Source: Trichuris trichiura (lineage: Eukaryota > Nematoda > Enoplea > Trichinellida > Trichuridae). Taken from it: DNA of 64,000 bases. Made by a program: the position numbers and the translations under genes. Under the pieces are notes generated by a model. It was not told the DNA's origin, did not search any database, and saw nothing but the letters and a program-made list of their open reading frames with translations. Each line of letters opens with the position of its first letter. The stretch's first letter is position 1. The DNA lies in assembly GCA_037903355.1 (NCBI GenBank), contig JBAJFE010000042.1, positions 3,918,001-3,982,000 of the forward strand. The letters are read 5' to 3'. Shown here piece after piece: positions 1 through 64,000 of the stretch.

Positions 1-773
1 GCGCCCAACTTTTTCATGCCGTTACACGGGACATTTTTGCGGCTGCGCTTCATTTCGCGCTTGCCAGAGGGCCATAGAAGCAGCCATTTCCAGCTCAATG
101 TTTAAGAACTCTTACGCTTTCTTAGAAAACCAACAAGACTGTCCTCTTGCAAACAGCACGAACTTTATCGTGTTTGCAGTTCAGATTTTGTTGCACCTTG
201 GAAAATGAAAAGATCTTCAGTGTTTGATGCATGTGACGGCTGTTTTATCTTATTCAGATATGTATGACGTCTTGCTTACTTACCTCCAGGCATTGTTGAT
301 AGAGAAGCGAAGTAACGTAACGTTTGTGCTACTGCTGCGACTGTTTCTATTTCACCCGTATAGTTCTACTTTTTAGAATTTGCAATGAAACTCTTAGCAG
401 TGCAAATGATGTGCATTCTGACATCCGTAGCCCCTACCTTTTGTCCTCCGCCAGATGGGACAGAGTCAAAGCTGTATATCAAACAGTGTGAAAACTCAGG
501 TATTTCCCTCGGTCAGCGGTTTGCAACAAGCCATTATAATTACTAAGCCATTACTCACTACTTCGTCACACGTTTTTTCAAGAAAAAAAAGTAGCTACTT
601 TTCTGTTAACTGGATTCTGCTTTCCATTATGAAAAATCATAGGCATCACGATATTTAAAATTCATTTGCAGTCAGTTCAAATGCATAGTGTTTCTTTATA
701 ATGAAGCATCACGTGTTCCAACTTATAACTTTGCGGTCACATTCCCAGCAGCCCAATCCCCACTTCACCGCTC
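1..773. other. intergenic, nothing recognised
   Basis: No coding region, RNA gene or repeat with recognisable ends was found. The few short open frames have no family features and no plausible splice context. A (TA)n microsatellite begins at about 774 and leads into the MITE cluster. Confidence 0.5.
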
Positions 774-774
774 T

Positions 775-806
<32 letters not shown>

Positions 807-833
807 CTTCGGAGGTTCTACTGTGTATATATA
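774..833. repeat. TA microsatellite and truncated inverted MITE terminus
   Basis: Alternating TA at 774-803 is followed by 17 bases (807-823) that mirror the terminus of the adjacent MITE at 834-850. This makes a head-to-head pair of identical ends separated by about 10 bases of TA. It is probably a leftover end of another copy that used the same TA-rich target. Confidence 0.6.
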
Positions 834-1019
834 CAGTAGAACCTCCGAAGTTGACCACCTCTCTATGTCGACCACCTCCCTAAGTTGACCGACTTTTGAC
901 CACTTGGTTGGTCCGCACGTCAATAATATAATATACCCACAGCCTTTTATGTTGGCCACCTCCTATGTTGACCACTTTTTTCCGGTCCCTTGGGTGGTCA
1001 ACTTATGGAGGTTCTACTG
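834..1019. mobile_element. pogo/Tigger-type MITE, copy 1
   Basis: A 186-bp element with terminal inverted repeats beginning CAGTAGAACCTCC, flanked by TA on both sides (832-833 and 1020-1021). The interior repeats short GACCACC-type motifs and has no coding capacity. TA duplications and CAGT termini are typical of Tc1/mariner-pogo elements. The 1157 and 29493 copies belong to the same family; this copy is inverted relative to both. Confidence 0.85.
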
Positions 1020-1036
1020 TATATATATATATATAT

Positions 1037-1153
1037 ATTTTCTTCTAAAATTTTTCGCGGGATTTCTAACCCGTTGTTCATTAAACGTTTATTTAACTTT
1101 AGAAGAAAAATAAAAAGCCCGTTACGAAGAAGAAAACAGAAAAAAGAAAATAT
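1037..1153 (-). mobile_element. remnant of the 59-kb hammerhead foldback family (ribozyme lost)
   Basis: On the minus strand this stretch carries the leader-like TTCTTCGTAACGGG and later the CCCGCGAAAATTT arm end seen in the foldback at 59025-59517. The ribozyme-bearing middle is missing. It lies exactly between two inverted MITEs. Assignment rests on shared motifs read by eye. Confidence 0.55.
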
Positions 1154-1156
1154 ATA

Positions 1157-1326
1157 CAGTAGAACCTCCATAAGTTGACCACCCAAGGGACCGGGAAAAA
1201 CTGGTCAACATAAGAGGCTGTGGGTATATTATATTATTGACGTGCGGACCAACCAAGTGGTCAAAAGTCGGTCAACTTAGGGAGATGATCGACATAGAGA
1301 GGTGGTCAACTTCGGAGGTTCTACTG
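1157..1326. mobile_element. pogo/Tigger-type MITE, copy 2
   Basis: A 170-bp copy inverted relative to the 834-1019 copy. Both ends read CAGTAGAACCTCC inward, with TA flanks at 1155-1156 and 1327-1328. Part of the interior is deleted relative to the 186-bp copies. Confidence 0.85.
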
Positions 1327-3071
1327 TATATAGATGTACTGGGCATCTATTCTTTCGTCGATCGCAATCTGTAGTGGCTGCAAAAAGGCCGTATACTCAT
1401 AAGGTCATTATTATACGAATAACTTGATTCGATTCAGTTAGCTGTTCACCACAGCGCGACTTCTGGCAAATAGAAATCAACGTGTTCTATTTGCTTATTA
1501 CACTAGCTCTGCAAATGTAACTGCAACAGCTACTCAAAATTCTATATTCGCGTTCACGGGAAAGTATCCCATTAATACTTTACAAAACGAACAGAGGTTT
1601 CGTGATATCCAGTCTAGTTGAGGGTATGCAAATGGAAAAAATTAAGTTGGTATAGTCAGGTAAGAGAATGGAAGGTTTTAAGGGGTCTCTAGTTTAAACA
1701 AGTTTCCTGAAGAAATGAAAAAGAAGAAGGGAAGTTCTCCTTTTATTCTCTTTTCTACTTTCAGTCCTTCTGTTTTGGTTTCTCTTTCTGCTGGTGCCGC
1801 CCCTGATATTGGATCAAGTTCGATGTTTCGAAAGACGGTGTTTCTTTTAACAGGCTTAGGTTGTTTTATAGTTGGTCTTTTGCTTCACGGGTTTGGCCTG
1901 TTTGATGTATCTGTAAATAAATTTTAAAATGCCCTATCAACGAATCGATTTTGCTCATCCATTCGTAAACTAAAAGACCAGCTATGAATCAAGTTTGATG
2001 TTTGAAATGGCAAAGAGACTATCATGGAATAGAGGACAGTTAGTGGCTCGCATCGTTCATGCGTTAAAGGCAACAGTTCAGACAGTTAATGAAACATGTT
2101 TTCATATTCCATGGACTGTGATACCATTCCGGTGGTTGTTTCTTGTATAAAGACCCCTTTCAATTTTCTGCAAGTATGGCTTTCCTAGTGAAATAGCATG
2201 AGCGCTGAGTGAATGGAAGCACTGCGAAGCTTGTTCGGTAAAATATGGCGCCTATGGTCCAGACAAATTCTAACACGCTGGTTGGCAACTTGTAACACAC
2301 TGGTTGTTCTGCTGCTCTATAAGAGCTGTTAAAAATTTTCTTATCATCGCCACCCAAGGACTACTTTCATCACCCGCTGGAATGTACTGGATGCACTGCA
2401 GAGTTCGAAGGGTTTCACGTTGAACTGATAAAGACCTGCTCCTCAACAGAACGTAGGTTTTGCGGGGTCCTTTGGCTGAGCTATTACTTGCCCAAATCTG
2501 CTCTCGAAGTCAACTGTTGAGAACGTTGGGGTCCTTGCAGTTACTGTGCCGCGCCATCAGTCTGTAGCACTGGAGCCCTTGTGGGTAACCTCGTTTATTT
2601 TGCAACATAGTCATTACAAAATCGTTTTGGCGCATCATTCTTACGGACTAAACTATAGGGCATGCACGATGTCCATGATCCGCTTCGCTTACGTTTTTGC
2701 GCAATGCTCTCTGCTTTTCCTGTTCGACACCACTTAGCTGGTGGGAAAGAATTTCTCTTGGAAGTCATTTGCACGGGCTTGAGTCACCTGTATTGTACAG
2801 CGCTAATCCATTCCTGCCCCTCTATATTTGTGAAAACATCACTGTGCTCTTTGAGTCAGATTTGAAAATCATCCTTGCACAACACAGGGCAAAGCAATAT
2901 GGGAGCCACCGGAGCTGAATAGATTGCGACGCTTTACCTTATCTTGTCAGACTGTTTCAACGCATTGACCTAGAGCTGTTAGCAGGCACGACATTGCGTC
3001 GTTAAATTTTTCTGTTTTCAACAATTCGTTAGTTCTTTCCTCATTCCGCTTTCTCTACGAGTAAAAAGTCA
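1327..3071. other. intergenic, nothing recognised
   Basis: No exon-like frame, repeat boundary or RNA gene could be supported here. The longest open frame (1715-1927, +) is of low complexity and has no family features. Confidence 0.45.
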
Positions 3072-3193
3072 TATATGTGTTGTCTTGAAAACATGATGCT
3101 TTTGTACGGGAGCGTGTGTTTTCATAATAAAAATTATCTTTATTACAGATTCTCTCCCGTTGTGAAGTAAAACAAAAAGATTTTTCTTTTCTT

Positions 3194-3231
3194 CCGGAGC
3201 TTTCGGGTCCTTCGCGACCCGTCTTCAGCGG
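3194..3231 (-). ncRNA. hammerhead ribozyme motif, left arm of element A
   Basis: On the minus strand the order is CCG, CTGAAGA core, a 6-bp stem II hairpin, GAAA, GCTC, CGG. The CTGANGA and GAAA boxes are both intact. CCG pairs with CGG as a 3-bp stem I, and CTC serves as the NUH cleavage triplet. Stem III would be the self-complementary AGCT, the short form that usually works as a dimer. Confidence 0.7.
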
Positions 3232-3274
3232 TGAGATTATGTGTCTGCGTCACGTGCGGTCACACATAATCTCA

Positions 3275-3312
3275 CCGCTGAAGACGGGTCGCGAAAGACC
3301 CGAAAGCTCCGG
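3275..3312 (+). ncRNA. hammerhead ribozyme motif, right arm of element A
   Basis: Plus-strand copy: CCG (3275-3277), CTGAAGA (3278-3284), a 6-bp stem II with loop GCGAAA, GAAA (3302-3305), GCTC (3306-3309), CGG (3310-3312). Predicted cleavage follows C3309. All conserved core positions match the hammerhead consensus. Confidence 0.75.
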
Positions 3313-3392
3313 AAGAAAAGAAAAATCTTTTTGTTTTACTTCACAACGGGAGAGAATCCGTAATAAAGATAATTTTCTATATGTGTTGTCTT

Positions 3393-4081
3393 TCCCATTT
3401 TTCCTCTCTCTCAAGACAGTTTTCCTATTATCATTTACTCGCTTTTTCTCTCGTTCGAAAAAGTCTTTTTATTTAGTCATCTATATCTTATTAATATAAA
3501 CTGTTGTTTTCTTTTTTTGCGGTCAAGAAAACGCATTTCTCAGTACATCTTTTAATGTCCAACAAAATCGAAGCTTTCAGATCACCAATGATCCGTCATC
3601 ATCGAAACATTGCAAATCACTGGTTCAGGTGTTACTGTTTGCAAGCTCTTTTATCAGACTAGCTTTTCCAGAGACGTCAGCTGTTGCTTCTTTTTTGAAC
3701 TGTCGAGCACCAGTTCCACCTCGTCTGTCAGGCAGTAGAGCGAGCGCCCATCTGACGGACGACAGCAGTAATATAACAATAAACGAGCAACAACGAGCAT
3801 ACGGACACAATGCCAGGCAATTTTTGAACTAGACAAGTTTCAAACAGTCTTCCCTTGCGCTTAACCTTCATTTTTTGATCCTACCAACTCGTTATCCTTT
3901 CCAGAGTAGCGCCCTGCACGCGAGCTCGCACGCGGAGAAACGGATTTTCTTGACCGCAAAAGAAAAGAATGCTTATCAGATACCTGTTACGAAAGCAGAG
4001 TTGTAAAACTAAACAGTTGTTTTATAATGCTTTACGGTGGTAGGACACCTGGAGTTAATATAAGTTGTTGCTTGTTCACAG
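3393..4081. other. intergenic, nothing recognised
   Basis: AT-rich sequence with no supported gene or repeat. The overlapping short frames at 3625-3836 on both strands are probably chance. Confidence 0.4.
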
Positions 4082-5197
4082 ATGATGGCTCTGAAAGTTT
4101 TATAAATTAGTTTCGCCGTCCTGCTACTCGCTCGCATTGTTGCTTCTGTTCAGAATTTTTTTCACAGGTGTATTCTGTTTCTCATCACCGTTTCGTGGCA
4201 TTATTGACGGAATGACTTCCTTGTGCACTACCATGGGAGCACCTAATGAGCGAAGGTGCATCTGTTGCCCACCGCTCTAATGGACGACACATTTATCTTT
4301 GAGTAAAATAAACTGCGGTGAGAATTGGTGGAAATAACGATAAACCACTTGTCATTTCCACTAATTCTTACCTCTGATGACAGGTCAACGAAGGATCCAA
4401 AAGCTCCGGAATAAAAATCTTGATCATCAATAGGACCTTCGGTATAAAGAACTTTATGACGAATATTTATGCAATTTTAGAAATCAAGTTTCTTATATTC
4501 AAAATAATTTAGAAAGCTCAAGCCAGTTTCGAATTTCAAATCTCACCATCACTGATAGCGCTGGAGCCACTGCCTACCCGTTAAATATAAAGAATCCAAT
4601 GGTGGTACATATGGATTTGGAAAATACCGGGGGGACTGTGCAGAAAATTTCGTCTGACATGACTTTGTATGTGTATGGAAGGATTCTCTGGGGAGAATGT
4701 TTTTGGATCAATGTACCAACGTTCGGACACCTGTAAGTTGCATTACTGAGTAGCTAATGTAGCAATCCTTGTATAGACTTTCACGGTTTCAACCTTAGTA
4801 ATGCTTGGCTTAATGTTTCCAGGAACAATATCAGTGAATGCCAGAACTGCCCCATACAACCAGGCACCTTCAAAAACCTTCGCATTGCATATGATTTGTC
4901 AAAATATCAATGCATACAGACGTTCCTGATATCAGGGGTAAGTCGAATAAACCATGCAAACTTTCAGCATGCACCCACCATGCTAACTCATTCCATGACC
5001 GATGTTAACCGTTTTTAAAAGCAAGAAATTTTGCGACTCATATTTAAATTATTAGTGCGTATACAAGGGGCACAAGAGTTTATGGTTTAACATATTTCCG
5101 AATGACTACGAAAACGAACTTTATTAAAATCAGATATAATGTCTTTGAACTTTCCACACAGTTTTCATACCGAATTTCGAGTTCAGTATGCCTCTAA
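4082..5197 (+). CDS. GM2-activator/ML-domain-like lipid-binding protein gene (4 exons, first exon uncertain)
   Basis: Proposed exons are 4082-4167, 4481-4732, 4823-4937 and 5162-5197. All junctions are GT..AG (donors GTGTAT, GTAAGT, GTAAGT), and the phases chain without a break to 163 codons. Exon 1 encodes a hydrophobic, signal-peptide-like stretch (FAVLLLARIVASVQ). Exons 2-4 contain a WGECFWINVP block, CQNCPIQPGTF and then LISG-FSYRISSS. These resemble the cysteine-proline-glycine and TG-YRIE-SS regions of the GM2 activator family, small secreted lipid carriers that extract glycolipids from membranes. Oddity: codon 8 of exon 1 is TAA. Either the real start lies in an upstream exon (ATTAG before TTTCGCC could be an acceptor) or the gene is damaged. 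A decayed hammerhead motif sits in intron 1. The family call is by eye and moderate. Confidence 0.5.
4371..4409 (+). ncRNA. decayed hammerhead ribozyme motif in intron 1 of the GM2A-like gene
   Basis: CTGATGA (4374-4380) is followed by an imperfect hairpin, AAAA in place of GAAA, and GCTCCGG. A roughly 14-bp inverted repeat (GAATTGGTGGAAAT and its complement) lies just upstream. The stem I base next to the core is mismatched (CCT against CGG), so the copy is probably inactive. Confidence 0.5.
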
Positions 5198-5584
5198 GAA
5201 TGAAATGATTTCGCACGAGTTAACTGGCTACTGCAGTTCGTCATTTCTGAATCTCATTTCTGGAAAGTGCTTCTTCAGATTTCTGAACAAAAAGTAATAA
5301 CTAGAGAGCGTAAAATCTCAACTACTCATGGGCAAAGAAGGTAATTTTGAAATCCTGGAGATAGCAAAGCGTGAAAAGGATGATTCCAGGAGGTGAAGGG
5401 CTAAGGGCGTGATATTGCCCCTAAGGTAGGTGCGGTGCAGCTAGAAGAGCTAATGCTAAATACAGCTGAACCATACCCCCAAAGAATCTATGGGTAGTGG
5501 TTTCTGCTTGGAAAATTTCCGGTGGGACTGGTCGGTCATTCTGTCTTGCTATTTCTTAGAATTCTAAAAATTTGCACGAGAAGG
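5198..5584. other. no feature recognised
   Basis: Sequence downstream of the proposed GM2A-like stop codon. No polyadenylation signal or further exon could be supported. Confidence 0.35.
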
Positions 5585-5810
5585 TCATCTGAAAGCGCTA
5601 TTGTTTTTCGTACATCCCAGCGTTAATTGCTCCCTATTCATCTCAATTGTATAAATGCATTTAGCTTCCTCTATTGCCCCATGGCTTGAGCTCGTTCTCT
5701 TGTTGTTGAAGACGAGCTCAAAGTTCTTGGTATCATCGTTCCACTCATACGTTGTCTGCGTAAGTTGTTTTGCCGGATCTATCGCTTTCCACAATTTAAG
5801 AAATCCTGTG
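5585..5810 (-). CDS. possible terminal exon of an unrecognised gene
   Basis: An open frame of about 73 codons runs from a good acceptor (CTGCACAG followed by GATTTC) at about 5810 to a stop at 5585. The peptide is hydrophilic (LWKAIDPAKQLTQTTYEW near its start, LTLGCTKNNSAFR at its end) and has normal amino-acid composition. I do not recognise the family, and no upstream exon was confirmed. It could be a chance frame. Confidence 0.3.
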
Positions 5811-6801
5811 CAGATTCATTGATGATGTCATGACCATTCGCGCAAGTAGCGGAAATTTAAAAGGCTGGTTTTATTTACAGAAGGGATCCCACTAAAACGT
5901 TAAAAACTTTGATGCTCTCAGGTGATTCACCTTCACCGGCCGGCAGCGGCTGAACTACCAAAGTAAGACTGTACTCCATGAAATTATTTGATCTCTTCCA
6001 GAAAAGTTATGTGTTCGAGGCTGGTTTTGTTTACATGCATCTTTTTATTTTGTATTATTTTGTTTTATGCCTACATGGTGTTTATAGCACTGGGGGCAAC
6101 GGCAGTTTCGTAAACGGAAAAGGGGAGTGATATCAGGCATAGCTATGGGCATCCCTAGACTGGACTCTAAAGCTGATGGTTGATCTGACCGAGCTGCTTT
6201 CCTGGATGACAGCAGCGAGCGAAATTTCTCACCTGTGAGCATTAGCGTTTTTGTGCAGAAGCAGCAATATGCGTGAAATCTTTGTTAGATGTTTTGCTTT
6301 GGCTGTTTCATAGGTGGTGGACTAAATTTGCATAACATTTCTCGCGATAGTGCCTCCATTCCCCAAAGGAAAGACGCGTTCTTTCAGCATTCCAGAAGAT
6401 AGTTTCCGGAACCTTCCCCATTCGAAGCTCATTTCAGACCGTTATCAGTCTTGGAGAATGCCTGTGATTTCATTACATGCATTGTTCCTGGAATTTCAGG
6501 TCGTAATGACTGAAACTATCACACATCATCAGTTTCTATGTGCCCCAAAAAATTTTATGGTTTTTCAAATAGCTAGGATTTTCATAAAATACGATAAGGA
6601 AAATCGGGTCTACTAAAGAGTTGTCCTCCCGGAAGTGACGGCGGCAGTATGAAAGCATAATCGCCGACTCTACTGCGCAATGAAGTGTGATTAGCAGCAC
6701 AACGAGAGGGACGTTGTCGTCAGGTTTAGTGAACACGTGCAGAATAGTTGACGGGGCAGCACAATAGAGCGTCAGTGGCACACGCAGTGACCCGTATGTC
6801 G
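5811..6801. other. no supported gene
   Basis: Frames at 6045-6242 (-) and 6350-6616 (+) are open but show no family features. A GTGAGA donor-like site lies near 6240 on the minus strand, without a confirmed partner. Confidence 0.3.
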
Positions 6802-7025
6802 GTCTAACGCAGTGTTTCTCAACGTGGGCCCTGGGGCCCCCCTGGTGGGCCCTGGGAGATTTTAGGGGAGCCCTGGAGGGGGCTCTGGAAGCCAGGGGGG
6901 CCTGGAGGATAATGCGGCAGGACATTGTCCCAATAAACGGTGGGCCCTTACAAGGATTAGGGGGGCCCTGACAAGGCCTAGGGGAACCCTGGGGCAAAAA
7001 AAGTTGAGAAACTATGGTCTAACGG
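6802..7025. mobile_element. hAT-type MITE with 8-bp TSD
   Basis: A 208-bp GC-rich element (6810-7017) starts CAGTGTTTCTCAAC and ends with the inverted GTTGAGAAACTATG. Perfect 8-base duplications GTCTAACG flank it at 6802-6809 and 7018-7025. The interior is rich in GGGCCCT repeats. Ends and target length are diagnostic of hAT elements. The frames crossing it on the minus strand are not genes. Confidence 0.9.
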
Positions 7026-8473
7026 ATTAGCACCGAAGAATTCTGCTGCACTGCAGCTGAATAGCGTTTGAAAGTGTCACTGATGCAGTTAGTGACCCGT
7101 TCGAAAGAGCGAAGGCGAAGGAATTATTCAGCTGCGCATGCATTGAAGGTACAGGAGACACAATGGGGCGTGCAGCGGTTCACGCTAAGACCACGTCTTA
7201 GCGATTCGTGAAAAACATCGCAGGTCAACGGTCTCAGCCACGTCGTGTCTTGGTGAACTGCGTAAAGCTCATTGTGCGTCATGTCTGTGCCGACGTCTAG
7301 TGATAGTATGCCATCGGGTGAAGGGTATGTCGCGCGTTTGCGTTTATTTTTTCTCAGCCCGTTTCTCTGATCAGGTCGAAACAGCCTCCAGCGGAACCAC
7401 CGCCTTCGCCGGACTCTTAGAATCACTGAACGGTATGTACGCTTGTTCGCGTTATCTGTCTCTCGCGCTTGAAACTGACGCTTGTTTACATTCAGTGTCT
7501 CTGCCCCTACGCAACTGTTTGTCATCCGCGTCAACGCGGTACACTAATATTCGTAATCGTAACGAAACACGCACACACACATGTTCAGGTTTAGGCTTAG
7601 GCTAGGGCAGAGCAGGATGGCCGACAGAACTACTGTACGTCGGCAGCTGGAATGGTGAGACACATAGTCGCCATCGGCATTGTTTCATTCTTTCAGTAAG
7701 CACCTCAGTGACCGGAACGTACGCTTTTTCACATTACGTATTTCCCATTGCTCACATGCTAGTGTACGCATACTGTGCGCTACACACACACAGACACTAT
7801 GTTCAGTCTTAGGCTTAGGCTAGGGCAGGACAGGATGGCCGGCTAGGCTGCAGTACAACGTCGCTGGAAAAGGGTTAGCGAGACGTTGACCCTTTGCAGT
7901 GCAGCACACATGCACTAATGCACACTAATGCACATTAGTGCACACCAATGCTCGAACAATGCGATTACGAAGGCCATTGTTTCTGTGACGTAATAATCCC
8001 CACTTGACCCCTTTTGAAGTTGCCGCCTTCACTTCCGGGAAGAAAACTTTTAACAAGACCCAAAAATCTACTCTCAAAAGGAGAAACAATTTTAAGCACT
8101 CATCGTGCACTGACCTTCTGAAGCTATAGGTCAGTGTATCTCATAGGGGGCGCTGAGAGATTCCGGGGGAGCAGTGGACACCAAAGGAGGTAGTAAAGCG
8201 CTGCGGGGGGGGGAGAAGACCAGGGATCAGGAGTACTGAGAGGCTGGAGGTCAGTACGCTCCCTACCGTGCTCGTTGAGGCGCAGCTTCACTGCGCTCGT
8301 AGGTGCCGCAACTGTGCTGAATTGAACTCTGCATCACTAGAGCATATCTACTATTAGTCATCTCCCTGAGCCAGGGACGTTTGGTCTCTTGTGCGGCAAC
8401 ACTGATAATAGCGATGTTACACGACGCACTTTTTATTTGAGTTGCTCCTTTCGCTGAGAGCAGGTGCCTTTCT
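7026..8473. other. region with a ~220-bp duplicated repeat unit; no supported gene
   Basis: Two copies of a unit carrying TTAGGCTTAGGCTAGGGCAG and GGATGGCCG lie at about 7585-7625 and 7805-7845, each preceded by a CA-rich run. A minus-strand open frame of 136 codons (7124-7534) has no family features. A hAT-like end (CAGTGTATCTCATAGGGGG) occurs near 8131, and a G-run sits at about 8204. Confidence 0.4.
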
Positions 8474-10582
8474 GGGGGATTTGGTTCGATTGCCAAACGG
8501 TCAACTGCCAACAGGTCAATTGCCTAACGGTCGTTTGCCTGAACGGTCATGTGCCCGTCGGGTCAGTTGCCGAACGGTCATTTGCCTGAGTGATTACGTG
8601 CCCGAAGGATTAAGCATGCAATAACTTCTGTTTAACGAAATTGTAAAGCATGGCGCGCTAGCATTATCACGATGAGATTATTTATTACGAGAACACGAAA
8701 CTGCAAGCCTGTGCACGCAAGAGTAACACCTATAACTGGTGTAGAACAATATACGCTATAAGCGTACTCCTGTAAGCAGATTGCAGGCAATTGTGCCCAG
8801 GTAGTTCATAATTGCAGGGTGACTTACTCGATCGTTAATTATTTCCACAAGTTTTTCTTCCTTGCGGACACGACCCTGTCTTCTTTTAGTCGTCTTCTCT
8901 CCTTGTCGGATTTGTTCACATCGGTTTTCAACGTTCCGCTGTTCATTTTGAATTTCATTTATAATTCGGTGCACACCTACATGTGCTCGGCCGACTAAGT
9001 TTCTCCATCTCCTGTGCCATGCCTCCACATTGTTTTTGGTACGTGGCAATCTATTCAGGACGGAGCGATGCACGGACCATAAATTCGGCGGAAACATCGG
9101 TGACGACCGTACGCATGTACCATTGCGCAGCCTTCTCCTTACCTTACCCCTTACGAAAGTTGCATCGAACCATTCTGACAGTTCAGCGGTTTCGATTGGT
9201 ATGCTGTCCTTTATTTCGTCATATGCTTCTGGAATTTCCTCTGGTCGAAGGAATAGCAAAGCGAATAAGTACTTAATTTTTGACCTTAAGCTTGCGTCCG
9301 TGTTGTATCGTGCAGATAATCTACACGACTGAGCTTTCCGCCAAATACACTGTGAAAAATGGAAGTAACAAACTGAGCTTTCAACGCCTTCGAAAGTGCT
9401 TTTACAAGCGTTGATGACGGCCAGCTCTAAGTCTGTCATTATGCCTGCCGGTGTCAGTTGGAATCCATTTTCTACTGCAGAATTAGAGAGATCTTCAAAC
9501 AGTCGCTTGTAAAGTGCCCCTCGTTTTCCAGTCATTATTGCATAAACGAGTGGAAACGTCCTCTGTTTGTCCTGACCGACAGGAGCATGGATCATATACA
9601 GCTGATAAAAGATAGTCGGTACTGTCTTGAAAGTGCCGTCCATTACCCAATAAGAGGCATTTGCAAGCTTCTGAAGATTGTCTGCAGTTGCAAAAATAAG
9701 TAGTTTTCCTTCGGGAATGCTTGTATCTTTAATCATGAATGGCCGCCCATCTAATGTGCTTCGCAACTGCACAGGAATGTCAACGTCTGCCAGCGTTGTT
9801 TGTTCCGGTGGTCGTTGAGCTCGTCGTACTCTTTTCACTATTTGCCGCAACGCATCCGACGATGGTAAAGACGCGACCACATCCAATGAACAATAAGTTT
9901 TGCATGACTGAATTATCTAGCAAAGCAAATCACTGCCACTTCGCGCCACAGTCTTAATTTCTTCAATAACTTTCGAGGCACCTGCTCTACTTGGATTTGG
10001 CATGTGGTTATGGTCCGCAAATGTAACCAGTAGCTGCTGTCCATGTGAAAGTCTCCTACTAACTGCCCGACCATGACAGTACAATGTTTTTCTGCTCTCG
10101 CATGACCAGTAGTAACGATTTCCAGAGCATTTATCCTTCACGAACTAGTATCCTCGCGCACTTAGTTTATCACCAGCTCTCGCAGAACGAACTGCCTCAC
10201 AAATTTCTTCCATAATCATAAACAAGAAGCGGCAATGAACTTCTGCAAATCAGCTACAGCAGCAAATGATTACCCTCAGCAAGCCATTCGTTTATATAAG
10301 CACGTTCTGACCCTAAACGATCATTTGAGACAAATTGCTGATTCGTGGAATTGCATTTTCCAGGAAATTACATTTCCGAGAATCAGCTAATAATTACCCT
10401 CAGCAAACCATTTCTATATATGTATGCACGTTCTGACCCTAAACGAACATCTGAGGCAAATAGCCATACCGGAAATGAATTTCCGGCAAATGACCATCCG
10501 GATAAATGAACGTCCGGCAGACGTACCTTCAGGCAAGCGACCATTCAGGCTAATGACCGTTCGGCAGATGAACGTCTCCCCA
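8474..10582 (-). mobile_element. Mutator-like (MULE) transposon with repeat-built terminal regions
   Basis: A transposase pseudogene lies between two terminal regions (about 8474-8610 and 10450-10582). They are inverted relative to each other, and each is a head-to-tail series of degenerate roughly 18-base units of the type CCGAACGGTCATTTGC. Both outer ends carry GGGG/CCCC. No clear 9-bp duplication was seen, so the exact borders are approximate. Confidence 0.75.
8756..10219 (-). pseudogene. MULE transposase with N-terminal FLYWCH zinc finger, two in-frame TAG stops
   Basis: The frame runs from an ATG at 10219 to a stop at 8756, 488 codons in total, interrupted by TAG near 10147 and at 9917-9919. 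The N-terminal part is FLYWCH-like (YYWSCESRKTLYCHGRA, then DHNHMPNPSRA), a DNA-binding finger common in animal MULE proteins. The rest (376 codons, 9886-8756) is a MULE DDE domain: D in VMDGTFKTVP, D in IMTDLELAVINA, the CYFHFSQ motif, and E in NNVEAWHRRW. Apart from the two TAGs the frame is intact, so inactivation is recent or the stops are the only lesions. Confidence 0.85.
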
Positions 10583-10618
10583 TAGGGAGGTAGTCAATAT
10601 AGAGAGGTGGTCAACACT
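10583..10618. mobile_element. fragment of the pogo-type MITE family
   Basis: A GGGAGG.AGTCAATATAGAGAGGTGGTCAAC stretch matches the inner end of the MITEs at 834, 1157 and 29493. It directly abuts the MULE end, which suggests the MULE landed in, or deleted part of, a MITE copy. Confidence 0.55.
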
Positions 10619-10739
10619 GTATTTTGACGAAAGCATGTATAGGGGAATAATAATTTTAATGGTATGTAAATATATGTAAGAGTATAGGGCAAGAGTGAAA
10701 AAGAAGCGAGGCGAGAGGGCCAGCTAGCCCGTAAAGAAT

Positions 10740-10960
10740 TACCGTATTTCACGGCCTATAAGAACACCCCTCTACCTAAGTAACGGGTAGTAATGATTGG
10801 CCCAGTTAATTACTTAGTGAGTCTAATTGAGGTAGAAGAATTGCTGTTCAGCTCATAGGACTAATAAGTAGAATGCGAGCCTAGGAAGTACCAACTGGGC
10901 CAATTATTACCACCCATTACTTAGGTAGAGGGGTGTTCTTATAGGCCGTGAAATACGGTA
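10740..10960. mobile_element. Tigger-type MITE related to the 40-44 kb Tigger dimer
   Basis: A 217-bp element (10742-10958) with roughly 50-base terminal inverted repeats starting CCGTATTTCACGG, flanked by TA. The terminus (CCGTAT..., TAAGAACACCCC, then a TGATTGGCCCAG block) matches the outer ends of the inverted Tigger dimer at 40357-44663. It is therefore a likely deletion derivative mobilised by that transposase. Confidence 0.8.
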
Positions 10961-11189
10961 ATAAGACGAAGTTGGCGACCGCGGAGACGAATAAGTCCTC
11001 AGGCTTCCAAGGTGAACAAGACGAAAAGCCCATTTTCTGATTTATCGCCGCTTTTATAGGGAGGTAACGTTAGGGCACAGTATTCAAGAGGGGTCACTAG
11101 TAAACCTCTCAGCCGAAGCTCTGGAGATGATGTTGGTGACTCCATGATGGTCTCACGTCTAAGGCGATGCTTGATGATCCCGCCAGGTA

Positions 11190-12460
11190 TCGGTAATTCG
11201 CACTACTGTGCCGCCCTAGATCATCCTCCGTGTAGGCCAGGCATGTGAATATACAGGCCATAGTGCTTTACGTGTGAGCGCCGGACGACAACGAGTATGG
11301 GACCGAAATAGTCGACTTCCACTATGCTGAGGGGCGGTTCGATAGCCTGTAGATGTGCACTCGGCAGTGATGCCGTCATTGGTGCTTATGGCTTGCTGAG
11401 CCACTTTCTGCAGTCCCGGCAATCGCGGACCGCTTTCTTCATCATCTGTTGGCATCGTGGGATTCAGTATCGCTCTCATAGTCGACAGAGTATCTGTTCG
11501 AGAAAGCCGTGGTGATTCCGCTGAGCGTCTTTGATAATCAGCTCTGTCAGAGCGTGCTTTCGCGGAAGTATAAACGCGTGCCTGGCATCATAAGGCAACT
11601 TAGCCCATTCTATACGACTTCGGACTTTCGTTGAGCCGTCCATGCCGACGAAAGGTGTTGGAGCCAATAGTTTCGAACGCGTCAGCAGGGGTTTCCTCGA
11701 GGATAAACGTGCCATTTCTTCCCGTAGCATTCACGTTGTGCTGAGGCTAAACAGGCAGCGAAAGCGCGATCAATTTCAGTGACCCTGGAGGGGCTATTCA
11801 CCGTTGGGTTCAGCTAGAAAGACAGTTGTTAGCAAAGCGAAAAATGCTGGCGGCGACATGCCGTAGTCTTTTCAGGTCTCGCACACTGCTGAGCAAATCG
11901 TTAGACCTGAAACGGGTCTCATGTGTTTGGCTGACCCATTTTACCCAAATGTTTCGCCGTAACTCTCCTTGGGAGGACGTTAGGGCATTTTGAGCCAACT
12001 CTTTTCTTTCTCCAGCAAGAAACTTGGCCCATCAAACCGTAGTCGATGGCCGCGAATCGCCGAAGGAGGAACTTTCAGGCTGCAATCACCAGCAGGGATC
12101 ATGCGCGTGGGCACGTAATGCCGCTGTGACGTCTTCGAATTCTGTGGGATCTCGCCTACTTGGTTCATAAAGAACTGATTATAGCGTTTTCCTACGGAAT
12201 TCAGCCAATACAATACCGTCAACAATTCTGTTCAATAGGCTTCTGCGATGTGCGTGCGAAACTCTCGCTTAAATGTCGAACCGAGACAAGATGGTATTAG
12301 TGCTGCCTGGAGCTCTCGGTATCGTTGCTTATTTCAAAGGCGCCGCTATTGCTTTAGAGTACATAAACGTTATGAGTACTTTCCCATCGGCTCGGCATTT
12401 ACTCAAGTAGGCAACACAACCGTAGCCACTTTTTGAGGTGTCAGAAAATGTATGTATTTC
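11190..12460 (-). pseudogene. BEL/Pao retrotransposon remnant, RNase H and integrase part
   Basis: Minus-strand frames, broken by stops and frameshifts, encode in order: RNase H (SDTSKSGYGCVAYLSK near 12440), the end of RNase H with the NQVGEI...VPT region (12225-11980), the integrase N-terminal region (LPRKHALTELIIKDAQRNHH, 11730-11476), and the integrase core start (SIVEVDYFGP, about 11300). These blocks are characteristic of BEL/Pao. The upstream half continues at 17233-17520, and the intact Gypsy element between them was inserted within the RNase H region. Confidence 0.8.
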
Positions 12461-12819
12461 TGTAGTTTATATGCAACGTATGGACTTGCACGCGTAAGGC
12501 TGCTAGCACGCAAAGGCTTTGCTTTGTCTTTATTGAGGAACACTAACGAACTGAGTATAAACAACGATCTCGTCGAACACACAACCTTTCTGGTCCTACC
12601 AACCTCTGCGTGGTCCGTCCTTCTCCTTTTATAGTCCTGTTCGCGGGGTCTGGCCAGGTCGCACTGCCATTGGTTGACCATGCCTGTTTTCGACATAGGC
12701 TTCGTGTCATGGGGCACGGGGAACGTCGTCCAGCGCTGTTTACGACAAGTGCTCTCGTATCGTTGCCCTCTTAGGTCAAACCACCGTTATCAGAGCTAAA
12801 CCCCGGGTTATCTGCCACA
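12461..12819 (-). repeat. 3' LTR of the full-length Gypsy element
   Basis: 359 bp, starting TGTGGCAGATAACCC on the minus strand. It carries a TATA-like ACTATAAAAGGAG about 185 bases in and ends CATATAAACTACA. It is nearly identical to 16869-17227. Confidence 0.95.
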
Positions 12820-12834
12820 CTCCCCCCTGATTTT

Positions 12835-15800
12835 CTAATCACTGTTAATGCGGCAGCGGCGTCGGCGAATTCGCGCGCTGCGTCTCACTGGTGGTTGGTC
12901 AGGTAGTTCTGGCATCATTGGTACGAGTACCTGTTCGGCCACCGCGGTCGTCGTTGTGGAGCCCTCCTGTTCTTCTTCGGGAGCTTCAGAGAGTGCTTCT
13001 AACTCAGGTGCCGTCATGCCGGCATCTGTCTCTGCCAAGGGCATGTTTCGGTCTTCCCTGTCTAGCGCTAGCGTGGGCACCAGATCTTTTGCGTCTGCGC
13101 TGCTCGGGACGCGCTCGCCAACCGTGGAGCTTTCTCCAGAGACACAGTCTTGAAGCGAACAATGCTGAGGCCGGAGCCTCCTTGTCGAACGGCGCGGGAC
13201 TGCTTGGGCCTGTGTTGCTCTGTGCTCAGAGGCGGGCTGATGTAGGGGTCGCCGTTCTGTAGTGGTGCCAATCACAATGCCCGCTGGCTCCCTGCTCCAA
13301 TCTGCAATGGGACCACTGACATCGCCGTCGTCATCGGCGTTAGGCATCGGTCTCGCAGGAGGGATCGGCACGAATCCACGGCGACGGATGTCGCGAACGT
13401 GGCGAGGCACCCCATTGACTTCCACTGCCTGATCCGAGACAAGCCTGGTGACTAAGCCCTCGTCATAGCGGGCGTCGCATCTCCCGCTGCGCGACTTTAC
13501 CCACACGGTGTCCCCGACCGTATAAGGACAGTGCGAAGCCTGGGCATCGCTGCTAACCGATGCTTCGTTTCGGTCCTTCATCGTGTATCGGTAGACTGCA
13601 TTGGCGGGGGCGGTGGCTGCCGACCGATCATCCCGTGGCATGAGATTGTACCGATAGACTGCCTCCTGCGCTGAGCATCCTGCCCTTGCTGCGATCACCT
13701 TGACCGTCCTATGGCACCGCTCTATTATGCCGTTCCCACTTGGGGCATAAGCGCATCGGAAGCGGAGGCGTGTCCCCCATCGTTCAGCCAGCTGAGCGAC
13801 CTCGCGACTCCGGAATGCGGTGTCATTGTCCGCTAGTAATTCGTAAGGCGCGCCGCGCTCATAAAAAATTGATTCCAACTGATGCACGACATCAGCGCTG
13901 GAGCGTTGGTGCAGACGGCGCCAAATTGCAAACCGTGAGGGCCCACAGTCAATCAGAGTTAGGTATAGCTCACTCCCGCAGTGAGCGACATCAATTCCAA
14001 CTCTTTGCCACAGCCTGGGAACCTCTAGCACTCCATGCCTCCATTTTGCAGGAGCCGGGTCGATAGAACGGCAAATGTCGCACTTGCCCACCACGCTGCT
14101 GACATCACGTTTGGATATCCTTGGGTCACGACGGCGGGCAAAGTACAGCGTGCGCCGTACGCCCGGATGGCCCGAAACGCGATGCACTTCTGCAATCAGG
14201 CGTTCAGACGAAATGTCGCCGTCCACCGCGGCGCAGACCGCTTTTTCACTAGGTTCCGTGGGGGCTAACCATCGCTTTGGGACTCTGGTTAGGGTGTCGG
14301 CTTTGTTGTCAGCCGATCGTACTAGGGTGACCGTCAGTTTCAGGTCGTATTCTTTGACCAGAGCCAGTATTGTCTCTATCCGGCGTCGGATGAGCATCTC
14401 GTTGGCCGCCTTCGTTCGCAGCCGGGTCTTGCCTGACAGGCCATCTTCAACCCACCGGTGAACTGTCACAGAGTCTGTCATGAGCTCGATCTCCTTCATC
14501 CGCCAGGCGAGGGCAAGGTTGAGGCCTTTGATCACTGCATCCAGCTCCGCCATATTGATGTGGCGAGCCTCCTCATACGGGCGCAACCACGTCCCATCTT
14601 CTATGATGGAACCGTCTACTTCCAGTGCAACGCCCAAGGCTAGCATGCTAGCATCTACCCACATTCTGGCTTTGCTGCCTGAGACGTCCCATCTACCGTG
14701 CACTGGGTCGTTTGTCTCTAGATTGTCAGCAATTTCGTTCAGCCGCACTCTTATCCGGCCATCATGAATGGGTTCGTCCCACCGTTCCGTTGCACGATTC
14801 GCTTCCCGCTTGACGAAGGCTGAGGCAGCCCTGAGCCAACCGCATACGGGGTAGTGCCCCACTAGTTCTCCGCAATACGAGAACACTGTTCGCCTAGTCA
14901 GGTTCTTGGGCGGACCACTCATTTCGTTGCCTCTTGACCACCGCAGGGAGCCCCGCTCCCCCCAGGCTTTCAGGCCGAGCACACGTGCGCCGTCCGAGAC
15001 TTTCTCAGGGTCCTTGCATGCTAATCCGTACCTGACGAGGTGTCTTCTCACCGTTTCCGCGCTTACGATTCTTTGGTTGACGAAGATGTCGTCAATGTAC
15101 GCTGAAGTCCCTTTCCTTACATCGGGAGCGAGTGAGAGCACATGCCCGACCACGGCTTTCATGATAGTTGGAGCCACATTTAGGCCAAAGCCGAGTCGGG
15201 TCAAGCAGTATCTCCGGCCATGGAGTATCACGGTCTGGAACGGCCAAAGCGATTTGTCAACGCGCACCTGTAGATATGCTTTGTGCAAATCCAAAATTGA
15301 TACGTCTATGCCTTGTCTGCGCCATTCGCGCAACTTCTGAGCACACACGTCACTATTGGCCGTGAATGTATCAATGTGTGCATTCAGTTCCCGGAAATCA
15401 AGCACTGGACGTACCTTGCCTTTGTTGCGCTGTACAACAGCCATGAGAGGAATGAGAGCTCGAGCTGGTCCAAACTTTCTTTCGTCGTACGGAATTAACC
15501 AACCGTTTCGGATCCACAACATCAGTTCCTCTTCATACGCTGATCGGCTTGCGGCAGCAGGCGGATACTCTATTCTGGCGTTCTGCAAGACTTCTGGGGC
15601 ACTGCTATTTGCCCATTTCCACGCAGCCGTCCACGAGCGCGCATTTGGGTCGTAGGTCACGGTGAAATCCTTCTCGTCAATGCTCCTTACGGTGTCGGCG
15701 CCTGCGCAAGTTGCCTTGCTAAACGGATTGAACTGCACGTGCCCTTCGCTGTCCAGCAGAGCTCCTCCAAGTGACCTTATCGCGCTCATGCCTAGTACGA

Positions 15801-16038
15801 AGTCGAACCCAAGTGGCCTTCGGTCAGAAACTATGACATCGACCACCGTTGCGCGTGCTCCAGGCACCGTGAGCTCGACGTGACCCAATCCAACACACCG
15901 CAGCTCGTCGCCGCTGATCGTTTTCAGGCTAACCGGGTGCCTTTTCCATTTTCTGCAGCAGGGAGCATAGACGATACATCTCGTGCAGCCGCTGTCCACC
16001 AACGCGCAGCGAGCTACCCCGTCTACTTGTATGTTCAC
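12835..16038 (-). CDS. pol: Gypsy pol polyprotein (protease, RT, RNase H, integrase)
   Basis: A single open frame of 1067 codons counted from a GTG. The frame is also open upstream, where it overlaps gag in the -1 phase, so expression by -1 frameshift from gag is likely. Domains in order: aspartic protease (VDSGCTRC, residue about 15); reverse transcriptase (LDFRELN about 205, LTRLGFGLNVAP about 275, YIDDIF about 310); RNase H (MWVDAS about 460); integrase with HHCC finger (GHPGVRR ... CDIC) and catalytic core (GIDVAHCG, LLADNDTAF, GNGIIERCHR); and a C-terminal basic tail. The order protease-RT-RH-IN excludes Copia. RT motifs fit a Gypsy branch better than BEL. The frame is intact and appears potentially functional. 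Confidence 0.9.
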   Translation of the reverse strand: MNIQVDGVARCALVDSGCTRCIVYAPCCRKWKRHPVSLKTISGDELRCVGLGHVELTVPGARATVVDVIVSDRRPLGFDFVLGMSAIRSLGGALLDSEGHVQFNPFSKATCAGADTVRSIDEKDFTVTYDPNARSWTAAWKWANSSAPEVLQNARIEYPPAAASRSAYEEELMLWIRNGWLIPYDERKFGPARALIPLMAVVQRNKGKVRPVLDFRELNAHIDTFTANSDVCAQKLREWRRQGIDVSILDLHKAYLQVRVDKSLWPFQTVILHGRRYCLTRLGFGLNVAPTIMKAVVGHVLSLAPDVRKGTSAYIDDIFVNQRIVSAETVRRHLVRYGLACKDPEKVSDGARVLGLKAWGERGSLRWSRGNEMSGPPKNLTRRTVFSYCGELVGHYPVCGWLRAASAFVKREANRATERWDEPIHDGRIRVRLNEIADNLETNDPVHGRWDVSGSKARMWVDASMLALGVALEVDGSIIEDGTWLRPYEEARHINMAELDAVIKGLNLALAWRMKEIELMTDSVTVHRWVEDGLSGKTRLRTKAANEMLIRRRIETILALVKEYDLKLTVTLVRSADNKADTLTRVPKRWLAPTEPSEKAVCAAVDGDISSERLIAEVHRVSGHPGVRRTLYFARRRDPRISKRDVSSVVGKCDICRSIDPAPAKWRHGVLEVPRLWQRVGIDVAHCGSELYLTLIDCGPSRFAIWRRLHQRSSADVVHQLESIFYERGAPYELLADNDTAFRSREVAQLAERWGTRLRFRCAYAPSGNGIIERCHRTVKVIAARAGCSAQEAVYRYNLMPRDDRSAATAPANAVYRYTMKDRNEASVSSDAQASHCPYTVGDTVWVKSRSGRCDARYDEGLVTRLVSDQAVEVNGVPRHVRDIRRRGFVPIPPARPMPNADDDGDVSGPIADWSREPAGIVIGTTTERRPLHQPASEHRATQAQAVPRRSTRRLRPQHCSLQDCVSGESSTVGERVPSSADAKDLVPTLALDREDRNMPLAETDAGMTAPELEALSEAPEEEQEGSTTTTAVAEQVLVPMMPELPDQPPVRRSARIRRRRCRINSD

Positions 16039-16055
16039 AGTCGGCAGCGCCTCGT

Positions 16056-16850
16056 TCAGTGACGGGAGGGAACCGGCGCAAGAGCTTCCTCCCTGTCCGC
16101 GTTTCCCGACTCCGTGGGCCTGGGCTCCTTCCGCAAACGGCGGACTGGGCGGCGCCCACGTGGCCAGTCCATTCTTTGGTCAGTACGCATCGGTTGACTT
16201 GCTTCCTGTCCTCGTGTCGGACACTCTCTGGCGAAGTGATTGATCCCACCGCATGCGTAACAACGATAGTGGGATCCAGAGTTAAGAGCCACAGAGGTCG
16301 AGCCGTTAGCTGCGGCAGCCAGATCAGAGAGTCCACTGCTACCGGGTGGCCCTCTCGCCAACATCGCACGAGCACGCGTCAACAATTCGTCCAGCGAGAG
16401 GGTCTCCATGCGAGCCCCAGCCAGCAACGATTCTTGGACTTGCTCTGGTAAGCCATCAATGAACGCGCTCGCTAAAACCTTGTCAGATACGCCGCCGGCG
16501 AGCAACGCCAGTTCACTAAGCCCAGCCAAGAACCCATCAGGCGTTTCATTAAATCGCATTCTTCTCACCTTGAATTCTCTGAAGGCCATAAATGGATCAG
16601 GAGCGAAAGCGGCGAGCAGCTTCTCTTTAACCTTCTCGAGCTTGCCCTGGTCCTCCGATGCCATCTTATCGTACACGGCGAACGCAGCGCCGGTTAACCG
16701 CAACCCTATTACTCGAACGACGTCCGTGATTCCGCATAAATGACAAGTAGATTCAGCCTTGCGCAACCACTCAGCTGCCGAATGAGCAGAGCCGTCGAAC
16801 TCGGGAATTATCCGTACGTCCATCGACGTAGCAGCGCCTGTCACTTCCAT
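16056..16850 (-). CDS. gag: Gypsy gag protein
   Basis: 264 codons, with the ATG 19 bases inside the 5' LTR. The capsid-like region (residues 1-170) is followed by a zinc knuckle of CX2CX4HX4C form (CYACGGINHFAREC, residue about 195) that binds the genomic RNA. Gag forms the particle in which reverse transcription occurs. It lies in a different phase from pol, consistent with a -1 shift. The 130-codon frame on the opposite strand is a shadow. Confidence 0.9.
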   Translation of the reverse strand: MEVTGAATSMDVRIIPEFDGSAHSAAEWLRKAESTCHLCGITDVVRVIGLRLTGAAFAVYDKMASEDQGKLEKVKEKLLAAFAPDPFMAFREFKVRRMRFNETPDGFLAGLSELALLAGGVSDKVLASAFIDGLPEQVQESLLAGARMETLSLDELLTRARAMLARGPPGSSGLSDLAAAANGSTSVALNSGSHYRCYACGGINHFARECPTRGQEASQPMRTDQRMDWPRGRRPVRRLRKEPRPTESGNADREEALAPVPSRH

Positions 16851-16868
16851 TGTGGAGCCTCGATAGCT

Positions 16869-17227
16869 TGTAGTTTATATGCAACGTATGGACTTGCACG
16901 CGTAAGGCTGCTAGCACGCAAAGGCTTTGCTTTGTCTTTATTGAGGAACACTAACGAACTGAGTATAAACAACGATCTCGTCGAACACACAACCTTTCAG
17001 GTCCTACCAACCTCTGCGTGGTCCGTCCTTCTCCTTTTATAGTCCTGTTCGCGGGGTCTGGCCAGGTCGCACTGCCATTGGTTGACCATGCCTGTTTTCG
17101 ACATAGGCTTCGTGTCATGGGGCACGGGGAACGTCGTCCAGCGCTGTTTACGACAAGTGCTCTCGTATCGTTGCCCTCTTAGGTCAAACCACCGTTATCA
17201 GAGCTAAACCCCGGGTTATCTGCCACA
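16869..17227 (-). repeat. 5' LTR of the full-length Gypsy element
   Basis: 359 bp, TG...CA on the minus strand, one base different from the other LTR. It contains the promoter (ACTATAAAAGGAG). The bases just inside read AGCTATCGAGGCTCC; the primer tRNA was not identified. A similar AGTTATCAAGGCTC follows the LTR end of the fragment at 33346. Confidence 0.95.
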
Positions 17228-17232
17228 ATTTC

Positions 17233-17520
17233 CACAGACCGTGGGGGATCAAACCCGATTAAGCTACGAGAGGCTGTCAACTTTTCCATAAGGGGCAATT
17301 CCGTAGCCCACCTTTGTCACTGCGACAATAATGATTTCGGTAATAGGGAATCCCAATCGAGGCCAAGTAACCACGCTTGGCGTGCGATGTGTTCAGCCTG
17401 CTGTATAATCAGGGAGACTAACCATAATGGGTCGAAGATACTTGAGACGGTGCGCAACATTTCACGCTTCATGGACACCGTGAGTGTTTTCCTGACGCGG
17501 AAGTTGAAGTTGTCACTTTC
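17233..17520 (-). pseudogene. BEL/Pao remnant, RT-to-RNase H linker part
   Basis: The minus-strand frame has the conserved BEL/Pao block after the polymerase: SSIFDPLWLVSL, then RQAWLLGLDWD, then a W..EL motif. It ends exactly at the Gypsy target duplication and resumes on the other side at 12460. One in-frame stop is present, so the BEL element was dead or dying when the Gypsy element landed. Confidence 0.75.
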
Positions 17521-17557
17521 ACTGTTCTACATTAGACCATGGGTTTGTTCGGCAGGC

Positions 17558-17930
17558 CAGCCATTCTCAACCTTTTTTTGCTGGCCCCCCTTGGAAGGTG
17601 TCCTCACGTGCCAGATCTTTTTTTCCTATTGATCAACTGATTTTTGTGTTTCTTGTGTAGCAGCTAATCCGCTTTCAACGATAACCTCCTAGGATCAAAT
17701 TAATGCACTGATACAATGTGAATATGTAGTCGTCAAATTATGTGCTAATGAACGTTACGAAACAAGCATTTTGACAAAGCGACAGATCCCTAAAAAAGAT
17801 ACACGAAAAAAAATTATCAAAATAAAGAGAACCTTGAAGATGGCACTTCTTTGCAAGTTTCATGATGTCTGGTTCCACGTTGGACAATGACAATCGCAGG
17901 TCGCATCTGGCCGCGACATTCATTCTGTTC
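17558..17930 (-). pseudogene. hAT element 3' end with transposase C-terminus
   Basis: The terminus CAGCCATTCTCAACC at 17558 is hAT-like. Upstream on the minus strand, the peptide RCDLRLSLSNVEPDI matches the conserved tail (DLR..L...P.I) of hAT transposases of the SCAND3/ZBED type. It is joined in frame to the mariner remnant. Confidence 0.65.
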
Positions 17931-18720
17931 TTAGGTTTTGTTAAGGCAACTATCTTACTAAATCCATGTTCTTTTAACTTTGGGAAGAGGAGAAAGTCTG
18001 AAGGGGCAAGTTCTGAATTGTAGGGTGAGTGTGGAATGACTTCCGACCGAAACTCACGAAGAACAGTCTTCACAGTCCTTGAAAAATGAGCCGGCTCGTT
18101 ATCGTGGTGGAAAAGGATACCGAGGTGCAACTTGCGGCGCCGTTTTCTTGCCAGTGCGGCAGTATTTAATTTTCACGTTATTGCTTTGTAAAAAATTGCC
18201 GTGGCTGTTCCCTTTCCTTCGAGGAAGTCAGTAAGAATTACTCCGTCTGAATCCCAGAATATGGTCGTCATAACCTTTCTAGCCGACCGCTCCGCTTTGA
18301 ACTTGACTGGACCTGCTGACCCCCTCGGTAACCACTGCTTGGATTGGATCTTACTCTCCGGATCACATTGGTAGATGCACGTTTCATCTCCCGGGAGGAT
18401 ACGGTCGACGAGGGAGACCCCAGCCATTTTAGCAATTTTCCTCATGGTAACTCTGCGGTCTCCTTCCAATAGGTTCCGGACAAGGCCCACGGTCCCTTCG
18501 CTCGTTGCGGCCGCTGGTCTTCTCGCTTTCCGGTCGCCTTTGGTGACCTCCCTGTCCTTGAAACGCCTTATCTACTCATAGACAACCGGCTTAGATTATG
18601 CACTACCTCCGTAACCCAGCTGCAAAGATTGAATAACCCCCCTCGGCTGCCAATGAAGCTTGGATAGAAATTTAATGTTCGCTCTGACCTCAAAACGAAG
18701 ATTTTCCATGTCATGAGAAA
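17930..18720 (-). pseudogene. mariner-type transposase remnant, internally deleted
   Basis: The N-terminal helix-turn-helix part (LLEGDRRVTMRKIAKMAGVS, about 18480-18400) runs directly into the first catalytic block (GDETCIYQCDPESK), so about 100 residues are missing. It then carries the second catalytic aspartate (HHDNEPAHFS) and the D34D end (ELAPSDFLLFPKLKE). Several stops and shifts occur. This is a Tc1/mariner cut-and-paste transposase, non-functional here. Confidence 0.8.
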
Positions 18721-19847
18721 AAAATTACTTTAGGAGCAGCTTGTACCATACTGGCGAAGCGTCAGATAAGGCTACTTTTCCGTACAAGTCAGAAGACAAC
18801 GGAGATAAGGTTAAACATATTTTGGTCCATCAGTTGACGTCCTGTTAGACACTGCACCATCTTTCCGGAAACTTTCCAAACATCACTCGTATACTGCAGG
18901 TTAAACTAAAACTTTCAATATAACATGCAGAGTGACTGATGAGAAGGAAGTAATGCGCAGACGAAGGAGAGCCTTTATGTAGAGAATAAGCAGCAGAAAC
19001 TGTACTAGAAACGCAGGAATCAAACCACTAATCAAGAAATACGAAAATATCTTGCATGCAGAAAGTAGCATGCGAGATTATCCTTCAGTTTTACGTTAGC
19101 ACTAGTTTGTGCGTTTAAAATGTTGTTTACTTGAGCCATCTGAAGCAGATGAAGGAGCTTCTTTGTGTAACTAAACGAGTTTCCGCGTTGAGATTCTCAC
19201 ATTTTTCAGCTTTCTTACGCCATGGACATAAACGTCTTCGATGGAAGAAATAGATCAAAACAAGTGGCGTGCGTACGCCTCGAAGCCATTTTGACAAAAT
19301 AAAGCGCCACTGTTGCTGACTGGCGCAAACTAAGTCAAAGATGGGGACACTAAAATTAAGGTCCATTTTTATTAATAAACTTTGAACAGCAGTTTGTCAG
19401 ACGTTATGGACACGGACTAAATAAAGCTTCGTTAAAAGCTCTAAATTTACGATTACAGCAAATCTTGGGTTCCTTGGGATTTTACGTCTAACCATGGTCA
19501 TGACACAAGCAGCCACGGAAAGCGCCGTGTTCAAACGTGCAACGAATTGTTTATGCAACAGCTTCTTGGCTCCAGAAAAAGACCACTTCCTTTTATAGGA
19601 ACTGATAACACAGAGAACAACTACTTGCATCGATCGTCCAGCCGCATAGCCACTAGCTAATGGTCTTTTAAGGCCTTTCAGCGTGCCTTACGCGGTTCAC
19701 GTCATCTGATTTTGGTAATGCGCTGCCTCATTCCTCACGTCCGCCCTATCGCCAGAGCAGTCTCTTTTTCGTTTAAACCATTACCACGTTGCTCATTCTT
19801 AAATGCTTTAATTCCGCACTGACGACAGATAATTTAAGGCCAGCAAG
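18721..19847. other. no feature recognised
   Basis: Short minus-strand frames at 19127-19366 and 19397-19630 show no family features. Confidence 0.35.
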
Positions 19848-20354
19848 CTCTATAGCAGTGATTCTCACGGTGGAGCATGTGCCCCACCGGGGGGGCCTTT
19901 TGAAGTCCAGGGGGATCCAAACTGCCAAAGGGGCCCCTGGGGTGCCCATTTGAGCTGTGGGGGAAACATGCCTTACTTGGGCAATCGTGTTGAAATGCAT
20001 GGGAAGGTATGGCCTGCGACGGGTCAGGTATTGGGTCTTCTGCCTTAAAAAAAAGCTGTATGCTGTTATGCTGTTTCGCCCCGCAATTCTGACTGGCTGG
20101 AAGAGAGGATCGGAGGAGGGCGGAGGCGGCTGGCTCAGAGATAAGAAAGTAAGTGTTGGACACACTATCCGGGGAGCGCTTTCCCCACAGAACTTTGTGC
20201 GACACCTACATTATGACGTTCTGGCTACTCCCGGTCCTCTCATCCAGCCAATCAGCGGGCTCGAAATCGACTAATCAGAATTAAGGGCCGAAACGCTCGG
20301 AAACGTTCACAGGGGGTCCTGGCGCCCCTGACCTTGAGAAACATTGCCCTATAG
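19848..20354. mobile_element. non-autonomous hAT element
   Basis: A 491-bp element (19856-20346) begins CAGTGATTCTCACGG and ends CTTGAGAAACATTG. The 8-base flanks CTCTATAG and CCCTATAG differ at one base. The GC-rich start, with its repeated GGGGG-CC blocks, is shared with the elements at 31126 and 36701. It has no coding capacity of its own. Confidence 0.85.
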
Positions 20355-22926
20355 TTTTAAAATGAAACATTCTTCAAGGGGAAACAAGCTGTTTCAAGAT
20401 GAAATCTCGTGAGCTTAATCATGGAGGCACGATGTGATTATAAAGAAGCTGCCTGCTGAAGCCTCCAGATTTCAATGCGTCAACAAGCTGTAGAATTTTA
20501 TCGTCACGGAGTTGTCTGATTATTTCAATCAGCAAATTGTCTCCAGAATTTATCCTGACTGTCAGCTGAAGACAGGTTAAGGCCTAACTGGTAAGCTCCA
20601 CGGTCAACCTTTCTGATTGACATAACGGGACAGTACCGTAACAACAAAATTGTATTCTCTGAATGAAGTACTACTGCTCCATGCCAAGAAACTACGCACT
20701 GAAAGTGACAATGAGCTGGCAATAAAGATCAGAGAAAAGGCATTAAGGCAAATTTCTTACTGTTGTAGGACGAAGGGGTTTGGACTGCTGCGATCCTATA
20801 GGAAAGCCGGCATTCTTTTGAAAGAAGACGGGCGAAAATGCCAAAAGTAGGCCATCCCCAAAAATGCGGGAATGGAGCTCGCTAGGGTGAAAGATTAAGC
20901 ACGTGAAGCCATAGTGATTGGTGTTCGTTTTTCTGGCTTGTTCCCACGTATTGCATAAAGGAAGACACTTTGAAGAAAATAATTGTCCGGCGGATAATGC
21001 AACGCGTACTTAAGTGATATCCACCACGTGGCATCTTGCAGAGTGTAAAACTGCGGCAAGCATATCTACTGCAGTGACATTCTAAATATAGAGCACACTA
21101 TTCTGTTACTGCAGCAAAAGTCACTGACTATCGCATTTTGCTGTTTGTTTTAATTGTTTTACAGCTGTCTTGTTGTAACTCCGTCTCTTTGCAATGGCAT
21201 GTTGTTCTCTTACATGACCTCCTCCTTCCCCTCTTTCTTCTCCCTTCTCCTTCTTCTACTTTCCTTCTCTTCTGCCTTTCTCCGCTTTCTCTTTATCTCT
21301 CTCTCTCGTTCTCTCCGCCTTCTTTTCCTTTTCGTACATCGGTATCACCTCAACCCTGAATGCATTACAGCTATTCTCAGTCCAAAAATTTCAGTCTTCC
21401 TTTTTAACCTAAATCTCTTTTCGCTGTTACCTAAATTCAATTTAAATTAATTCAGTTTCTCAATCACGCTTCAGTTCCCCTCACTATCCCCATCGACCCT
21501 CCACGTGGTAGAAGGGATTAATTTTCACAGTTCCAGCACGATAAGGACAACAACGCAGGCAATCCTCCTAACCGGCATAGATCATTAGAAAAAACCAAAA
21601 TCCGGACATACTTTAAATACGTTTTTCACCCCCACCCCTTGTGACTTTAATAACTTCATCCTGTCCCAATGTTAACCATCGCACATAGGTCCTGTTGTTG
21701 TTATCGTTGACAACGGAGCATGAAAAGCTCTGAAAGCTTCGAAGGACTGTTTAGTGTTAAGTGAAAACAAACGCTTGTACCTTTCCGTAACAAAAACATG
21801 CACATGAAATTCAAAAACAGCGTTAAAAAGTCATTTGTTTTCAAAGGCTAAAGGATAGGCAAAAGAAATCGACGTAAATATGCTTTAAAAATAGCTGGTC
21901 TCCCTTTCATCTTGGCGAAACATGATTTTTCAGTCACTGCCGGACAGGACGACTGTTCTGTCGTACTGTGGCTCCTGGACTACCGTTCATGGAACTGTTG
22001 TTACTGGGGGAAGGGAGAGGTGGGAGGTTCAGTTACGTGAGGTCATTAAATCGCGTTATGAAGGTTTAGCAGTAACAATCAACATTCAGCGCACAGACAG
22101 TAATTTCGAAACAATGCCAATGCAAGGGTTTACAATTGATTTACCCAACTAAACGTTTTGCTGGCTTTAACGTTTAATTTTTAATATGAATTGCTGCACG
22201 TTAACCTGTCTGAAAAACAGTGTAACGCGCAGTGTAGAAAAGGACGTGCGCATCAAATCGCACCACTGTACGCCATGAAGGAAGACACGTGGTTGCGGTT
22301 GTTCGCTGAGGGTAGCACATTCCGTCTCGTTCAGTGTGTTCTGTTTTCGTTCGTGTTCGTTCAGTAAAGCGTTCCTCTGTTGGTGTGACTGTTACAACAG
22401 TGCTGTATAAGAAACAGGAAGATACAAACTAAACAGGGCAGTTAGCAGTACGGATGGAATATTCATTTCCAAGTTAGATACTCTATTTTCTTTGCTGAAA
22501 CCCGGTTTCAGCAAGGTGTCATACCTCAGTCTGTTTAACTCAATCAAGAATTCCGGTAAAGCTCTTCGTACGCTACAAGATCCCACGCGCTATGTGAGAC
22601 GAGACCGAGAATCAATGTACGTTGGCGCACACGACGGTGGGAGGTGTCTCCCAAAAGCTTCGCTTTTTTAAAGCGTTCAAATAAACGGTTATCCTTTTGT
22701 ATTGCACAGCATGAAAATCTTGTTACAGCACAACTGGTCTTACAACGAAGTAAAACATCACTAGCTGCATCACTAAAACATACTGTTGCGAACATCCTTA
22801 ACATGACCACATTGTGATGTTATTTCAATCAGTGGAAATACATTTGAGTGGAGAATGGCTTGGATACAGAAGAATAATTTCGGTTGCTGGCTTTACTGGG
22901 ATACAGCAGCAATTAAAAAAGCCTTT
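20355..22926. other. intergenic with a pyrimidine-rich tract; no supported gene
   Basis: About 120 bases at 21215-21335 are almost pure C/T on the plus strand (CTTCCTTCTC type), which makes the overlapping frames uninformative. Frames at 20650-20850 (+) and 22544-22810 (-) show no family features. Confidence 0.4.
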
Positions 22927-22932
22927 TTTATT
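22927..22932 (-). terminator. polyadenylation signal of the SRSF2-like gene
   Basis: AATAAA on the minus strand, about 110 bases past the stop codon at 23040. It is the first such hexamer downstream and fits a short 3' UTR. Confidence 0.55.
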
Positions 22933-23039
22933 TTCGTATAACAAATAATAGGCATTCACAGTAAGTTGAAACAAACTGTATAGAAATGACGAATGAAAGA
23001 TACTCAAATACTGCATCAGCATCTGTTGAGTGGAACACT

Positions 23040-24129
23040 TCACCCACTATCGCTATTCGACCGTGACGCTGATCGAGAATTACTTCGGGAACGGCTTCGA
23101 CTGCGCCGGCGACGGTAACTATCATGTCTTTGATCACGTGGCGATTCGCTGCGATCACTGAAACAAACGCAGTTAGAAATCGGTACACACACATGGTATA
23201 TCAACAATGCTCTTGCAAAATTTACGCCGGTCTGTAGGATGAACTTTACGGGAAGAAGGCGAATCCAAATGACAACCGTATCTTCTTCAACGTTTTAGAG
23301 AAGTAAAACCTATACTTAAAAAAGTATTCAGAGGAAATCCTGCATTTTGAAGCGCTAAGTATACTAACTGCAGAGGAGCCTTACAGTCCCCAAAATTTCA
23401 CACCAGAAAGATGTGTGAATGCAAGACTACAGAATTAAGCGCAAACATCACAGATACCTTGGTAACCACCCAGCCTGAAAAAATCTGCAACAGCTTTCCC
23501 AAGGACAGCAAGGCCACCGTATTGTGCACCTCTTAGGGGTAGTTATAAAGACAAAACTGGAAAATCCGCAGGTCGTTTGACTTGCTGACCGGCAAAAGAA
23601 GGAAGACCACAGCGGCGGCTACGGCAACTGCACATCTTCGACTCTACGACGAACCACAAAAACGGCAGTTCTGCTCAACAGGCTCCTTACGGTTCGGCAA
23701 GTCGATTTTAAAAATGGACAAAAATGAAGCTGCGAAATACGGACCGGCGTCTTCGATAGTAGTCATCTCCATTGCGACCACGGTCGTCGATTGGCCGTCC
23801 GTAACGAGCCATTACGATGTGGATCTGTCGGCCATCCAAACGACGTCCGTCCATTTTGCCCATTGCTCTTTCTGCATCACGTCGGGAATGGAATCGAACA
23901 AACGCAAAACCGCGACTGTCACGAGTCCATCTATCCCTTGGAATATGAATATCTCCGATCTCGCCAAACTTTTCAAAAGCCTTTCGCAAATCTGCAGGAC
24001 CAGTACGGGATGACAGATTGTCCACCTAAGAAAAATATCAGCAGCACTGTCATAAGGAAAACTTTCTCTAACTTTTAAGGACGTCATTCCCTCAATTCGG
24101 GGAGGCGGCACACCTCTTCCTCCACTCAT
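23040..24129 (-). CDS. SRSF2: SRSF2/SC35-like serine/arginine-rich splicing factor, 3 exons, 151 aa
   Basis: Exons are 24129-24073 (19 codons), 24025-23745 and 23157-23040. Intron 1 is 47 nt (GTTAGA...TTCTTAG, phase 0). Intron 2 is 587 nt with an unusual GTCCGT donor and a TTTCAG acceptor; phase 2 joins CG+T to give Arg. The N-terminus [19 protein letters not shown] followed by VDNLS is the signature of SRSF2. The RRM shows RNP2 (SLKVDNL) and RNP1 (RGFAFVRF), with the linker ARYGRP. Exon 3 gives the RS domain ([20 protein letters not shown]). SR proteins bind exonic enhancers in the nucleus and recruit U1 and U2AF. The RS domain is short compared with vertebrate SRSF2. The C. elegans counterpart would be rsp-4. 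Confidence 0.9.
24026..24072 (-). other. 47-nt intron 1 of the SRSF2-like gene
   Basis: GT...AG with a TTTTTCTTAG acceptor, splitting Lys19 from Val20 in phase 0. An intron of this length is typical of nematodes. Confidence 0.85.
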
Positions 24130-25238
24130 TAAACTGGAAGTAACAGACAAGCCCGTACCACAAAGCAACCTAAAACAAATACAGTTACAGACTTTGACGT
24201 TCTAGTTTACGGTAACATGCAAGTATGCTTATTTTATCATGCGGAAACAACCCGTTGTATAAATCCTAACGTTTCACCAAAGCAGCTTTCGGGTCGTTCA
24301 GCTTTTCACGATAAGCTATGAAGATAAAACAAGTCTGATCTAAAACCCCTGTTAGTTGCACACTAGTAGTTGTCTTCATACAAGAAGTTCTTTCGGTAAG
24401 AAGAAAACGGAACTTCACGCAGTTTACAAAACGCTTCATGAACAATGCAACTATAACTTTTGTGAATGGTTTTTAAAAAGACCCTGCGTTACTTTAGCAT
24501 TTTCATACAAAACTAGTGCACACGATTTTAAAAGTACAATTAACTCCCCCAACATCAGCATCATTCGATGCACGAGTCACTTCGCGTCGTTTTGCTATGA
24601 GGCAGCAGATTGTCTGCGCTAGTCCCAGGTGAATGGATGCCCTGCGTTTATCATTAGGCATTGTAGAACCAGAAAAGAATGACGGGAGTGGCGCACAAAA
24701 TGCAACACTAAAATGCACAGCGGCAGAAAAAGACGTTGGCATTGAATCGGCTAATATTGGGCCACAAAGTAGAAAGAACACAGCTCAAGCTTACGAATAA
24801 TCGCGGAAAGTTTTGTAGCGCAGGAAACATAAATGTACCTGAATTTTTTTCTTGGATACTGTTATTCTCTGGTTGTAGTAGCAGAGCAGTATTGCATCAA
24901 GTTTTTTGTGTTGGTGAATGTTGATCAGGATGACCAGCCAGACCAAAAGAATAGAGCAAAAGTCCGCAGCTGCCTTTCTGAAACTGCTAACTCGAGCGAG
25001 TGCACGCAGGCAACTGAAAACTGATTGACCGTAGGCTGTATTTGTGATAAAGTAGTATCTCGATTGAGCCTGCCAGGCAGTTGACATTGTAACTTGTCAG
25101 AAAACGATATATTGTGTGCATATCGCAGTTATTTTGTTACTTCATGAATTTTTCCAGAAGAATAACTTGTTTTCTGCTATTACTTTTCTGCTCAGGATGC
25201 TGGGAGTTGAATGCAGATGAAGAAATGTATGAATTACT
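24130..25238. other. no supported gene; possible small exons
   Basis: Presumed promoter side of the SRSF2-like gene. A plus-strand frame of 57 codons starting at about 24628 (MDALRLSLGIVEPEK) is polar and ends in a stop, but has no splice or family evidence. Confidence 0.3.
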
Positions 25239-25347
25239 TGAGGCTTTAAAAGTTTTGAAGACGTGGTTTCTTGGTACGGGACCGTATGTTTTCATAATGA
25301 AAAAGCTTTAATACAGACAGATTCCCGTTTTTATGTGTGAAAAAACT

Positions 25348-25385
25348 CCGGAGCTTTCGAGTCAATCGAGACCCATCTTCAGCGG
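25348..25385 (-). ncRNA. hammerhead ribozyme motif, left arm of element B
   Basis: Minus-strand CCG-CTGAAGA, a stem II with one mispair, GAAA, GCTC, CGG. The core is conserved, and stem I is 3 bp. Confidence 0.65.
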
Positions 25386-25413
25386 TCTTAAATTATCTCA
25401 TCTTAATTTAAGA

Positions 25414-25451
25414 CCGCTGAAGACGGGTCTCGATTGACCCGAAAGCTCCGG
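25414..25451 (+). ncRNA. hammerhead ribozyme motif, right arm of element B
   Basis: Plus-strand CCG (25414-25416), CTGAAGA, stem II GGGTC/GACCC, GAAA (25441-25444), GCTC, CGG. The self-complementary CTCCGGAG around the cut site could form stem III between two molecules. Confidence 0.75.
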
Positions 25452-25522
25452 AGTTTTTTCACACATAAAAACGGGAATATATTCGTAATAAAGTTTTTTC
25501 ATTATGAGGCTTTAAAAGTTTT

Positions 25523-26078
25523 TCTAAATCGCGTGAACACAAAAAGTTTGGGGTTGAAACGCTTACTTGTAACTGCGGCTTCTTAGGATTTAAGTTCTTT
25601 GGCGATGACGAGACTGCTGATTCGGTCTTACAAAAAGCCATGAAAAAAGATGACTACTTTGATAAGATTAGTGAAACTAGGAGTACGTGTTCTCATTATA
25701 AGCCATTTCGATATTTGGAGATTGTTTTATTGTTTTTCGATGGTTTGAAAGACTAGAGGAGCGCGATTCGGTAAAGTTGTTGTGCTTGCGATCTTCGCTA
25801 TATAGCAGGTAAGAAACAAATGACAGCTTTGAAGCAGATCTCTGTTAATGGATCTTTTAACCAAAAATAATATTTGCTGTAATCTTGATAAATGGTAATG
25901 AAATGGTGTACATTTAAAGCCGATCTAGTGATTTCTTCGTCCTTCAGGTTTTGAAATCTCAGGTCGTCGCTTTCAGAGGGTAGCCAAGCTTAAAGACCAA
26001 CCTTGTAGCACTTACCTGACATTGAAAAACCTCTTAAGGTTTAAAGTAACTTTTTTGTTTCTCGGTCTGCCGCTGTGC
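25523..26078. other. no feature recognised
   Basis: AT-rich sequence between the ribozyme element and the hAT element; no gene or repeat supported. Confidence 0.35.
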
Positions 26079-26649
26079 TGCTAAACCAGGGGTGGGGAAC
26101 CTTTTTGCTGCAGCAGGCCGTACAGAATACTCAACCGAAAAACATAGCCTGCTTTATTTGCGCATATGTTCATTAAAGCCACCCCTCGAACAAAGCGATA
26201 AGGCGAGATAAGAATACAGTTAATGTAATAAACCGGTGGGTGGTCATATGTCCACAGGGATCGCGAGGCAGGTCACCGGTTGGCCGCAAATCTGTCATTC
26301 TTCTACTGAGAAAGAACTGACAAGCGCAGCGTGGGGGAGCGTTTCCGCTTGGGGTGACAGGAGGGTGTGCCGAGAGCGTGGGCTGCTGCAACGACATGAA
26401 TCGCGAGGGCGTGACGAGCAGTTGGCTAGAGCGTTTGGGGCGTGCGGCGGCGTTTGTTCTCTTTCTCTGTCGTTGGCGGTGTTCGTATTGTTGTGTACCG
26501 TAGGGAGAGAGAGTTTCGTGTTGTGTCGGTACAATAAAGTGTTTGGCAACCCTTTTCTGCGTGCGGTTGTCGACTGCGTTTACTACAGTTAAACCTCCCT
26601 AATCCGAACTCGTGGAAGAGACCAAAGAACGATTGTATACATTAAAGCT

Positions 26650-27058
26650 AATTAGGCTACCTTGAAAACTGGATGTTTTGTAACGGGTTGAATTTTCATG
26701 GTTGTAAGGTTTTCTACGGCTTTTCCCGTTTTTCGTTGTGCTGTTATCTGTAATTAAACTAAAACAACTGCTCTACCAACGGATGGATGAGCCGTTATTA
26801 AGAAAAGTACAGATATCAACGCACTCAAGTTTTTTATTGTTCAAAGCTTTCGGAACGCTCTAGTTCCGTCGTCAGTGAGGTGGTGGAGCTACGAAAGCTT
26901 TGAACAATAAAAAAGTTGAGTGCGTTGATATCTGTACTTTTCTTAATAACGGCTCATCCATCCGTTGATAGAGCAGTTGTTTTAGTTTAATTACAGATAA
27001 CAGCACAACGAAAAACGGGAAAAGCCGTAGAAGACCTTACAACCAATTAGGCTACCTT
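26650..27058 (+). mobile_element. hammerhead-ribozyme foldback element C with 14-bp TSD
   Basis: The insertion at 26664-27044 (381 bp) lies between AATTAGGCTACCTT duplications (26650-26663 and 27045-27058). The leader GAAAACTGGATG...GTAACGGG...TTTTCATGG is followed by inverted arms of about 160 bases. The right arm has lost the 5' half of the ribozyme. Arms and ribozyme are closely related to element D at 45878. Confidence 0.85.
26841..26878 (-). ncRNA. hammerhead ribozyme motif in element C
   Basis: Minus-strand TCA-CTGACGA, stem II CGGAAC/GTTCCG, GAAA, GCTT, TGA. Stem I is TCA/TGA here rather than CCG/CGG, so both strands changed together. The cut triplet would be CTT. Confidence 0.75.
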
Positions 27059-27984
27059 TGCGAAAGGGGCAGTCACTTGGCGACAGGGGTTATAACAGCA
27101 GTAAACAACCTGCCAACGCTCCTTTCGGTATACGTTAACATAGGCCCAGACCAGCGACGGCTCTGCCGAACTAATCTCGACCAATAAGTTGATTACAGCA
27201 AGACACCTCGAGACCTAGGTTTCCCTGAATAAACAGAATCGTAAATCAAAAACTTAGTGTTTTTCAGTTGTATAAAACTACAGTCTGTTCTCATATAACG
27301 CAATGATCGGCCCCTAACTCAATTTATTTTCAAGCCAACACGGCTGGCCGGCAGTTACTAACATAGAAAAATAAGTTCATGGGAACTATTTCCATGTCGC
27401 TTCGCGGTACTGCGTCCACACCATTTAAGAAACTGGTTTCTGCTGGTCAGACGGACTTCGCTGCCCTCGTTAAGCTATTCACGGCTTGCAGACACTGACA
27501 TCACGCTGTAGACGCTAGGAACATGCATCTAAAATTGCATTACCCGCTTTTCTGTGGCATGCTGTGAGCCTCCTCCATAATCCAGATTTTTCCGTAATCC
27601 GAACTATCCTTCGCCCTGACGCGTTCAGATTAGGGAGGTTTTACTGTAATACTTTGTGCCGATGGTCCATTTTACCAACGCGCACACTAGTGCCGTCTAC
27701 TACTTGTCTCTGAAGACAAACGACATCGGTTTGTCGACAGAGACCCGAGCGCAAGGCAGTCTTCCTAGCCAATCTGATGCTCCCTGCTTGCTACGCAAGA
27801 TTTCTGCTATCACTAAGATTCACATACAATCAGTTTATCGCATTTTTAAAAAATAGGCTCCCACAGTCACATTTCACTTAATCTCGCATGCATGTGCGGT
27901 TGCCTCAGCGAGTGGAAGGGAATGTTTCGAGGTCCCTGATGGAGTGGTCTCGCGGGCCGGACGTTCCCTACCCCTGTGCTAAAC

Positions 27985-28912
27985 GTTGCTTTCGACTCCG
28001 CGAACGAAATGCTAACTATCGAGTTTCTTAGTGTGAATAAAAGATCCTTGCTGTAATGTAAAACCGGCTTTCATAGCCGCTTTCACAAACATATGGGAAT
28101 TTGGCCTAACAGTAGCAAGAGACAGCGAAGATGCTGTTTTCAAACGAAGCCTTAAGTATTTGATCATTCTTTGATCCACCAGCTGTAAAGATGGGGTAAC
28201 ATTTGAGAAAGGAAATTTGAGTTCCTCGATTCCATCCATTCCGTTCAAGGACAAATATCTAGAGATGGGCGAAGTGGACCACCGTCTCACCGCGGAAACA
28301 TCTGTTTTACCAATCAGTTTTGTAGTTTTCAACGCCGGAGGTTTAAGTCGTTCTCAGAGCGCTCTTTAACTCAGAGCTCAGAGCGCTGCACATTTAACTC
28401 GATTAAGTTGTAAAATGGAGATAATTTTGCACTACAGGTAATTCAATATTATGCGTAAAGGTCTGCATATTTTTGATGACCACATCGTTACTTAATGATA
28501 AGACGGTTTAGACCTCAGGTAACTTATCGCTAGTCGTTAGAATATTATTTGAAACTGTTTGAGAAGTGAAGTAGGCGAGAAAAAAATGATCAGAGCAAAG
28601 AAATTAGCAATTTTATTTCATTGTCCAAACTGCTCGAATTCTTGATTACTGCTTCCAGGACAAAAGGTAGAGTGCAAAACTTCAAGGAGAAGAATTGTTC
28701 AAGTACAGTGAGACCTTGATTCCAACAACTGGTGCTTATATTCTTGACTTTAATGAAACGATAGGAGACGTCAGAAGGTAAAGAATGCCACGCAACAGCA
28801 GAGTCAGGCATCATTCCATAGTAAAAGAGTTGATCTCAACTTTAAGGACTCAGTTTTTTGTAATTGACGATTAAAGTTTCTCAAGTTATTTATGAATAAA
28901 GTTTTCATCGAT
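27985..28912. other. no supported gene
   Basis: Minus-strand frames at 28012-28332 and 28590-28814 lack family features and splice support. Confidence 0.35.
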
Positions 28913-29326
28913 GATATTGTGGCAGAGACGGCCGCAGCGGCACCCCAACGAGCGCGGGCAGAAATCCGTCCGTGGGAGCGCAGCCCAAAGAATGACATGG
29001 GGCCTCAGATCCGACAGCCACAAGAGGGCACGACCTCTGAATCGGCATGAGAACCTGACATCGACGGCCTAGCACAACGATGGCTAGCGTCAGGATTAGC
29101 GCCTGTCTGGCCGCTTCCTCACGGTAAGCGGATTAGACGAAGGCTGAAGAGCCTGAGGTCCGTGAGAAAGCGCAGGGCAGAGGTCGTGGAAGGCTATATA
29201 AACGCGTCGCTTCTGAGCTCACAGTGTTCAGGCTAACTATACCAGCTGTCCGTTCACTCTATTGCTTTTCTCCTAAATAAACCGTTATTGTACGCGAGTC
29301 TTAATGGTCCGGCAAACAACAGATAT
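28913..29326 (+). repeat. solo LTR with 5-bp TSD
   Basis: The 404-bp sequence at 28918-29321 starts TGTGGCAGAG and ends AACAACA, with GATAT duplicated on both sides (28913-28917 and 29322-29326). It carries a TATA box (CTATATAAACG at about 29194) and AATAAA at 29276-29281. It is a Gypsy/BEL-type LTR left after recombination, of a different family from the 12-17 kb element. The frame at 28804-28998 is incidental. Confidence 0.9.
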
Positions 29327-29490
29327 AGAAAACATAATTTCTCATACCGCTTAAGAGTGCTGTTTGTCTTACTAGGGATGTGAAAAATTTTGAATTCTTT
29401 TTCTCGATATGGAACACTGGTCACGTATAACTCTTCAACGGATCGATAATTCATCGTGGCGGTATTAAAGTGGCAGCTCTCTTATTGAAA

Positions 29491-29680
29491 TACAGTAGAA
29501 CCTCCATAAGTTGACCGCCCAAGGGACCAGAGAAAACTGGTCAACATAGGAGGTGGTCAACATAGGAGGCTGTGGGTATATTATATTATTAACATGCGGA
29601 CCAACCAAGTGGTCGAAATTCGGTCAACTTAGGGAGATGGTCGACATAGAGAGGTGGTCAACTTCGGGGGTTCTACTGTA
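29491..29680. mobile_element. pogo/Tigger-type MITE, copy 3
   Basis: A 186-bp copy (29493-29678) with CAGTAGAACCTCC ends and TA flanks, in the same orientation as the 1157 copy. It keeps an internal GGAGGTGGTCAACATA block missing from copy 2. Confidence 0.85.
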
Positions 29681-31125
29681 TATGAATAAATAATATATTC
29701 TTCATGAATAAGAGCAAAAATAAGTTGAAATAATATTGCTTATTCTGCGTGATTTCCGTTACTTTCAATTAAATCTCTGCTAAAGTTATGACGGCATGTG
29801 GATGTCTTAATGGTAGAACGTCTTGGGCTTTGATCCAAAGAGGTGAACAGCTTGTTTCCGCACCTCCAGTTATTCTTTCGGGTCTTCTTGGTTCTTTGCC
29901 TTCCGGAATTGGTAGCGGCAACTTCAACGGAGGTCAAATGGAGATTAAGAAACAATGGAACAATAGGTTTGCCGGCCATGTTCTCCTGCCCTAGCCTAAG
30001 ACTAAACCTAAACGTAAAGTTTATGGGTCAGTAACCTCCTGCATGTGCTGCCGATGCTCCATTGTGCTCATCGTTTCACTTGTCGCGATTTACCCGTTGA
30101 TATTGCCGCCCGCACTTCTGAGGGGAAAAGAACCAAGAAGATACATTCTTTCAAGTGTCTTCTGGACAGACCATGTCTCCTTGGCCGGAACAAATGATAA
30201 TCTCAAGGCGCAATGTCTGATAAGTGCGCCAGGTCGATGGCTAATCTCATTTCAACTTGTAGCGTTAACTTTTGCCGCCAAAGCAGCATGCGCACGTGGG
30301 ATCCTGTGCAGTAGAATGATCCAATGGGTTGACACGCTGTTCAGCCGTTTTTCTAGTACAGCACTTCCTGATTGTTTAAGGTGCATGCAGTTGTGACGTG
30401 TCCGTCGACGTGATCGTTTCCTGGCAAATCGTGATGCTTGACGCCATGTTGATCTGATTGGGCGCAGACGAGCACGTTTTACGGTGAACGTTTACTTTGG
30501 ATTGCACGAGTTGCATTGTCTCGTGTTCATCCCATGTTTTTTCGTTTTCAGGTTAACAAACATGAACCGCTTTTCATCACTTGTACAAGCCTGCATGTGA
30601 TACTCTTCCTTCGTTTCCTTGGAGACAATAAATGACAAACGTTATCATCACTTTCCTTCTCACCTGTTGAATTGAGCCAGTGGCTAACAGTCAATTGATC
30701 TGGACATTTGCTGTTAATTATCAGACGACTGATGTGGACTTACGGTAAGAGCAAATGCTTCCATGTGCGTTTCTGCGAGCTCGCCGCTGAGTCTTGATTG
30801 AGTCAGTACGCCAATCTTCATCTTCAGCTACCTTAGGATGCCCTGATTTTGTTTGGCCGTAAACATTAAGCTTCATTCTGAGAACCCCTGCACCACTTTT
30901 CATACACAGGCCCCGAAATAACTCCGCTAAATGTACGAAAGACATTACGTTTCTGCTTTTAACTCAGGTTAAAAAAAAACTAAGTCGCAGCGAACGTGGA
31001 GCCTGTCTAGCTAAATTAAAAAACAGCTGCAAATATACGTAGGAACGAATAAAACTAGGAAGTTTCTTGTGTGCGTGAAGCAGATGTTTTGTGGAGTTAG
31101 CTGGTGAGGAAACGAAATTTTGGTG
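29681..31125. other. dispersed repeat fragment; no supported gene
   Basis: The stretch at about 29880-30020, on the minus strand, shares GGCTAGGGCAGGA, ATTGTTTC and TTGAAGTTGCCGC blocks with 7580-8050, so it is another copy of that dispersed repeat. An AATAAA lies near 30626 on the plus strand. No coding region supported. Confidence 0.4.
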
Positions 31126-31362
31126 CAGTGATTCTCACGGTGGGGCGTGTGCCCCACCAGCGGCCCTTTGAAATCCAGGCCCGGAGGGGGGCAAATCGCC
31201 AAGGGGGCCCTTTTGAGCTGTGAGGGACACATGCCCCACCTGGGCGATCGTCTTGAAGTGCACAGGAAGTTATGGCCTGAGAGTCAGATATTGTGCCTCT
31301 CTGCCTAAAACAAAGCTGCATGCTGTTGAGCCTCGCAATTCTGATTGCCTAGAAGAAAAGAC
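31126..31362. mobile_element. truncated hAT element
   Basis: It begins CAGTGATTCTCACGGTGGGG, with the same GC-rich start as the elements at 19856 and 36701, and is lost at about 31362 where Copia coding sequence begins. No right terminus was found. Confidence 0.65.
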
Positions 31363-31364
31363 CG

Positions 31365-32234
31365 GTTTGCTGGTGAGTTTAAGTTTCAAGTTCAGTCACA
31401 GTAATGACGGAATCGTTGCACTGTCACAACACGCATACATACAACGCCTCTTACAACGTTTTCGTTTGCAAGATGCAAAGGGCGCTACTATACTGACGGA
31501 GATGTGACCATTCTTTCTGAAAAAGGATGAAGCGGAAGGTATTAACGCAAACGTGCCTTAGAAGGAACTAATTGGTAGCTTACTGTATCTTGCCCAGAGA
31601 ACAAGACCAGACATTTCTTTTGCTGTTGGAAAACTAGCGCAGTATTGCAGTAAATTCGCAGTGCAACATTGGAATTCAGCTGAGCGAGGCTTGCGCTACT
31701 TAAAAGAAATCATGGAGATCGCTACGGTATACCGACTTTCAGATAAGCCATTGACAGCCTATGCTGATGCTGACTGCGCGTCATGTAGCGAAACTAGAAA
31801 AAGTACTACGGGGTACGTCGTGCCCTTATGTGGTGCGCCTATAATTTGGAAAAGCGCAAAGCAAACGGTTACTGCGCTAAGCACCATGGAAGCAGAGTTC
31901 GTGGTAATCAGCAAATGCCTAAGAGAAGTAACTTGGGTTAGAGGATTTTTTGAATCTTTCAGACAAGATTCCAAGTTGGTGGCTAGCCCAACAAAATTGA
32001 TGTGTGACAGTCAGGCTGCGATTGCGCATGCGAAGCGCTCAGTTTAAAGAAAAGAACCAAACACATTTCAACAAGTACAACTTCGTGCGGGAGGAGATCG
32101 AAGACGGCACCATTGAACCTATATGCGTTCTCAGCGGTAGGAACCTAGCAGAAATTCTGATGAAACCTTTAAGTGAAGTTCCGCACCAAATTTTCAGAGA
32201 CAGACTTTTCGCGCTAAACGGATTGCACTAAATG
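31365..32234 (+). pseudogene. Ty1/Copia pol remnant (end of RT and RNase H)
   Basis: The plus-strand frame gives the end of RT (LIGSLLYLAQRTRPDISFAV) and RNase H: YADADCA, RKSTTGYVVPLCGAPIIWKS, STMEAEFVVISKCLRE. It shifts frame at about 32040 and continues FNKYNFVREEIEDG to the usual Copia C-terminus (NLAEILMKPLS) and a stop. It has several further stops near 31505-31560. The copy is 5'-truncated, and no LTR was identified. Confidence 0.85.
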
Positions 32235-32578
32235 CACCTCTTTGAGGAGGAAAATGTGAAGGCAAGTTTTGCATAACGCTCGTTAACTGGAATGATGACC
32301 TATTTATTCCTTCTTAAGCGGCTGCCCATCGGCACGCAGTTAGTGTTCTGCACGGGCTCTTGTGGGTATGCTCTCTCTCTTCTTTCTCTTCAGCTCAGAC
32401 TGCTTAATCTTGTAGTATCCGCACGTATTAAACGATAACAGCTACTCTGAGCCAGTTACGAATAGGATAATGACCTACAAGTTTTCTGCGGTATGGAAAT
32501 ACTGAACGGCGAGTCATACGATGGGGTACATCGCTGACTTCATTGTCTTTTTTCCAAAAACAGTTGCTCATGCTCTCC
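32235..32578. other. no feature recognised
   Basis: A short CT-rich stretch (about 32370-32395); no gene or repeat border supported. Confidence 0.35.
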
Positions 32579-33405
32579 TCAAACATTTAATCTGATTTGA
32601 ACAGCATCAGTCGCTATTTGGCAACCCTTACTGGACAGTCTGCAACATGCCAGAAGTTGTTCCAGAAGACTAGCTTTCACGGCATCCTCGTTTACTAAAA
32701 TGTCATTAACCCAAGCAGATGTAGTTTTCAGGTCTGCCTCTTGGGGCAGTAGGGAATCAAGCATAGTTTTCATCATCAGCTGGGCCTTGTTGAGGTTGAA
32801 ACCTAGGTGAGCAAGGCAGTCTCTACGACCATTGACTGGCACGTTTTGGTAGGGACATGAGGCTTCATCTATTCAAACTTACAAACCCGTTTTAGATTGA
32901 TTATAGAGACCTTTACTCCCTATCTGCGCCACTCGTATAGGTTATGGGCACAAACAACTGCATGTGGTTGTAAATGTGTCGACGTAGGTGTTCAACTCTC
33001 TAAAATCCAAAACAGGCCGCACTTAGATTTTATGTTATTGCACTATTGCCAAAAAAGGGAATAAAATCCTAGGCTGGTCCCAGCCTTGGGTGTAGCTCAG
33101 TTTGACGCAGACCACGTTACCGCGTGGTGAAATCGTTCACTTCATCGCATCGTTCGCGTTGACATATGTTCATGCTGATGCACGGTTCAAGTTCACCGTT
33201 CGGACGTAAAAACGCCCAACTTTTCGACTTACACTGTACTGAGAGCGATTCAGGAGTTGAGCCCATTAAAAATTCCGTATTCTGAGATCAGCCTCAATCA
33301 AATGACTTACCCATATTGATTCCGTAGGTCAGAGCCTTGATAACTTGTGGGAAAACACTTAAGTCAAGAATGATGACTTTGATTCACTGAACTGTTCACT
33401 GACGT
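32579..33405 (-). pseudogene. Gypsy-type fragment (RT) with LTR end
   Basis: The minus-strand RT piece (KVRPVLDFRELN at about 33080; CLAHLGFNLNKAQLMM and VNDILVNED at 32840-32700) is the same branch as the 12-17 kb element, but far decayed; the YIDD box reads WVND. At about 33346-33405 lies an LTR end (…TTCCCACA on the minus strand) similar to the solo LTR at 52788-53142. The gag part is deleted. Confidence 0.65.
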
Positions 33406-33411
33406 GGGCCA

Positions 33412-33465
33412 ATTGTTCATTAACTTGTTCGTCTTTCACTGAGGCCGAACAAGTTAATGAACAAT
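33412..33465. repeat. 20-bp inverted repeat (hairpin)
   Basis: ATTGTTCATTAACTTGTTCG at 33412-33431 is perfectly complementary to 33446-33465, with a 14-base loop. It sits at the seam between the minus-strand Gypsy fragment and the plus-strand Gypsy element. Confidence 0.7.
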
Positions 33466-33539
33466 CGTGCATTTTTCGGTGATTTTGCAAAGTTACAGTA
33501 CGCCTGGTGGGCATAAAATAGGAAGGATACGAATGGAGG

Positions 33540-34114
33540 TTTGAGATTTGTAATTGTGCTAATAAGTGGAGCGATAAAATAAAAGCAGCGCTCGCTGACA
33601 TTGCTAGAAGGTCAGCATTTTTAACCTATCAACGCTTGCCGGATGACGTTCTTCGCAACTATGGGAGGTTGGCGACAGAACTGATGAATGATTTGTCAAA
33701 AGCGTTCATGCATTAGTTAACCTAAACGTCGGATTTGGCTCTTCCAGAGTGAGTGCCTGTAGCAAAAATCGTTTCCTCCTGCGGGACTTTCTGTCCGCCT
33801 TGCCAGATTTGCATCGCCGTCAATTGTTACTACAAGAAGAAATTGGTTACGTTGAACAAGCAATTCAAAAGACACACAAATTCAAACTTCGCTAGTCGAA
33901 GTGACGTTAGCGTCCACGGCAACAGTCGCCGCCCACTGAACACCCCGGTTTAAGAAAAAAACTCTGCGCGACGATGATATCTGGTGAAATACCGATCGAA
34001 GAATCAAGGAACTAAGTAAGCAGCTATGCTGACAGTAAGCCTGCCTCTGCAACTGAAGGGAGTGAAATGTCACGCCTGTGTCAGAAGGGATCACTTCGCA
34101 AGAGATTGACAAGT
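33540..34114 (+). pseudogene. old Gypsy element, gag part
   Basis: The plus-strand frame resembles gag (WSDKIKAALADIARRSAFLT, about 33550-33640). It ends in a zinc-knuckle-like KCHACVRRDHFARD at about 34065-34108, cut by the solo LTR that follows. Sequence at 34483 and beyond appears to continue the basic tail. Several frameshifts and stops. Confidence 0.55.
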
Positions 34115-34482
34115 TGTGGCGGATAACCCGGGGTTTAGCTCCGATAACGGTGGTTTGACCTAAGAGGGCAATGATGCGGTCGCTCTTGTCGTAAACAGCG
34201 CTGGACGACGTTCCCCGTTGCCCCATGACACGAAGCCCATGTCGAAAACAGGCACGGTCAACCAATGGCTGTGCGCCCTGGCTAGACCCCGCGAACAGGA
34301 CTATAAAAGGAGAAGGACGGACCACGGAGGCGGGTTGGTAGGACCAAAAAAAGTTGTGTGTTCGACGACATCGTTGTTTATACTCAGTTCGTTAGTGTTC
34401 CTCATTAAAGACAAAGCAAAGCCTTTGCGTACTAGCAGCCTTACGCGTGCAAGTCCAAACGGTGCATATAAACTACACAAGT
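34110..34482 (+). repeat. solo LTR of the 12-17 kb Gypsy family
   Basis: The 363-bp sequence at 34115-34477 is clearly homologous to the LTRs at 12461 and 16869 (TGTGGC...ATAACCCGGGG, ...CATATAAACTACA), in the opposite orientation. CAAGT is duplicated at 34110-34114 and 34478-34482. TATAAAAG lies at about 34302. It lies within the gag zinc knuckle of an older Gypsy element. Confidence 0.95.
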
Positions 34483-36700
34483 CAACAGAAATAGGAAGTC
34501 GTTGAAGCACTTCGCGCAGAACGAATTAAGCGATAGGATATCGCAAAGTTACTGCCCAACCGCTCACCGCGTATGCCGCTAGAAAGGTCCACCGCAAAGC
34601 AATTATCGTATGGTACACGTTTCTACAACTATTTCACATCTGGCGTCCTTAGTAATCGAGTAATGTACAGAGACGAATTTTTAAAACAACGTCTGCGCGA
34701 TTCCAGCATAAATTAACAATTATTTTTGCGATGTTACGATCGACACTGGCTCCTCTCTGAACAAACTATGTGACAGGTGTTGTTATGGGAAGAAACAATA
34801 GCAGAGGTGAGTGATCCAACGCGCGTCCATGACGCAATCGCTAGAGAAGAAACTTACACGCTTGTTACCGGGTCAAGTAACGAAGAATACAGCACTTAGA
34901 AAGATGTTCAAATAGTGTGACTGCTCAGTTGATGAGTCACTTGATTAGTCTGTCTAACCTACATATCCAACAATAGGTTTGTGCTGGAACTGCCCAAAAT
35001 AAAGACAGAGGTATTTCGTTAATTCATCTCTTGAATACTTCTAGTCAGTGGCTGCGAAAAGTGATATCACTCTGGGAGCGTCTCTGGAAATCGACCCATC
35101 CGTTCATATTCATAGTCGTGGAAGATCTTTTAGATATTATCCTGGGAATGCTAAAAAGTGTTGCAAACGTCGGTTTGAGAAAGCGTTGTATCAGCTTGCT
35201 ATACGTTGGTGTAGTCAATTTCAAGGGCCCCGCCCTACAGCCGACGTCAAAAATCAGTTCATGTTAGGTTCTTCGCGGTTTGAAATGCTAACCGATTACG
35301 AATGAGCCGAAAGTGTTGAAAATGATGATACAATGGAATGTGAAAATCCCTAGTTTGGCAACGCATCAACCTGCGAACTCCCAGTCGACCTGATTATATA
35401 CAGTGCAGTCCTCAACACCATCAGATCAGTTTTTCTCGCGAAACCAGAAGGAACTGCCTTTGCGAAACATGCTATTATCACGGCCCGGGTCCACTTTGCG
35501 CGCCGCCGTGACGCACTAAACAGTTTTGACGTACTGTCCATCAGCAAATCCAACAGATGTCAAACGATGGTATCATTCGGCGTGCCTGAATCCCGTGGTT
35601 GGCACAAGCGGTATTTACCCGCAAGAAGGATAAATCGTTGAAACTGTGAGTGGACTATCGTCAACTAAACAAGTGTACGCGTAGGGACAGTTACTCTCTG
35701 CGTTACTGCATGAGGTACAGGGCATACTGAATGAAGCTACTAAAGTCTCCGTTCTTGGTCTGTATTGTGGCTTCTGGAAATTTCCAATAAGAGCTGTCGA
35801 GAAAACGTCCTTCTCTCCTGGCTCAGGTATGAGATTGTATCAATTTCTAACTATGCCATTTGGATTGACAAATGGTCCCAGCTCATTCCAAAGGTTGGTA
35901 GATAAAGCTTGACGATGTGGTTTTGGAAAGAACTGACTTCAACATGGCTTGCATAGATGATATCTTAGCGTTTTCAAAAGATAAAAATGAGCATGTCGGG
36001 GACAAGCCACGGAACAGATCAATAAAAATATAACCTGTTAGATTATAGGAACGTACTCGATATAACCTGAGAATTTCGGGGTAACACGGTTACGGAGCGT
36101 CGGTGTGACAGAAGGTTGCTCATTCTTTTTGCATCAATAACGTGTGTGTTGTTACCGCTGTCACGAGGTTTGATACCTGACAGTGTGTAGATTTCCCCTG
36201 TCGCGAGGTTTGATACCTGACAGAGCATGTGAACCATCTTGCAGAAGTATCTGAAAAAAATAGCAGCGGCTGGTTTGACCCTGCCGAACAGAACAGAACT
36301 GGTATCACTGAAGGGTCATTTATGAGTCACGTCTTCTCCATAAAGGGGATGCAACTGGCCCTGAACGAAGTACACCGCTTCGTTTGTCTACTATCGTACT
36401 AACAGAGCTCCTTCGCCCATTCAGGTGATATGGCATTGCCAGATCTTTACGCTGCCGTCCTAGCCTTCGGCTTGCTGCCGCTAATCCCTCCATTGTTACC
36501 TAAAAAGAACGCGGCCACCTGTCTGATAATCCCTTAGGCAACCGGAACAGCGGCTTCGGAGAATGGCTATATCTGGCAAGGTGGAGAAAAAAGACCCGCA
36601 TTGCCGCTTCGAAACCTGGCAGACGAGGCTGCTCTGTTTGTCTGGAGTGAGGAGTGCCAAGAATCGTTTGGGACTTCGAAGGTAGCACTACCCTTTGAAT
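34483..36700 (+). pseudogene. old Gypsy element, pol part 1 (RT)
   Basis: Plus-strand RT blocks survive with stops and shifts: FLTMPFGLTNGPSSFQRLVD (about 35840-35900), ACIDDILAFSKDKNEH (about 35947-35995), then after a 222-bp insertion HLAEVSEKIAAAGLTLPN (from 36226) and WSEECQESF (about 36640-36668), the start of the RNase H linker. A hAT element interrupts it at 36701. Confidence 0.7.
35991..36228. mobile_element. ~222-bp insertion in Gypsy RT with 8-bp TSD
   Basis: GAGCATGT flanks the insert on both sides (about 35991 and 36221), and the RT frame resumes after it. Near its right end, a roughly 24-base unit (GAGGTTTGATACCTGACAG) is repeated twice. It has no clear terminal inverted repeats. 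The repeated unit looks somewhat like a tRNA B-box, so a SINE is possible. Confidence 0.45.
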
Positions 36701-38074
36701 CAGTGTTTCTCACGGTGGGGCAGGTGTCCCACCAGGGGGTTCTTTTGAAATCCAGGGGGCCCCAAAATGCTAAGGGGCAGGTTGGGGGCCCATTTGAGCT
36801 GTGTGGGGCACATGCTCCACCTGGGCCGTCGTGTTGACGTGCATCGGAAGGTGAGATCCGAGGGTCAGGTATTGTGCGTACTGGTTAAGATAAAGCTGCA
36901 TGCTATGCGTGATGCCGGCTACCCTCCACTCCACCACATGAACCAATCACCGCTCGTGAAAATGATCATTCAGAACACACGACAGAAGACAGAAGGGGTC
37001 GCAGGTTTGACACCGTGACCTTCCCAGCGTAGGGATGAGTAAGGGAAGCTTTCTGCTGAGAAGCATTGAACGCAGAGCACATGATTCACATCAGAGAATA
37101 GCTGCCCGCGTTATCAGAATGCGCTAGAGTCTTTGCGATATATTTGCACCTGCTTTACGATTCAACGAGCGATTAGAGCATGTTCGCGTAGCTTGGTAAA
37201 TATGTCTCTGCTTTACGAGTTTGTCAACGATTACCATCTCTTGCCCTATTGAACACGGAGTGTTTCTTAACGGGGCAATGGATTTTCATCTCTACTTCAT
37301 GCGGTATGTATTCTTGCCCGTTGATGGGTTCTGAAATTGTACGCAAGTTCTCTTGCCCTATTTCTGTAAAAAGTCGACTCTCTTTTTCTTCCCTTTCTTT
37401 CTTCGCGTCTATTGTCCACGTAGCTACAATGCAAGCATACGTGTTAGTGACAGGGAATTGCGTGTGTTGCTCACGCATTTTTTGCAAACGCTTTGTCTGT
37501 ACGATTGCTTTTCTCCTACGCTCTCTCCAGTTACACAAGAGATGTCACTGCAAGAAGAGCTGCTGGAGTTGCAGTCGAACGTGGAGCTAAAGGCCAGGCT
37601 GTCATAGGGTTATCAGCAGTTCCGGCTGCAGAAAAAAGTCCCGGATTTGTACCCTGACGTATGGAGTGTGGTAAAAAAGTTACTGATTTGTCTTCCCTCA
37701 TCGAGTCTAGTCGAGCTTGCATTTAGTACCGTTACGGATCTATTGACGAAGAAACGCGGTCGGCTGCAAGTAGTCCGACGCGGCGATCTGCGTCTGCGAG
37801 TTACCCCGATCGAGCCCAACATCGAGAGGCTAGTTCGGTCGCATCTGGGCGAGCCAAGCAGCTCTCGCAGACTTTTCGGAAAACAGTTCGCAGAAATAAA
37901 TCTGTACAGCTGTAGTTCATGTTCTGGCGTTGCAACCATTTCAGCCAATCAGTGCGCTAAAATTGGCCAATCGGTGCGCTCGACATTGGCCAATCATAAT
38001 AGGGAGCCCAGACGGTCGGAAACGTTCTGAGAGGGGCCCAAACGGCCTTCCGCTTGAGAAACATTGCTCTGAAC
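36693..38074 (+). mobile_element. hAT element, internally deleted, nested in Gypsy
   Basis: The termini CAGTGTTTCTCACGG (36701) and CTTGAGAAACATTG (38066) are flanked by similar 8-base duplications CTTTGAAT and CTCTGAAC. 1366 bp. The GC-rich left end is shared with 19856 and 31126. It encodes the C-terminus of a hAT transposase at 37530-37900. Confidence 0.85.
37530..37900 (+). pseudogene. hAT transposase C-terminal fragment (SCAND3/ZBED type)
   Basis: The peptide LQEELLELQSNVELKARLS is followed by one stop, then YPDVWSVVKKLLICLPSS, VELAFSTVTDLLTKKRGRL and RRGDLRLRVTPIEPNIERL. This is the conserved dimerisation tail of hAT transposases. The rest of the protein is absent. Confidence 0.8.
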
Positions 38075-38640
38075 CAATATTGGCACCATCTGTCTGTGCA
38101 GTTAAATTTGATTTGTTTATGAATGCAAGTCAAAATGGACTTAGCGCTGTATTATAGCAGCGGAATCATGCGATTGCATATACGAGAAACGTCCCACGTC
38201 TAACGGAACGAAACTATATTGTTCTTGAAAAAAAATGCGTCGCTAGAGTGTTGGCGATTAAACAGTTCAGTTACTGTTTGTTTCGCCCCTGTTTTACAAT
38301 ACACACCGATTATCGACCGTTGCAATGGTTGCAAGAACCAAAACGGAAGGAAAAATTACGCGATGAGCGTCAGCACTCAAGGAGTTTGACTTTCCAGCGA
38401 ATTATTATCTAGGAGAGAAGCAAACATGTAGATTTGATTTCGATGCGGCGGGAAACAGAAAAGTAAGAAGTTGAAGAACGATGGTCAGATTTCACCATTA
38501 CGACGGTGCAGTCGGTTATTATTGAAGACGAACTGCGCACCGCGCAGTCAAATGATTCTAACCTAAGTAAGGTCATGGAGAGACTGCAAAACGGAACGCT
38601 CCCTTCAACAGTCCAAGTGAGCGAATGGAAATATACTCCG
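38067..38640 (+). pseudogene. old Gypsy element, pol part 2 (RNase H)
   Basis: The frame that broke at 36700 resumes: ILAPSVCAVKFDLFMNAS and GLSAVL (about 38083-38156), then RNase H blocks (VLEKKCVARVLAIKQFSYC; FTIHTDYRPLQWLQEP at about 38294-38343), and the segment before integrase (about 38520-38640). The integrase core is missing. A purine run (AAAAGAGGAGGGA) at about 38786 may be the remains of a polypurine tract. Confidence 0.7.
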
Positions 38641-39161
38641 TGACTACATGTATTAGGCAGGCCGTTGACTCAGCGTTCTCTGACTGTAACTGTTCTTTAC
38701 TGTCAAACTGACCCACCCATCCTAGCCTCGTTTTGTGCCCACCCTATGTGGGATCCTAAAGGTTACAGTAGTAGGCATGTCACACAAAAGAGGAGGGATT
38801 GCAATTAGCTGACGTTGTGTGTTGTGCACTAAGTTAAAGCTTGTACACAGAAAAGTGATACAAAGTGTTAATGCAGACTTTTATCACCTAATTGCTGGGT
38901 TATATCGCCATTCACGGGGATCATTTTATAGCCCGTATGAGTGAAAACGATCAAATTAACTTCACGATAAAGCAACAGCTTCAGCTTGAAGCACTATTCA
39001 TCATCTTTGCGTTTTCTGAAATGTTATGCCATCTTCGAATGCCAGCTAGTTCGAATCTTAGTTGCTGTGTAGTGTTTTCTGATCTGTTACAGCTACTTTG
39101 CCTATGTATTAGTAGGTCATTTCCACGTTCGTCTTGTATTTCTGATCCATGAATATAGGGC
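38641..39161. other. no supported gene
   Basis: Possibly the decayed 3' LTR of the old Gypsy element from about 38799; no boundary could be proved. Confidence 0.3.
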
Positions 39162-39167
39162 TTTATT
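39162..39167 (-). terminator. polyadenylation signal for unc-49 module 2
   Basis: AATAAA on the minus strand, about 135 bases after the module 2 stop codon at 39301. Confidence 0.5.
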
Positions 39168-39300
39168 GAGTGAGCTTTACCATTATTTCTAAAGATTCTC
39201 GCTGTTCGCAAGGCTCCATTATTGCATAATAGACCGTCTCAAGGATTTTTCTTGCTGTTATCATAAGTACCATGCATCTAGTTTTCGGTTCTTTTCATGC

Positions 39301-39561
39301 TCAGATTTTTCCACTTTTTTTGAACAGTATGCTCCAGTAAAGAATGTTGAATACCACAAAAATTGCAGGAAACACCAGTCGAGCGTGTTTATCAATGTCA
39401 CTAGCACGCCAGCGGCAATTCCGACGAATTTTGCGTGTCCCCAAATTTTGGACGGAGTGCACTGAGCGACGCTGAAAGCGTGGGTAATCTGGCAATGTTA
39501 GTGAAGGGGCGAATCCAGCGTATTTGTCCGTCTTTGGTGCGTATGATGGGGAGCTCAAATT
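39301..39561 (-). CDS. unc-49: unc-49 module 2, TM4 exon
   Basis: 261 bases: acceptor CTTCTTTTAG, phase 0, 87 codons including the TGA stop. A basic loop end ([20 protein letters not shown]) leads into TM4 ([18 protein letters not shown]). It lies 7.6 kb from its TM1-TM3 exon, the intron holding the inverted Tigger dimer and ribozyme element D. No other TM4 exon fits module 2. Confidence 0.88.
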   Translation of the reverse strand, partial: NLSSPSYAPKTDKYAGFAPSLTLPDYPRFQRRSVHSVQNLGTRKIRRNCRWRASDIDKHARLVFPAIFVVFNILYWSILFKKSGKI

Positions 39562-42500
39562 CTAAAAGAAGACATTGAAGTTTGTGAGAATACTATCTTT
39601 TATATCTGTGATTTTATTGGCAAAAGAAAATGCGCTTGCTGTTCGGCACAAATATTTTGTGCCAAAACTTCCCCCTAATAAAGACCTCTTTTCAATAGAA
39701 ATTATTTTCGTTAGGGAAGTTTTTTCAGAGAAAACTTGCTTCCTTGTAAAGTTACTGATAGTTCTGCCATGTTCAAAATCAAGTGGAAGGCTGTTTATTT
39801 TGTTCAGTAACTTTGAAATTATGGAGAAACAAATAGTGAACACTACAGCTGTTTCATTTAAGATACAAATAGAGGGTTCTAAAAGTATTGGCAATTTTTT
39901 CCTTGCTTCCACTAGTAAAGGGGCCAGTCAACCACTGAGGGTTAGTTTTCCTGTAATTGCATTATTATCGCCCTGTCCTGTACGTGAAATGCGCCATCCC
40001 ATTGCAACAGGTGTTGCATGCACAGTGTCAGTAACTGAGGATATTGTTGTTCTTGCAGTCTTCACGAGACTGAAACAGACCGTGGGCGTAACAAACAAAT
40101 AAATGACAGACTGAATACGTAAACTGGTTCTACTTCCCTTCTCAAGAAGTCAGGACGATTCCTTTCGCTTTTAAACTTAAACACTATTTAGCTTACATTG
40201 AGTGACACTACTATCTCAGTATTTCTGGGCAACTATTCAGCAACATTGTAGAATTCTACAACTGGAAATTTGTGGCTTCAATATTGGTTAGGCATTGTGT
40301 TCTTTGGCAGAAAATAAATTTCACTGTTCAAACTGTTTCATGAATGCGCGGAGATACCATATATTACAGCGTATATGAACACCCCCTACCCACGTAACAC
40401 GTGGTGATGATCAGCCTAGTTATGGCCAGGTTGATTGCCCAAATCTGACGAGTCAATTTTCTGTCAATGCTAATCGTCCATTTAATTGTAACTGTCTTTC
40501 CTCAACTTCAACGGGAAAACTCACCAGCTTCCCATCAGCGTATGTTGTAGAGCACTACATTAGCCATGAGAAATGAATCGTATTGAATCGGTTTATTGGA
40601 CTTCTATTGCAACTATTGCATGTAGAACACAAGGGGAAGAATAGGCTGTAGAGGAGGATAAACACGGTGCATTAGGCGGAGAACATTAATGGCAACAGAC
40701 AAAACGATTATACTAAGTATAGTCTTCGTCACTGTCCGGCAGTTCATCATCTTCTGTATCGTCCAACGGAGTAGCGATGGAGCACGTTCGAAAAGACTTC
40801 ATAACAGTTTCCGTCCTCACTTTTGTTTCCATGCCTTTATTGCGAACTGGCACACCAAATTGAGCGACGGCGCTGGCATTCGTCCACCGGTTGTGTAGCT
40901 CTTCTGCTCGTTCGCCATCCATTCTTTCCACTGTTCTCGCATGTAGTCTTTAAAGGGCTTATTAATGCAGACGTCCAGCGGTTGCAAAACTGATAGAAGG
41001 CCACTGGGAATTATGGCTGTTTCTACTTCACATTCCTTTTAATGAATGTGATTATATTGTTCCAGCTAGGCGACTTCAGAATGAGTTCCACACCAGTAAG
41101 AATCTGCTATTATCAAGCCCAGCCCTTTTCTCCGGATATTGTCAATCCACAATCTCACACCCTGTTCATCCATCCAGCCGTTCTCATATAAGTGGACAAA
41201 GGCGCCAGAAGGAAAATCCTCCTTTCGCCTCCTTTTCTTCTTAGATATGACCATAGGCTTCAGCTTCATTCCGTCAGCCAGGCAGTACAGCACCACCTTG
41301 AAATGAGTTCTTTCATGGCCAGTATTCTTCACTACTATACACTCTAAGCCTTTCCTGTCCACGGTTCTATTCCCAATCATATCAAAAAATATTGGCGTCT
41401 CATCCATGTTACCGATGTTGCCCAATGCAAACTCATTTTCTCTTGTCAGATTACTCGCATGCCCGGAAATATGATTTCCTGAGATAGAGTACAATTTCCT
41501 TTCTTCTGTGAAACACGGCTTCAAATTCTGCTTATTTGGCGATCACAAGCTATGCTTCTTCAAAAAAGATACGTGTAAACTTACTGCAGGAAGTCACGCG
41601 GCCTATCCTCCAAGTCTACAGGCATTTCATGTCCAATTTTTACCTTTTGTCTTAGGACCAAGTCCTTCATTTTCAAGAAACGGTTGCACCATCTAGTCGT
41701 TGCGGTCAAGCCGTAGAATAAGTGTGGGTTGCAGTGAGCCCACTTCATCAGTTGATTTCTCATGTCAGTCCTTGTAAGAATATAGCCGCTTTGTCGCTGT
41801 TGTCGTACCCATTCCGCCAAATTGTTCTTCACTCGCCCCCAGTAGGCGATGCCTGACCGCCTTGCGGGTTTTTTCTTCAGGGTCTCTTCGTGATTGCTCC
41901 AATCAATCCATCGCCATTTTCAGGGTAACGCCATGCTTCCTGGCCGCCTGTGAAGTGTGGCTTTTATTTGCCATCTTGCCAACTTCCAACTTGACTCCGG
42001 CTTTGTAGCTTCTCCTCGTCATAGATCGTACGCAGAATGCATTAAGTAAAGCTGAAAAATTCTTTCGGGAAGGAAACTTATTCTTCGTTAGTCACACGGT
42101 TTCTTCAGTTGCTACTAAGAGCGGGATCCAGAGCGACACGCAGGGACAAATTTCGAGGAAACATGAAGAAAACAAGTGTGTTCAAACTGTCCCAGTACGT
42201 AACTGTTACGCACGAACCAACGAAGCACATCGGTCCGAAGAAACAACTTCATCCCATTTCAAATGCCACAGCTTACGTAGCACCGCCTTCTACTTTCCAC
42301 AAACACGAAGTGAATGCAGGCGCTAACTGTTCAACGTTTCGGCGAAAGAACGATTCGCTTCATCTCCATTGGTTTTTATCAGCTAACATGTCGCGCTAAG
42401 CTTGTCTGACTGATGCAGCAAAGGTTGGAAAATCGTAGCTCTTAAGGTTCGATGATAACGCTGCGTGACCTTCATCGATGATAACTGTAACCTCGGTTCT

Positions 42501-45500
42501 GAGCGAGCGCATAGTTCTCATCGTTTGAGTTTACAGTCGTCGACGATGACGTCACGCAGCATTGTTATCGTGCTTTAAGAGCTACGATTTTCCATCCTTT
42601 GCTGCATCAGTCAGACAAGCTTAGCGCGACATGTTAGCTGATAAAAACCAATGGAGATGAAGCGGATCGTTCTTTCGCCGAAACGTTGAACAGTTAGCGC
42701 CTGCATTCACTTCGTGTTTGTGGAAAGTAGAAGGCGGTGCTGCGTAAGCTGTGGCATTTGAAATGGGATGAAGTTGTTTCTTCGGACCGATGTGCTTCGT
42801 TGGTTCGTGCGAAACAGTTACGTACTGGGACAGTTTGAACACACTTGTTTTCTTCATGTTTCCTCGAAATTTGTCCCTGCGTGTCGCTCTGGATCACACT
42901 CTTAGTAGCAACTGAAGAAACCGTGTGACTAACGAAGAATAAGTTTCCTTCCCGAAAGAATTTTTCAGCTTTACTTAATGCATTCTGCGTACGATCTATG
43001 ACGAGGAGAAGCTACAAAGCCGGAGTCAAGTTGGAAGTTGGTAAGATGCCAAAAGAAAGCCACACCTCACAGGCGGCCAGGAAGTATGGCGTTACCCATA
43101 AAATGGTGGTAGATTGATTGGAGCAATCACGAAGAGACCCTGAAGAAAAAACCCACAAGGCGGTCAGGCATCGCCTACTGGGCGCGAGTGAAGACCAATT
43201 TGGCGGAATGGGTATGACAACAGCGACAAAGCGGCTATATTCTTACAAAGACTGGCATGAGAAATCAACTGATGAAGTGGGCCCACTGCAACCCACATTT
43301 ATTCTACGGCTTTACCGCAACGACTAGATGGTGCAACCGTTTCTTGAAAACGAAGGATCTGGTCCTAAGACAAAAGGTGAAAATTGGACATGAAATGCCT
43401 GTGGACTTGGAGGATAGGCCGCGTGACTTCCTGCAGTAAGTTTACACGTATCTTTTTTAAAGAAACATAGCTTGCGATCGCCAAATAAGCAGAATTCGAA
43501 ACCGTGTTTCACAGAAGAAAGGAAACTGTACTCTATCTCAGGAAACCGTATTTCCAGGCATGTCAGTAATCTGAAAAGGGAAAATGAGTTTGCATTGGGC
43601 AACATCGGTAACATGGATGAGACGCCAATATTTTTTGATATGATTGGGAATAGAACCGTGGACAGGAAAGGCTTAGAGTGTATAGTAGTGAAGAATACTG
43701 GCCATGAAAGAACTCATTTCAAGGTGGTGCTGTACTGCCTGGCTGACGGAATGAAGCTGAAGCCTATGGTCATATCTAAGAGGAAAAGGAGGCGAAAGGA
43801 GGATTTTCCTTCTGGCGCCTTTGTCCACTTATATGAGAACGGCTGGACGGATGAACAGTTCGTGAGATTGTGGATTGACAACATCCGGAGAAAAGGCCTG
43901 GGCATGGTAACCGCAGATTCTTACTGGTGTGGGACTCATTCTGAAGTCCGGTAGCTGAAACAATAAAATCACATTCATTTAATGGAATGTGAAGTAGAAA
44001 CAGCCATAATTCCCGGTGGGCTTACATCAGTTTTGCAACCGCTGGACGTGTGCATTAAGAAGCCCTTTAAAGGCTGCCTGCGAGAACAGTGGAAAGAATG
44101 GATGGCGAACGAGCAGAAGAGCTACACAACTGGCGGACGAATGCCAGCGCCGTCGCTCAATTTGGTGTGCCAGTTCGTAATAAAGGCATGGAAACAAAAG
44201 TGAGGACGGAAACTGTTATGAAGTCTTTTCGAACGTGCTCCATCTCTACTCCGTTGGACGATACCGAAGACGATGAACTGCCGGACAGTGACGAAGACCA
44301 CACTTAGCATAATCGTTTTGTCTCTTGCTATTAATGGTCTCCGCCTAATGCACCGTGTTTATCCTCTTCTACATTCTATTCTTCCCCTCGTGTTTCACAT
44401 GCAATAGTTGCAATAGAAGTCCAATAAACCGATTCAATACGATTCATTTCTCATGGCTAATGTAGTGCTGTACAACATACGCTGATGGAAAGCTGATGAG
44501 TTTTCCCGTTGAAGTTGAGGCAAGACAGTTACACTTAAGTGGACGATTTGCATTGACAGAAAACCGACTGATCAGATTTGAGCAGTCAACCTGGCCATAA
44601 CTGGGCCAATCATCGCCACCTGTTACGTGGGTAGGAGATGTTCATCTACGCTGGAATATACGGTAGTTTGTCTGCTGCACTACGGATCTGATATGGTCAA
44701 TATTTGCGACAATCAAAATACAGAGAGACTAAGAACGGTAAATGGTTCTGATTAAAACTGGTTTTCACGATATGCTCATCTGCTTAAAAAGTGTTAGAAA
44801 TTTCAACGAATTCAAGTCATGGTTGTCATAGTGTAATCTGAATTTTATCGCCTAAGATCATTTACCTTTACTTCATCTAGCAAGCCCTTGATCATAAGCC
44901 TTTCAACGACAAGTGCCATAAAAGCAGGCGTTTTAGCTTAATCTCTGTATTCGAACGTATTCAAAGTGGTAAGCGAGTTAGCTTGGTTTGCTTATATTTT
45001 AAAAATGCTTTCAACTGACTAAAAGTCTTTTCAGTTAATCTCATAGACATCGAACGCTGGCAACGCTTTCGAATTTTCCATTGATCCCGTTGTGGCATGG
45101 TGAAATTATTAAAGATTCAAAAGATATTGGCCAATTGTTTTCTGAACTAATGTTGAGAATTACATGTGTTCTACCAGAAGTTATGAAAGCTCGCTGCACT
45201 TTAAAATGCCTATCACTTCAACAGTTTTTATTGTATGCGTTAGCTGAGAGATATGAATAGTTTCTAATCGCAAAATGGAACAGATCGACCCATGACTTTA
45301 AGCATGTCACCTGACTTAACTTGTCAGGAGACGACAAAAAATATTTTCAATAACTAATTAGAAACCGTTTTCATGGAAGACCGCTTGCAGTCTGCATGCA
45401 TTCCTGTTTTGATGAGAAAAGTCTAAGTGTGTTATGCTTTTATTTTCGAAGTAACAGTTGGCGAGGGAAATCAGAAAATAAATAATCGTAGATTGCTTTG

Positions 45501-48500
45501 ACTAGACATCCATAACTGTTTATAAAATTGGCATAGGTGCTTCTCCTCTTACAAGCTATCGATAGAAGCAGCAAATATTTAAGATTCATGAGTTCCAAGA
45601 GCGTCGAGCAAACTTGCAACGTCACCATAGGAAGAGGCTCGTAAAACAATTGCACTAGCACGATAAATATAACCCCAATAAAGGCCATGAGCTACATGGT
45701 TAAAACGTTTTCATACTTCAGAACTTTAACCGTTCGCTATAGTCAACTGCTCATACTAATCGTAAAAATAATTTCTCTCATAAAAGGTAACGGTCTTATC
45801 TTCTCCTATCATAACTTTGATAATTTATTAAATCAGTGTACCTGTTATATAAATTAGTGGAATTAAGGAGCATTCTTGAACACTGGGTGCTTCGTAACGG
45901 GATTGGTTTTCATAGTGTCTGATCTTCTACGGCTTTTCCCGTTTATCTGTTGTGCTTGTATCTGTAAATTAGACGAAACAACTGCTCTACCAACGGGTGG
46001 ATGAGCCGTTATTAAGAAAAATTGTACAGATGTCAATGCACTCAACTTTTTAATGTTCAAAGCTTTCGGAACGCTCTAGTTCCGTCGTCAGTCAGTCAGT
46101 CCACCACCTCACTGACGACGGAACTAGAGCGTTCCGAAAGCTTTGAACATTAAAAAGTTGAGTGCATTGACATCTGTACAATTTTTCTTAATAACGGCTC
46201 ATCCACCCGTTGGTAGAGCAGTTGTTTCGTCTAATTTACAGATACAAGCACAACAGATAAACGGGAAAAGCCGTAGAAGATCAGACACTATGAATTAAGG
46301 AGCAGTTTTAACAAATGTAGCACCACCAGTTTCATAATTTAAACCTTATCCATTGATTTTCCTATGGATGGTGAAGAACTAAAACTTTTAATCCTCTCTT
46401 CCTAAAGCCATGAGAGAAAGCCTCAGACATTCGTATTGCCTATGTTCAGTACTTCTTGCTATCAATAAGTAACTTCATGTTCCTCGCAGATCGATCTTTC
46501 GTTGCTGATTATGCTCTTTAACAGCAACAACCTAAATCGACCTATTCCAACATAAAAAAGACTTGGACACGGACAATGAGCCCACCTAATGAGCGATTAA
46601 GTAGCAATGTTTATTTGATTGCTGTTTTTGTTACGTGCTAAATCCCTAATTCTGATCACCTAGGTCGTGAATTGAGAACCAAATTTCAGTTTACACAAAC
46701 GCCTTATTAGGCTGAATATCGCCAGCATTTATGGGAAGTTAGCAAACTGGGAGAATTGTGTCACCATATGATGTGGGAGTAAATCTTAAGGTTGTTTTTC
46801 TATTAATTCTTCATGTTGTACTCTTTCTGTACGGAATGTAGGTCCCGTTTGAAAACTTTTAATTACTCCGGAGCTTTCAGGTCGATTGTGACCCGTCCTC
46901 AGCGCTCTTAAATTATAGATCTAAGTTAATTTATTAATTCTTAGTTTAATTTTCGCTGAAGAGAGATGTTTTCAAGACGGAAGCAGTGATTTCCTTCCTT
47001 GTTAGAACAATAAAAGGCAATAAATCCCTGCAATCAGGCTGAAAACTATTGATACTTTTCTCACCATGATAAGCTCGATTTTGAAAAGAACAGCGTTGGT
47101 ATTTTCGACATATTATTATCGCACAAATATTTGTTTCGTCTTGCGGACTGAAAATAAAGTGCATACCATTTGGCTGACTAATTTCCCACAGTTGCATGGA
47201 GGTTCTTCATGTTGACGTTGGTTGATTCTTTCAGGAACCGAGTTATGCTTCCAAGGAGCTATCAACGGAGGTTCAATAGCGTTTAACTTCACTGGAGGAG
47301 GAAGTCGATGTAAGGGTGTCAGCAGCGGTTTCTCTGAGATTGTAGGAGCTTCGCTTTGAGCGGCTGACCTTGTGAAAGCAGAGCGTATTCTCCTGTCGTT
47401 CTGTCTCTTTACCGTATAACTGACCATCGCATATTCAATTAGTGCACAGAAGACAAGAAGAAAGCCGAAACCCAAGTATATGTCAACCGCCTTAGCATAA
47501 CTGACTTTTGGTAATTGAGAGTTAGTACTGGTCATGAGCGTTGTCATTGTCAGTACAGTCATTATGCCCAGCGTGACTCTTGCTGGCGCTGAATCACGGC
47601 TTATCCAGAAGGATACCCAAGAAATCGTTACCACCATAATCGATGGTTGGTAAATTTGTACCCAATAAAAGCCAAGATTTCGAACGAACGTTAGATGTAG
47701 AGATAACCTCGAGTAGTCTCCTGAAAGGTGCATTTGTGCAAATGTGCTGCTCTCTTTAAGCTTATTAAAAATTTAAGGCTACTATTATGTTTCACCTCTG
47801 TATAATGAGTTGCGTGCGAATTTACCTGTGCTAAGAGATATCTTCCTTTCGACTATGTAAAGATCTTCAAGTTCGAAGGTAGGCAATTTGCGAATTTCTT
47901 GATCAAACGTGACTGAGTTGTATCCTTTGAGCCAATATAACTTTATATCAGCGTCTGAGTAACCATCTACAGAAAACATTTGTCTTGAGGTTTCAAGTAA
48001 AGATTCATGCAAATATGAAGTTTCAGTGACATAGCTGTCGTAATTCTGTGCACCAGTGGAACAGTCCTGCGCGCAAAAGTTATTTTGAAATACTTTAACT
48101 GTGGTACGTTAATCAATCTTTTAAAAATACACTTGTTTACTATTCAGAACTCAGAAAACGGTTCAAAGTTTAAATTTTATAATGTTGCATCCTGTCAAAG
48201 CACAGAAAGTTCAGTTTATGCACTGAAGTAATGATGAACATTAACTCTATCGTAGTGAACTTGAGCAGCAGGCAGCTCGGCCATTGGCTGAGCATGCGGC
48301 ACGCTTCGCTGAGCCAGTTTCAGGGAATATTAACATAGCAACAATAAGCAGTGTTTGCTCCCTTTTCAGGAATTCGCCCGTTGCGCCTACCCGTTTTGGA
48401 ATGCTTTCGCTCAGACTGGACGTTAAGTTTTCATAGGTCGTTCACTTTTGATGATATTTCGTTCCTGCTGAGGAAGAATACTGTTATCCAGTAGATGCCA

Positions 48501-51500
48501 TTGAAGATGAAGAATAATAAAGGAAACAGGAGCCTTGAGTACTTATCAATCGACGATGGTGTAACGTTGTGAAGGCGATGGCGTCGCCTACGTGGTTTGG
48601 TGACCATTCTCATTGGAATGGATAGAACCTGATTCATTTCACATTCACATTCCGGTCGAAGAGGTGGTTGCGAGTGGCTCGTTATGGCACCGATGTGTTG
48701 CCCAGCGTCCAACTGATATCTTGGAAGCAACTTTACGCCAGTGAGATAATATGGGTTCTTCGTTGGCATGCCCTAAAGTTTAATCAGTGCACTGTCATTT
48801 CAAACTGTCGCGTATACGCAACGGCTTGGACAAGATCGAGGAGCTTCATTCCATGATAAGTAATTTACTGCTACGAAAGGTAAGCTAGCATTCCTTACCA
48901 AAGGCATTAGTGGATCTATCATGGCTTCGCTAGCAGGTTGGGGAGCAGGCAATGGCTGCACTTGTTGGACGACTTTTTCTTGCCTCTGTCGCTGTTCCCG
49001 TCGCATTTTCATTTTCTTATTTAAGTAACTGACAGCAGCATACTCTATTAATGAAGCAAATACCATCACGAAACAAGTTCCAAGATATATGTCAATTGCT
49101 TTGATGTAGGACACTTTTGGAAGGCTGGCATTGGTTGTCGTCATCAAAGTTGTCATAGTCAGAACGGTCGTAACACCAAGGGAGACTCTAGCTGGTGATG
49201 CGTCCCGATGAATCCAGAATGATACCCAAGATATGATGACGATCAACATCGACGGAATGTAGATTTGCATGAGATAGAAACCAATATTACGTACGAAGAC
49301 AAATTTGACATTAAGTCGGGAATAGTCTCCTTGAAAATATAAAGTACGATTAAGCTACAGCAGGCGCAAAGAATTTCTTGGGAGGTATGGTAGTTTATCA
49401 TTTTACTGGTCCCTTCAAAAAGGAAACTAGACAAACGAATTCGTGCACTTACACTGGCTTTCTCAGATAACTAACATTAATTCTGACGGTACTTTATGTC
49501 ATTGAACATAAAAAATGCATCAAGCGATTAATTATGTTTGGTTAAATTTTTTTCATAGAAGTCGGTAACACAGTCCCCGTCTTCGTGCTAACACGTTGTT
49601 CCCCTGGACGGCAGGCTTAGCCTGCGCTTGATGAAGGAATGATGAACTGACAGGCAGCTGAGCAATCATCTGTAAAAATGAGGAACTACTTGGCCATTAA
49701 AATACGCAGGTCACTCAATGTTCACATATTTACTAATATGTACACATCCACCTTCTCTTTAGACGTTCGTACACTATTTGCGAAAATAGGTAGTGCTTAC
49801 AGCCAACGGGAACACTTTTTTGTACGCATACGAAAAAAGCAAGTTCCCATGGCGTACCGCACTTGTCTAATCATAACCTACTGTTCCCACGGGCCCGTTT
49901 AAACGCTTTACCGAATGAACACTCTACTTAGCACCGTCGAAAATGGAACAAGAGCAGTTGCGAAACAGAATAAGACTCTTCTGTAGCTTCTCTAACAACT
50001 TTCTCCTCCATTTGCTGGCAGAGCATTTTGACATTTAATTATGGGCTACAGCGAGAAAAACCGTAACTGAAAATTAGCATGAAATATATATATAATTAAG
50101 CCATATAACGCTTTTCTAGTCGTTTGCCAATTCTAACTTCAATACTGCTTATGTTAATACTTTAAAAAGCTCTCTTTAAAAAGCTCTTCTTTTTGCAAGA
50201 AGGCCTCTGCCTTCTTAAAAGCTTTAAGAAGGCAGAGGCCTTCTTGCAAAAAGTGTTATGTAAGGAGTCGCCTCATCTGCTGAAAATAATAAGTTTCCGT
50301 TAGTGTTTCCCAGAGCCTTCGAGACTCCTCTTGTCCCATCCTCTCCGGATCAATATTTCGTCCGCTGATGACAACACTACCTTCCTTTCTACTGCAAAAT
50401 ATTGCCTTGCTGGCGACGGGATAGGACTATCTTTTCATGCTCAAGTTGGTTAATCAGATTTGACTCATTTATCCTTGCGTAAAATATTCGAAGTTCAAAG
50501 CTTCCATGATGCGGCTGAACTCTTAGGGAGACGCTGAAAATGAAATTCAAATTATAGTTCCTCTGCATTATTGCTGTTACCGCTGCTACAAGCTAGATGA
50601 GTGTGAACAGGTTCACACAATTTTATTGGCATATAGGGGTTTGTTAACCCGTTTTGTGTAGAAGCTTTTATTCTGCACCGAAAGCTGATCCATCTAGTAG
50701 GCCTTTCCGAAAGCCCCGTTCTTCCCTATTGGGTTTAATTTTTATACTGAACTGGTGATTTGCCATAGTCGGCAAACATGATCATTTTACTGATATAGCA
50801 GCAAAGATTTTGGATCTTTCTTACCCTGTCATCAGTGCATAATGACTGAGTCGAACTGCTTGGCGATGTCAATTATTTAACTTGAAGCGCGTGTAGATGA
50901 TGATTAGACTAACATAAGCCATCCGTAATACGATGTGATGTGAAGTTTCAGCTTAAACTTTCTGTCGATCCTAACTGTTTTGTAGGCGCCTGGTTATTCT
51001 GCTATACGATTTTGCAGTTCGTCTTGTTTACAAGAACTATTCAAGTATTACTGACAACTATTCCTTTGTCGCGGTTGTATTTGTCATTATGTTTAATGCA
51101 GAGTGCTTCCTTCATCTTGATAAAAAGAAGGCTCTTTTTTCTTCCTAGCTAAGAGATTGGCATGCTCCTGAGCGTTGTACCAATTGATCAGCGACATCAG
51201 AAAACCTTTCCGCTTGTTTCATGAGAACATTTCGTTTTAGGGTTGGTAGATGTCCACATTAGTCCACGAAGGCTGGAACTAATTTCCATGGAATAAGCAA
51301 AGTCAGCTTCAGCAGTAGATGAGCACTTAGTACAATGCTCAAAACAATGCAAACTATGCTAAGAAAACTTTTTTTCACTGAGATAAAAGAAGCAGTCCAC
51401 GTCAAATATAATGGCAATAGCAGCCGCGACAAAGGAACGGATGTCACCAAAATTTCGACAACTTTTATAACGGCGAACTACTGTAAAATGACATAACAAA

Positions 51501-54500
51501 ATAGGACATTCATAAAAAGCTGCTGAAACTTGACGACATTTTCAAACAGACACTTCTCTCTTCAAAGTAGTGGCCTCTGTTCACTTTAAATTGATCGCCA
51601 CTCACAAACTTTAAGCAGACTCGTTGGCACCTGACGATATCACTCAATCATTATGCACTGATGACAGATCAGGAAAGGTTTAAAAGCTTTGCAGTATTAT
51701 TGAATAATAAAAATCCTAGGCAAAACGAGTTAACGCAGCTGTATATATACTACCGCAAAGTGGTTCTGGCAACTCTGAAAACTAGTTGTTGTTCTGACGT
51801 TTTCTCTGACAAGTGCTCATGCGTCCGTTAATAGTGGGCTCCTTTAGTTAACTTCTCCAACCTCAGAAAAACAGGCAATAAAAAAGTCTTACCGAAAGCC
51901 ACCACCATGAAAGCCGTTTAATATGAACAATAATGATATTATCAATATTAATAGTACTTTTGTTGTTGTTTCATGCAATATTCATTTACGGAAACAACCG
52001 TTTTGCTAATAAAAGAAAAGAAAAACTCGATTTCGTGGCTAGCGAAGCTAACTTTGTCCATTCATTAGCGAAAAAGTGATTTGTGGGAGAAAAAAGAGAA
52101 AAGAAATCAAAAGAAAAATAAGACAAGATTCGACCAACTATAAGTGTCCCCAGCCTACGATGGGTTCAGCTTTACGATGTTCTCAGAAATTGCGTACGTT
52201 CACTTCAAAGTGGGCACTTTGTTTTCTTCTCAGGGTAGCTATATGCCGTACAATACACGAGTAGTTCTCGTGTAACACCTGTTCTTATAGTGCGTTTTAG
52301 CTAATAAGTAACTTTGAAACTGCAACACTTTTTCACATAATGTGATTTCCTTTATGCCCATGCTTGATTTTGCCGGCTGGAAAATGTGGGCACATGGCAA
52401 AGTCTACATATATTTCTCATCTGACCACGCCGAACACAAGTCACGTTTTCACTTTATGCGCATTCTACAGTGATGCAGAAATGAAACAATGATTGTACTG
52501 TGATCGAACATTTTATGACTCATATCGGAGACCGTAATTTGCGAATGGTCGCTGGTAACATCGTAGAAGCTTGGAAAAACGTGACTGCATCAGTTTGACC
52601 AGTGACGTGCCAGCAGACGTTCTGCCATTGGTTATGCGCTGAAGACAGGAACCAGTTGTTCCTGAGAGCTTCGCCAATAAAACATTTAGCTGGTAGTAAT
52701 TCCGTATTAACATTATGATTTTCCACACATCCGTTTGGAAGAGTTTCGTTTTTAATGCAAGCTCCTTAGCGAAAGTTTAACCATTGCTGTGGCGGTGCAA
52801 GCAGGAGGATGAATCCCGTAGGGCACAGAGCGAGGATACACAGCGTGAAGACCGCTCTGAGTAGTCTTGCACAAGTATGGCCCAACCGCGGTCGCACCTT
52901 AATGGGTGCAATGACCAGTGTCTGGGGCGAGACTGACCGCGGCATGTGGTCCCTCAAATGCGAACCGATGATAAGGTCGCGCCAAAGTGAACTCAGTCAC
53001 CCTGATAATGGAGTCATCATGCCTTATATAAGGAGGCATTGTTTTCCCCAACCCGACTCTTTCCTTTATCGTACACTCGCTTACATCACTAAACAGTTCA
53101 GTGAATCGAAGCCTTCGTTCTTGGCGCAAGTGTTCTCCCACAATTGCTAACTCATCAGACGCTGCAGAAGCTACTGAGCAGCAGTAATGGTCGCTCAAAG
53201 TCATTAACTACAATGTGAAATGCTGGAAGATGGCGAACAGGAGTCTGACCTAGCTTGGAGCCATTTCCAGGCATTTCTTGTATAACGCGAGAGTTTCTTC
53301 ACTTGAAATTCCTAAAAAACCTCGCGTTATGTGAAATCGCGTTATAAAAGACACGTAAACTATGGGAAAATTACGATTTGGTACAAACGGTCAGAAAGAT
53401 TACTTGCTTCTAAACAATAACGAAAAAAAAATCATAAATCAGCTGTGTTAGAAAAGGAATTATGCTGTATCTCAGCTATTTATGCGATTGTTAGAATGCA
53501 GAGGTATGTACGCTCTTTCACAGGATCTGAATGACGTACTGTTTTTTTTATAGCCATCAGAACGGGGTAACCTTTTTATGACAGAACTCTGCACAGCAGA
53601 GATGGTTAGAAGTGGCTTTCGAGAGCTATATGCTTTTGCTTTCAGCTTATGGAAAAATGTCCTCCTCTCTGTTCAGAAATTGATGAACTTCTACCTAGAT
53701 AAGAATGGTGGTCCACTGGAATCATTTTTTTATTTCACTGTGTTTAGTTATGAGAGAACTGAGGTCTTATTTGACGTAGAAGGCAGTAATCCGTGGTCCT
53801 TACAACTTTTCTTCATTGCAGTAATAAGGAATTTGAGCTTCTTTTGTTTTGCACAGCATTTCCTTACACGGCTGCAAGCTAGCTTAGATACCTGTCGTAG
53901 CTATCTTGCTTTGTTTTGCATTGCAGTCATTGTCCCCGGGCCGCTGAAAGCGCCTCTCAATACTTCCTGGAGCATCTGATAGGTCAGCAATGGTTAACTT
54001 TTCCTGGGGAGCTTCGTGGGTTTTACTATCATCTGCTTCTTAACTTCCTTCTGCTTCATCTGCAGCTCCTCGTCGGTCAGCCCACATAGTTGAATGCTCA
54101 AAACGTCTCCAAAGTTCTGATATTCAGCTTCTTCAAAACTGAACCTGTCTACTAGCTGAAAGCAGCTTAAGACGGAAAGCCTTTAAAATTGCAGATGAGA
54201 TCTGGGATACATTTTCTTCAAAAACGATTCAACAGTTGCGTCGACACATTTTTCCAAGCTTCTACAACGCTAATAACGGTCATTCAGAAGATACGGCTTC
54301 TGACATGAATCATAAGCGGTTTTGTCGATAGAATGACCGCTTCGCTTGTGCGCGAGTGAAGAACGTGCGTAATATCAAAACGTGACTTGTGCTCACTGCC
54401 GTCAGATGAAAAATAGAGGGAGTCATTGCCTTATGTAAATGCTTTCCAGCTTGCGAAAGCGCGCATGTGCGAAAAACAAGATTGTATGAGAACTGCCTAT

Positions 54501-57500
54501 AAAAAACCCTTGCGGAAGAGTGGTTTTTGGCATTTTGAGGGACGTCTGAATAGTGAACCTGCGAAGTGAACAATTTTGATTGCCTTGAATTCATATCGAT
54601 AATGCCCACAGTTCTCTTGACCTCCTTTGTTCTGTCTTTTTTTCGCTTCGAAGGACGAATAAACGTACTTGAGTATCAAAGAGGAAATATCGGCATCTAG
54701 AATTGCTTGTGATAATGCATTAAGGCAGCAAGTTGTAGCTCCGTCTCGCAACCTCGAGAGTCAGCAACGAACAGCCTAACCTGGACTGAGCTACTCATGT
54801 TTATTAGATGTTGTTCTTTGTGTTTATCGATTTCTTCATGCTTAAATAAAACGTGTCCCTGACATACGATGGGTTCGAATGCGGAACATATCCGCTTCGA
54901 AATTTGTATTTTATTATTTATATGTACGTGTGTACCAGGAATAGCTATTGCGAGAAATCTGAGAAAGCTGACAGCCAGATTGAAGTGATTTCGCTAGTTA
55001 CTAAGAAATGTACAAGGGAATGCAGCAGAGCATAAAAATGAAACTTGCTGCCTTCCTAACTCCACCTCCTAGTATGCTATCAATCATTGCGGGGTGCATT
55101 CTTTCGGCTGTCATAGAATGAGGTAGGGAAAGAAATTCATGGGGTTGTAGCTATTAATTTTTTGCAAGTATCAGTTGGGTACATTGAACGGATGAATGAG
55201 CTCTCGTATTTGCATGTACCTTAATATAGTTGCCATATGTGGGTTCTGTCTTTTACATTGGTTTCCACTTATTTTTTCAACGGGAATAAAATTCATATAA
55301 GGTTTTTTCTTATTTGTCACGTAGGAACAGAATTTGATGAGTCAAGCTCAAGTCGACAGGTAATCACGTCGGCTGGTGACAAAGAAGAGATCTTCCGAAC
55401 AGCCAGTCCCAGTGAAGGACAAGAAAAACTGCTTTTTGTGTTTCATGCGCTGAAGACAGCCCAAGGGTAGAACTGAAAGTTCCGCAAACGTTTTGTGATG
55501 TAAAACGGGATTTCTATGACAAGAGAAGAAAAACATCTATACGGAATTATATGTATTATATGTATTATTAACTCCAAAGCAGAATTGCTGTATTACAAAG
55601 CAGTCTTCAACGACATGATTTTCCCCTACTGGAAGCTGATCTGAGAGTTTTATCTTGTTAAGACTGGCTAAACGAACCTTTCATATTTAAACGGTTTTAA
55701 TTTTTAGTATGTGCTCTCTGCCAAATCATCAACTAAGCCCTGCCCCTTGGCTAAGTTGGTTTTAGGCGTCAGAGACAGTAATCTGCATATCATTGATGCT
55801 TTATCCAGCGGCAGCGAATTCGCTTGTTTATCTAAATGTTACAGGTAAAGTCACACGATCCAAGGGGTCACCGACTTACGATGCATTTTGTTGCAAGCGT
55901 TTCATCGAAAGTCGAAACCACCGTAAGTCGAAATGCATAATCAGCGCATTTAATGCCCAACCAGACCGCGGAGGCAGTGATTTAGTGCTGGTAGTTTCCC
56001 CATTAGTTTCCGTTGGCCACACATAAGTTCAATGCCATCATTGGTATACGTTTAGGTTTCAGGTTTATGCTGAGATGAAGTTTAAAAGTACGGTATTTAA
56101 CCGACATCAGCAAATGAAAGGCGAACCACCCCGATGGGATATCCTCGCAGCGAAGTGGATATGACGAACTGTAACGAACCTACACTGATGATTAGAACCG
56201 CGTGAGTGTGAAAGATTCGTATAGTCTGTCTTAATAAAAGCTAAACTCTCAGATTAGCTTGTAGTTGAGAAAAACCATGTCGTACAAGACTGCTTTGTAA
56301 TGCAGGAATTCTGTTTTGAATTTATTAACATGGAGCTCTGTATATGGTATTCAACTACATTAATGTACATATATGTGCCAGAGCTCACTGATCCGTTCGA
56401 TATACCCAGCTGATACTTGCAAGAAAATAGTAAAGCTATTAGTAACGACCCAATGGAGTTTTTTCCCTTGTTGACTCAATGATAGCTTGATGAAGGCATT
56501 CCGGCGGTGACGGATAGCGTACCAAGAGGAGACTACGTTAGGAAGGCACCCAGATTTGTTCCTATGCTCTGCTGTAAGCCACTGCACATGTCTTTGTGAC
56601 TAGCAAAGCATTTGAACCTCTCGATCAGCTTTCTCAAATCTCTCGCAACAGTTATTTCCCATATATACGTACATATAAACAACGAAATACAAATTTCGAA
56701 GCATGTTCCACTATTGAATCCATCGTAAGTCAGAACATTGCAAGTCAGGGCTCCACTGTATTTACACATACTCAGAGGCACGACGAAAAGGGAGAAAGAC
56801 GACTGGCGCAAACACTGATTGCTGGCAGAACTTCGCTCAGTTTTCGTGATGCTGACTTTCAGTAAACTCCCTTCTCTTATGAGAGTGTCGCAATAGGTTC
56901 TTTACAGTTCGTCACATCCATTTTGCCGCGAGGATCTCCCCGTGGCTGTTCGCCTTGCCTATGCTGAAATCAGCTCTATACAGTGCAGTTCCACTTCATC
57001 TTAGCATAAGCCTACGCCTAAACGTATGTTAATGACGGCATTGAACCAATGGGTGGCCAACGGAGGCCAACGAGAAAACTACCAGCACCAAAGCACAGCC
57101 TCCGCGGTCTGATTTGGCATTAAATGCATTGATTAGGCATTTCAACTTACAATGGTTTCAACTACGATGGAACGCCAGGAACGAAATGCATCGTAAGAGG
57201 GGATCCCCCCTGTTCCAGCTGCTTAGTAATAGGCCGACAGGGTATCACTCTATGAAACAGCATTTTGCCCTTGGTAACGTTCCTGCCAGGGAAGGCAAGC
57301 ACGCAAAGGTTTAATAAAAATTCTGCAATTGATGGAACAGTAATTAAGACAATACTAAGACCTGGAAATGGCGTACGGTTAGGATCATGCGAAAAGGACG
57401 TTCTAGAGGACTGTGGAACTCCCGACCAAGATATTATTAGTGCGAAGTTGTAAGGAAGTCAAGGCAAAGGAAATAATACATAACTTAACAGGGAAGTTCA

Positions 57501-60500
57501 AAGCAAAGAAGCTGGCTCTGTTATTAGCTACTACCAGCAGTGCCGTACTGATGTCAACAGAAATGAATCTCAATTATGAGATCCGAGAGGCAGGTTGAAG
57601 ATGCTCTCGCTTACGGCGGAGGAATATATAGCGAAAGAAATTTGAGAAAGTGGAAGCGTGCTTCCATCATTAAGTTTAAAACAAATTTACGAGGTTGCCA
57701 CGCAGTATTCTCATCATTGGATAATTAAGTTTGGTTCAGCGTATCGAACGTTGTTCGGATCAGTGCTTTTTCACGTGTAAGTATGTAAACGGTACCCGTA
57801 AATAAGATTTCGTTTCTTACTTTCATAGTATCAGTAGTATTTCATGCATAAAATTTTCGTCAAATAAAGCAAGCACGTAAGTTGTTTTGCGTTATATGGT
57901 TTTACTCATAAACATACTGATTACGTTCAGAATAGGCTGTACTGAACTATGATCTTTAGTATGATACGGACTACTTAAGCCCCTCGGCTTAAAACTGCTT
58001 CGAGTTTTGATGGGGCGGTTGGAACAAAACGCTATCGTGTAGCCAGGGCACGCTGCGTAAATGCGCTAAGGAAGGCCGCACTGATAGGAAATCCTTTTCA
58101 TAAATTTCTTCAAACGTCATCTTATATGGAAGAATATGTCGTTTACTTGGAAAGTATGAAATATGAGCTAAGTCTTACGGCGCTTTTCTTCCTCCGTTTC
58201 CATCAGTGTTAAAAGTAGCGACGAAAAGTTCAGTCGGAAATTTTCTCTGAAACGCTGATGACGGAACAAGGCCTATTCTGAAAACTCTGTTATTTGTTTG
58301 CAATAAAGAATTTGCATCGCATCGATTTCATTCAACAGGACAACGTCGTAAAACAGAGGAACACTTAGCATTAGTCATACTGTTGCTTACCATATGATTG
58401 TTACATTGAAAATTCAATTATCAGTTCCATTCAACCGGTGTTATAAACTTTTTTGTAATGGATATGATTCTTTTATACATAACTTGGCCAGTTACCATCC
58501 GTTTGACTATTAATACTGTAAATTTTTTATTACAGAGCTTTTAGCTTCACCATGCCTCACCTTGCCCTTTCATCAGTCAAAATGCATTGTTTTATGTGTA
58601 AACGACTTGAACATAGGCCGCTACTATCAAAGTCAATGGCACTTTTACCACAATATATGAATCTGTTTTGAGTGAATACATCACCCAAAATTTCATTCTT
58701 CGCTTTGAAATATTATTCGATGCTTTCCAAGGGCGAATGCTTTAGCAATTAAATCTTTCAGCAGACATGCATCTTAAAAGTTGCTTTTTGAATTACTGAT
58801 AACTGCTGAAGTATATTTCAATACTTGAAGTTAAATGAAAAATGCACCTGAAAGCAGAGCTTTTTTAAGTGTTGCCAAACTTCCATAACCGAGCGTCATT
58901 CTTAAATGGGAAAGAACAAAATGCAAAATAGCACAAGTCATCCTCAGCTCTATGGACGGGCACCATAAGAAACTGAAAGAGGAAAATTATAGACTGAAAG
59001 ACCAATGTGAAAAAACATCTGAACTCTTTCTTCGTAACGGGTTTTTTAAATTTTATTCTGAAATTTTCGCGGGATTTTTTAACCTGTTCTTGGTTAAACG
59101 TTTATTTTAAAAAAACGTTTACGGAGCTTTCGGGCCTCTCCGTTTTTTTTCCTGGTTAAACGTTTATTTTAGAAAACGTTAACGGAGCTTTTGGGCCTCT
59201 CCGTGGCCCGTCATCAGCGTAATTGTACCGCCGGTCGGGTCAGCCTTTATGGTTGCAAGCCGCTCCATCCGACCAGCTTTGGCAGAGACCTACTGCCGTC
59301 AGCTCTATCTTGAACCGTCAGGTTTCGGTCGCGCCTAGTTAGTCAGACAGCGCAGCGAGGCCGGATGGAGCGGCTTGCAACCATAAAGGCCGACCCGACC
59401 GGCGGTACAATTACGCTGATGACGGGCTACGGAAAGGCCCGAAAGCTCCGTTAACGTTTTTTTAAAATAAACGTTTAACTAAGAACGGGTTAAAAAATCC
59501 CGCGAAAATTTCAGAATAAAACATCTGAACGCCGCAAAATGGAGTAATATGCACTGGATATATGGATAATTTTGAAAAAGGTCTCACAGGCAATACTTTG
59601 CAATTTATTTAAATTCTCGGGTTCCGTAGCATGCCTCCTTTAGAACTATTTCCTACGCTCTGATTTACTGTCTGTGTTTCTGTGGGATTGACACTGAAGT
59701 CCAGGAAGGCCTGATTCCTAAGCTTCTGCTATAAAGAGTGTAATGTCTCTAGTTGATAAATTATAAAAATGGAGTAACGCCGTTATAGGGAAGAATGCGC
59801 AATATCATTTTTATGATTAGTAAATAAGTTCTTCTGTAGCAAGCATTTGTGAATCTTTCAAAACCCTCATTTTCTGCATCAGCGTTCTGTAATGATAAAG
59901 TAATTCGTCTCTAAAGAACATGCTCAGCCATAAAAATCTAGTTGATTCTGAGCACTATTTCATTAAATTCAAATGGATTTGAAATCGTTTTCTCAGCCAT
60001 AGCTTTCCTCTAGTGGAAAGTCCCAAAGAGTGAAAGCTGTCTGTGCCCTATAAATTTCCCATGCACTTCGTTGTTGTGATATGCGCAATAGCCATCCTCC
60101 TTTTGAAATAGAACATGTTATTGGAAGACACTTTTAATTTCAGTTTTTAGGTGTTTCGATGCATACGCTTCTTCTTAAATGAAGAGCATGCGACTAGTAG
60201 GTTCACGGATGTTGAAGGAACAGATATCTCTGTTTTGTTAGAGTTTGAAGACTACTGCGCAACAGTGGAGAGAAGATATAAGAAGAAAAAATTAGAACAG
60301 AACGTCCAACGGTGAGTAATTGAAAAAAATGCAAGGTTTTTACCACAGGAAAAGACCGTGCATTTGCGATGCAATTCCACTTCCTATCTGCTTTCGGCAG
60401 TAAAGCATAGCTAATCACCAAATCACTGAAGCACCGGAAAGTTAGCAGAGTTGACAAAAGCTGTGTGCAACTTAATCTCAGATATTATTTTCGCTGTAAA

Positions 60501-61366
60501 AGGAGGGAAACAGGGCAGCAGGTTCAATGCAGTTGCAATGACATGCAGAATTCCTAGAACAATGGGCAAACCTGTGCTCAGTGTAATCGTCCTGTTCTTC
60601 ATTGCAAAATGTGCGACGTAAAATTGAGGCAGAGATACCTCGTCCATCGTTACCGTTTTGTTCTCTAGCCATCTATACTTGGTGTCCGCGTCAGAATATC
60701 CGTCTAGAAGCACAGGCAGAAACGAGTCATCGATTTTAATAAGATGGCAGCCCACTCAGAGGGCATGCGGCTCAGTCACTGTAATAGAACTGTAAACAGC
60801 TCATGTGTATCCTACTGTCAGAGTAAGGATCGTTCATTAGTATGTCAGCAGAAGAAAGCCGCCCCCGCAGGAAAACCGTTCGGCTGGTGCACAGTGGGAA
60901 AAGTTCACAAATCACAAGCAGTACACACATCAATGAACCAGAACTAGACTTACAGCTCTCTATTTCTAATGTGCACTCCTGAGAATCCAGAGGGAATAGC
61001 TGGAGCATCATTGGACACGACGCAGTCACCGTTAACCTGTCAACAAAGACGCTTTAACATTCACCGTTTGTTTCAAATAATTTTGTCACTGTTCATTTTT
61101 CACTTGGTTAAGACTAAACATTTAGTCATAACTATGTACCTCTGGCTGGTTAGCACTTCACCTGTGCCTTTGATTCGCAAAAAGCTGTTATGCGTTGTTG
61201 CTTGATGAAAATAGGATTTCTTTTCATTCGGAAAAAATGTGTCTGGGAGCCATATGTCCTTCGTATATTCCCAAGAAACAGTTAGCTCTTCCTTAGCGCC
61301 GAGGCGATTGATATCAAGGCGCGGATCATGCCAGTTTTGCCGTAGATAGAAATCTAGCGTGTAGTC
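39301..61366 (-). CDS. unc-49: unc-49-like GABA-gated chloride channel locus with two alternative C-terminal modules
   Basis: Shared exons (61366-61140 and 61036-60954) encode the middle of the ligand domain through the Cys-loop. Downstream lie two full sets of exons for the rest of the receptor: module 1 (60703-60572, 49329-48899, 48772-48431) and module 2 (47966-47826, 47720-47167, 39561-39301). Both modules begin with a phase-1 YGYSDAD exon, continue with a phase-1 GDYSRL TM1-TM3 exon, and end with a phase-0 TM4 exon, so each can join the shared Cys-loop exon. C. elegans unc-49 is the known precedent: one N-terminal region spliced to alternative C-termini, giving subunits of the neuromuscular GABA-A receptor. 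The PAR motif before TM2 predicts anion selectivity. The introns of 11.2 and 7.6 kb are full of transposons. The 5' exons (signal peptide, first third) were not found; they may lie beyond the window. Confidence 0.88.
39562..40356. other. intron of unc-49 module 2; unsupported ORF on opposite strand
   Basis: A plus-strand open frame of 175 codons (39575-40102) starts with a hydrophobic stretch ([15 protein letters not shown]). An ORF of this size is only slightly longer than chance would allow in a window like this one, and no family is recognisable. Confidence 0.3.
40713..42022 (-). pseudogene. Tigger/pogo transposase, left arm copy
   Basis: The minus-strand frame starts with an ATG at 42022 ([16 protein letters not shown], psq-like helix-turn-helix), then a CENP-B/Tc5-like DNA-binding part ([20 protein letters not shown]). 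The DDE domain has [20 protein letters not shown] and [13 protein letters not shown], the second acidic site near [10 protein letters not shown], and the third (QPLDVCI). It ends at [16 protein letters not shown]. Several stops and shifts make it non-functional. Confidence 0.8.
42998..44307 (+). pseudogene. Tigger/pogo transposase, right arm copy
   Basis: Same protein on the plus strand from ATG 42998. A TGA replaces a Trp codon at 43115, a frameshift follows before [18 protein letters not shown], and a stop follows DFLQ at about 43437; the left copy shares the last stop. The longest intact piece is 43472-43954 (DDE core). The shared lesion means the copy was already dead when duplicated, or that the GTAAGT after DFLQ is an intron donor. 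Confidence 0.8.
44664..45859. other. intron of unc-49 module 2, nothing recognised
   Basis: AT-rich, no repeat boundary or exon supported; the minus frame at 45440-45688 has no family features. Confidence 0.4.
46057..46094 (-). ncRNA. hammerhead ribozyme motif, left arm of element D
   Basis: Minus-strand CTGACGA, stem II CGGAAC/GTTCCG, GAAA, GCTT, TGA. The CAGT expansion changed the upstream stem I side, so stem I is mostly lost. Confidence 0.6.
46109..46146 (+). ncRNA. hammerhead ribozyme motif, right arm of element D
   Basis: TCA (46109-46111), CTGACGA, 6-bp stem II, GAAA, GCTT, TGA (46144-46146). Stem I TCA/TGA is complete, as in element C. Confidence 0.75.
46850..46985 (-). mobile_element. 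decayed hammerhead foldback
   Basis: A minus-strand ribozyme at 46868-46905 reads GCG-CTGAGGA, stem II GGGTC/GACCT, GAAA, GCTC, CGG, with one stem I mismatch. The second arm is reduced to a TCGCTGAAGA stub at about 46952. No duplication was found. Confidence 0.55.
47167..47720 (-). CDS. unc-49: unc-49 module 2, TM1-TM3 exon
   Basis: 554 bases, acceptor CACCTTTCAG, donor GTATGC in phase 0. TM1 ([20 protein letters not shown]), TM2 ([17 protein letters not shown]), TM3 ([20 protein letters not shown]), then a long Pro-rich loop. TM2 has 2' Thr and 6' Met where module 1 has Ser and Thr. In C. elegans, UNC-49C is the picrotoxin-resistant subunit, and a 6' change of this kind would fit a C-like subunit. 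Confidence 0.92.
47826..47966 (-). CDS. unc-49: unc-49 module 2, loop C exon
   Basis: 141 bases: acceptor GTTTTCTGTAG, 46 codons, donor [24 protein letters not shown] is followed by [20 protein letters not shown]. It is homologous to the exon at 60703 and has the same phases, but is three codons longer. It lies 464 bp past the module 1 stop. Confidence 0.92.
48431..48772 (-). CDS. unc-49: unc-49 module 1, cytoplasmic loop and TM4 exon
   Basis: 342 bases from acceptor AACTTTAG, phase 0, to a TGA at 48431. It encodes the second half of the loop (basic [11 protein letters not shown]) and TM4 with its lead-in: [21 protein letters not shown] 126-bp intron separates it from the TM1-TM3 exon. The stop leaves a 16-residue extracellular tail. 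Confidence 0.92.
   Translation of the reverse strand, partial: GMPTKNPYYLTGVKLLPRYQLDAGQHIGAITSHSQPPLRPECECEMNQVLSIPMRMVTKPRRRRHRLHNVTPSSIDKYSRLLFPLLFFIFNGIYWITVFFLSRNEISSKVNDL
48899..49329 (-). CDS. unc-49: unc-49 module 1, TM1-TM3 exon
   Basis: 431 bases. It begins [15 protein letters not shown] after an unusual TTTTCAAG acceptor and ends at a GTAAGG donor in phase 0. TM1 ([20 protein letters not shown]), TM2 ([17 protein letters not shown]) and TM3 ([20 protein letters not shown]) are complete, followed by a basic, Gln/Pro-rich cytoplasmic loop. The 2' Ser and 6' Thr in TM2 are the picrotoxin-sensitive type. It resembles UNC-49B and insect Rdl. Confidence 0.92.
49330..50188. other. unc-49 module 1 intron, nothing recognised
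   Basis: The frames at 49243-49434 (-) and 49678-49902 (+) do not match any receptor exon. No second loop C exon was seen next to the TM1-TM3 exon. Confidence 0.4.
50189..50253. repeat. perfect 31-bp hairpin with 3-base loop
   Basis: 50189-50219 is the exact reverse complement of 50223-50253, with loop AGC. The arm includes GCAAGAAGGCCTCTGCC. It shows no ribozyme core and no link to the other foldbacks. Confidence 0.85.
50645..51745. mobile_element. decayed foldback pair with hammerhead-like arms
   Basis: A minus-strand motif at 50801-50838 and a plus-strand motif at 51654-51693 share GCA-CTGATGACAG...AAAA-CTTTGC. In the plus copy stem I is TGCA/TGCA, 4 bp, with cut triplet CTT; the GAAA box is AAAA in both, so both are probably dead. 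GTTAACCCGTTTTG at about 50649 and CAAAACGAGTTAAC at about 51722 may be the outer ends. Confidence 0.45.
51746..52782. other. unc-49 module 1 intron, no gene supported
   Basis: At about 52145-52180 lies a stretch (CCTACGATGGGTTCAGC) related to the inverted repeats at 54850 and 56720. Otherwise nothing recognised. Confidence 0.35.
52783..53147 (+). repeat. solo LTR with 5-bp TSD
   Basis: The 355-bp sequence at 52788-53142 starts TGTGGCGGTG and ends TTCTCCCACA, with ATTGC duplicated on both sides. A TATA box (CCTTATATAAGG) lies at about 53022. Its 3' end is similar to the LTR fragment at 33346-33405, so at least two copies of this family are present. Confidence 0.88.
53275..54140 (-). pseudogene. 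Tigger transposase C-terminal remnant
   Basis: The minus-strand frame (about 54020-53800) reads [24 protein letters not shown] and [17 protein letters not shown], matching the low-complexity Tigger C-terminus. A TIR-like stretch with repeated ATAACGCG lies at 53280-53360. The 133-codon plus frame at 53578-53979 is its shadow. Confidence 0.5.
54141..54847. other. no feature recognised
   Basis: Minus frames at 54310-54751 show no family features. Confidence 0.3.
54848..57215. repeat. two interlocking inverted repeats of non-autonomous DNA transposons
   Basis: Pair 1: about 54848-55230 and 55560-55690 are inverted relative to 56370-56758 and 56210-56340; its right end is CAGTGGAGCCCTGACTTGC inverted, with TA outside (56758). 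Pair 2: about 55860-56190 is inverted relative to about 56893-57215, with CCGCGGAGGC-type blocks. Pair 2's left arm lies in the loop of pair 1, yet its right arm is outside it. No coding. Confidence 0.65.
57216..59011. other. unc-49 module 1 intron, nothing recognised
   Basis: AT-rich sequence without supported exons or repeat boundaries. Confidence 0.4.
59182..59220 (-). ncRNA. hammerhead ribozyme motif, left arm of element E
   Basis: Minus-strand ACG-CTGATGA, stem II GGGCC/GGCCC, AAAA (mutated GAAA), GCTC, CGT. The G-to-A change in the core probably inactivates it. Confidence 0.6.
59413..59451 (+). ncRNA. hammerhead ribozyme motif, right arm of element E
   Basis: ACG (59413-59415), CTGATGA (59416-59422), stem II CGGGC/GCCCG, GAAA (59441-59444), GCTC, CGT (59449-59451). 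Stem I is ACG/CGT, a third pairing version, and the core is intact. Predicted cut after C59448. Confidence 0.78.
59531..60571. other. unc-49 module 1 intron, nothing recognised
   Basis: The frame at 60203-60457 (-) is inside the intron and has no receptor homology. Confidence 0.4.
60572..60703 (-). CDS. unc-49: unc-49 module 1, loop C exon
   Basis: 132 bases: acceptor GTGCTTCTAG, 43 full codons, donor GTTTGC. It encodes [11 protein letters not shown] then [20 protein letters not shown], the ligand-domain region leading into the membrane. Phase 1 at both ends fits the shared exon upstream and the GDYSRL exon at 49329 downstream, 11.2 kb away. The donor is weak (GTTTGC). Confidence 0.85.
60954..61036 (-). 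CDS. unc-49: unc-49 shared Cys-loop exon
   Basis: 83 bases with acceptor TTGACAG and a strong GTAAGT donor in phase 1. It encodes [17 protein letters not shown] and CTLEIES. The two cysteines are separated by exactly 13 residues with the FP.D centre, the defining disulfide loop of the superfamily. The last base (T) begins the Tyr codon completed by either YGYSDAD exon, so this donor is the branch point of the alternative splicing. Confidence 0.93.
61140..61366 (-). CDS. unc-49: unc-49 shared ligand-domain exon
   Basis: 227 bases: 75 codons plus 2 bases. The acceptor TATTTCCAG starts [17 protein letters not shown], and the donor is GTACAT in phase 2. Conserved Cys-loop receptor blocks are visible: [32 protein letters not shown] and G.VL.S.R. 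These form binding loops D, A and E of the GABA site. The frame shown upstream to 61438 is intronic. Confidence 0.92.
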
Positions 61367-61976
61367 CTGGAAATATGAAATATATTTCAGGGATATGCAG
61401 TAACCCAGTACAAAAGGATTGTTAGGTAATCTGTGCATTGATTAACACCTCGAGTACATCTGGTGAGCTGCAACGTTGAAGTTATTAGACCTTCCAAATG
61501 TCTTCGAAAAATCGTTTATTCAGAATGTAATCACGTGGTGTGACTGCTCACATTTTTTCAGTTTTTTAATTTTAAAGGAATCATAACTACCTTTTCGCAA
61601 AAGTTTATTGATGCCTAATTACGTTGCGTAAAGTTGTGATATATTACAGGAGGATTTTGCCTCTTTGCCATTAGTGAAGGAGCCCCATAATGGCAGTTCT
61701 ATACAGAAGGTTGAAGAATTTTACATACCTCTGCTTTCATTTCCGGACTCACAATACAAGAAGTTGAGGTAAGTTATCGCAGAGGTTACCTCAAAAAGTA
61801 ACTTCAAGAAAACTGAAAGAAATTAAAGCAAGGAATACACGTGTAAACAAAAATCTGGCTACTGTCATGGCGCATTGCGATTGGACATTGATGGAGTCGT
61901 CGCGACAGACTGAACAACAGGATTTTGGAAAGGTACTTAAAAAGTTCGAAGGTTAGGGTAAAAAGTTCGTTCGATA
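61367..61976. other. upstream of the shared unc-49 exons; 5' exons not identified
   Basis: A GTATGT donor-like site follows ATGAAAGCAGAG on the minus strand at about 61730, where a ligand-domain exon might end, but the frame is closed after a few codons. I could not support an exon here. Confidence 0.3.
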
Positions 61977-63171
61977 TACAGGTGGCCCTCGTTACCCGCG
62001 GGGTTCTATACAATGCGGTTCGTCTGGCGTGAAATAGTGACGTAATCTTTTCCACGGCAGTACACGGGATAGAGCCTAGAATAGTCAGTGGTTGCTGGAA
62101 ACGTTTGTGGGGAGGCACAGTCACTGAATGAGAGGACTTAGGTGCCATCAATGAGAAGGTCATGGAGGTAGTGAATATTGCCAAGGAGTTGAGAGGTGAG
62201 GGTCTCTCCTACATGATAGAAGACGATATCAGGGAGCAAATAGAAGATTGTGGAGAACCGTTGACCAATTAGGAGCTCGAGGAACTGATGCAATCACCTA
62301 CGGGCAGCGACGACGACGTTATTGAAGATACAGACGCTCAGATACCCTCGGATTGGACGCTGCAAAAGCTTGCCAGTATTTTCCGGCAAGCTCAGGTCCT
62401 AAAGGATTTGATTGCTAAATACGATCCATTTATGGAACGTGGCATCATGGTTACATGAAGAATAACAACTTCGTTGAAGCCGCTACAAGACTTATTTGAC
62501 CAAGCGAAGAGAAGGCAGATACAGTTCCCTATAACAATGTTTTTAAACAAAGCTCCGGCAGCTGCGAAGACTAACATTTTAAGGCGAGAAGCTTTGCTAC
62601 CAACAAGTTCAAGAAACTTAAAGACTGGGCGTTCTCCAGGAGATCTGCGCCCACCTACAGAAAGTGGGTAAATTGATACATGATGCCCCAAACGTTTCTG
62701 CCGTAAACGTTTCGCTCTGTTTGGATGTGTTCTGTGTGATGTTCACTATTTCTGTTTAAGTGCGCCTCTATGTTTTATATTTCCTCTGCACTATACCCAT
62801 TCCGCGCACCAGTACATTGCTTAGCTCATTAAAGCAAGGTGATTCCCAGGTGTTTAAAGAAAGTGCATCTTACTTTCATCCTTTAATGTATCTAATGGCC
62901 TGGATTCTCATGGCTAACCCGATTGGACAAGCGCGGTCACATTGATGTCATTATCACGTAGCTAGATTCCGTAGTACCAAGCTTCGAAGGATCACTAGGT
63001 ATGATAACCGTTCCGGAAGGAATTCAAGCGGATAGGACGAAATACGCAGCTAGAATACAAGCTATTTAGCCTTTTCCATAGGGTAGCCTATATAACGCGA
63101 AATTCAACTTTACGCGGTAAGATGCTCAAAGTGCTGGACGAATTAACCGCGAATAACGAGGGCCACCTGTA
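61977..63171 (+). mobile_element. internally deleted Tigger element with transposase C-terminus
   Basis: The inverted termini CAGGTGGCCCTCGTTAC (61979) and its partner ending GGGCCACCTG (63169) are flanked by TA. Frames at about 62150-62670 encode the Tigger C-terminus: AINEKVMEVVNIAKEL, CGEPLTN.ELEELMQS, WTLQKLASIFRQAQVL, DPFMERG. Stops are present, and the DDE part is deleted. The minus-strand frames here are shadows. Confidence 0.8.
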
Positions 63172-63179
63172 TATATATA

Positions 63180-64000
63180 CAGTCGGCCCTCGTTATCCGC
63201 GGATTCTATACAACGCGGTTTGTCCACCGTGAAATAGTGACGTCATCTTTTCACAGAGACATGCGCACCGCTGGCCGGCATTATAATTGCACTAGTGTCG
63301 TTGCATGCCAGTGCAGCAGTGTGATCATCTGCGCGTTCGAGAAAAACTTTCTCTGCCCACAGTGCTGTCTAACCGTGCACAATGCTAATGAGGCCTTGTC
63401 ATTTTTCTGACTGCTCATTATTGCTTCGTGCGCGTTGTTGAGGCCACGCGCTGTGCGCAAATATCAGTTTCCCTGCAGCGTGGTAGGTCTGAACTTTCGC
63501 GTCGTGTAACTGGTGAAGGATGGCTGACAGAAGGCAACTAAGTGAACAGAGCGGTTTCTCTAGGGCTAAGAGACAACGTAGCGTCCTTTACCCTTCATGA
63601 AAAAGTAAAAGTCCTAGATCTTTTGAAAACCGGATTGTCATGTGCCGAAGTGGGCCGCAAGATCGGGAAGAATGAATCCAGCATTCGTGCGATAAAGCAG
63701 CAGGAAGCTGAGATTCGAAGAAGCGTGCATCCCGACCCTTCAGTAGCGAAAAGAGCTGCTGTAGTTCGCAACAAAATCCTCATGAAGGCTGAGAAAGCGC
63801 TAAGCGTTTGGATAGAGGACATGTCGCAGAAGCATGTCCCTGTCGACGGGAAAGTTATTCGGGAGAAAACGCTGAGCTTATATGAGCACTTCTCTGGCTC
63901 GGTTGCAGAGAACGAAAGAAAAGGGTTTACTGCTAGCAAAGGATGGCTAGCCAAATACATGGAGCGTTTCAACCTCAAGAACTTAAAGATCACTGGAGAA
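63180..64000 (+). mobile_element. Tigger element, left end, continues past the window
   Basis: It begins CAGTCGGCCCTCGTTATCC, the same terminal family as the preceding element, only 10 bases after that one ends. The transposase start follows at 63520. Confidence 0.8.
63520..64000 (+). pseudogene. Tigger/CENP-B-type transposase N-terminus, partial, one frameshift
   Basis: ATG 63520 gives MADRRQLSEQ and KRQRSV, then a one-base shift near 63590. The rest of the frame is open to the window edge: EKVKVLDLLKTGLSCAEVGR and KIGKNESSIRAIKQ (CENP-B N-terminal helix-turn-helix), then EKALSVWIEDM, ...GKVIREKTLSLYEHF and KGWLAKYMERFNLKN (Tc5/CENP-B DNA-binding domain). The DDE domain would lie beyond 64000. 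The minus-strand 132-codon frame is its shadow. Confidence 0.85.

Follow-up and report, generated by a model that had tools for sequence, protein, structure and literature searches.

Minimal hammerhead motifs in head-to-head insertions of Penelope-like elements of a trichurid-like nematode: candidate ribozymes and a probable mode of insertion

Minimal type I hammerhead variants of Penelope-like elements (PLEs) were reportedly described by Cervera and de la Pena in 2014 and by Lunse, Weinberg and Breaker in 2017. According to the accessible text of PMC6155905 and PMC7761336, the pLTRs of PLEs carry hammerheads with the core, stem II and a short stem I, and with no helix III; the latter source adds that tandem minimal motifs may cleave as dimers and states that it is unknown what the hammerhead does in PLEs. 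The motifs studied here have the same core, stem II, short stem I, absent helix III and pLTR location, but differ in that the stem III face was nearly always AGCU, plus one lineage with ACGU. Hammerheads as such were to be expected in PLEs, and these belong to a kind already in print; in the literature searched we found no report of hammerheads in this trichurid-like nematode lineage, which is a new host.

In the available portions of PMC3846280, the Penelope of Adineta vaga shows inverted head-to-head pLTRs, target-site duplications (TSDs) of 8-10 bp, TATA and Inr-like motifs in the pLTR and a 31-bp optional tail on one inverted pLTR, all of which resemble the elements reported here, although the one-tail state is optional there and near-universal here (35/36); the main text, as available, does not contain the word 'hammerhead'. 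Poseidon PAc of Anolis, in the excerpted text of PMC11167929, cleaves and extends both DNA strands, and two internal RT start sites bound its tail, both as proposed below, and its insertion in vitro needs no hammerhead activity. Its hammerhead overlaps the start of the ORF, whereas ours lies ~175 nt before the pLTR end and 12-13 nt past the inferred RNA start. Metazoan retrozymes, as excerpted from PMC7761336, also bear type I hammerheads in non-autonomous retroelements, but they are 150-300 bp repeats with circular RNA and, in many, a weak or stable helix III.

Hammerhead motifs in the window

The window (the whole stretch of 64,000 nucleotides analysed) contained nine strict motifs, defined as CTGANGA, a stem II with 4 bp or more, GAAA and GCTH, and in seven of the nine stem I was paired at 3/3 positions. 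No such motif turned up in 200 dinucleotide shuffles or in the reversed sequence. A covariance model (A2/R1), trained only on loci outside the window, with rows that include other copies of the same families, returned 17 sites at E<0.001. Every locus named in the original prediction was among them, the five main ones with E values from 6e-14 to 3e-9, and the motif occurs there as had been described. All five proposed loci were recovered, but they are palindromes, so that the two motifs of a locus are the two arms of a single insertion and not independent occurrences. The features were as follows (insertions are given without strand).

3072..3389, PLE palindromic (head-to-head pLTR) insertion; TSD TATATGTGTTGT at 3072-3083 and 3378-3389; tail on the left arm only, ending at TTCAAG
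3194..3231, minus strand, minimal hammerhead of the left arm, stem I CCG/CGG; model E 6e-13
3275..3312, plus strand, minimal hammerhead of the right arm, stem I CCG/CGG; model E 2e-13
25242..25520, PLE palindromic insertion; TSD GGCTTTAAAAGTT at 25242-25254 and 25508-25520; tail on the left arm only
25348..25385, minus strand, minimal hammerhead of the left arm; model E 1.5e-11
25414..25451, plus strand, minimal hammerhead of the right arm; model E 6e-14
26651..27056, PLE palindromic insertion; TSD ATTAGGCTACC at 26651-26661 and 27046-27056; tail on the left arm only; right arm cut short at its 5' end within stem II, so that one arm only keeps the motif
26841..26878, minus strand, minimal hammerhead, stem I TCA/TGA; model E 1.4e-12
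45862..46304, PLE palindromic insertion; TSD ATTAAGGAGCA at 45862-45872 and 46294-46304; tail on the left arm only; arms 99% identical
46057..46094, minus strand, minimal hammerhead of the left arm, truncated at the core; preceding bases TGA, stem I 2/3
46109..46146, plus strand, minimal hammerhead of the right arm, stem I TCA/TGA; model E 1.4e-12
59016..59530, palindromic insertion belonging to a third PLE family; TSD CATCTGAAC at 59016-59024 and 59522-59530; tail on the left side only
59182..59220, minus strand, minimal hammerhead of the left arm, stem I ACG/CGT, A in place of G before AAA; model E 3e-9
59413..59451, plus strand, minimal hammerhead of the right arm, stem I ACG/CGT; model E 2e-9
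46868..46905, minus strand, further hammerhead, partly decayed, stem I 2/3; model E 1.2e-8
3568..3605, minus strand, further decayed hammerhead, core ATGATGA; model E 1.1e-7
58252..58290, plus strand, further decayed hammerhead, stem I ACG/TGT, GAAA-ACT; model E 6e-7
21704..21742, plus strand, further decayed hammerhead; model E 4e-6
52636..52674, plus strand, further decayed hammerhead; model E 7e-6
55447..55485, plus strand, further decayed hammerhead; model E 3e-5
4371..4409, plus strand, further decayed hammerhead; model E 9e-5
51655..51692, plus strand, decayed copy already named in the original prediction, stem I GCA/TGC; model E 7e-4

The TCA/TGA pairing proposed for 26.8 and 46.1 kb was found in the motifs at 26841 and 46109, but the left arm at 46057 has TGA and pairs at 2/3 positions only, and at 26.8 kb a single arm carries the motif. 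The decayed GCA/TGC copy at 51.66 kb was recovered by the model, together with seven further copies, mostly decayed, that had been overlooked (the 'further' hammerheads above).

The Rfam search, at the gathering threshold, at E 5 and, for two segments (71 and 63 bases), at E 10, returned no hammerhead family; its matches were palindrome-driven microRNA matches and chance matches only. A likely reason is that a stem III is built into the hammerhead models of Rfam. A classical type I hammerhead was consequently rejected, with 0 Rfam matches and no stem III loop. Absence of any model score above background had been named beforehand as evidence against the ribozyme, and the Rfam search literally gave this result, but the purpose-built model scored far above background.

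Stem pairing and the missing stem III

In 49 hammerhead sites from 264 kb of the genome, stem I was paired in 92% of cells, and changes on both sides of a pair were seen in 3/3 pairs of stem I and 5/6 pairs of stem II. With alignments of 41 and 46 distinct rows, the covariation score was unmatched in 500 shuffles, the percentage paired was reached by 0/500 shuffles, and slid controls collapsed; the count of pairs with two-sided change, a weaker measure, was matched by 48/500 and 21/500 shuffles. The predicted covariation of stem I was therefore seen in three families and in decayed copies of the window, was firm in the genome sample and held in further copies. The core (CTGANGA, AAA, T and then non-G, a count that ignores the G before AAA) was conserved in 34/49 sites, the other 15 being degenerate.

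Stem III was absent, with A-NN-U in its place and no loop. A self-complementary AGCU or ACGU occupied this position in 45 of the 49 sites (GC in 41 and CG in 4), and four motifs had no self-complementary dinucleotide there, suggesting that pairing at this face would be possible only between two copies. Since the second motif of a head-to-head copy is antisense, a dimer would require two transcripts or tandem pLTRs. Six single motifs that were folded were only somewhat more stable than shuffles (z from -0.9 to -2.2), and the best single-strand folds of the 59 kb and 51.66 kb motifs were not hammerhead-like. When two copies were co-folded, hammerhead-like AGCU pairing was obtained for the TCA motif only, among the four motifs tried. 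The covariation of stem I across families and the conserved core support the assignment of these motifs as putative hammerhead ribozymes.

Element context and insertion ends

The motifs are carried in the pLTRs of several PLE lineages, which are abundant in this trichurid-like nematode. An RT frame (PF00078) adjoins the motif in the sister locus L011 and a GIY-YIG frame (PF01541) adjoins it in L043, these domains being scored in separate truncated copies. The link to Penelope made in the original prediction was borne out by these sister copies and by the location of the motif within the pLTR. The genome gave 131 RT matches, many of which had open frames and scored identically, and open frames of at least 900 aa were among them; the relatives were Trichuris RTs, the best match being from Trichuris suis (66% identity). 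The near-identical copies suggest that these PLEs were recently active.

The five window palindromes were all single insertions, each with a target duplication of 9-13 nt. A TSD of at least 10 nt was found in 12 of 15 selected palindromes (one of them within a microsatellite), while 0/210 mismatched flank pairs shared 8 nt or more, and fewer than 150 bases separated the two cores in 11 of the 15. Inverted or direct pLTRs, an optional tail of 30-40 bp and a TSD are expected of a PLE, and the palindromes agree with this. The 3' tail was present on exactly one arm in 35 of 36 classifiable palindromes, the exception being L020, which has two tails and no TSD. Inverted-repeat scans of 18 and 30 regions (overlapping sets) gave 17 classifiable palindromes, 16 with one tail plus L020. 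Tails were called by eye where the script pattern was silent (L041 at 1980, whose partial tail was counted as one-tail, L028 at 1506, L013, L009, L035 and L020), as well as in four of the five window palindromes. Regions without a 40-base inverted repeat (11 in the 30-region scan) or with repeats not about the pLTR were left out, as were those with ends too diverged or cut (L034 at 4278, L043, L039, L037, L028 at 1125 and L040 at 1).

The commonest arm start was at -12/-13 (30 of 80 arms), which is 30-31 nt past the TATATAA box as measured in L018. Among 18 arms from DNA not selected for the motif, five started at -13 to -11, 12 were scattered and one was far upstream. The sequence just 3' of the cut was present in 352 copies, 308 of which had GAAAGCTY directly upstream. 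Among the 100 copies listed, 10 had no GAAAGCTY upstream, eight of these having altered or partial ribozyme sequence, and at most two could be cut-site starts, with the same geometry and a 4-nt microhomology; one further arm, in L014, started one base from the cut site. We found no support for a start of inserted copies at the hammerhead cut site; copies reaching the cut nearly always continued past it.

Proposed route of insertion and alternatives

As read from the sequences, it is probable that these are stem-III-less hammerheads of PLE pLTRs that would cut as dimers, and that new copies arise from uncut RNA by two-site priming and head-to-head joining. The missing stem III would be formed by pairing between the AGCU (or ACGU) of two copies, so that the ribozyme, lying some 12 nt past the presumed RNA start, would cut only as a dimer. 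The uncut RNA would be the template for new copies. Each side of a staggered cut would prime reverse transcription at a start site of its own, so that just one of the two arms would receive the tail. The resulting two cDNAs would stop at the 5' end of the RNA or short of it and would then be joined head to head. The one-tail pattern and the near-absence of cut-site starts fit two-site priming on uncut RNA. Because one pLTR lineage has hundreds of copies (582 matches in the genome), the ends of the insertions preserve a record of past events, which suggests uncut templates and two start sites per insertion. An observation made in vitro on a lizard PLE thus becomes a rule testable in natural insertions, and the dimer hypothesis is thereby open to testing.

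Head-to-head arms might instead be produced by self-priming, that is, by hairpin copying as proposed for the Adineta vaga Penelope with an antisense template and favoured in the accessible text of PMC3846280. Arms differed less within than between insertions (mean 3.9 vs 12.6 sites), and those of L049, L052, L056 and L058 shared variants rare elsewhere in the printed alignment, which speaks for self-priming. Against it, self-copying should give two arms that both have the tail or both lack it, whereas exactly one tail was found in 35/36, and in L057, which has a clean TSD, the arms differ at five sites, each with two variants that are both frequent among the other insertions. We regard self-priming as rather unlikely. 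It is less likely still that the motif is passive, conserved merely through the youth of the copies and no longer active or selected, as might be thought from the copies running beyond the cut position and from the lizard PLE hammerhead mutants, which had no effect on insertion in vitro according to the excerpted PMC11167929; without some past selection on the fold, one could hardly account for the compensatory stem I changes between diverged families or for the swap of GC and CG at the dimer face.

Slightly less probable again is that the hammerhead was selected more as an RNA-RNA dimerisation module than as a cutter. If so, two RNAs joined via AGCU near their 5' ends would enter one insertion complex, each would be primed on its own side of the staggered cut and at its own start site, giving a head-to-head one-tail insertion, and cutting would be an off-switch for paired templates. 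The single tail in 35/36, the few cut-site starts, the GC/CG face in 45/49 and the arms of L057, which resemble two subfamilies within a clean TSD, are compatible with such a module.

DNA transposons of the foldback or MITE-like kind, with a hammerhead-like core present by chance in their terminal inverted repeats, could account for the near-perfect inverted repeats and the TSDs, but are very improbable and were rejected, since the outer ends were not identical (the tail was on one arm only in 35/36), the inner ends were variable and longer copies hold RT and GIY-YIG reading frames. Equally improbable are non-autonomous retrozymes, small retrotransposons that have circular RNA and type I hammerheads; these would agree with short hammerhead-bearing copies such as the 11/15 above, but not with the absence of stem III, the PLE pLTR and tail sequence, and a head-to-head layout, in place of tandem hammerhead-delimited monomers, in 5/5 window palindromes.

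Elsewhere in the window, a GABA-receptor-like exon had a tick entry as its best match and a Trichinella protein as its second.

Occurrence of the motif and covariation of stem I

Direct reading showed the hammerhead motif at the loci named in the original prediction, and a strict search (CTGANGA, a stem II of 4 bp or more, GAAA and GCTH) gave nine sites in the window, seven of them with all three stem I pairs formed, whereas neither 200 dinucleotide-preserving shuffles nor the reversed window sequence contained any. One exact 31-base core occurred 305 times in the 72.7-Mb assembly, in which the window occupies C2:3918001-3982000, and was absent from a backward control. The expectation that covariance models would recognise the motifs held in part: an Rfam search did not recognise them, whereas a purpose-built model, trained on 23 rows all lying outside the window (other copies of the same families among them), gave 19 window matches up to E 1, 17 of E <0.001. 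When this model was run on 264 kb, made up of the window and twenty 10-kb pieces taken at even spacing along contig C1, 49 matches up to E 0.005 were obtained, 12 of which were rows used to build it. The core was counted as intact in 34 of these 49 sites, decayed copies taken in, and among the 34 the stem I pairs were formed 3/3 in 25, 2/3 in eight and 1/3 in one.

A relaxed scan of 55 loci and the window yielded 50 distinct motifs, and all 39 outside the TCA/TGA stem I family were aligned with two TCA rows. Pairing was found in 91.9% of cells, stem II pairing being partly built in because the scan demanded that stem and not stem I, and two-sided changes occurred at all three stem I pairs. The covariation score was reached by 0/500 shuffles, and sliding the partner by 1-3 columns lowered pairing to 4.5-51%; on a weaker measure, seven pairs had changed on both sides against a shuffled mean of 5.2, matched by 48/500. 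The 49-site alignment, fitted to the structure and hence biased towards it, likewise had 91.9% of stem I cells paired and all three pairs changed on both sides, with eight two-sided pairs against a shuffled mean of 5.6 (matched by 21/500). The predicted stem I covariation extends to further genomic copies. Folded singly, six window motifs had z-scores of -0.9 to -2.2; the best fold contained the expected stems I and II in four, and lacked them in the 59 kb motif and the decayed 51.66 kb copy.

The missing stem III

The interval from GAAA to the cut consists of two letters, T and one further base, with no stem III. The two letters were GC in 41 of the 49 sites, CG in four, AC in two, and GT and TC in one each; both AGCU (from GC) and ACGU (from CG) are self-complementary. 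In a symmetric dimer, exchange of GC for CG would need a GG or CC intermediate breaking both pairs, and neither was present among the 49 sites. A lineage bearing GAAA-CGT instead of GAAA-GCT at the presumed dimer face was located as follows.

GAAA-CGT motifs at sampled genomic loci
L044:9260-9298, minus strand
L046:1570-1608, plus strand
L048:7769-7807, plus strand
L039:1898-1935, minus strand

When the 46 kb motif was co-folded with a second copy of itself, the energy was -25.1 kcal/mol, against -8.7 for one, with pairing predicted through AAAGCUUU; co-folds of the 3.2, 25.4 and 59 kb motifs gained little over two monomers and had different predicted pairing. The self-complementary stem III face, read beside two reviews (PMC6155905, PMC7761336), suggests that this hammerhead may cut as a dimer.

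Palindromic insertions, their tails and their 5' ends

Each of the five window palindromes, formed by two head-to-head pseudo-LTR (pLTR) arms, was a single insertion flanked by a target-site duplication (TSD).

Target-site duplications of the window palindromes
3.2 kb palindrome, TATATGTGTTGT
25.4 kb palindrome, GGCTTTAAAAGTT
26.8 kb palindrome, ATTAGGCTACC
46 kb palindrome, ATTAAGGAGCA
59 kb palindrome, CATCTGAAC

Fifteen TCA palindromes were selected among 100 matches listed, with the exact 31-mer in both arms, facing outward and no more than 2 kb apart. The TSD measured at least 10 nt in 12 of them (counting L059, doubtful because it lies within a microsatellite) and 6 nt in two, and one had none; 0/210 mismatched flank pairs shared 8 nt or more. 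A tail running from ATGAAA to TTCAAG (about 39 nt) was present on exactly one arm in all 15, and a single tail was also read by eye in the four other window palindromes and found in 16 of 17 further classifiable ones, some from other families, giving 35/36 in total. The sole exception, L020, lacked a TSD, carried two tails and may represent two insertions. The motif CCCGTTAC or CCCGTAC was repeated across tails of different families.

Arm starts in the TCA lineage showed a sharp peak, with many shorter arms besides: 42/80 lay within -18 to -7 of the core and 30/80 at -12 or -13, in a sample biased towards such starts since 50 arms came from chosen loci and retained an intact core, so that the peak does not describe a majority of arms generally. 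Fourteen of the 80 extended beyond -60 into upstream sequence. Among the remaining 30 arms, five started at -13 to -11, one at 33 beside the cut and one far upstream, the rest being scattered; the 18 of these from the window or the C1 sample comprised five at -13 to -11, one far upstream and 12 scattered, with none starting within 30-34. In L018 a TATATAA box begins 43 nt ahead of the core, making -12/-13 a plausible transcription start. A start at the cut site was possible in at most two of the 100 arms listed, and copies reaching the cut position extended past it almost universally, suggesting that the templates were uncut RNA. This agrees with PAc, a Poseidon-type Penelope-like element (PLE) of the lizard Anolis, whose insertion in vitro was unaffected by hammerhead mutants according to PMC11167929.

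Minimal hammerheads in PLE pLTRs, presumed to cut as dimers, and two-site priming on uncut RNA probably explain these observations best. The RNA would start about 12 nt ahead of the hammerhead, and reverse transcription would be primed at each end of a staggered cut, at the tail site for one and at the pLTR end for the other. Each cDNA would extend to the RNA 5' end or halt sooner, and the two would be joined head to head. For PAc, PMC11167929 reports that both strands are cut and extended and that two internal start sites bound the tail, although the strands were not seen to differ in start site. Self-priming was proposed for Adineta Penelope elements, which have head-to-head pLTRs with an optional tail on one, in PMC3846280, the only paper that a literature search on such tailed arms gave; in its simple form it predicts the same tails on both arms, and with 35/36 palindromes one-tailed we consider it unlikely here.

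Most arm pairs appear to have a single source, because arms differed at a mean of 3.9 sites within an insertion and 12.6 between insertions. Arm differences at which both variants are common elsewhere numbered five in L057 (14-nt TSD), 18 in L059 (TSD not clear), three each in L014, L026 and L020, two in L049 and one each in L050 and L041, and 18 of the 26 palindromes compared had none; they allow two templates per insertion and are no proof of them. L059 (C2:4278570-4280170) is an insertion pair in an ATT repeat, with nearly identical upstream halves and pLTR halves of two subfamilies that change over at the hammerhead, as if through template switch or recombination at that point. L061 (C1) and L066 (C2) share one unusual head-to-head junction, in which a GCTC microhomology falls at the cut site, and may derive from a palindrome that was copied whole.

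Carrier elements and neighbouring elements

The suggested connection with PLEs was borne out by coding frames adjoining pLTR hammerheads. In L011, a reading frame of 304 aa that matches reverse transcriptase (RT; PF00078) precedes the pLTR and its hammerhead, and the 3' part recurs head to head on the opposite side; L043, of a CCG lineage, has the same layout with a GIY-YIG match (PF01541). The L011 RT, whose closest database relative was a Trichuris suis protein (66% identity), had at least 131 genomic matches, including a few split pieces. Many lay in long open frames and many had identical scores, suggesting recent activity. On the strength of the Trichuris suis match the host is described as trichurid-like; a GABA-receptor-like exon of the window gave mixed matches, first a tick entry and second a Trichinella protein.

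Published precedents exist for minimal PLE hammerheads as well as for pLTRs, tails and TSDs. Judged by title, the only match in a search for Trichuris Penelope literature concerned telomerase, and those for nematode Penelope hammerheads concerned schistosomes or human ribozymes; no precedent was seen in the literature consulted for the near-universal one-tail rule or for a cut-site test on fossil insertions.

The window also contains a large inverted duplication (40355-44665; arms of 2115 nt at 94%, 81-nt spacer) whose arms each contain a transposase-like frame; the one tested had no match in a Pfam search. An LTR-retrotransposon on the minus strand (12835-16874) has pol as one 1114-aa frame with RT, RNase H-like and integrase matches and a separate 272-aa frame upstream, and a MULE transposase domain (PF10551) occurs in a frame at 8756-9916, minus strand.
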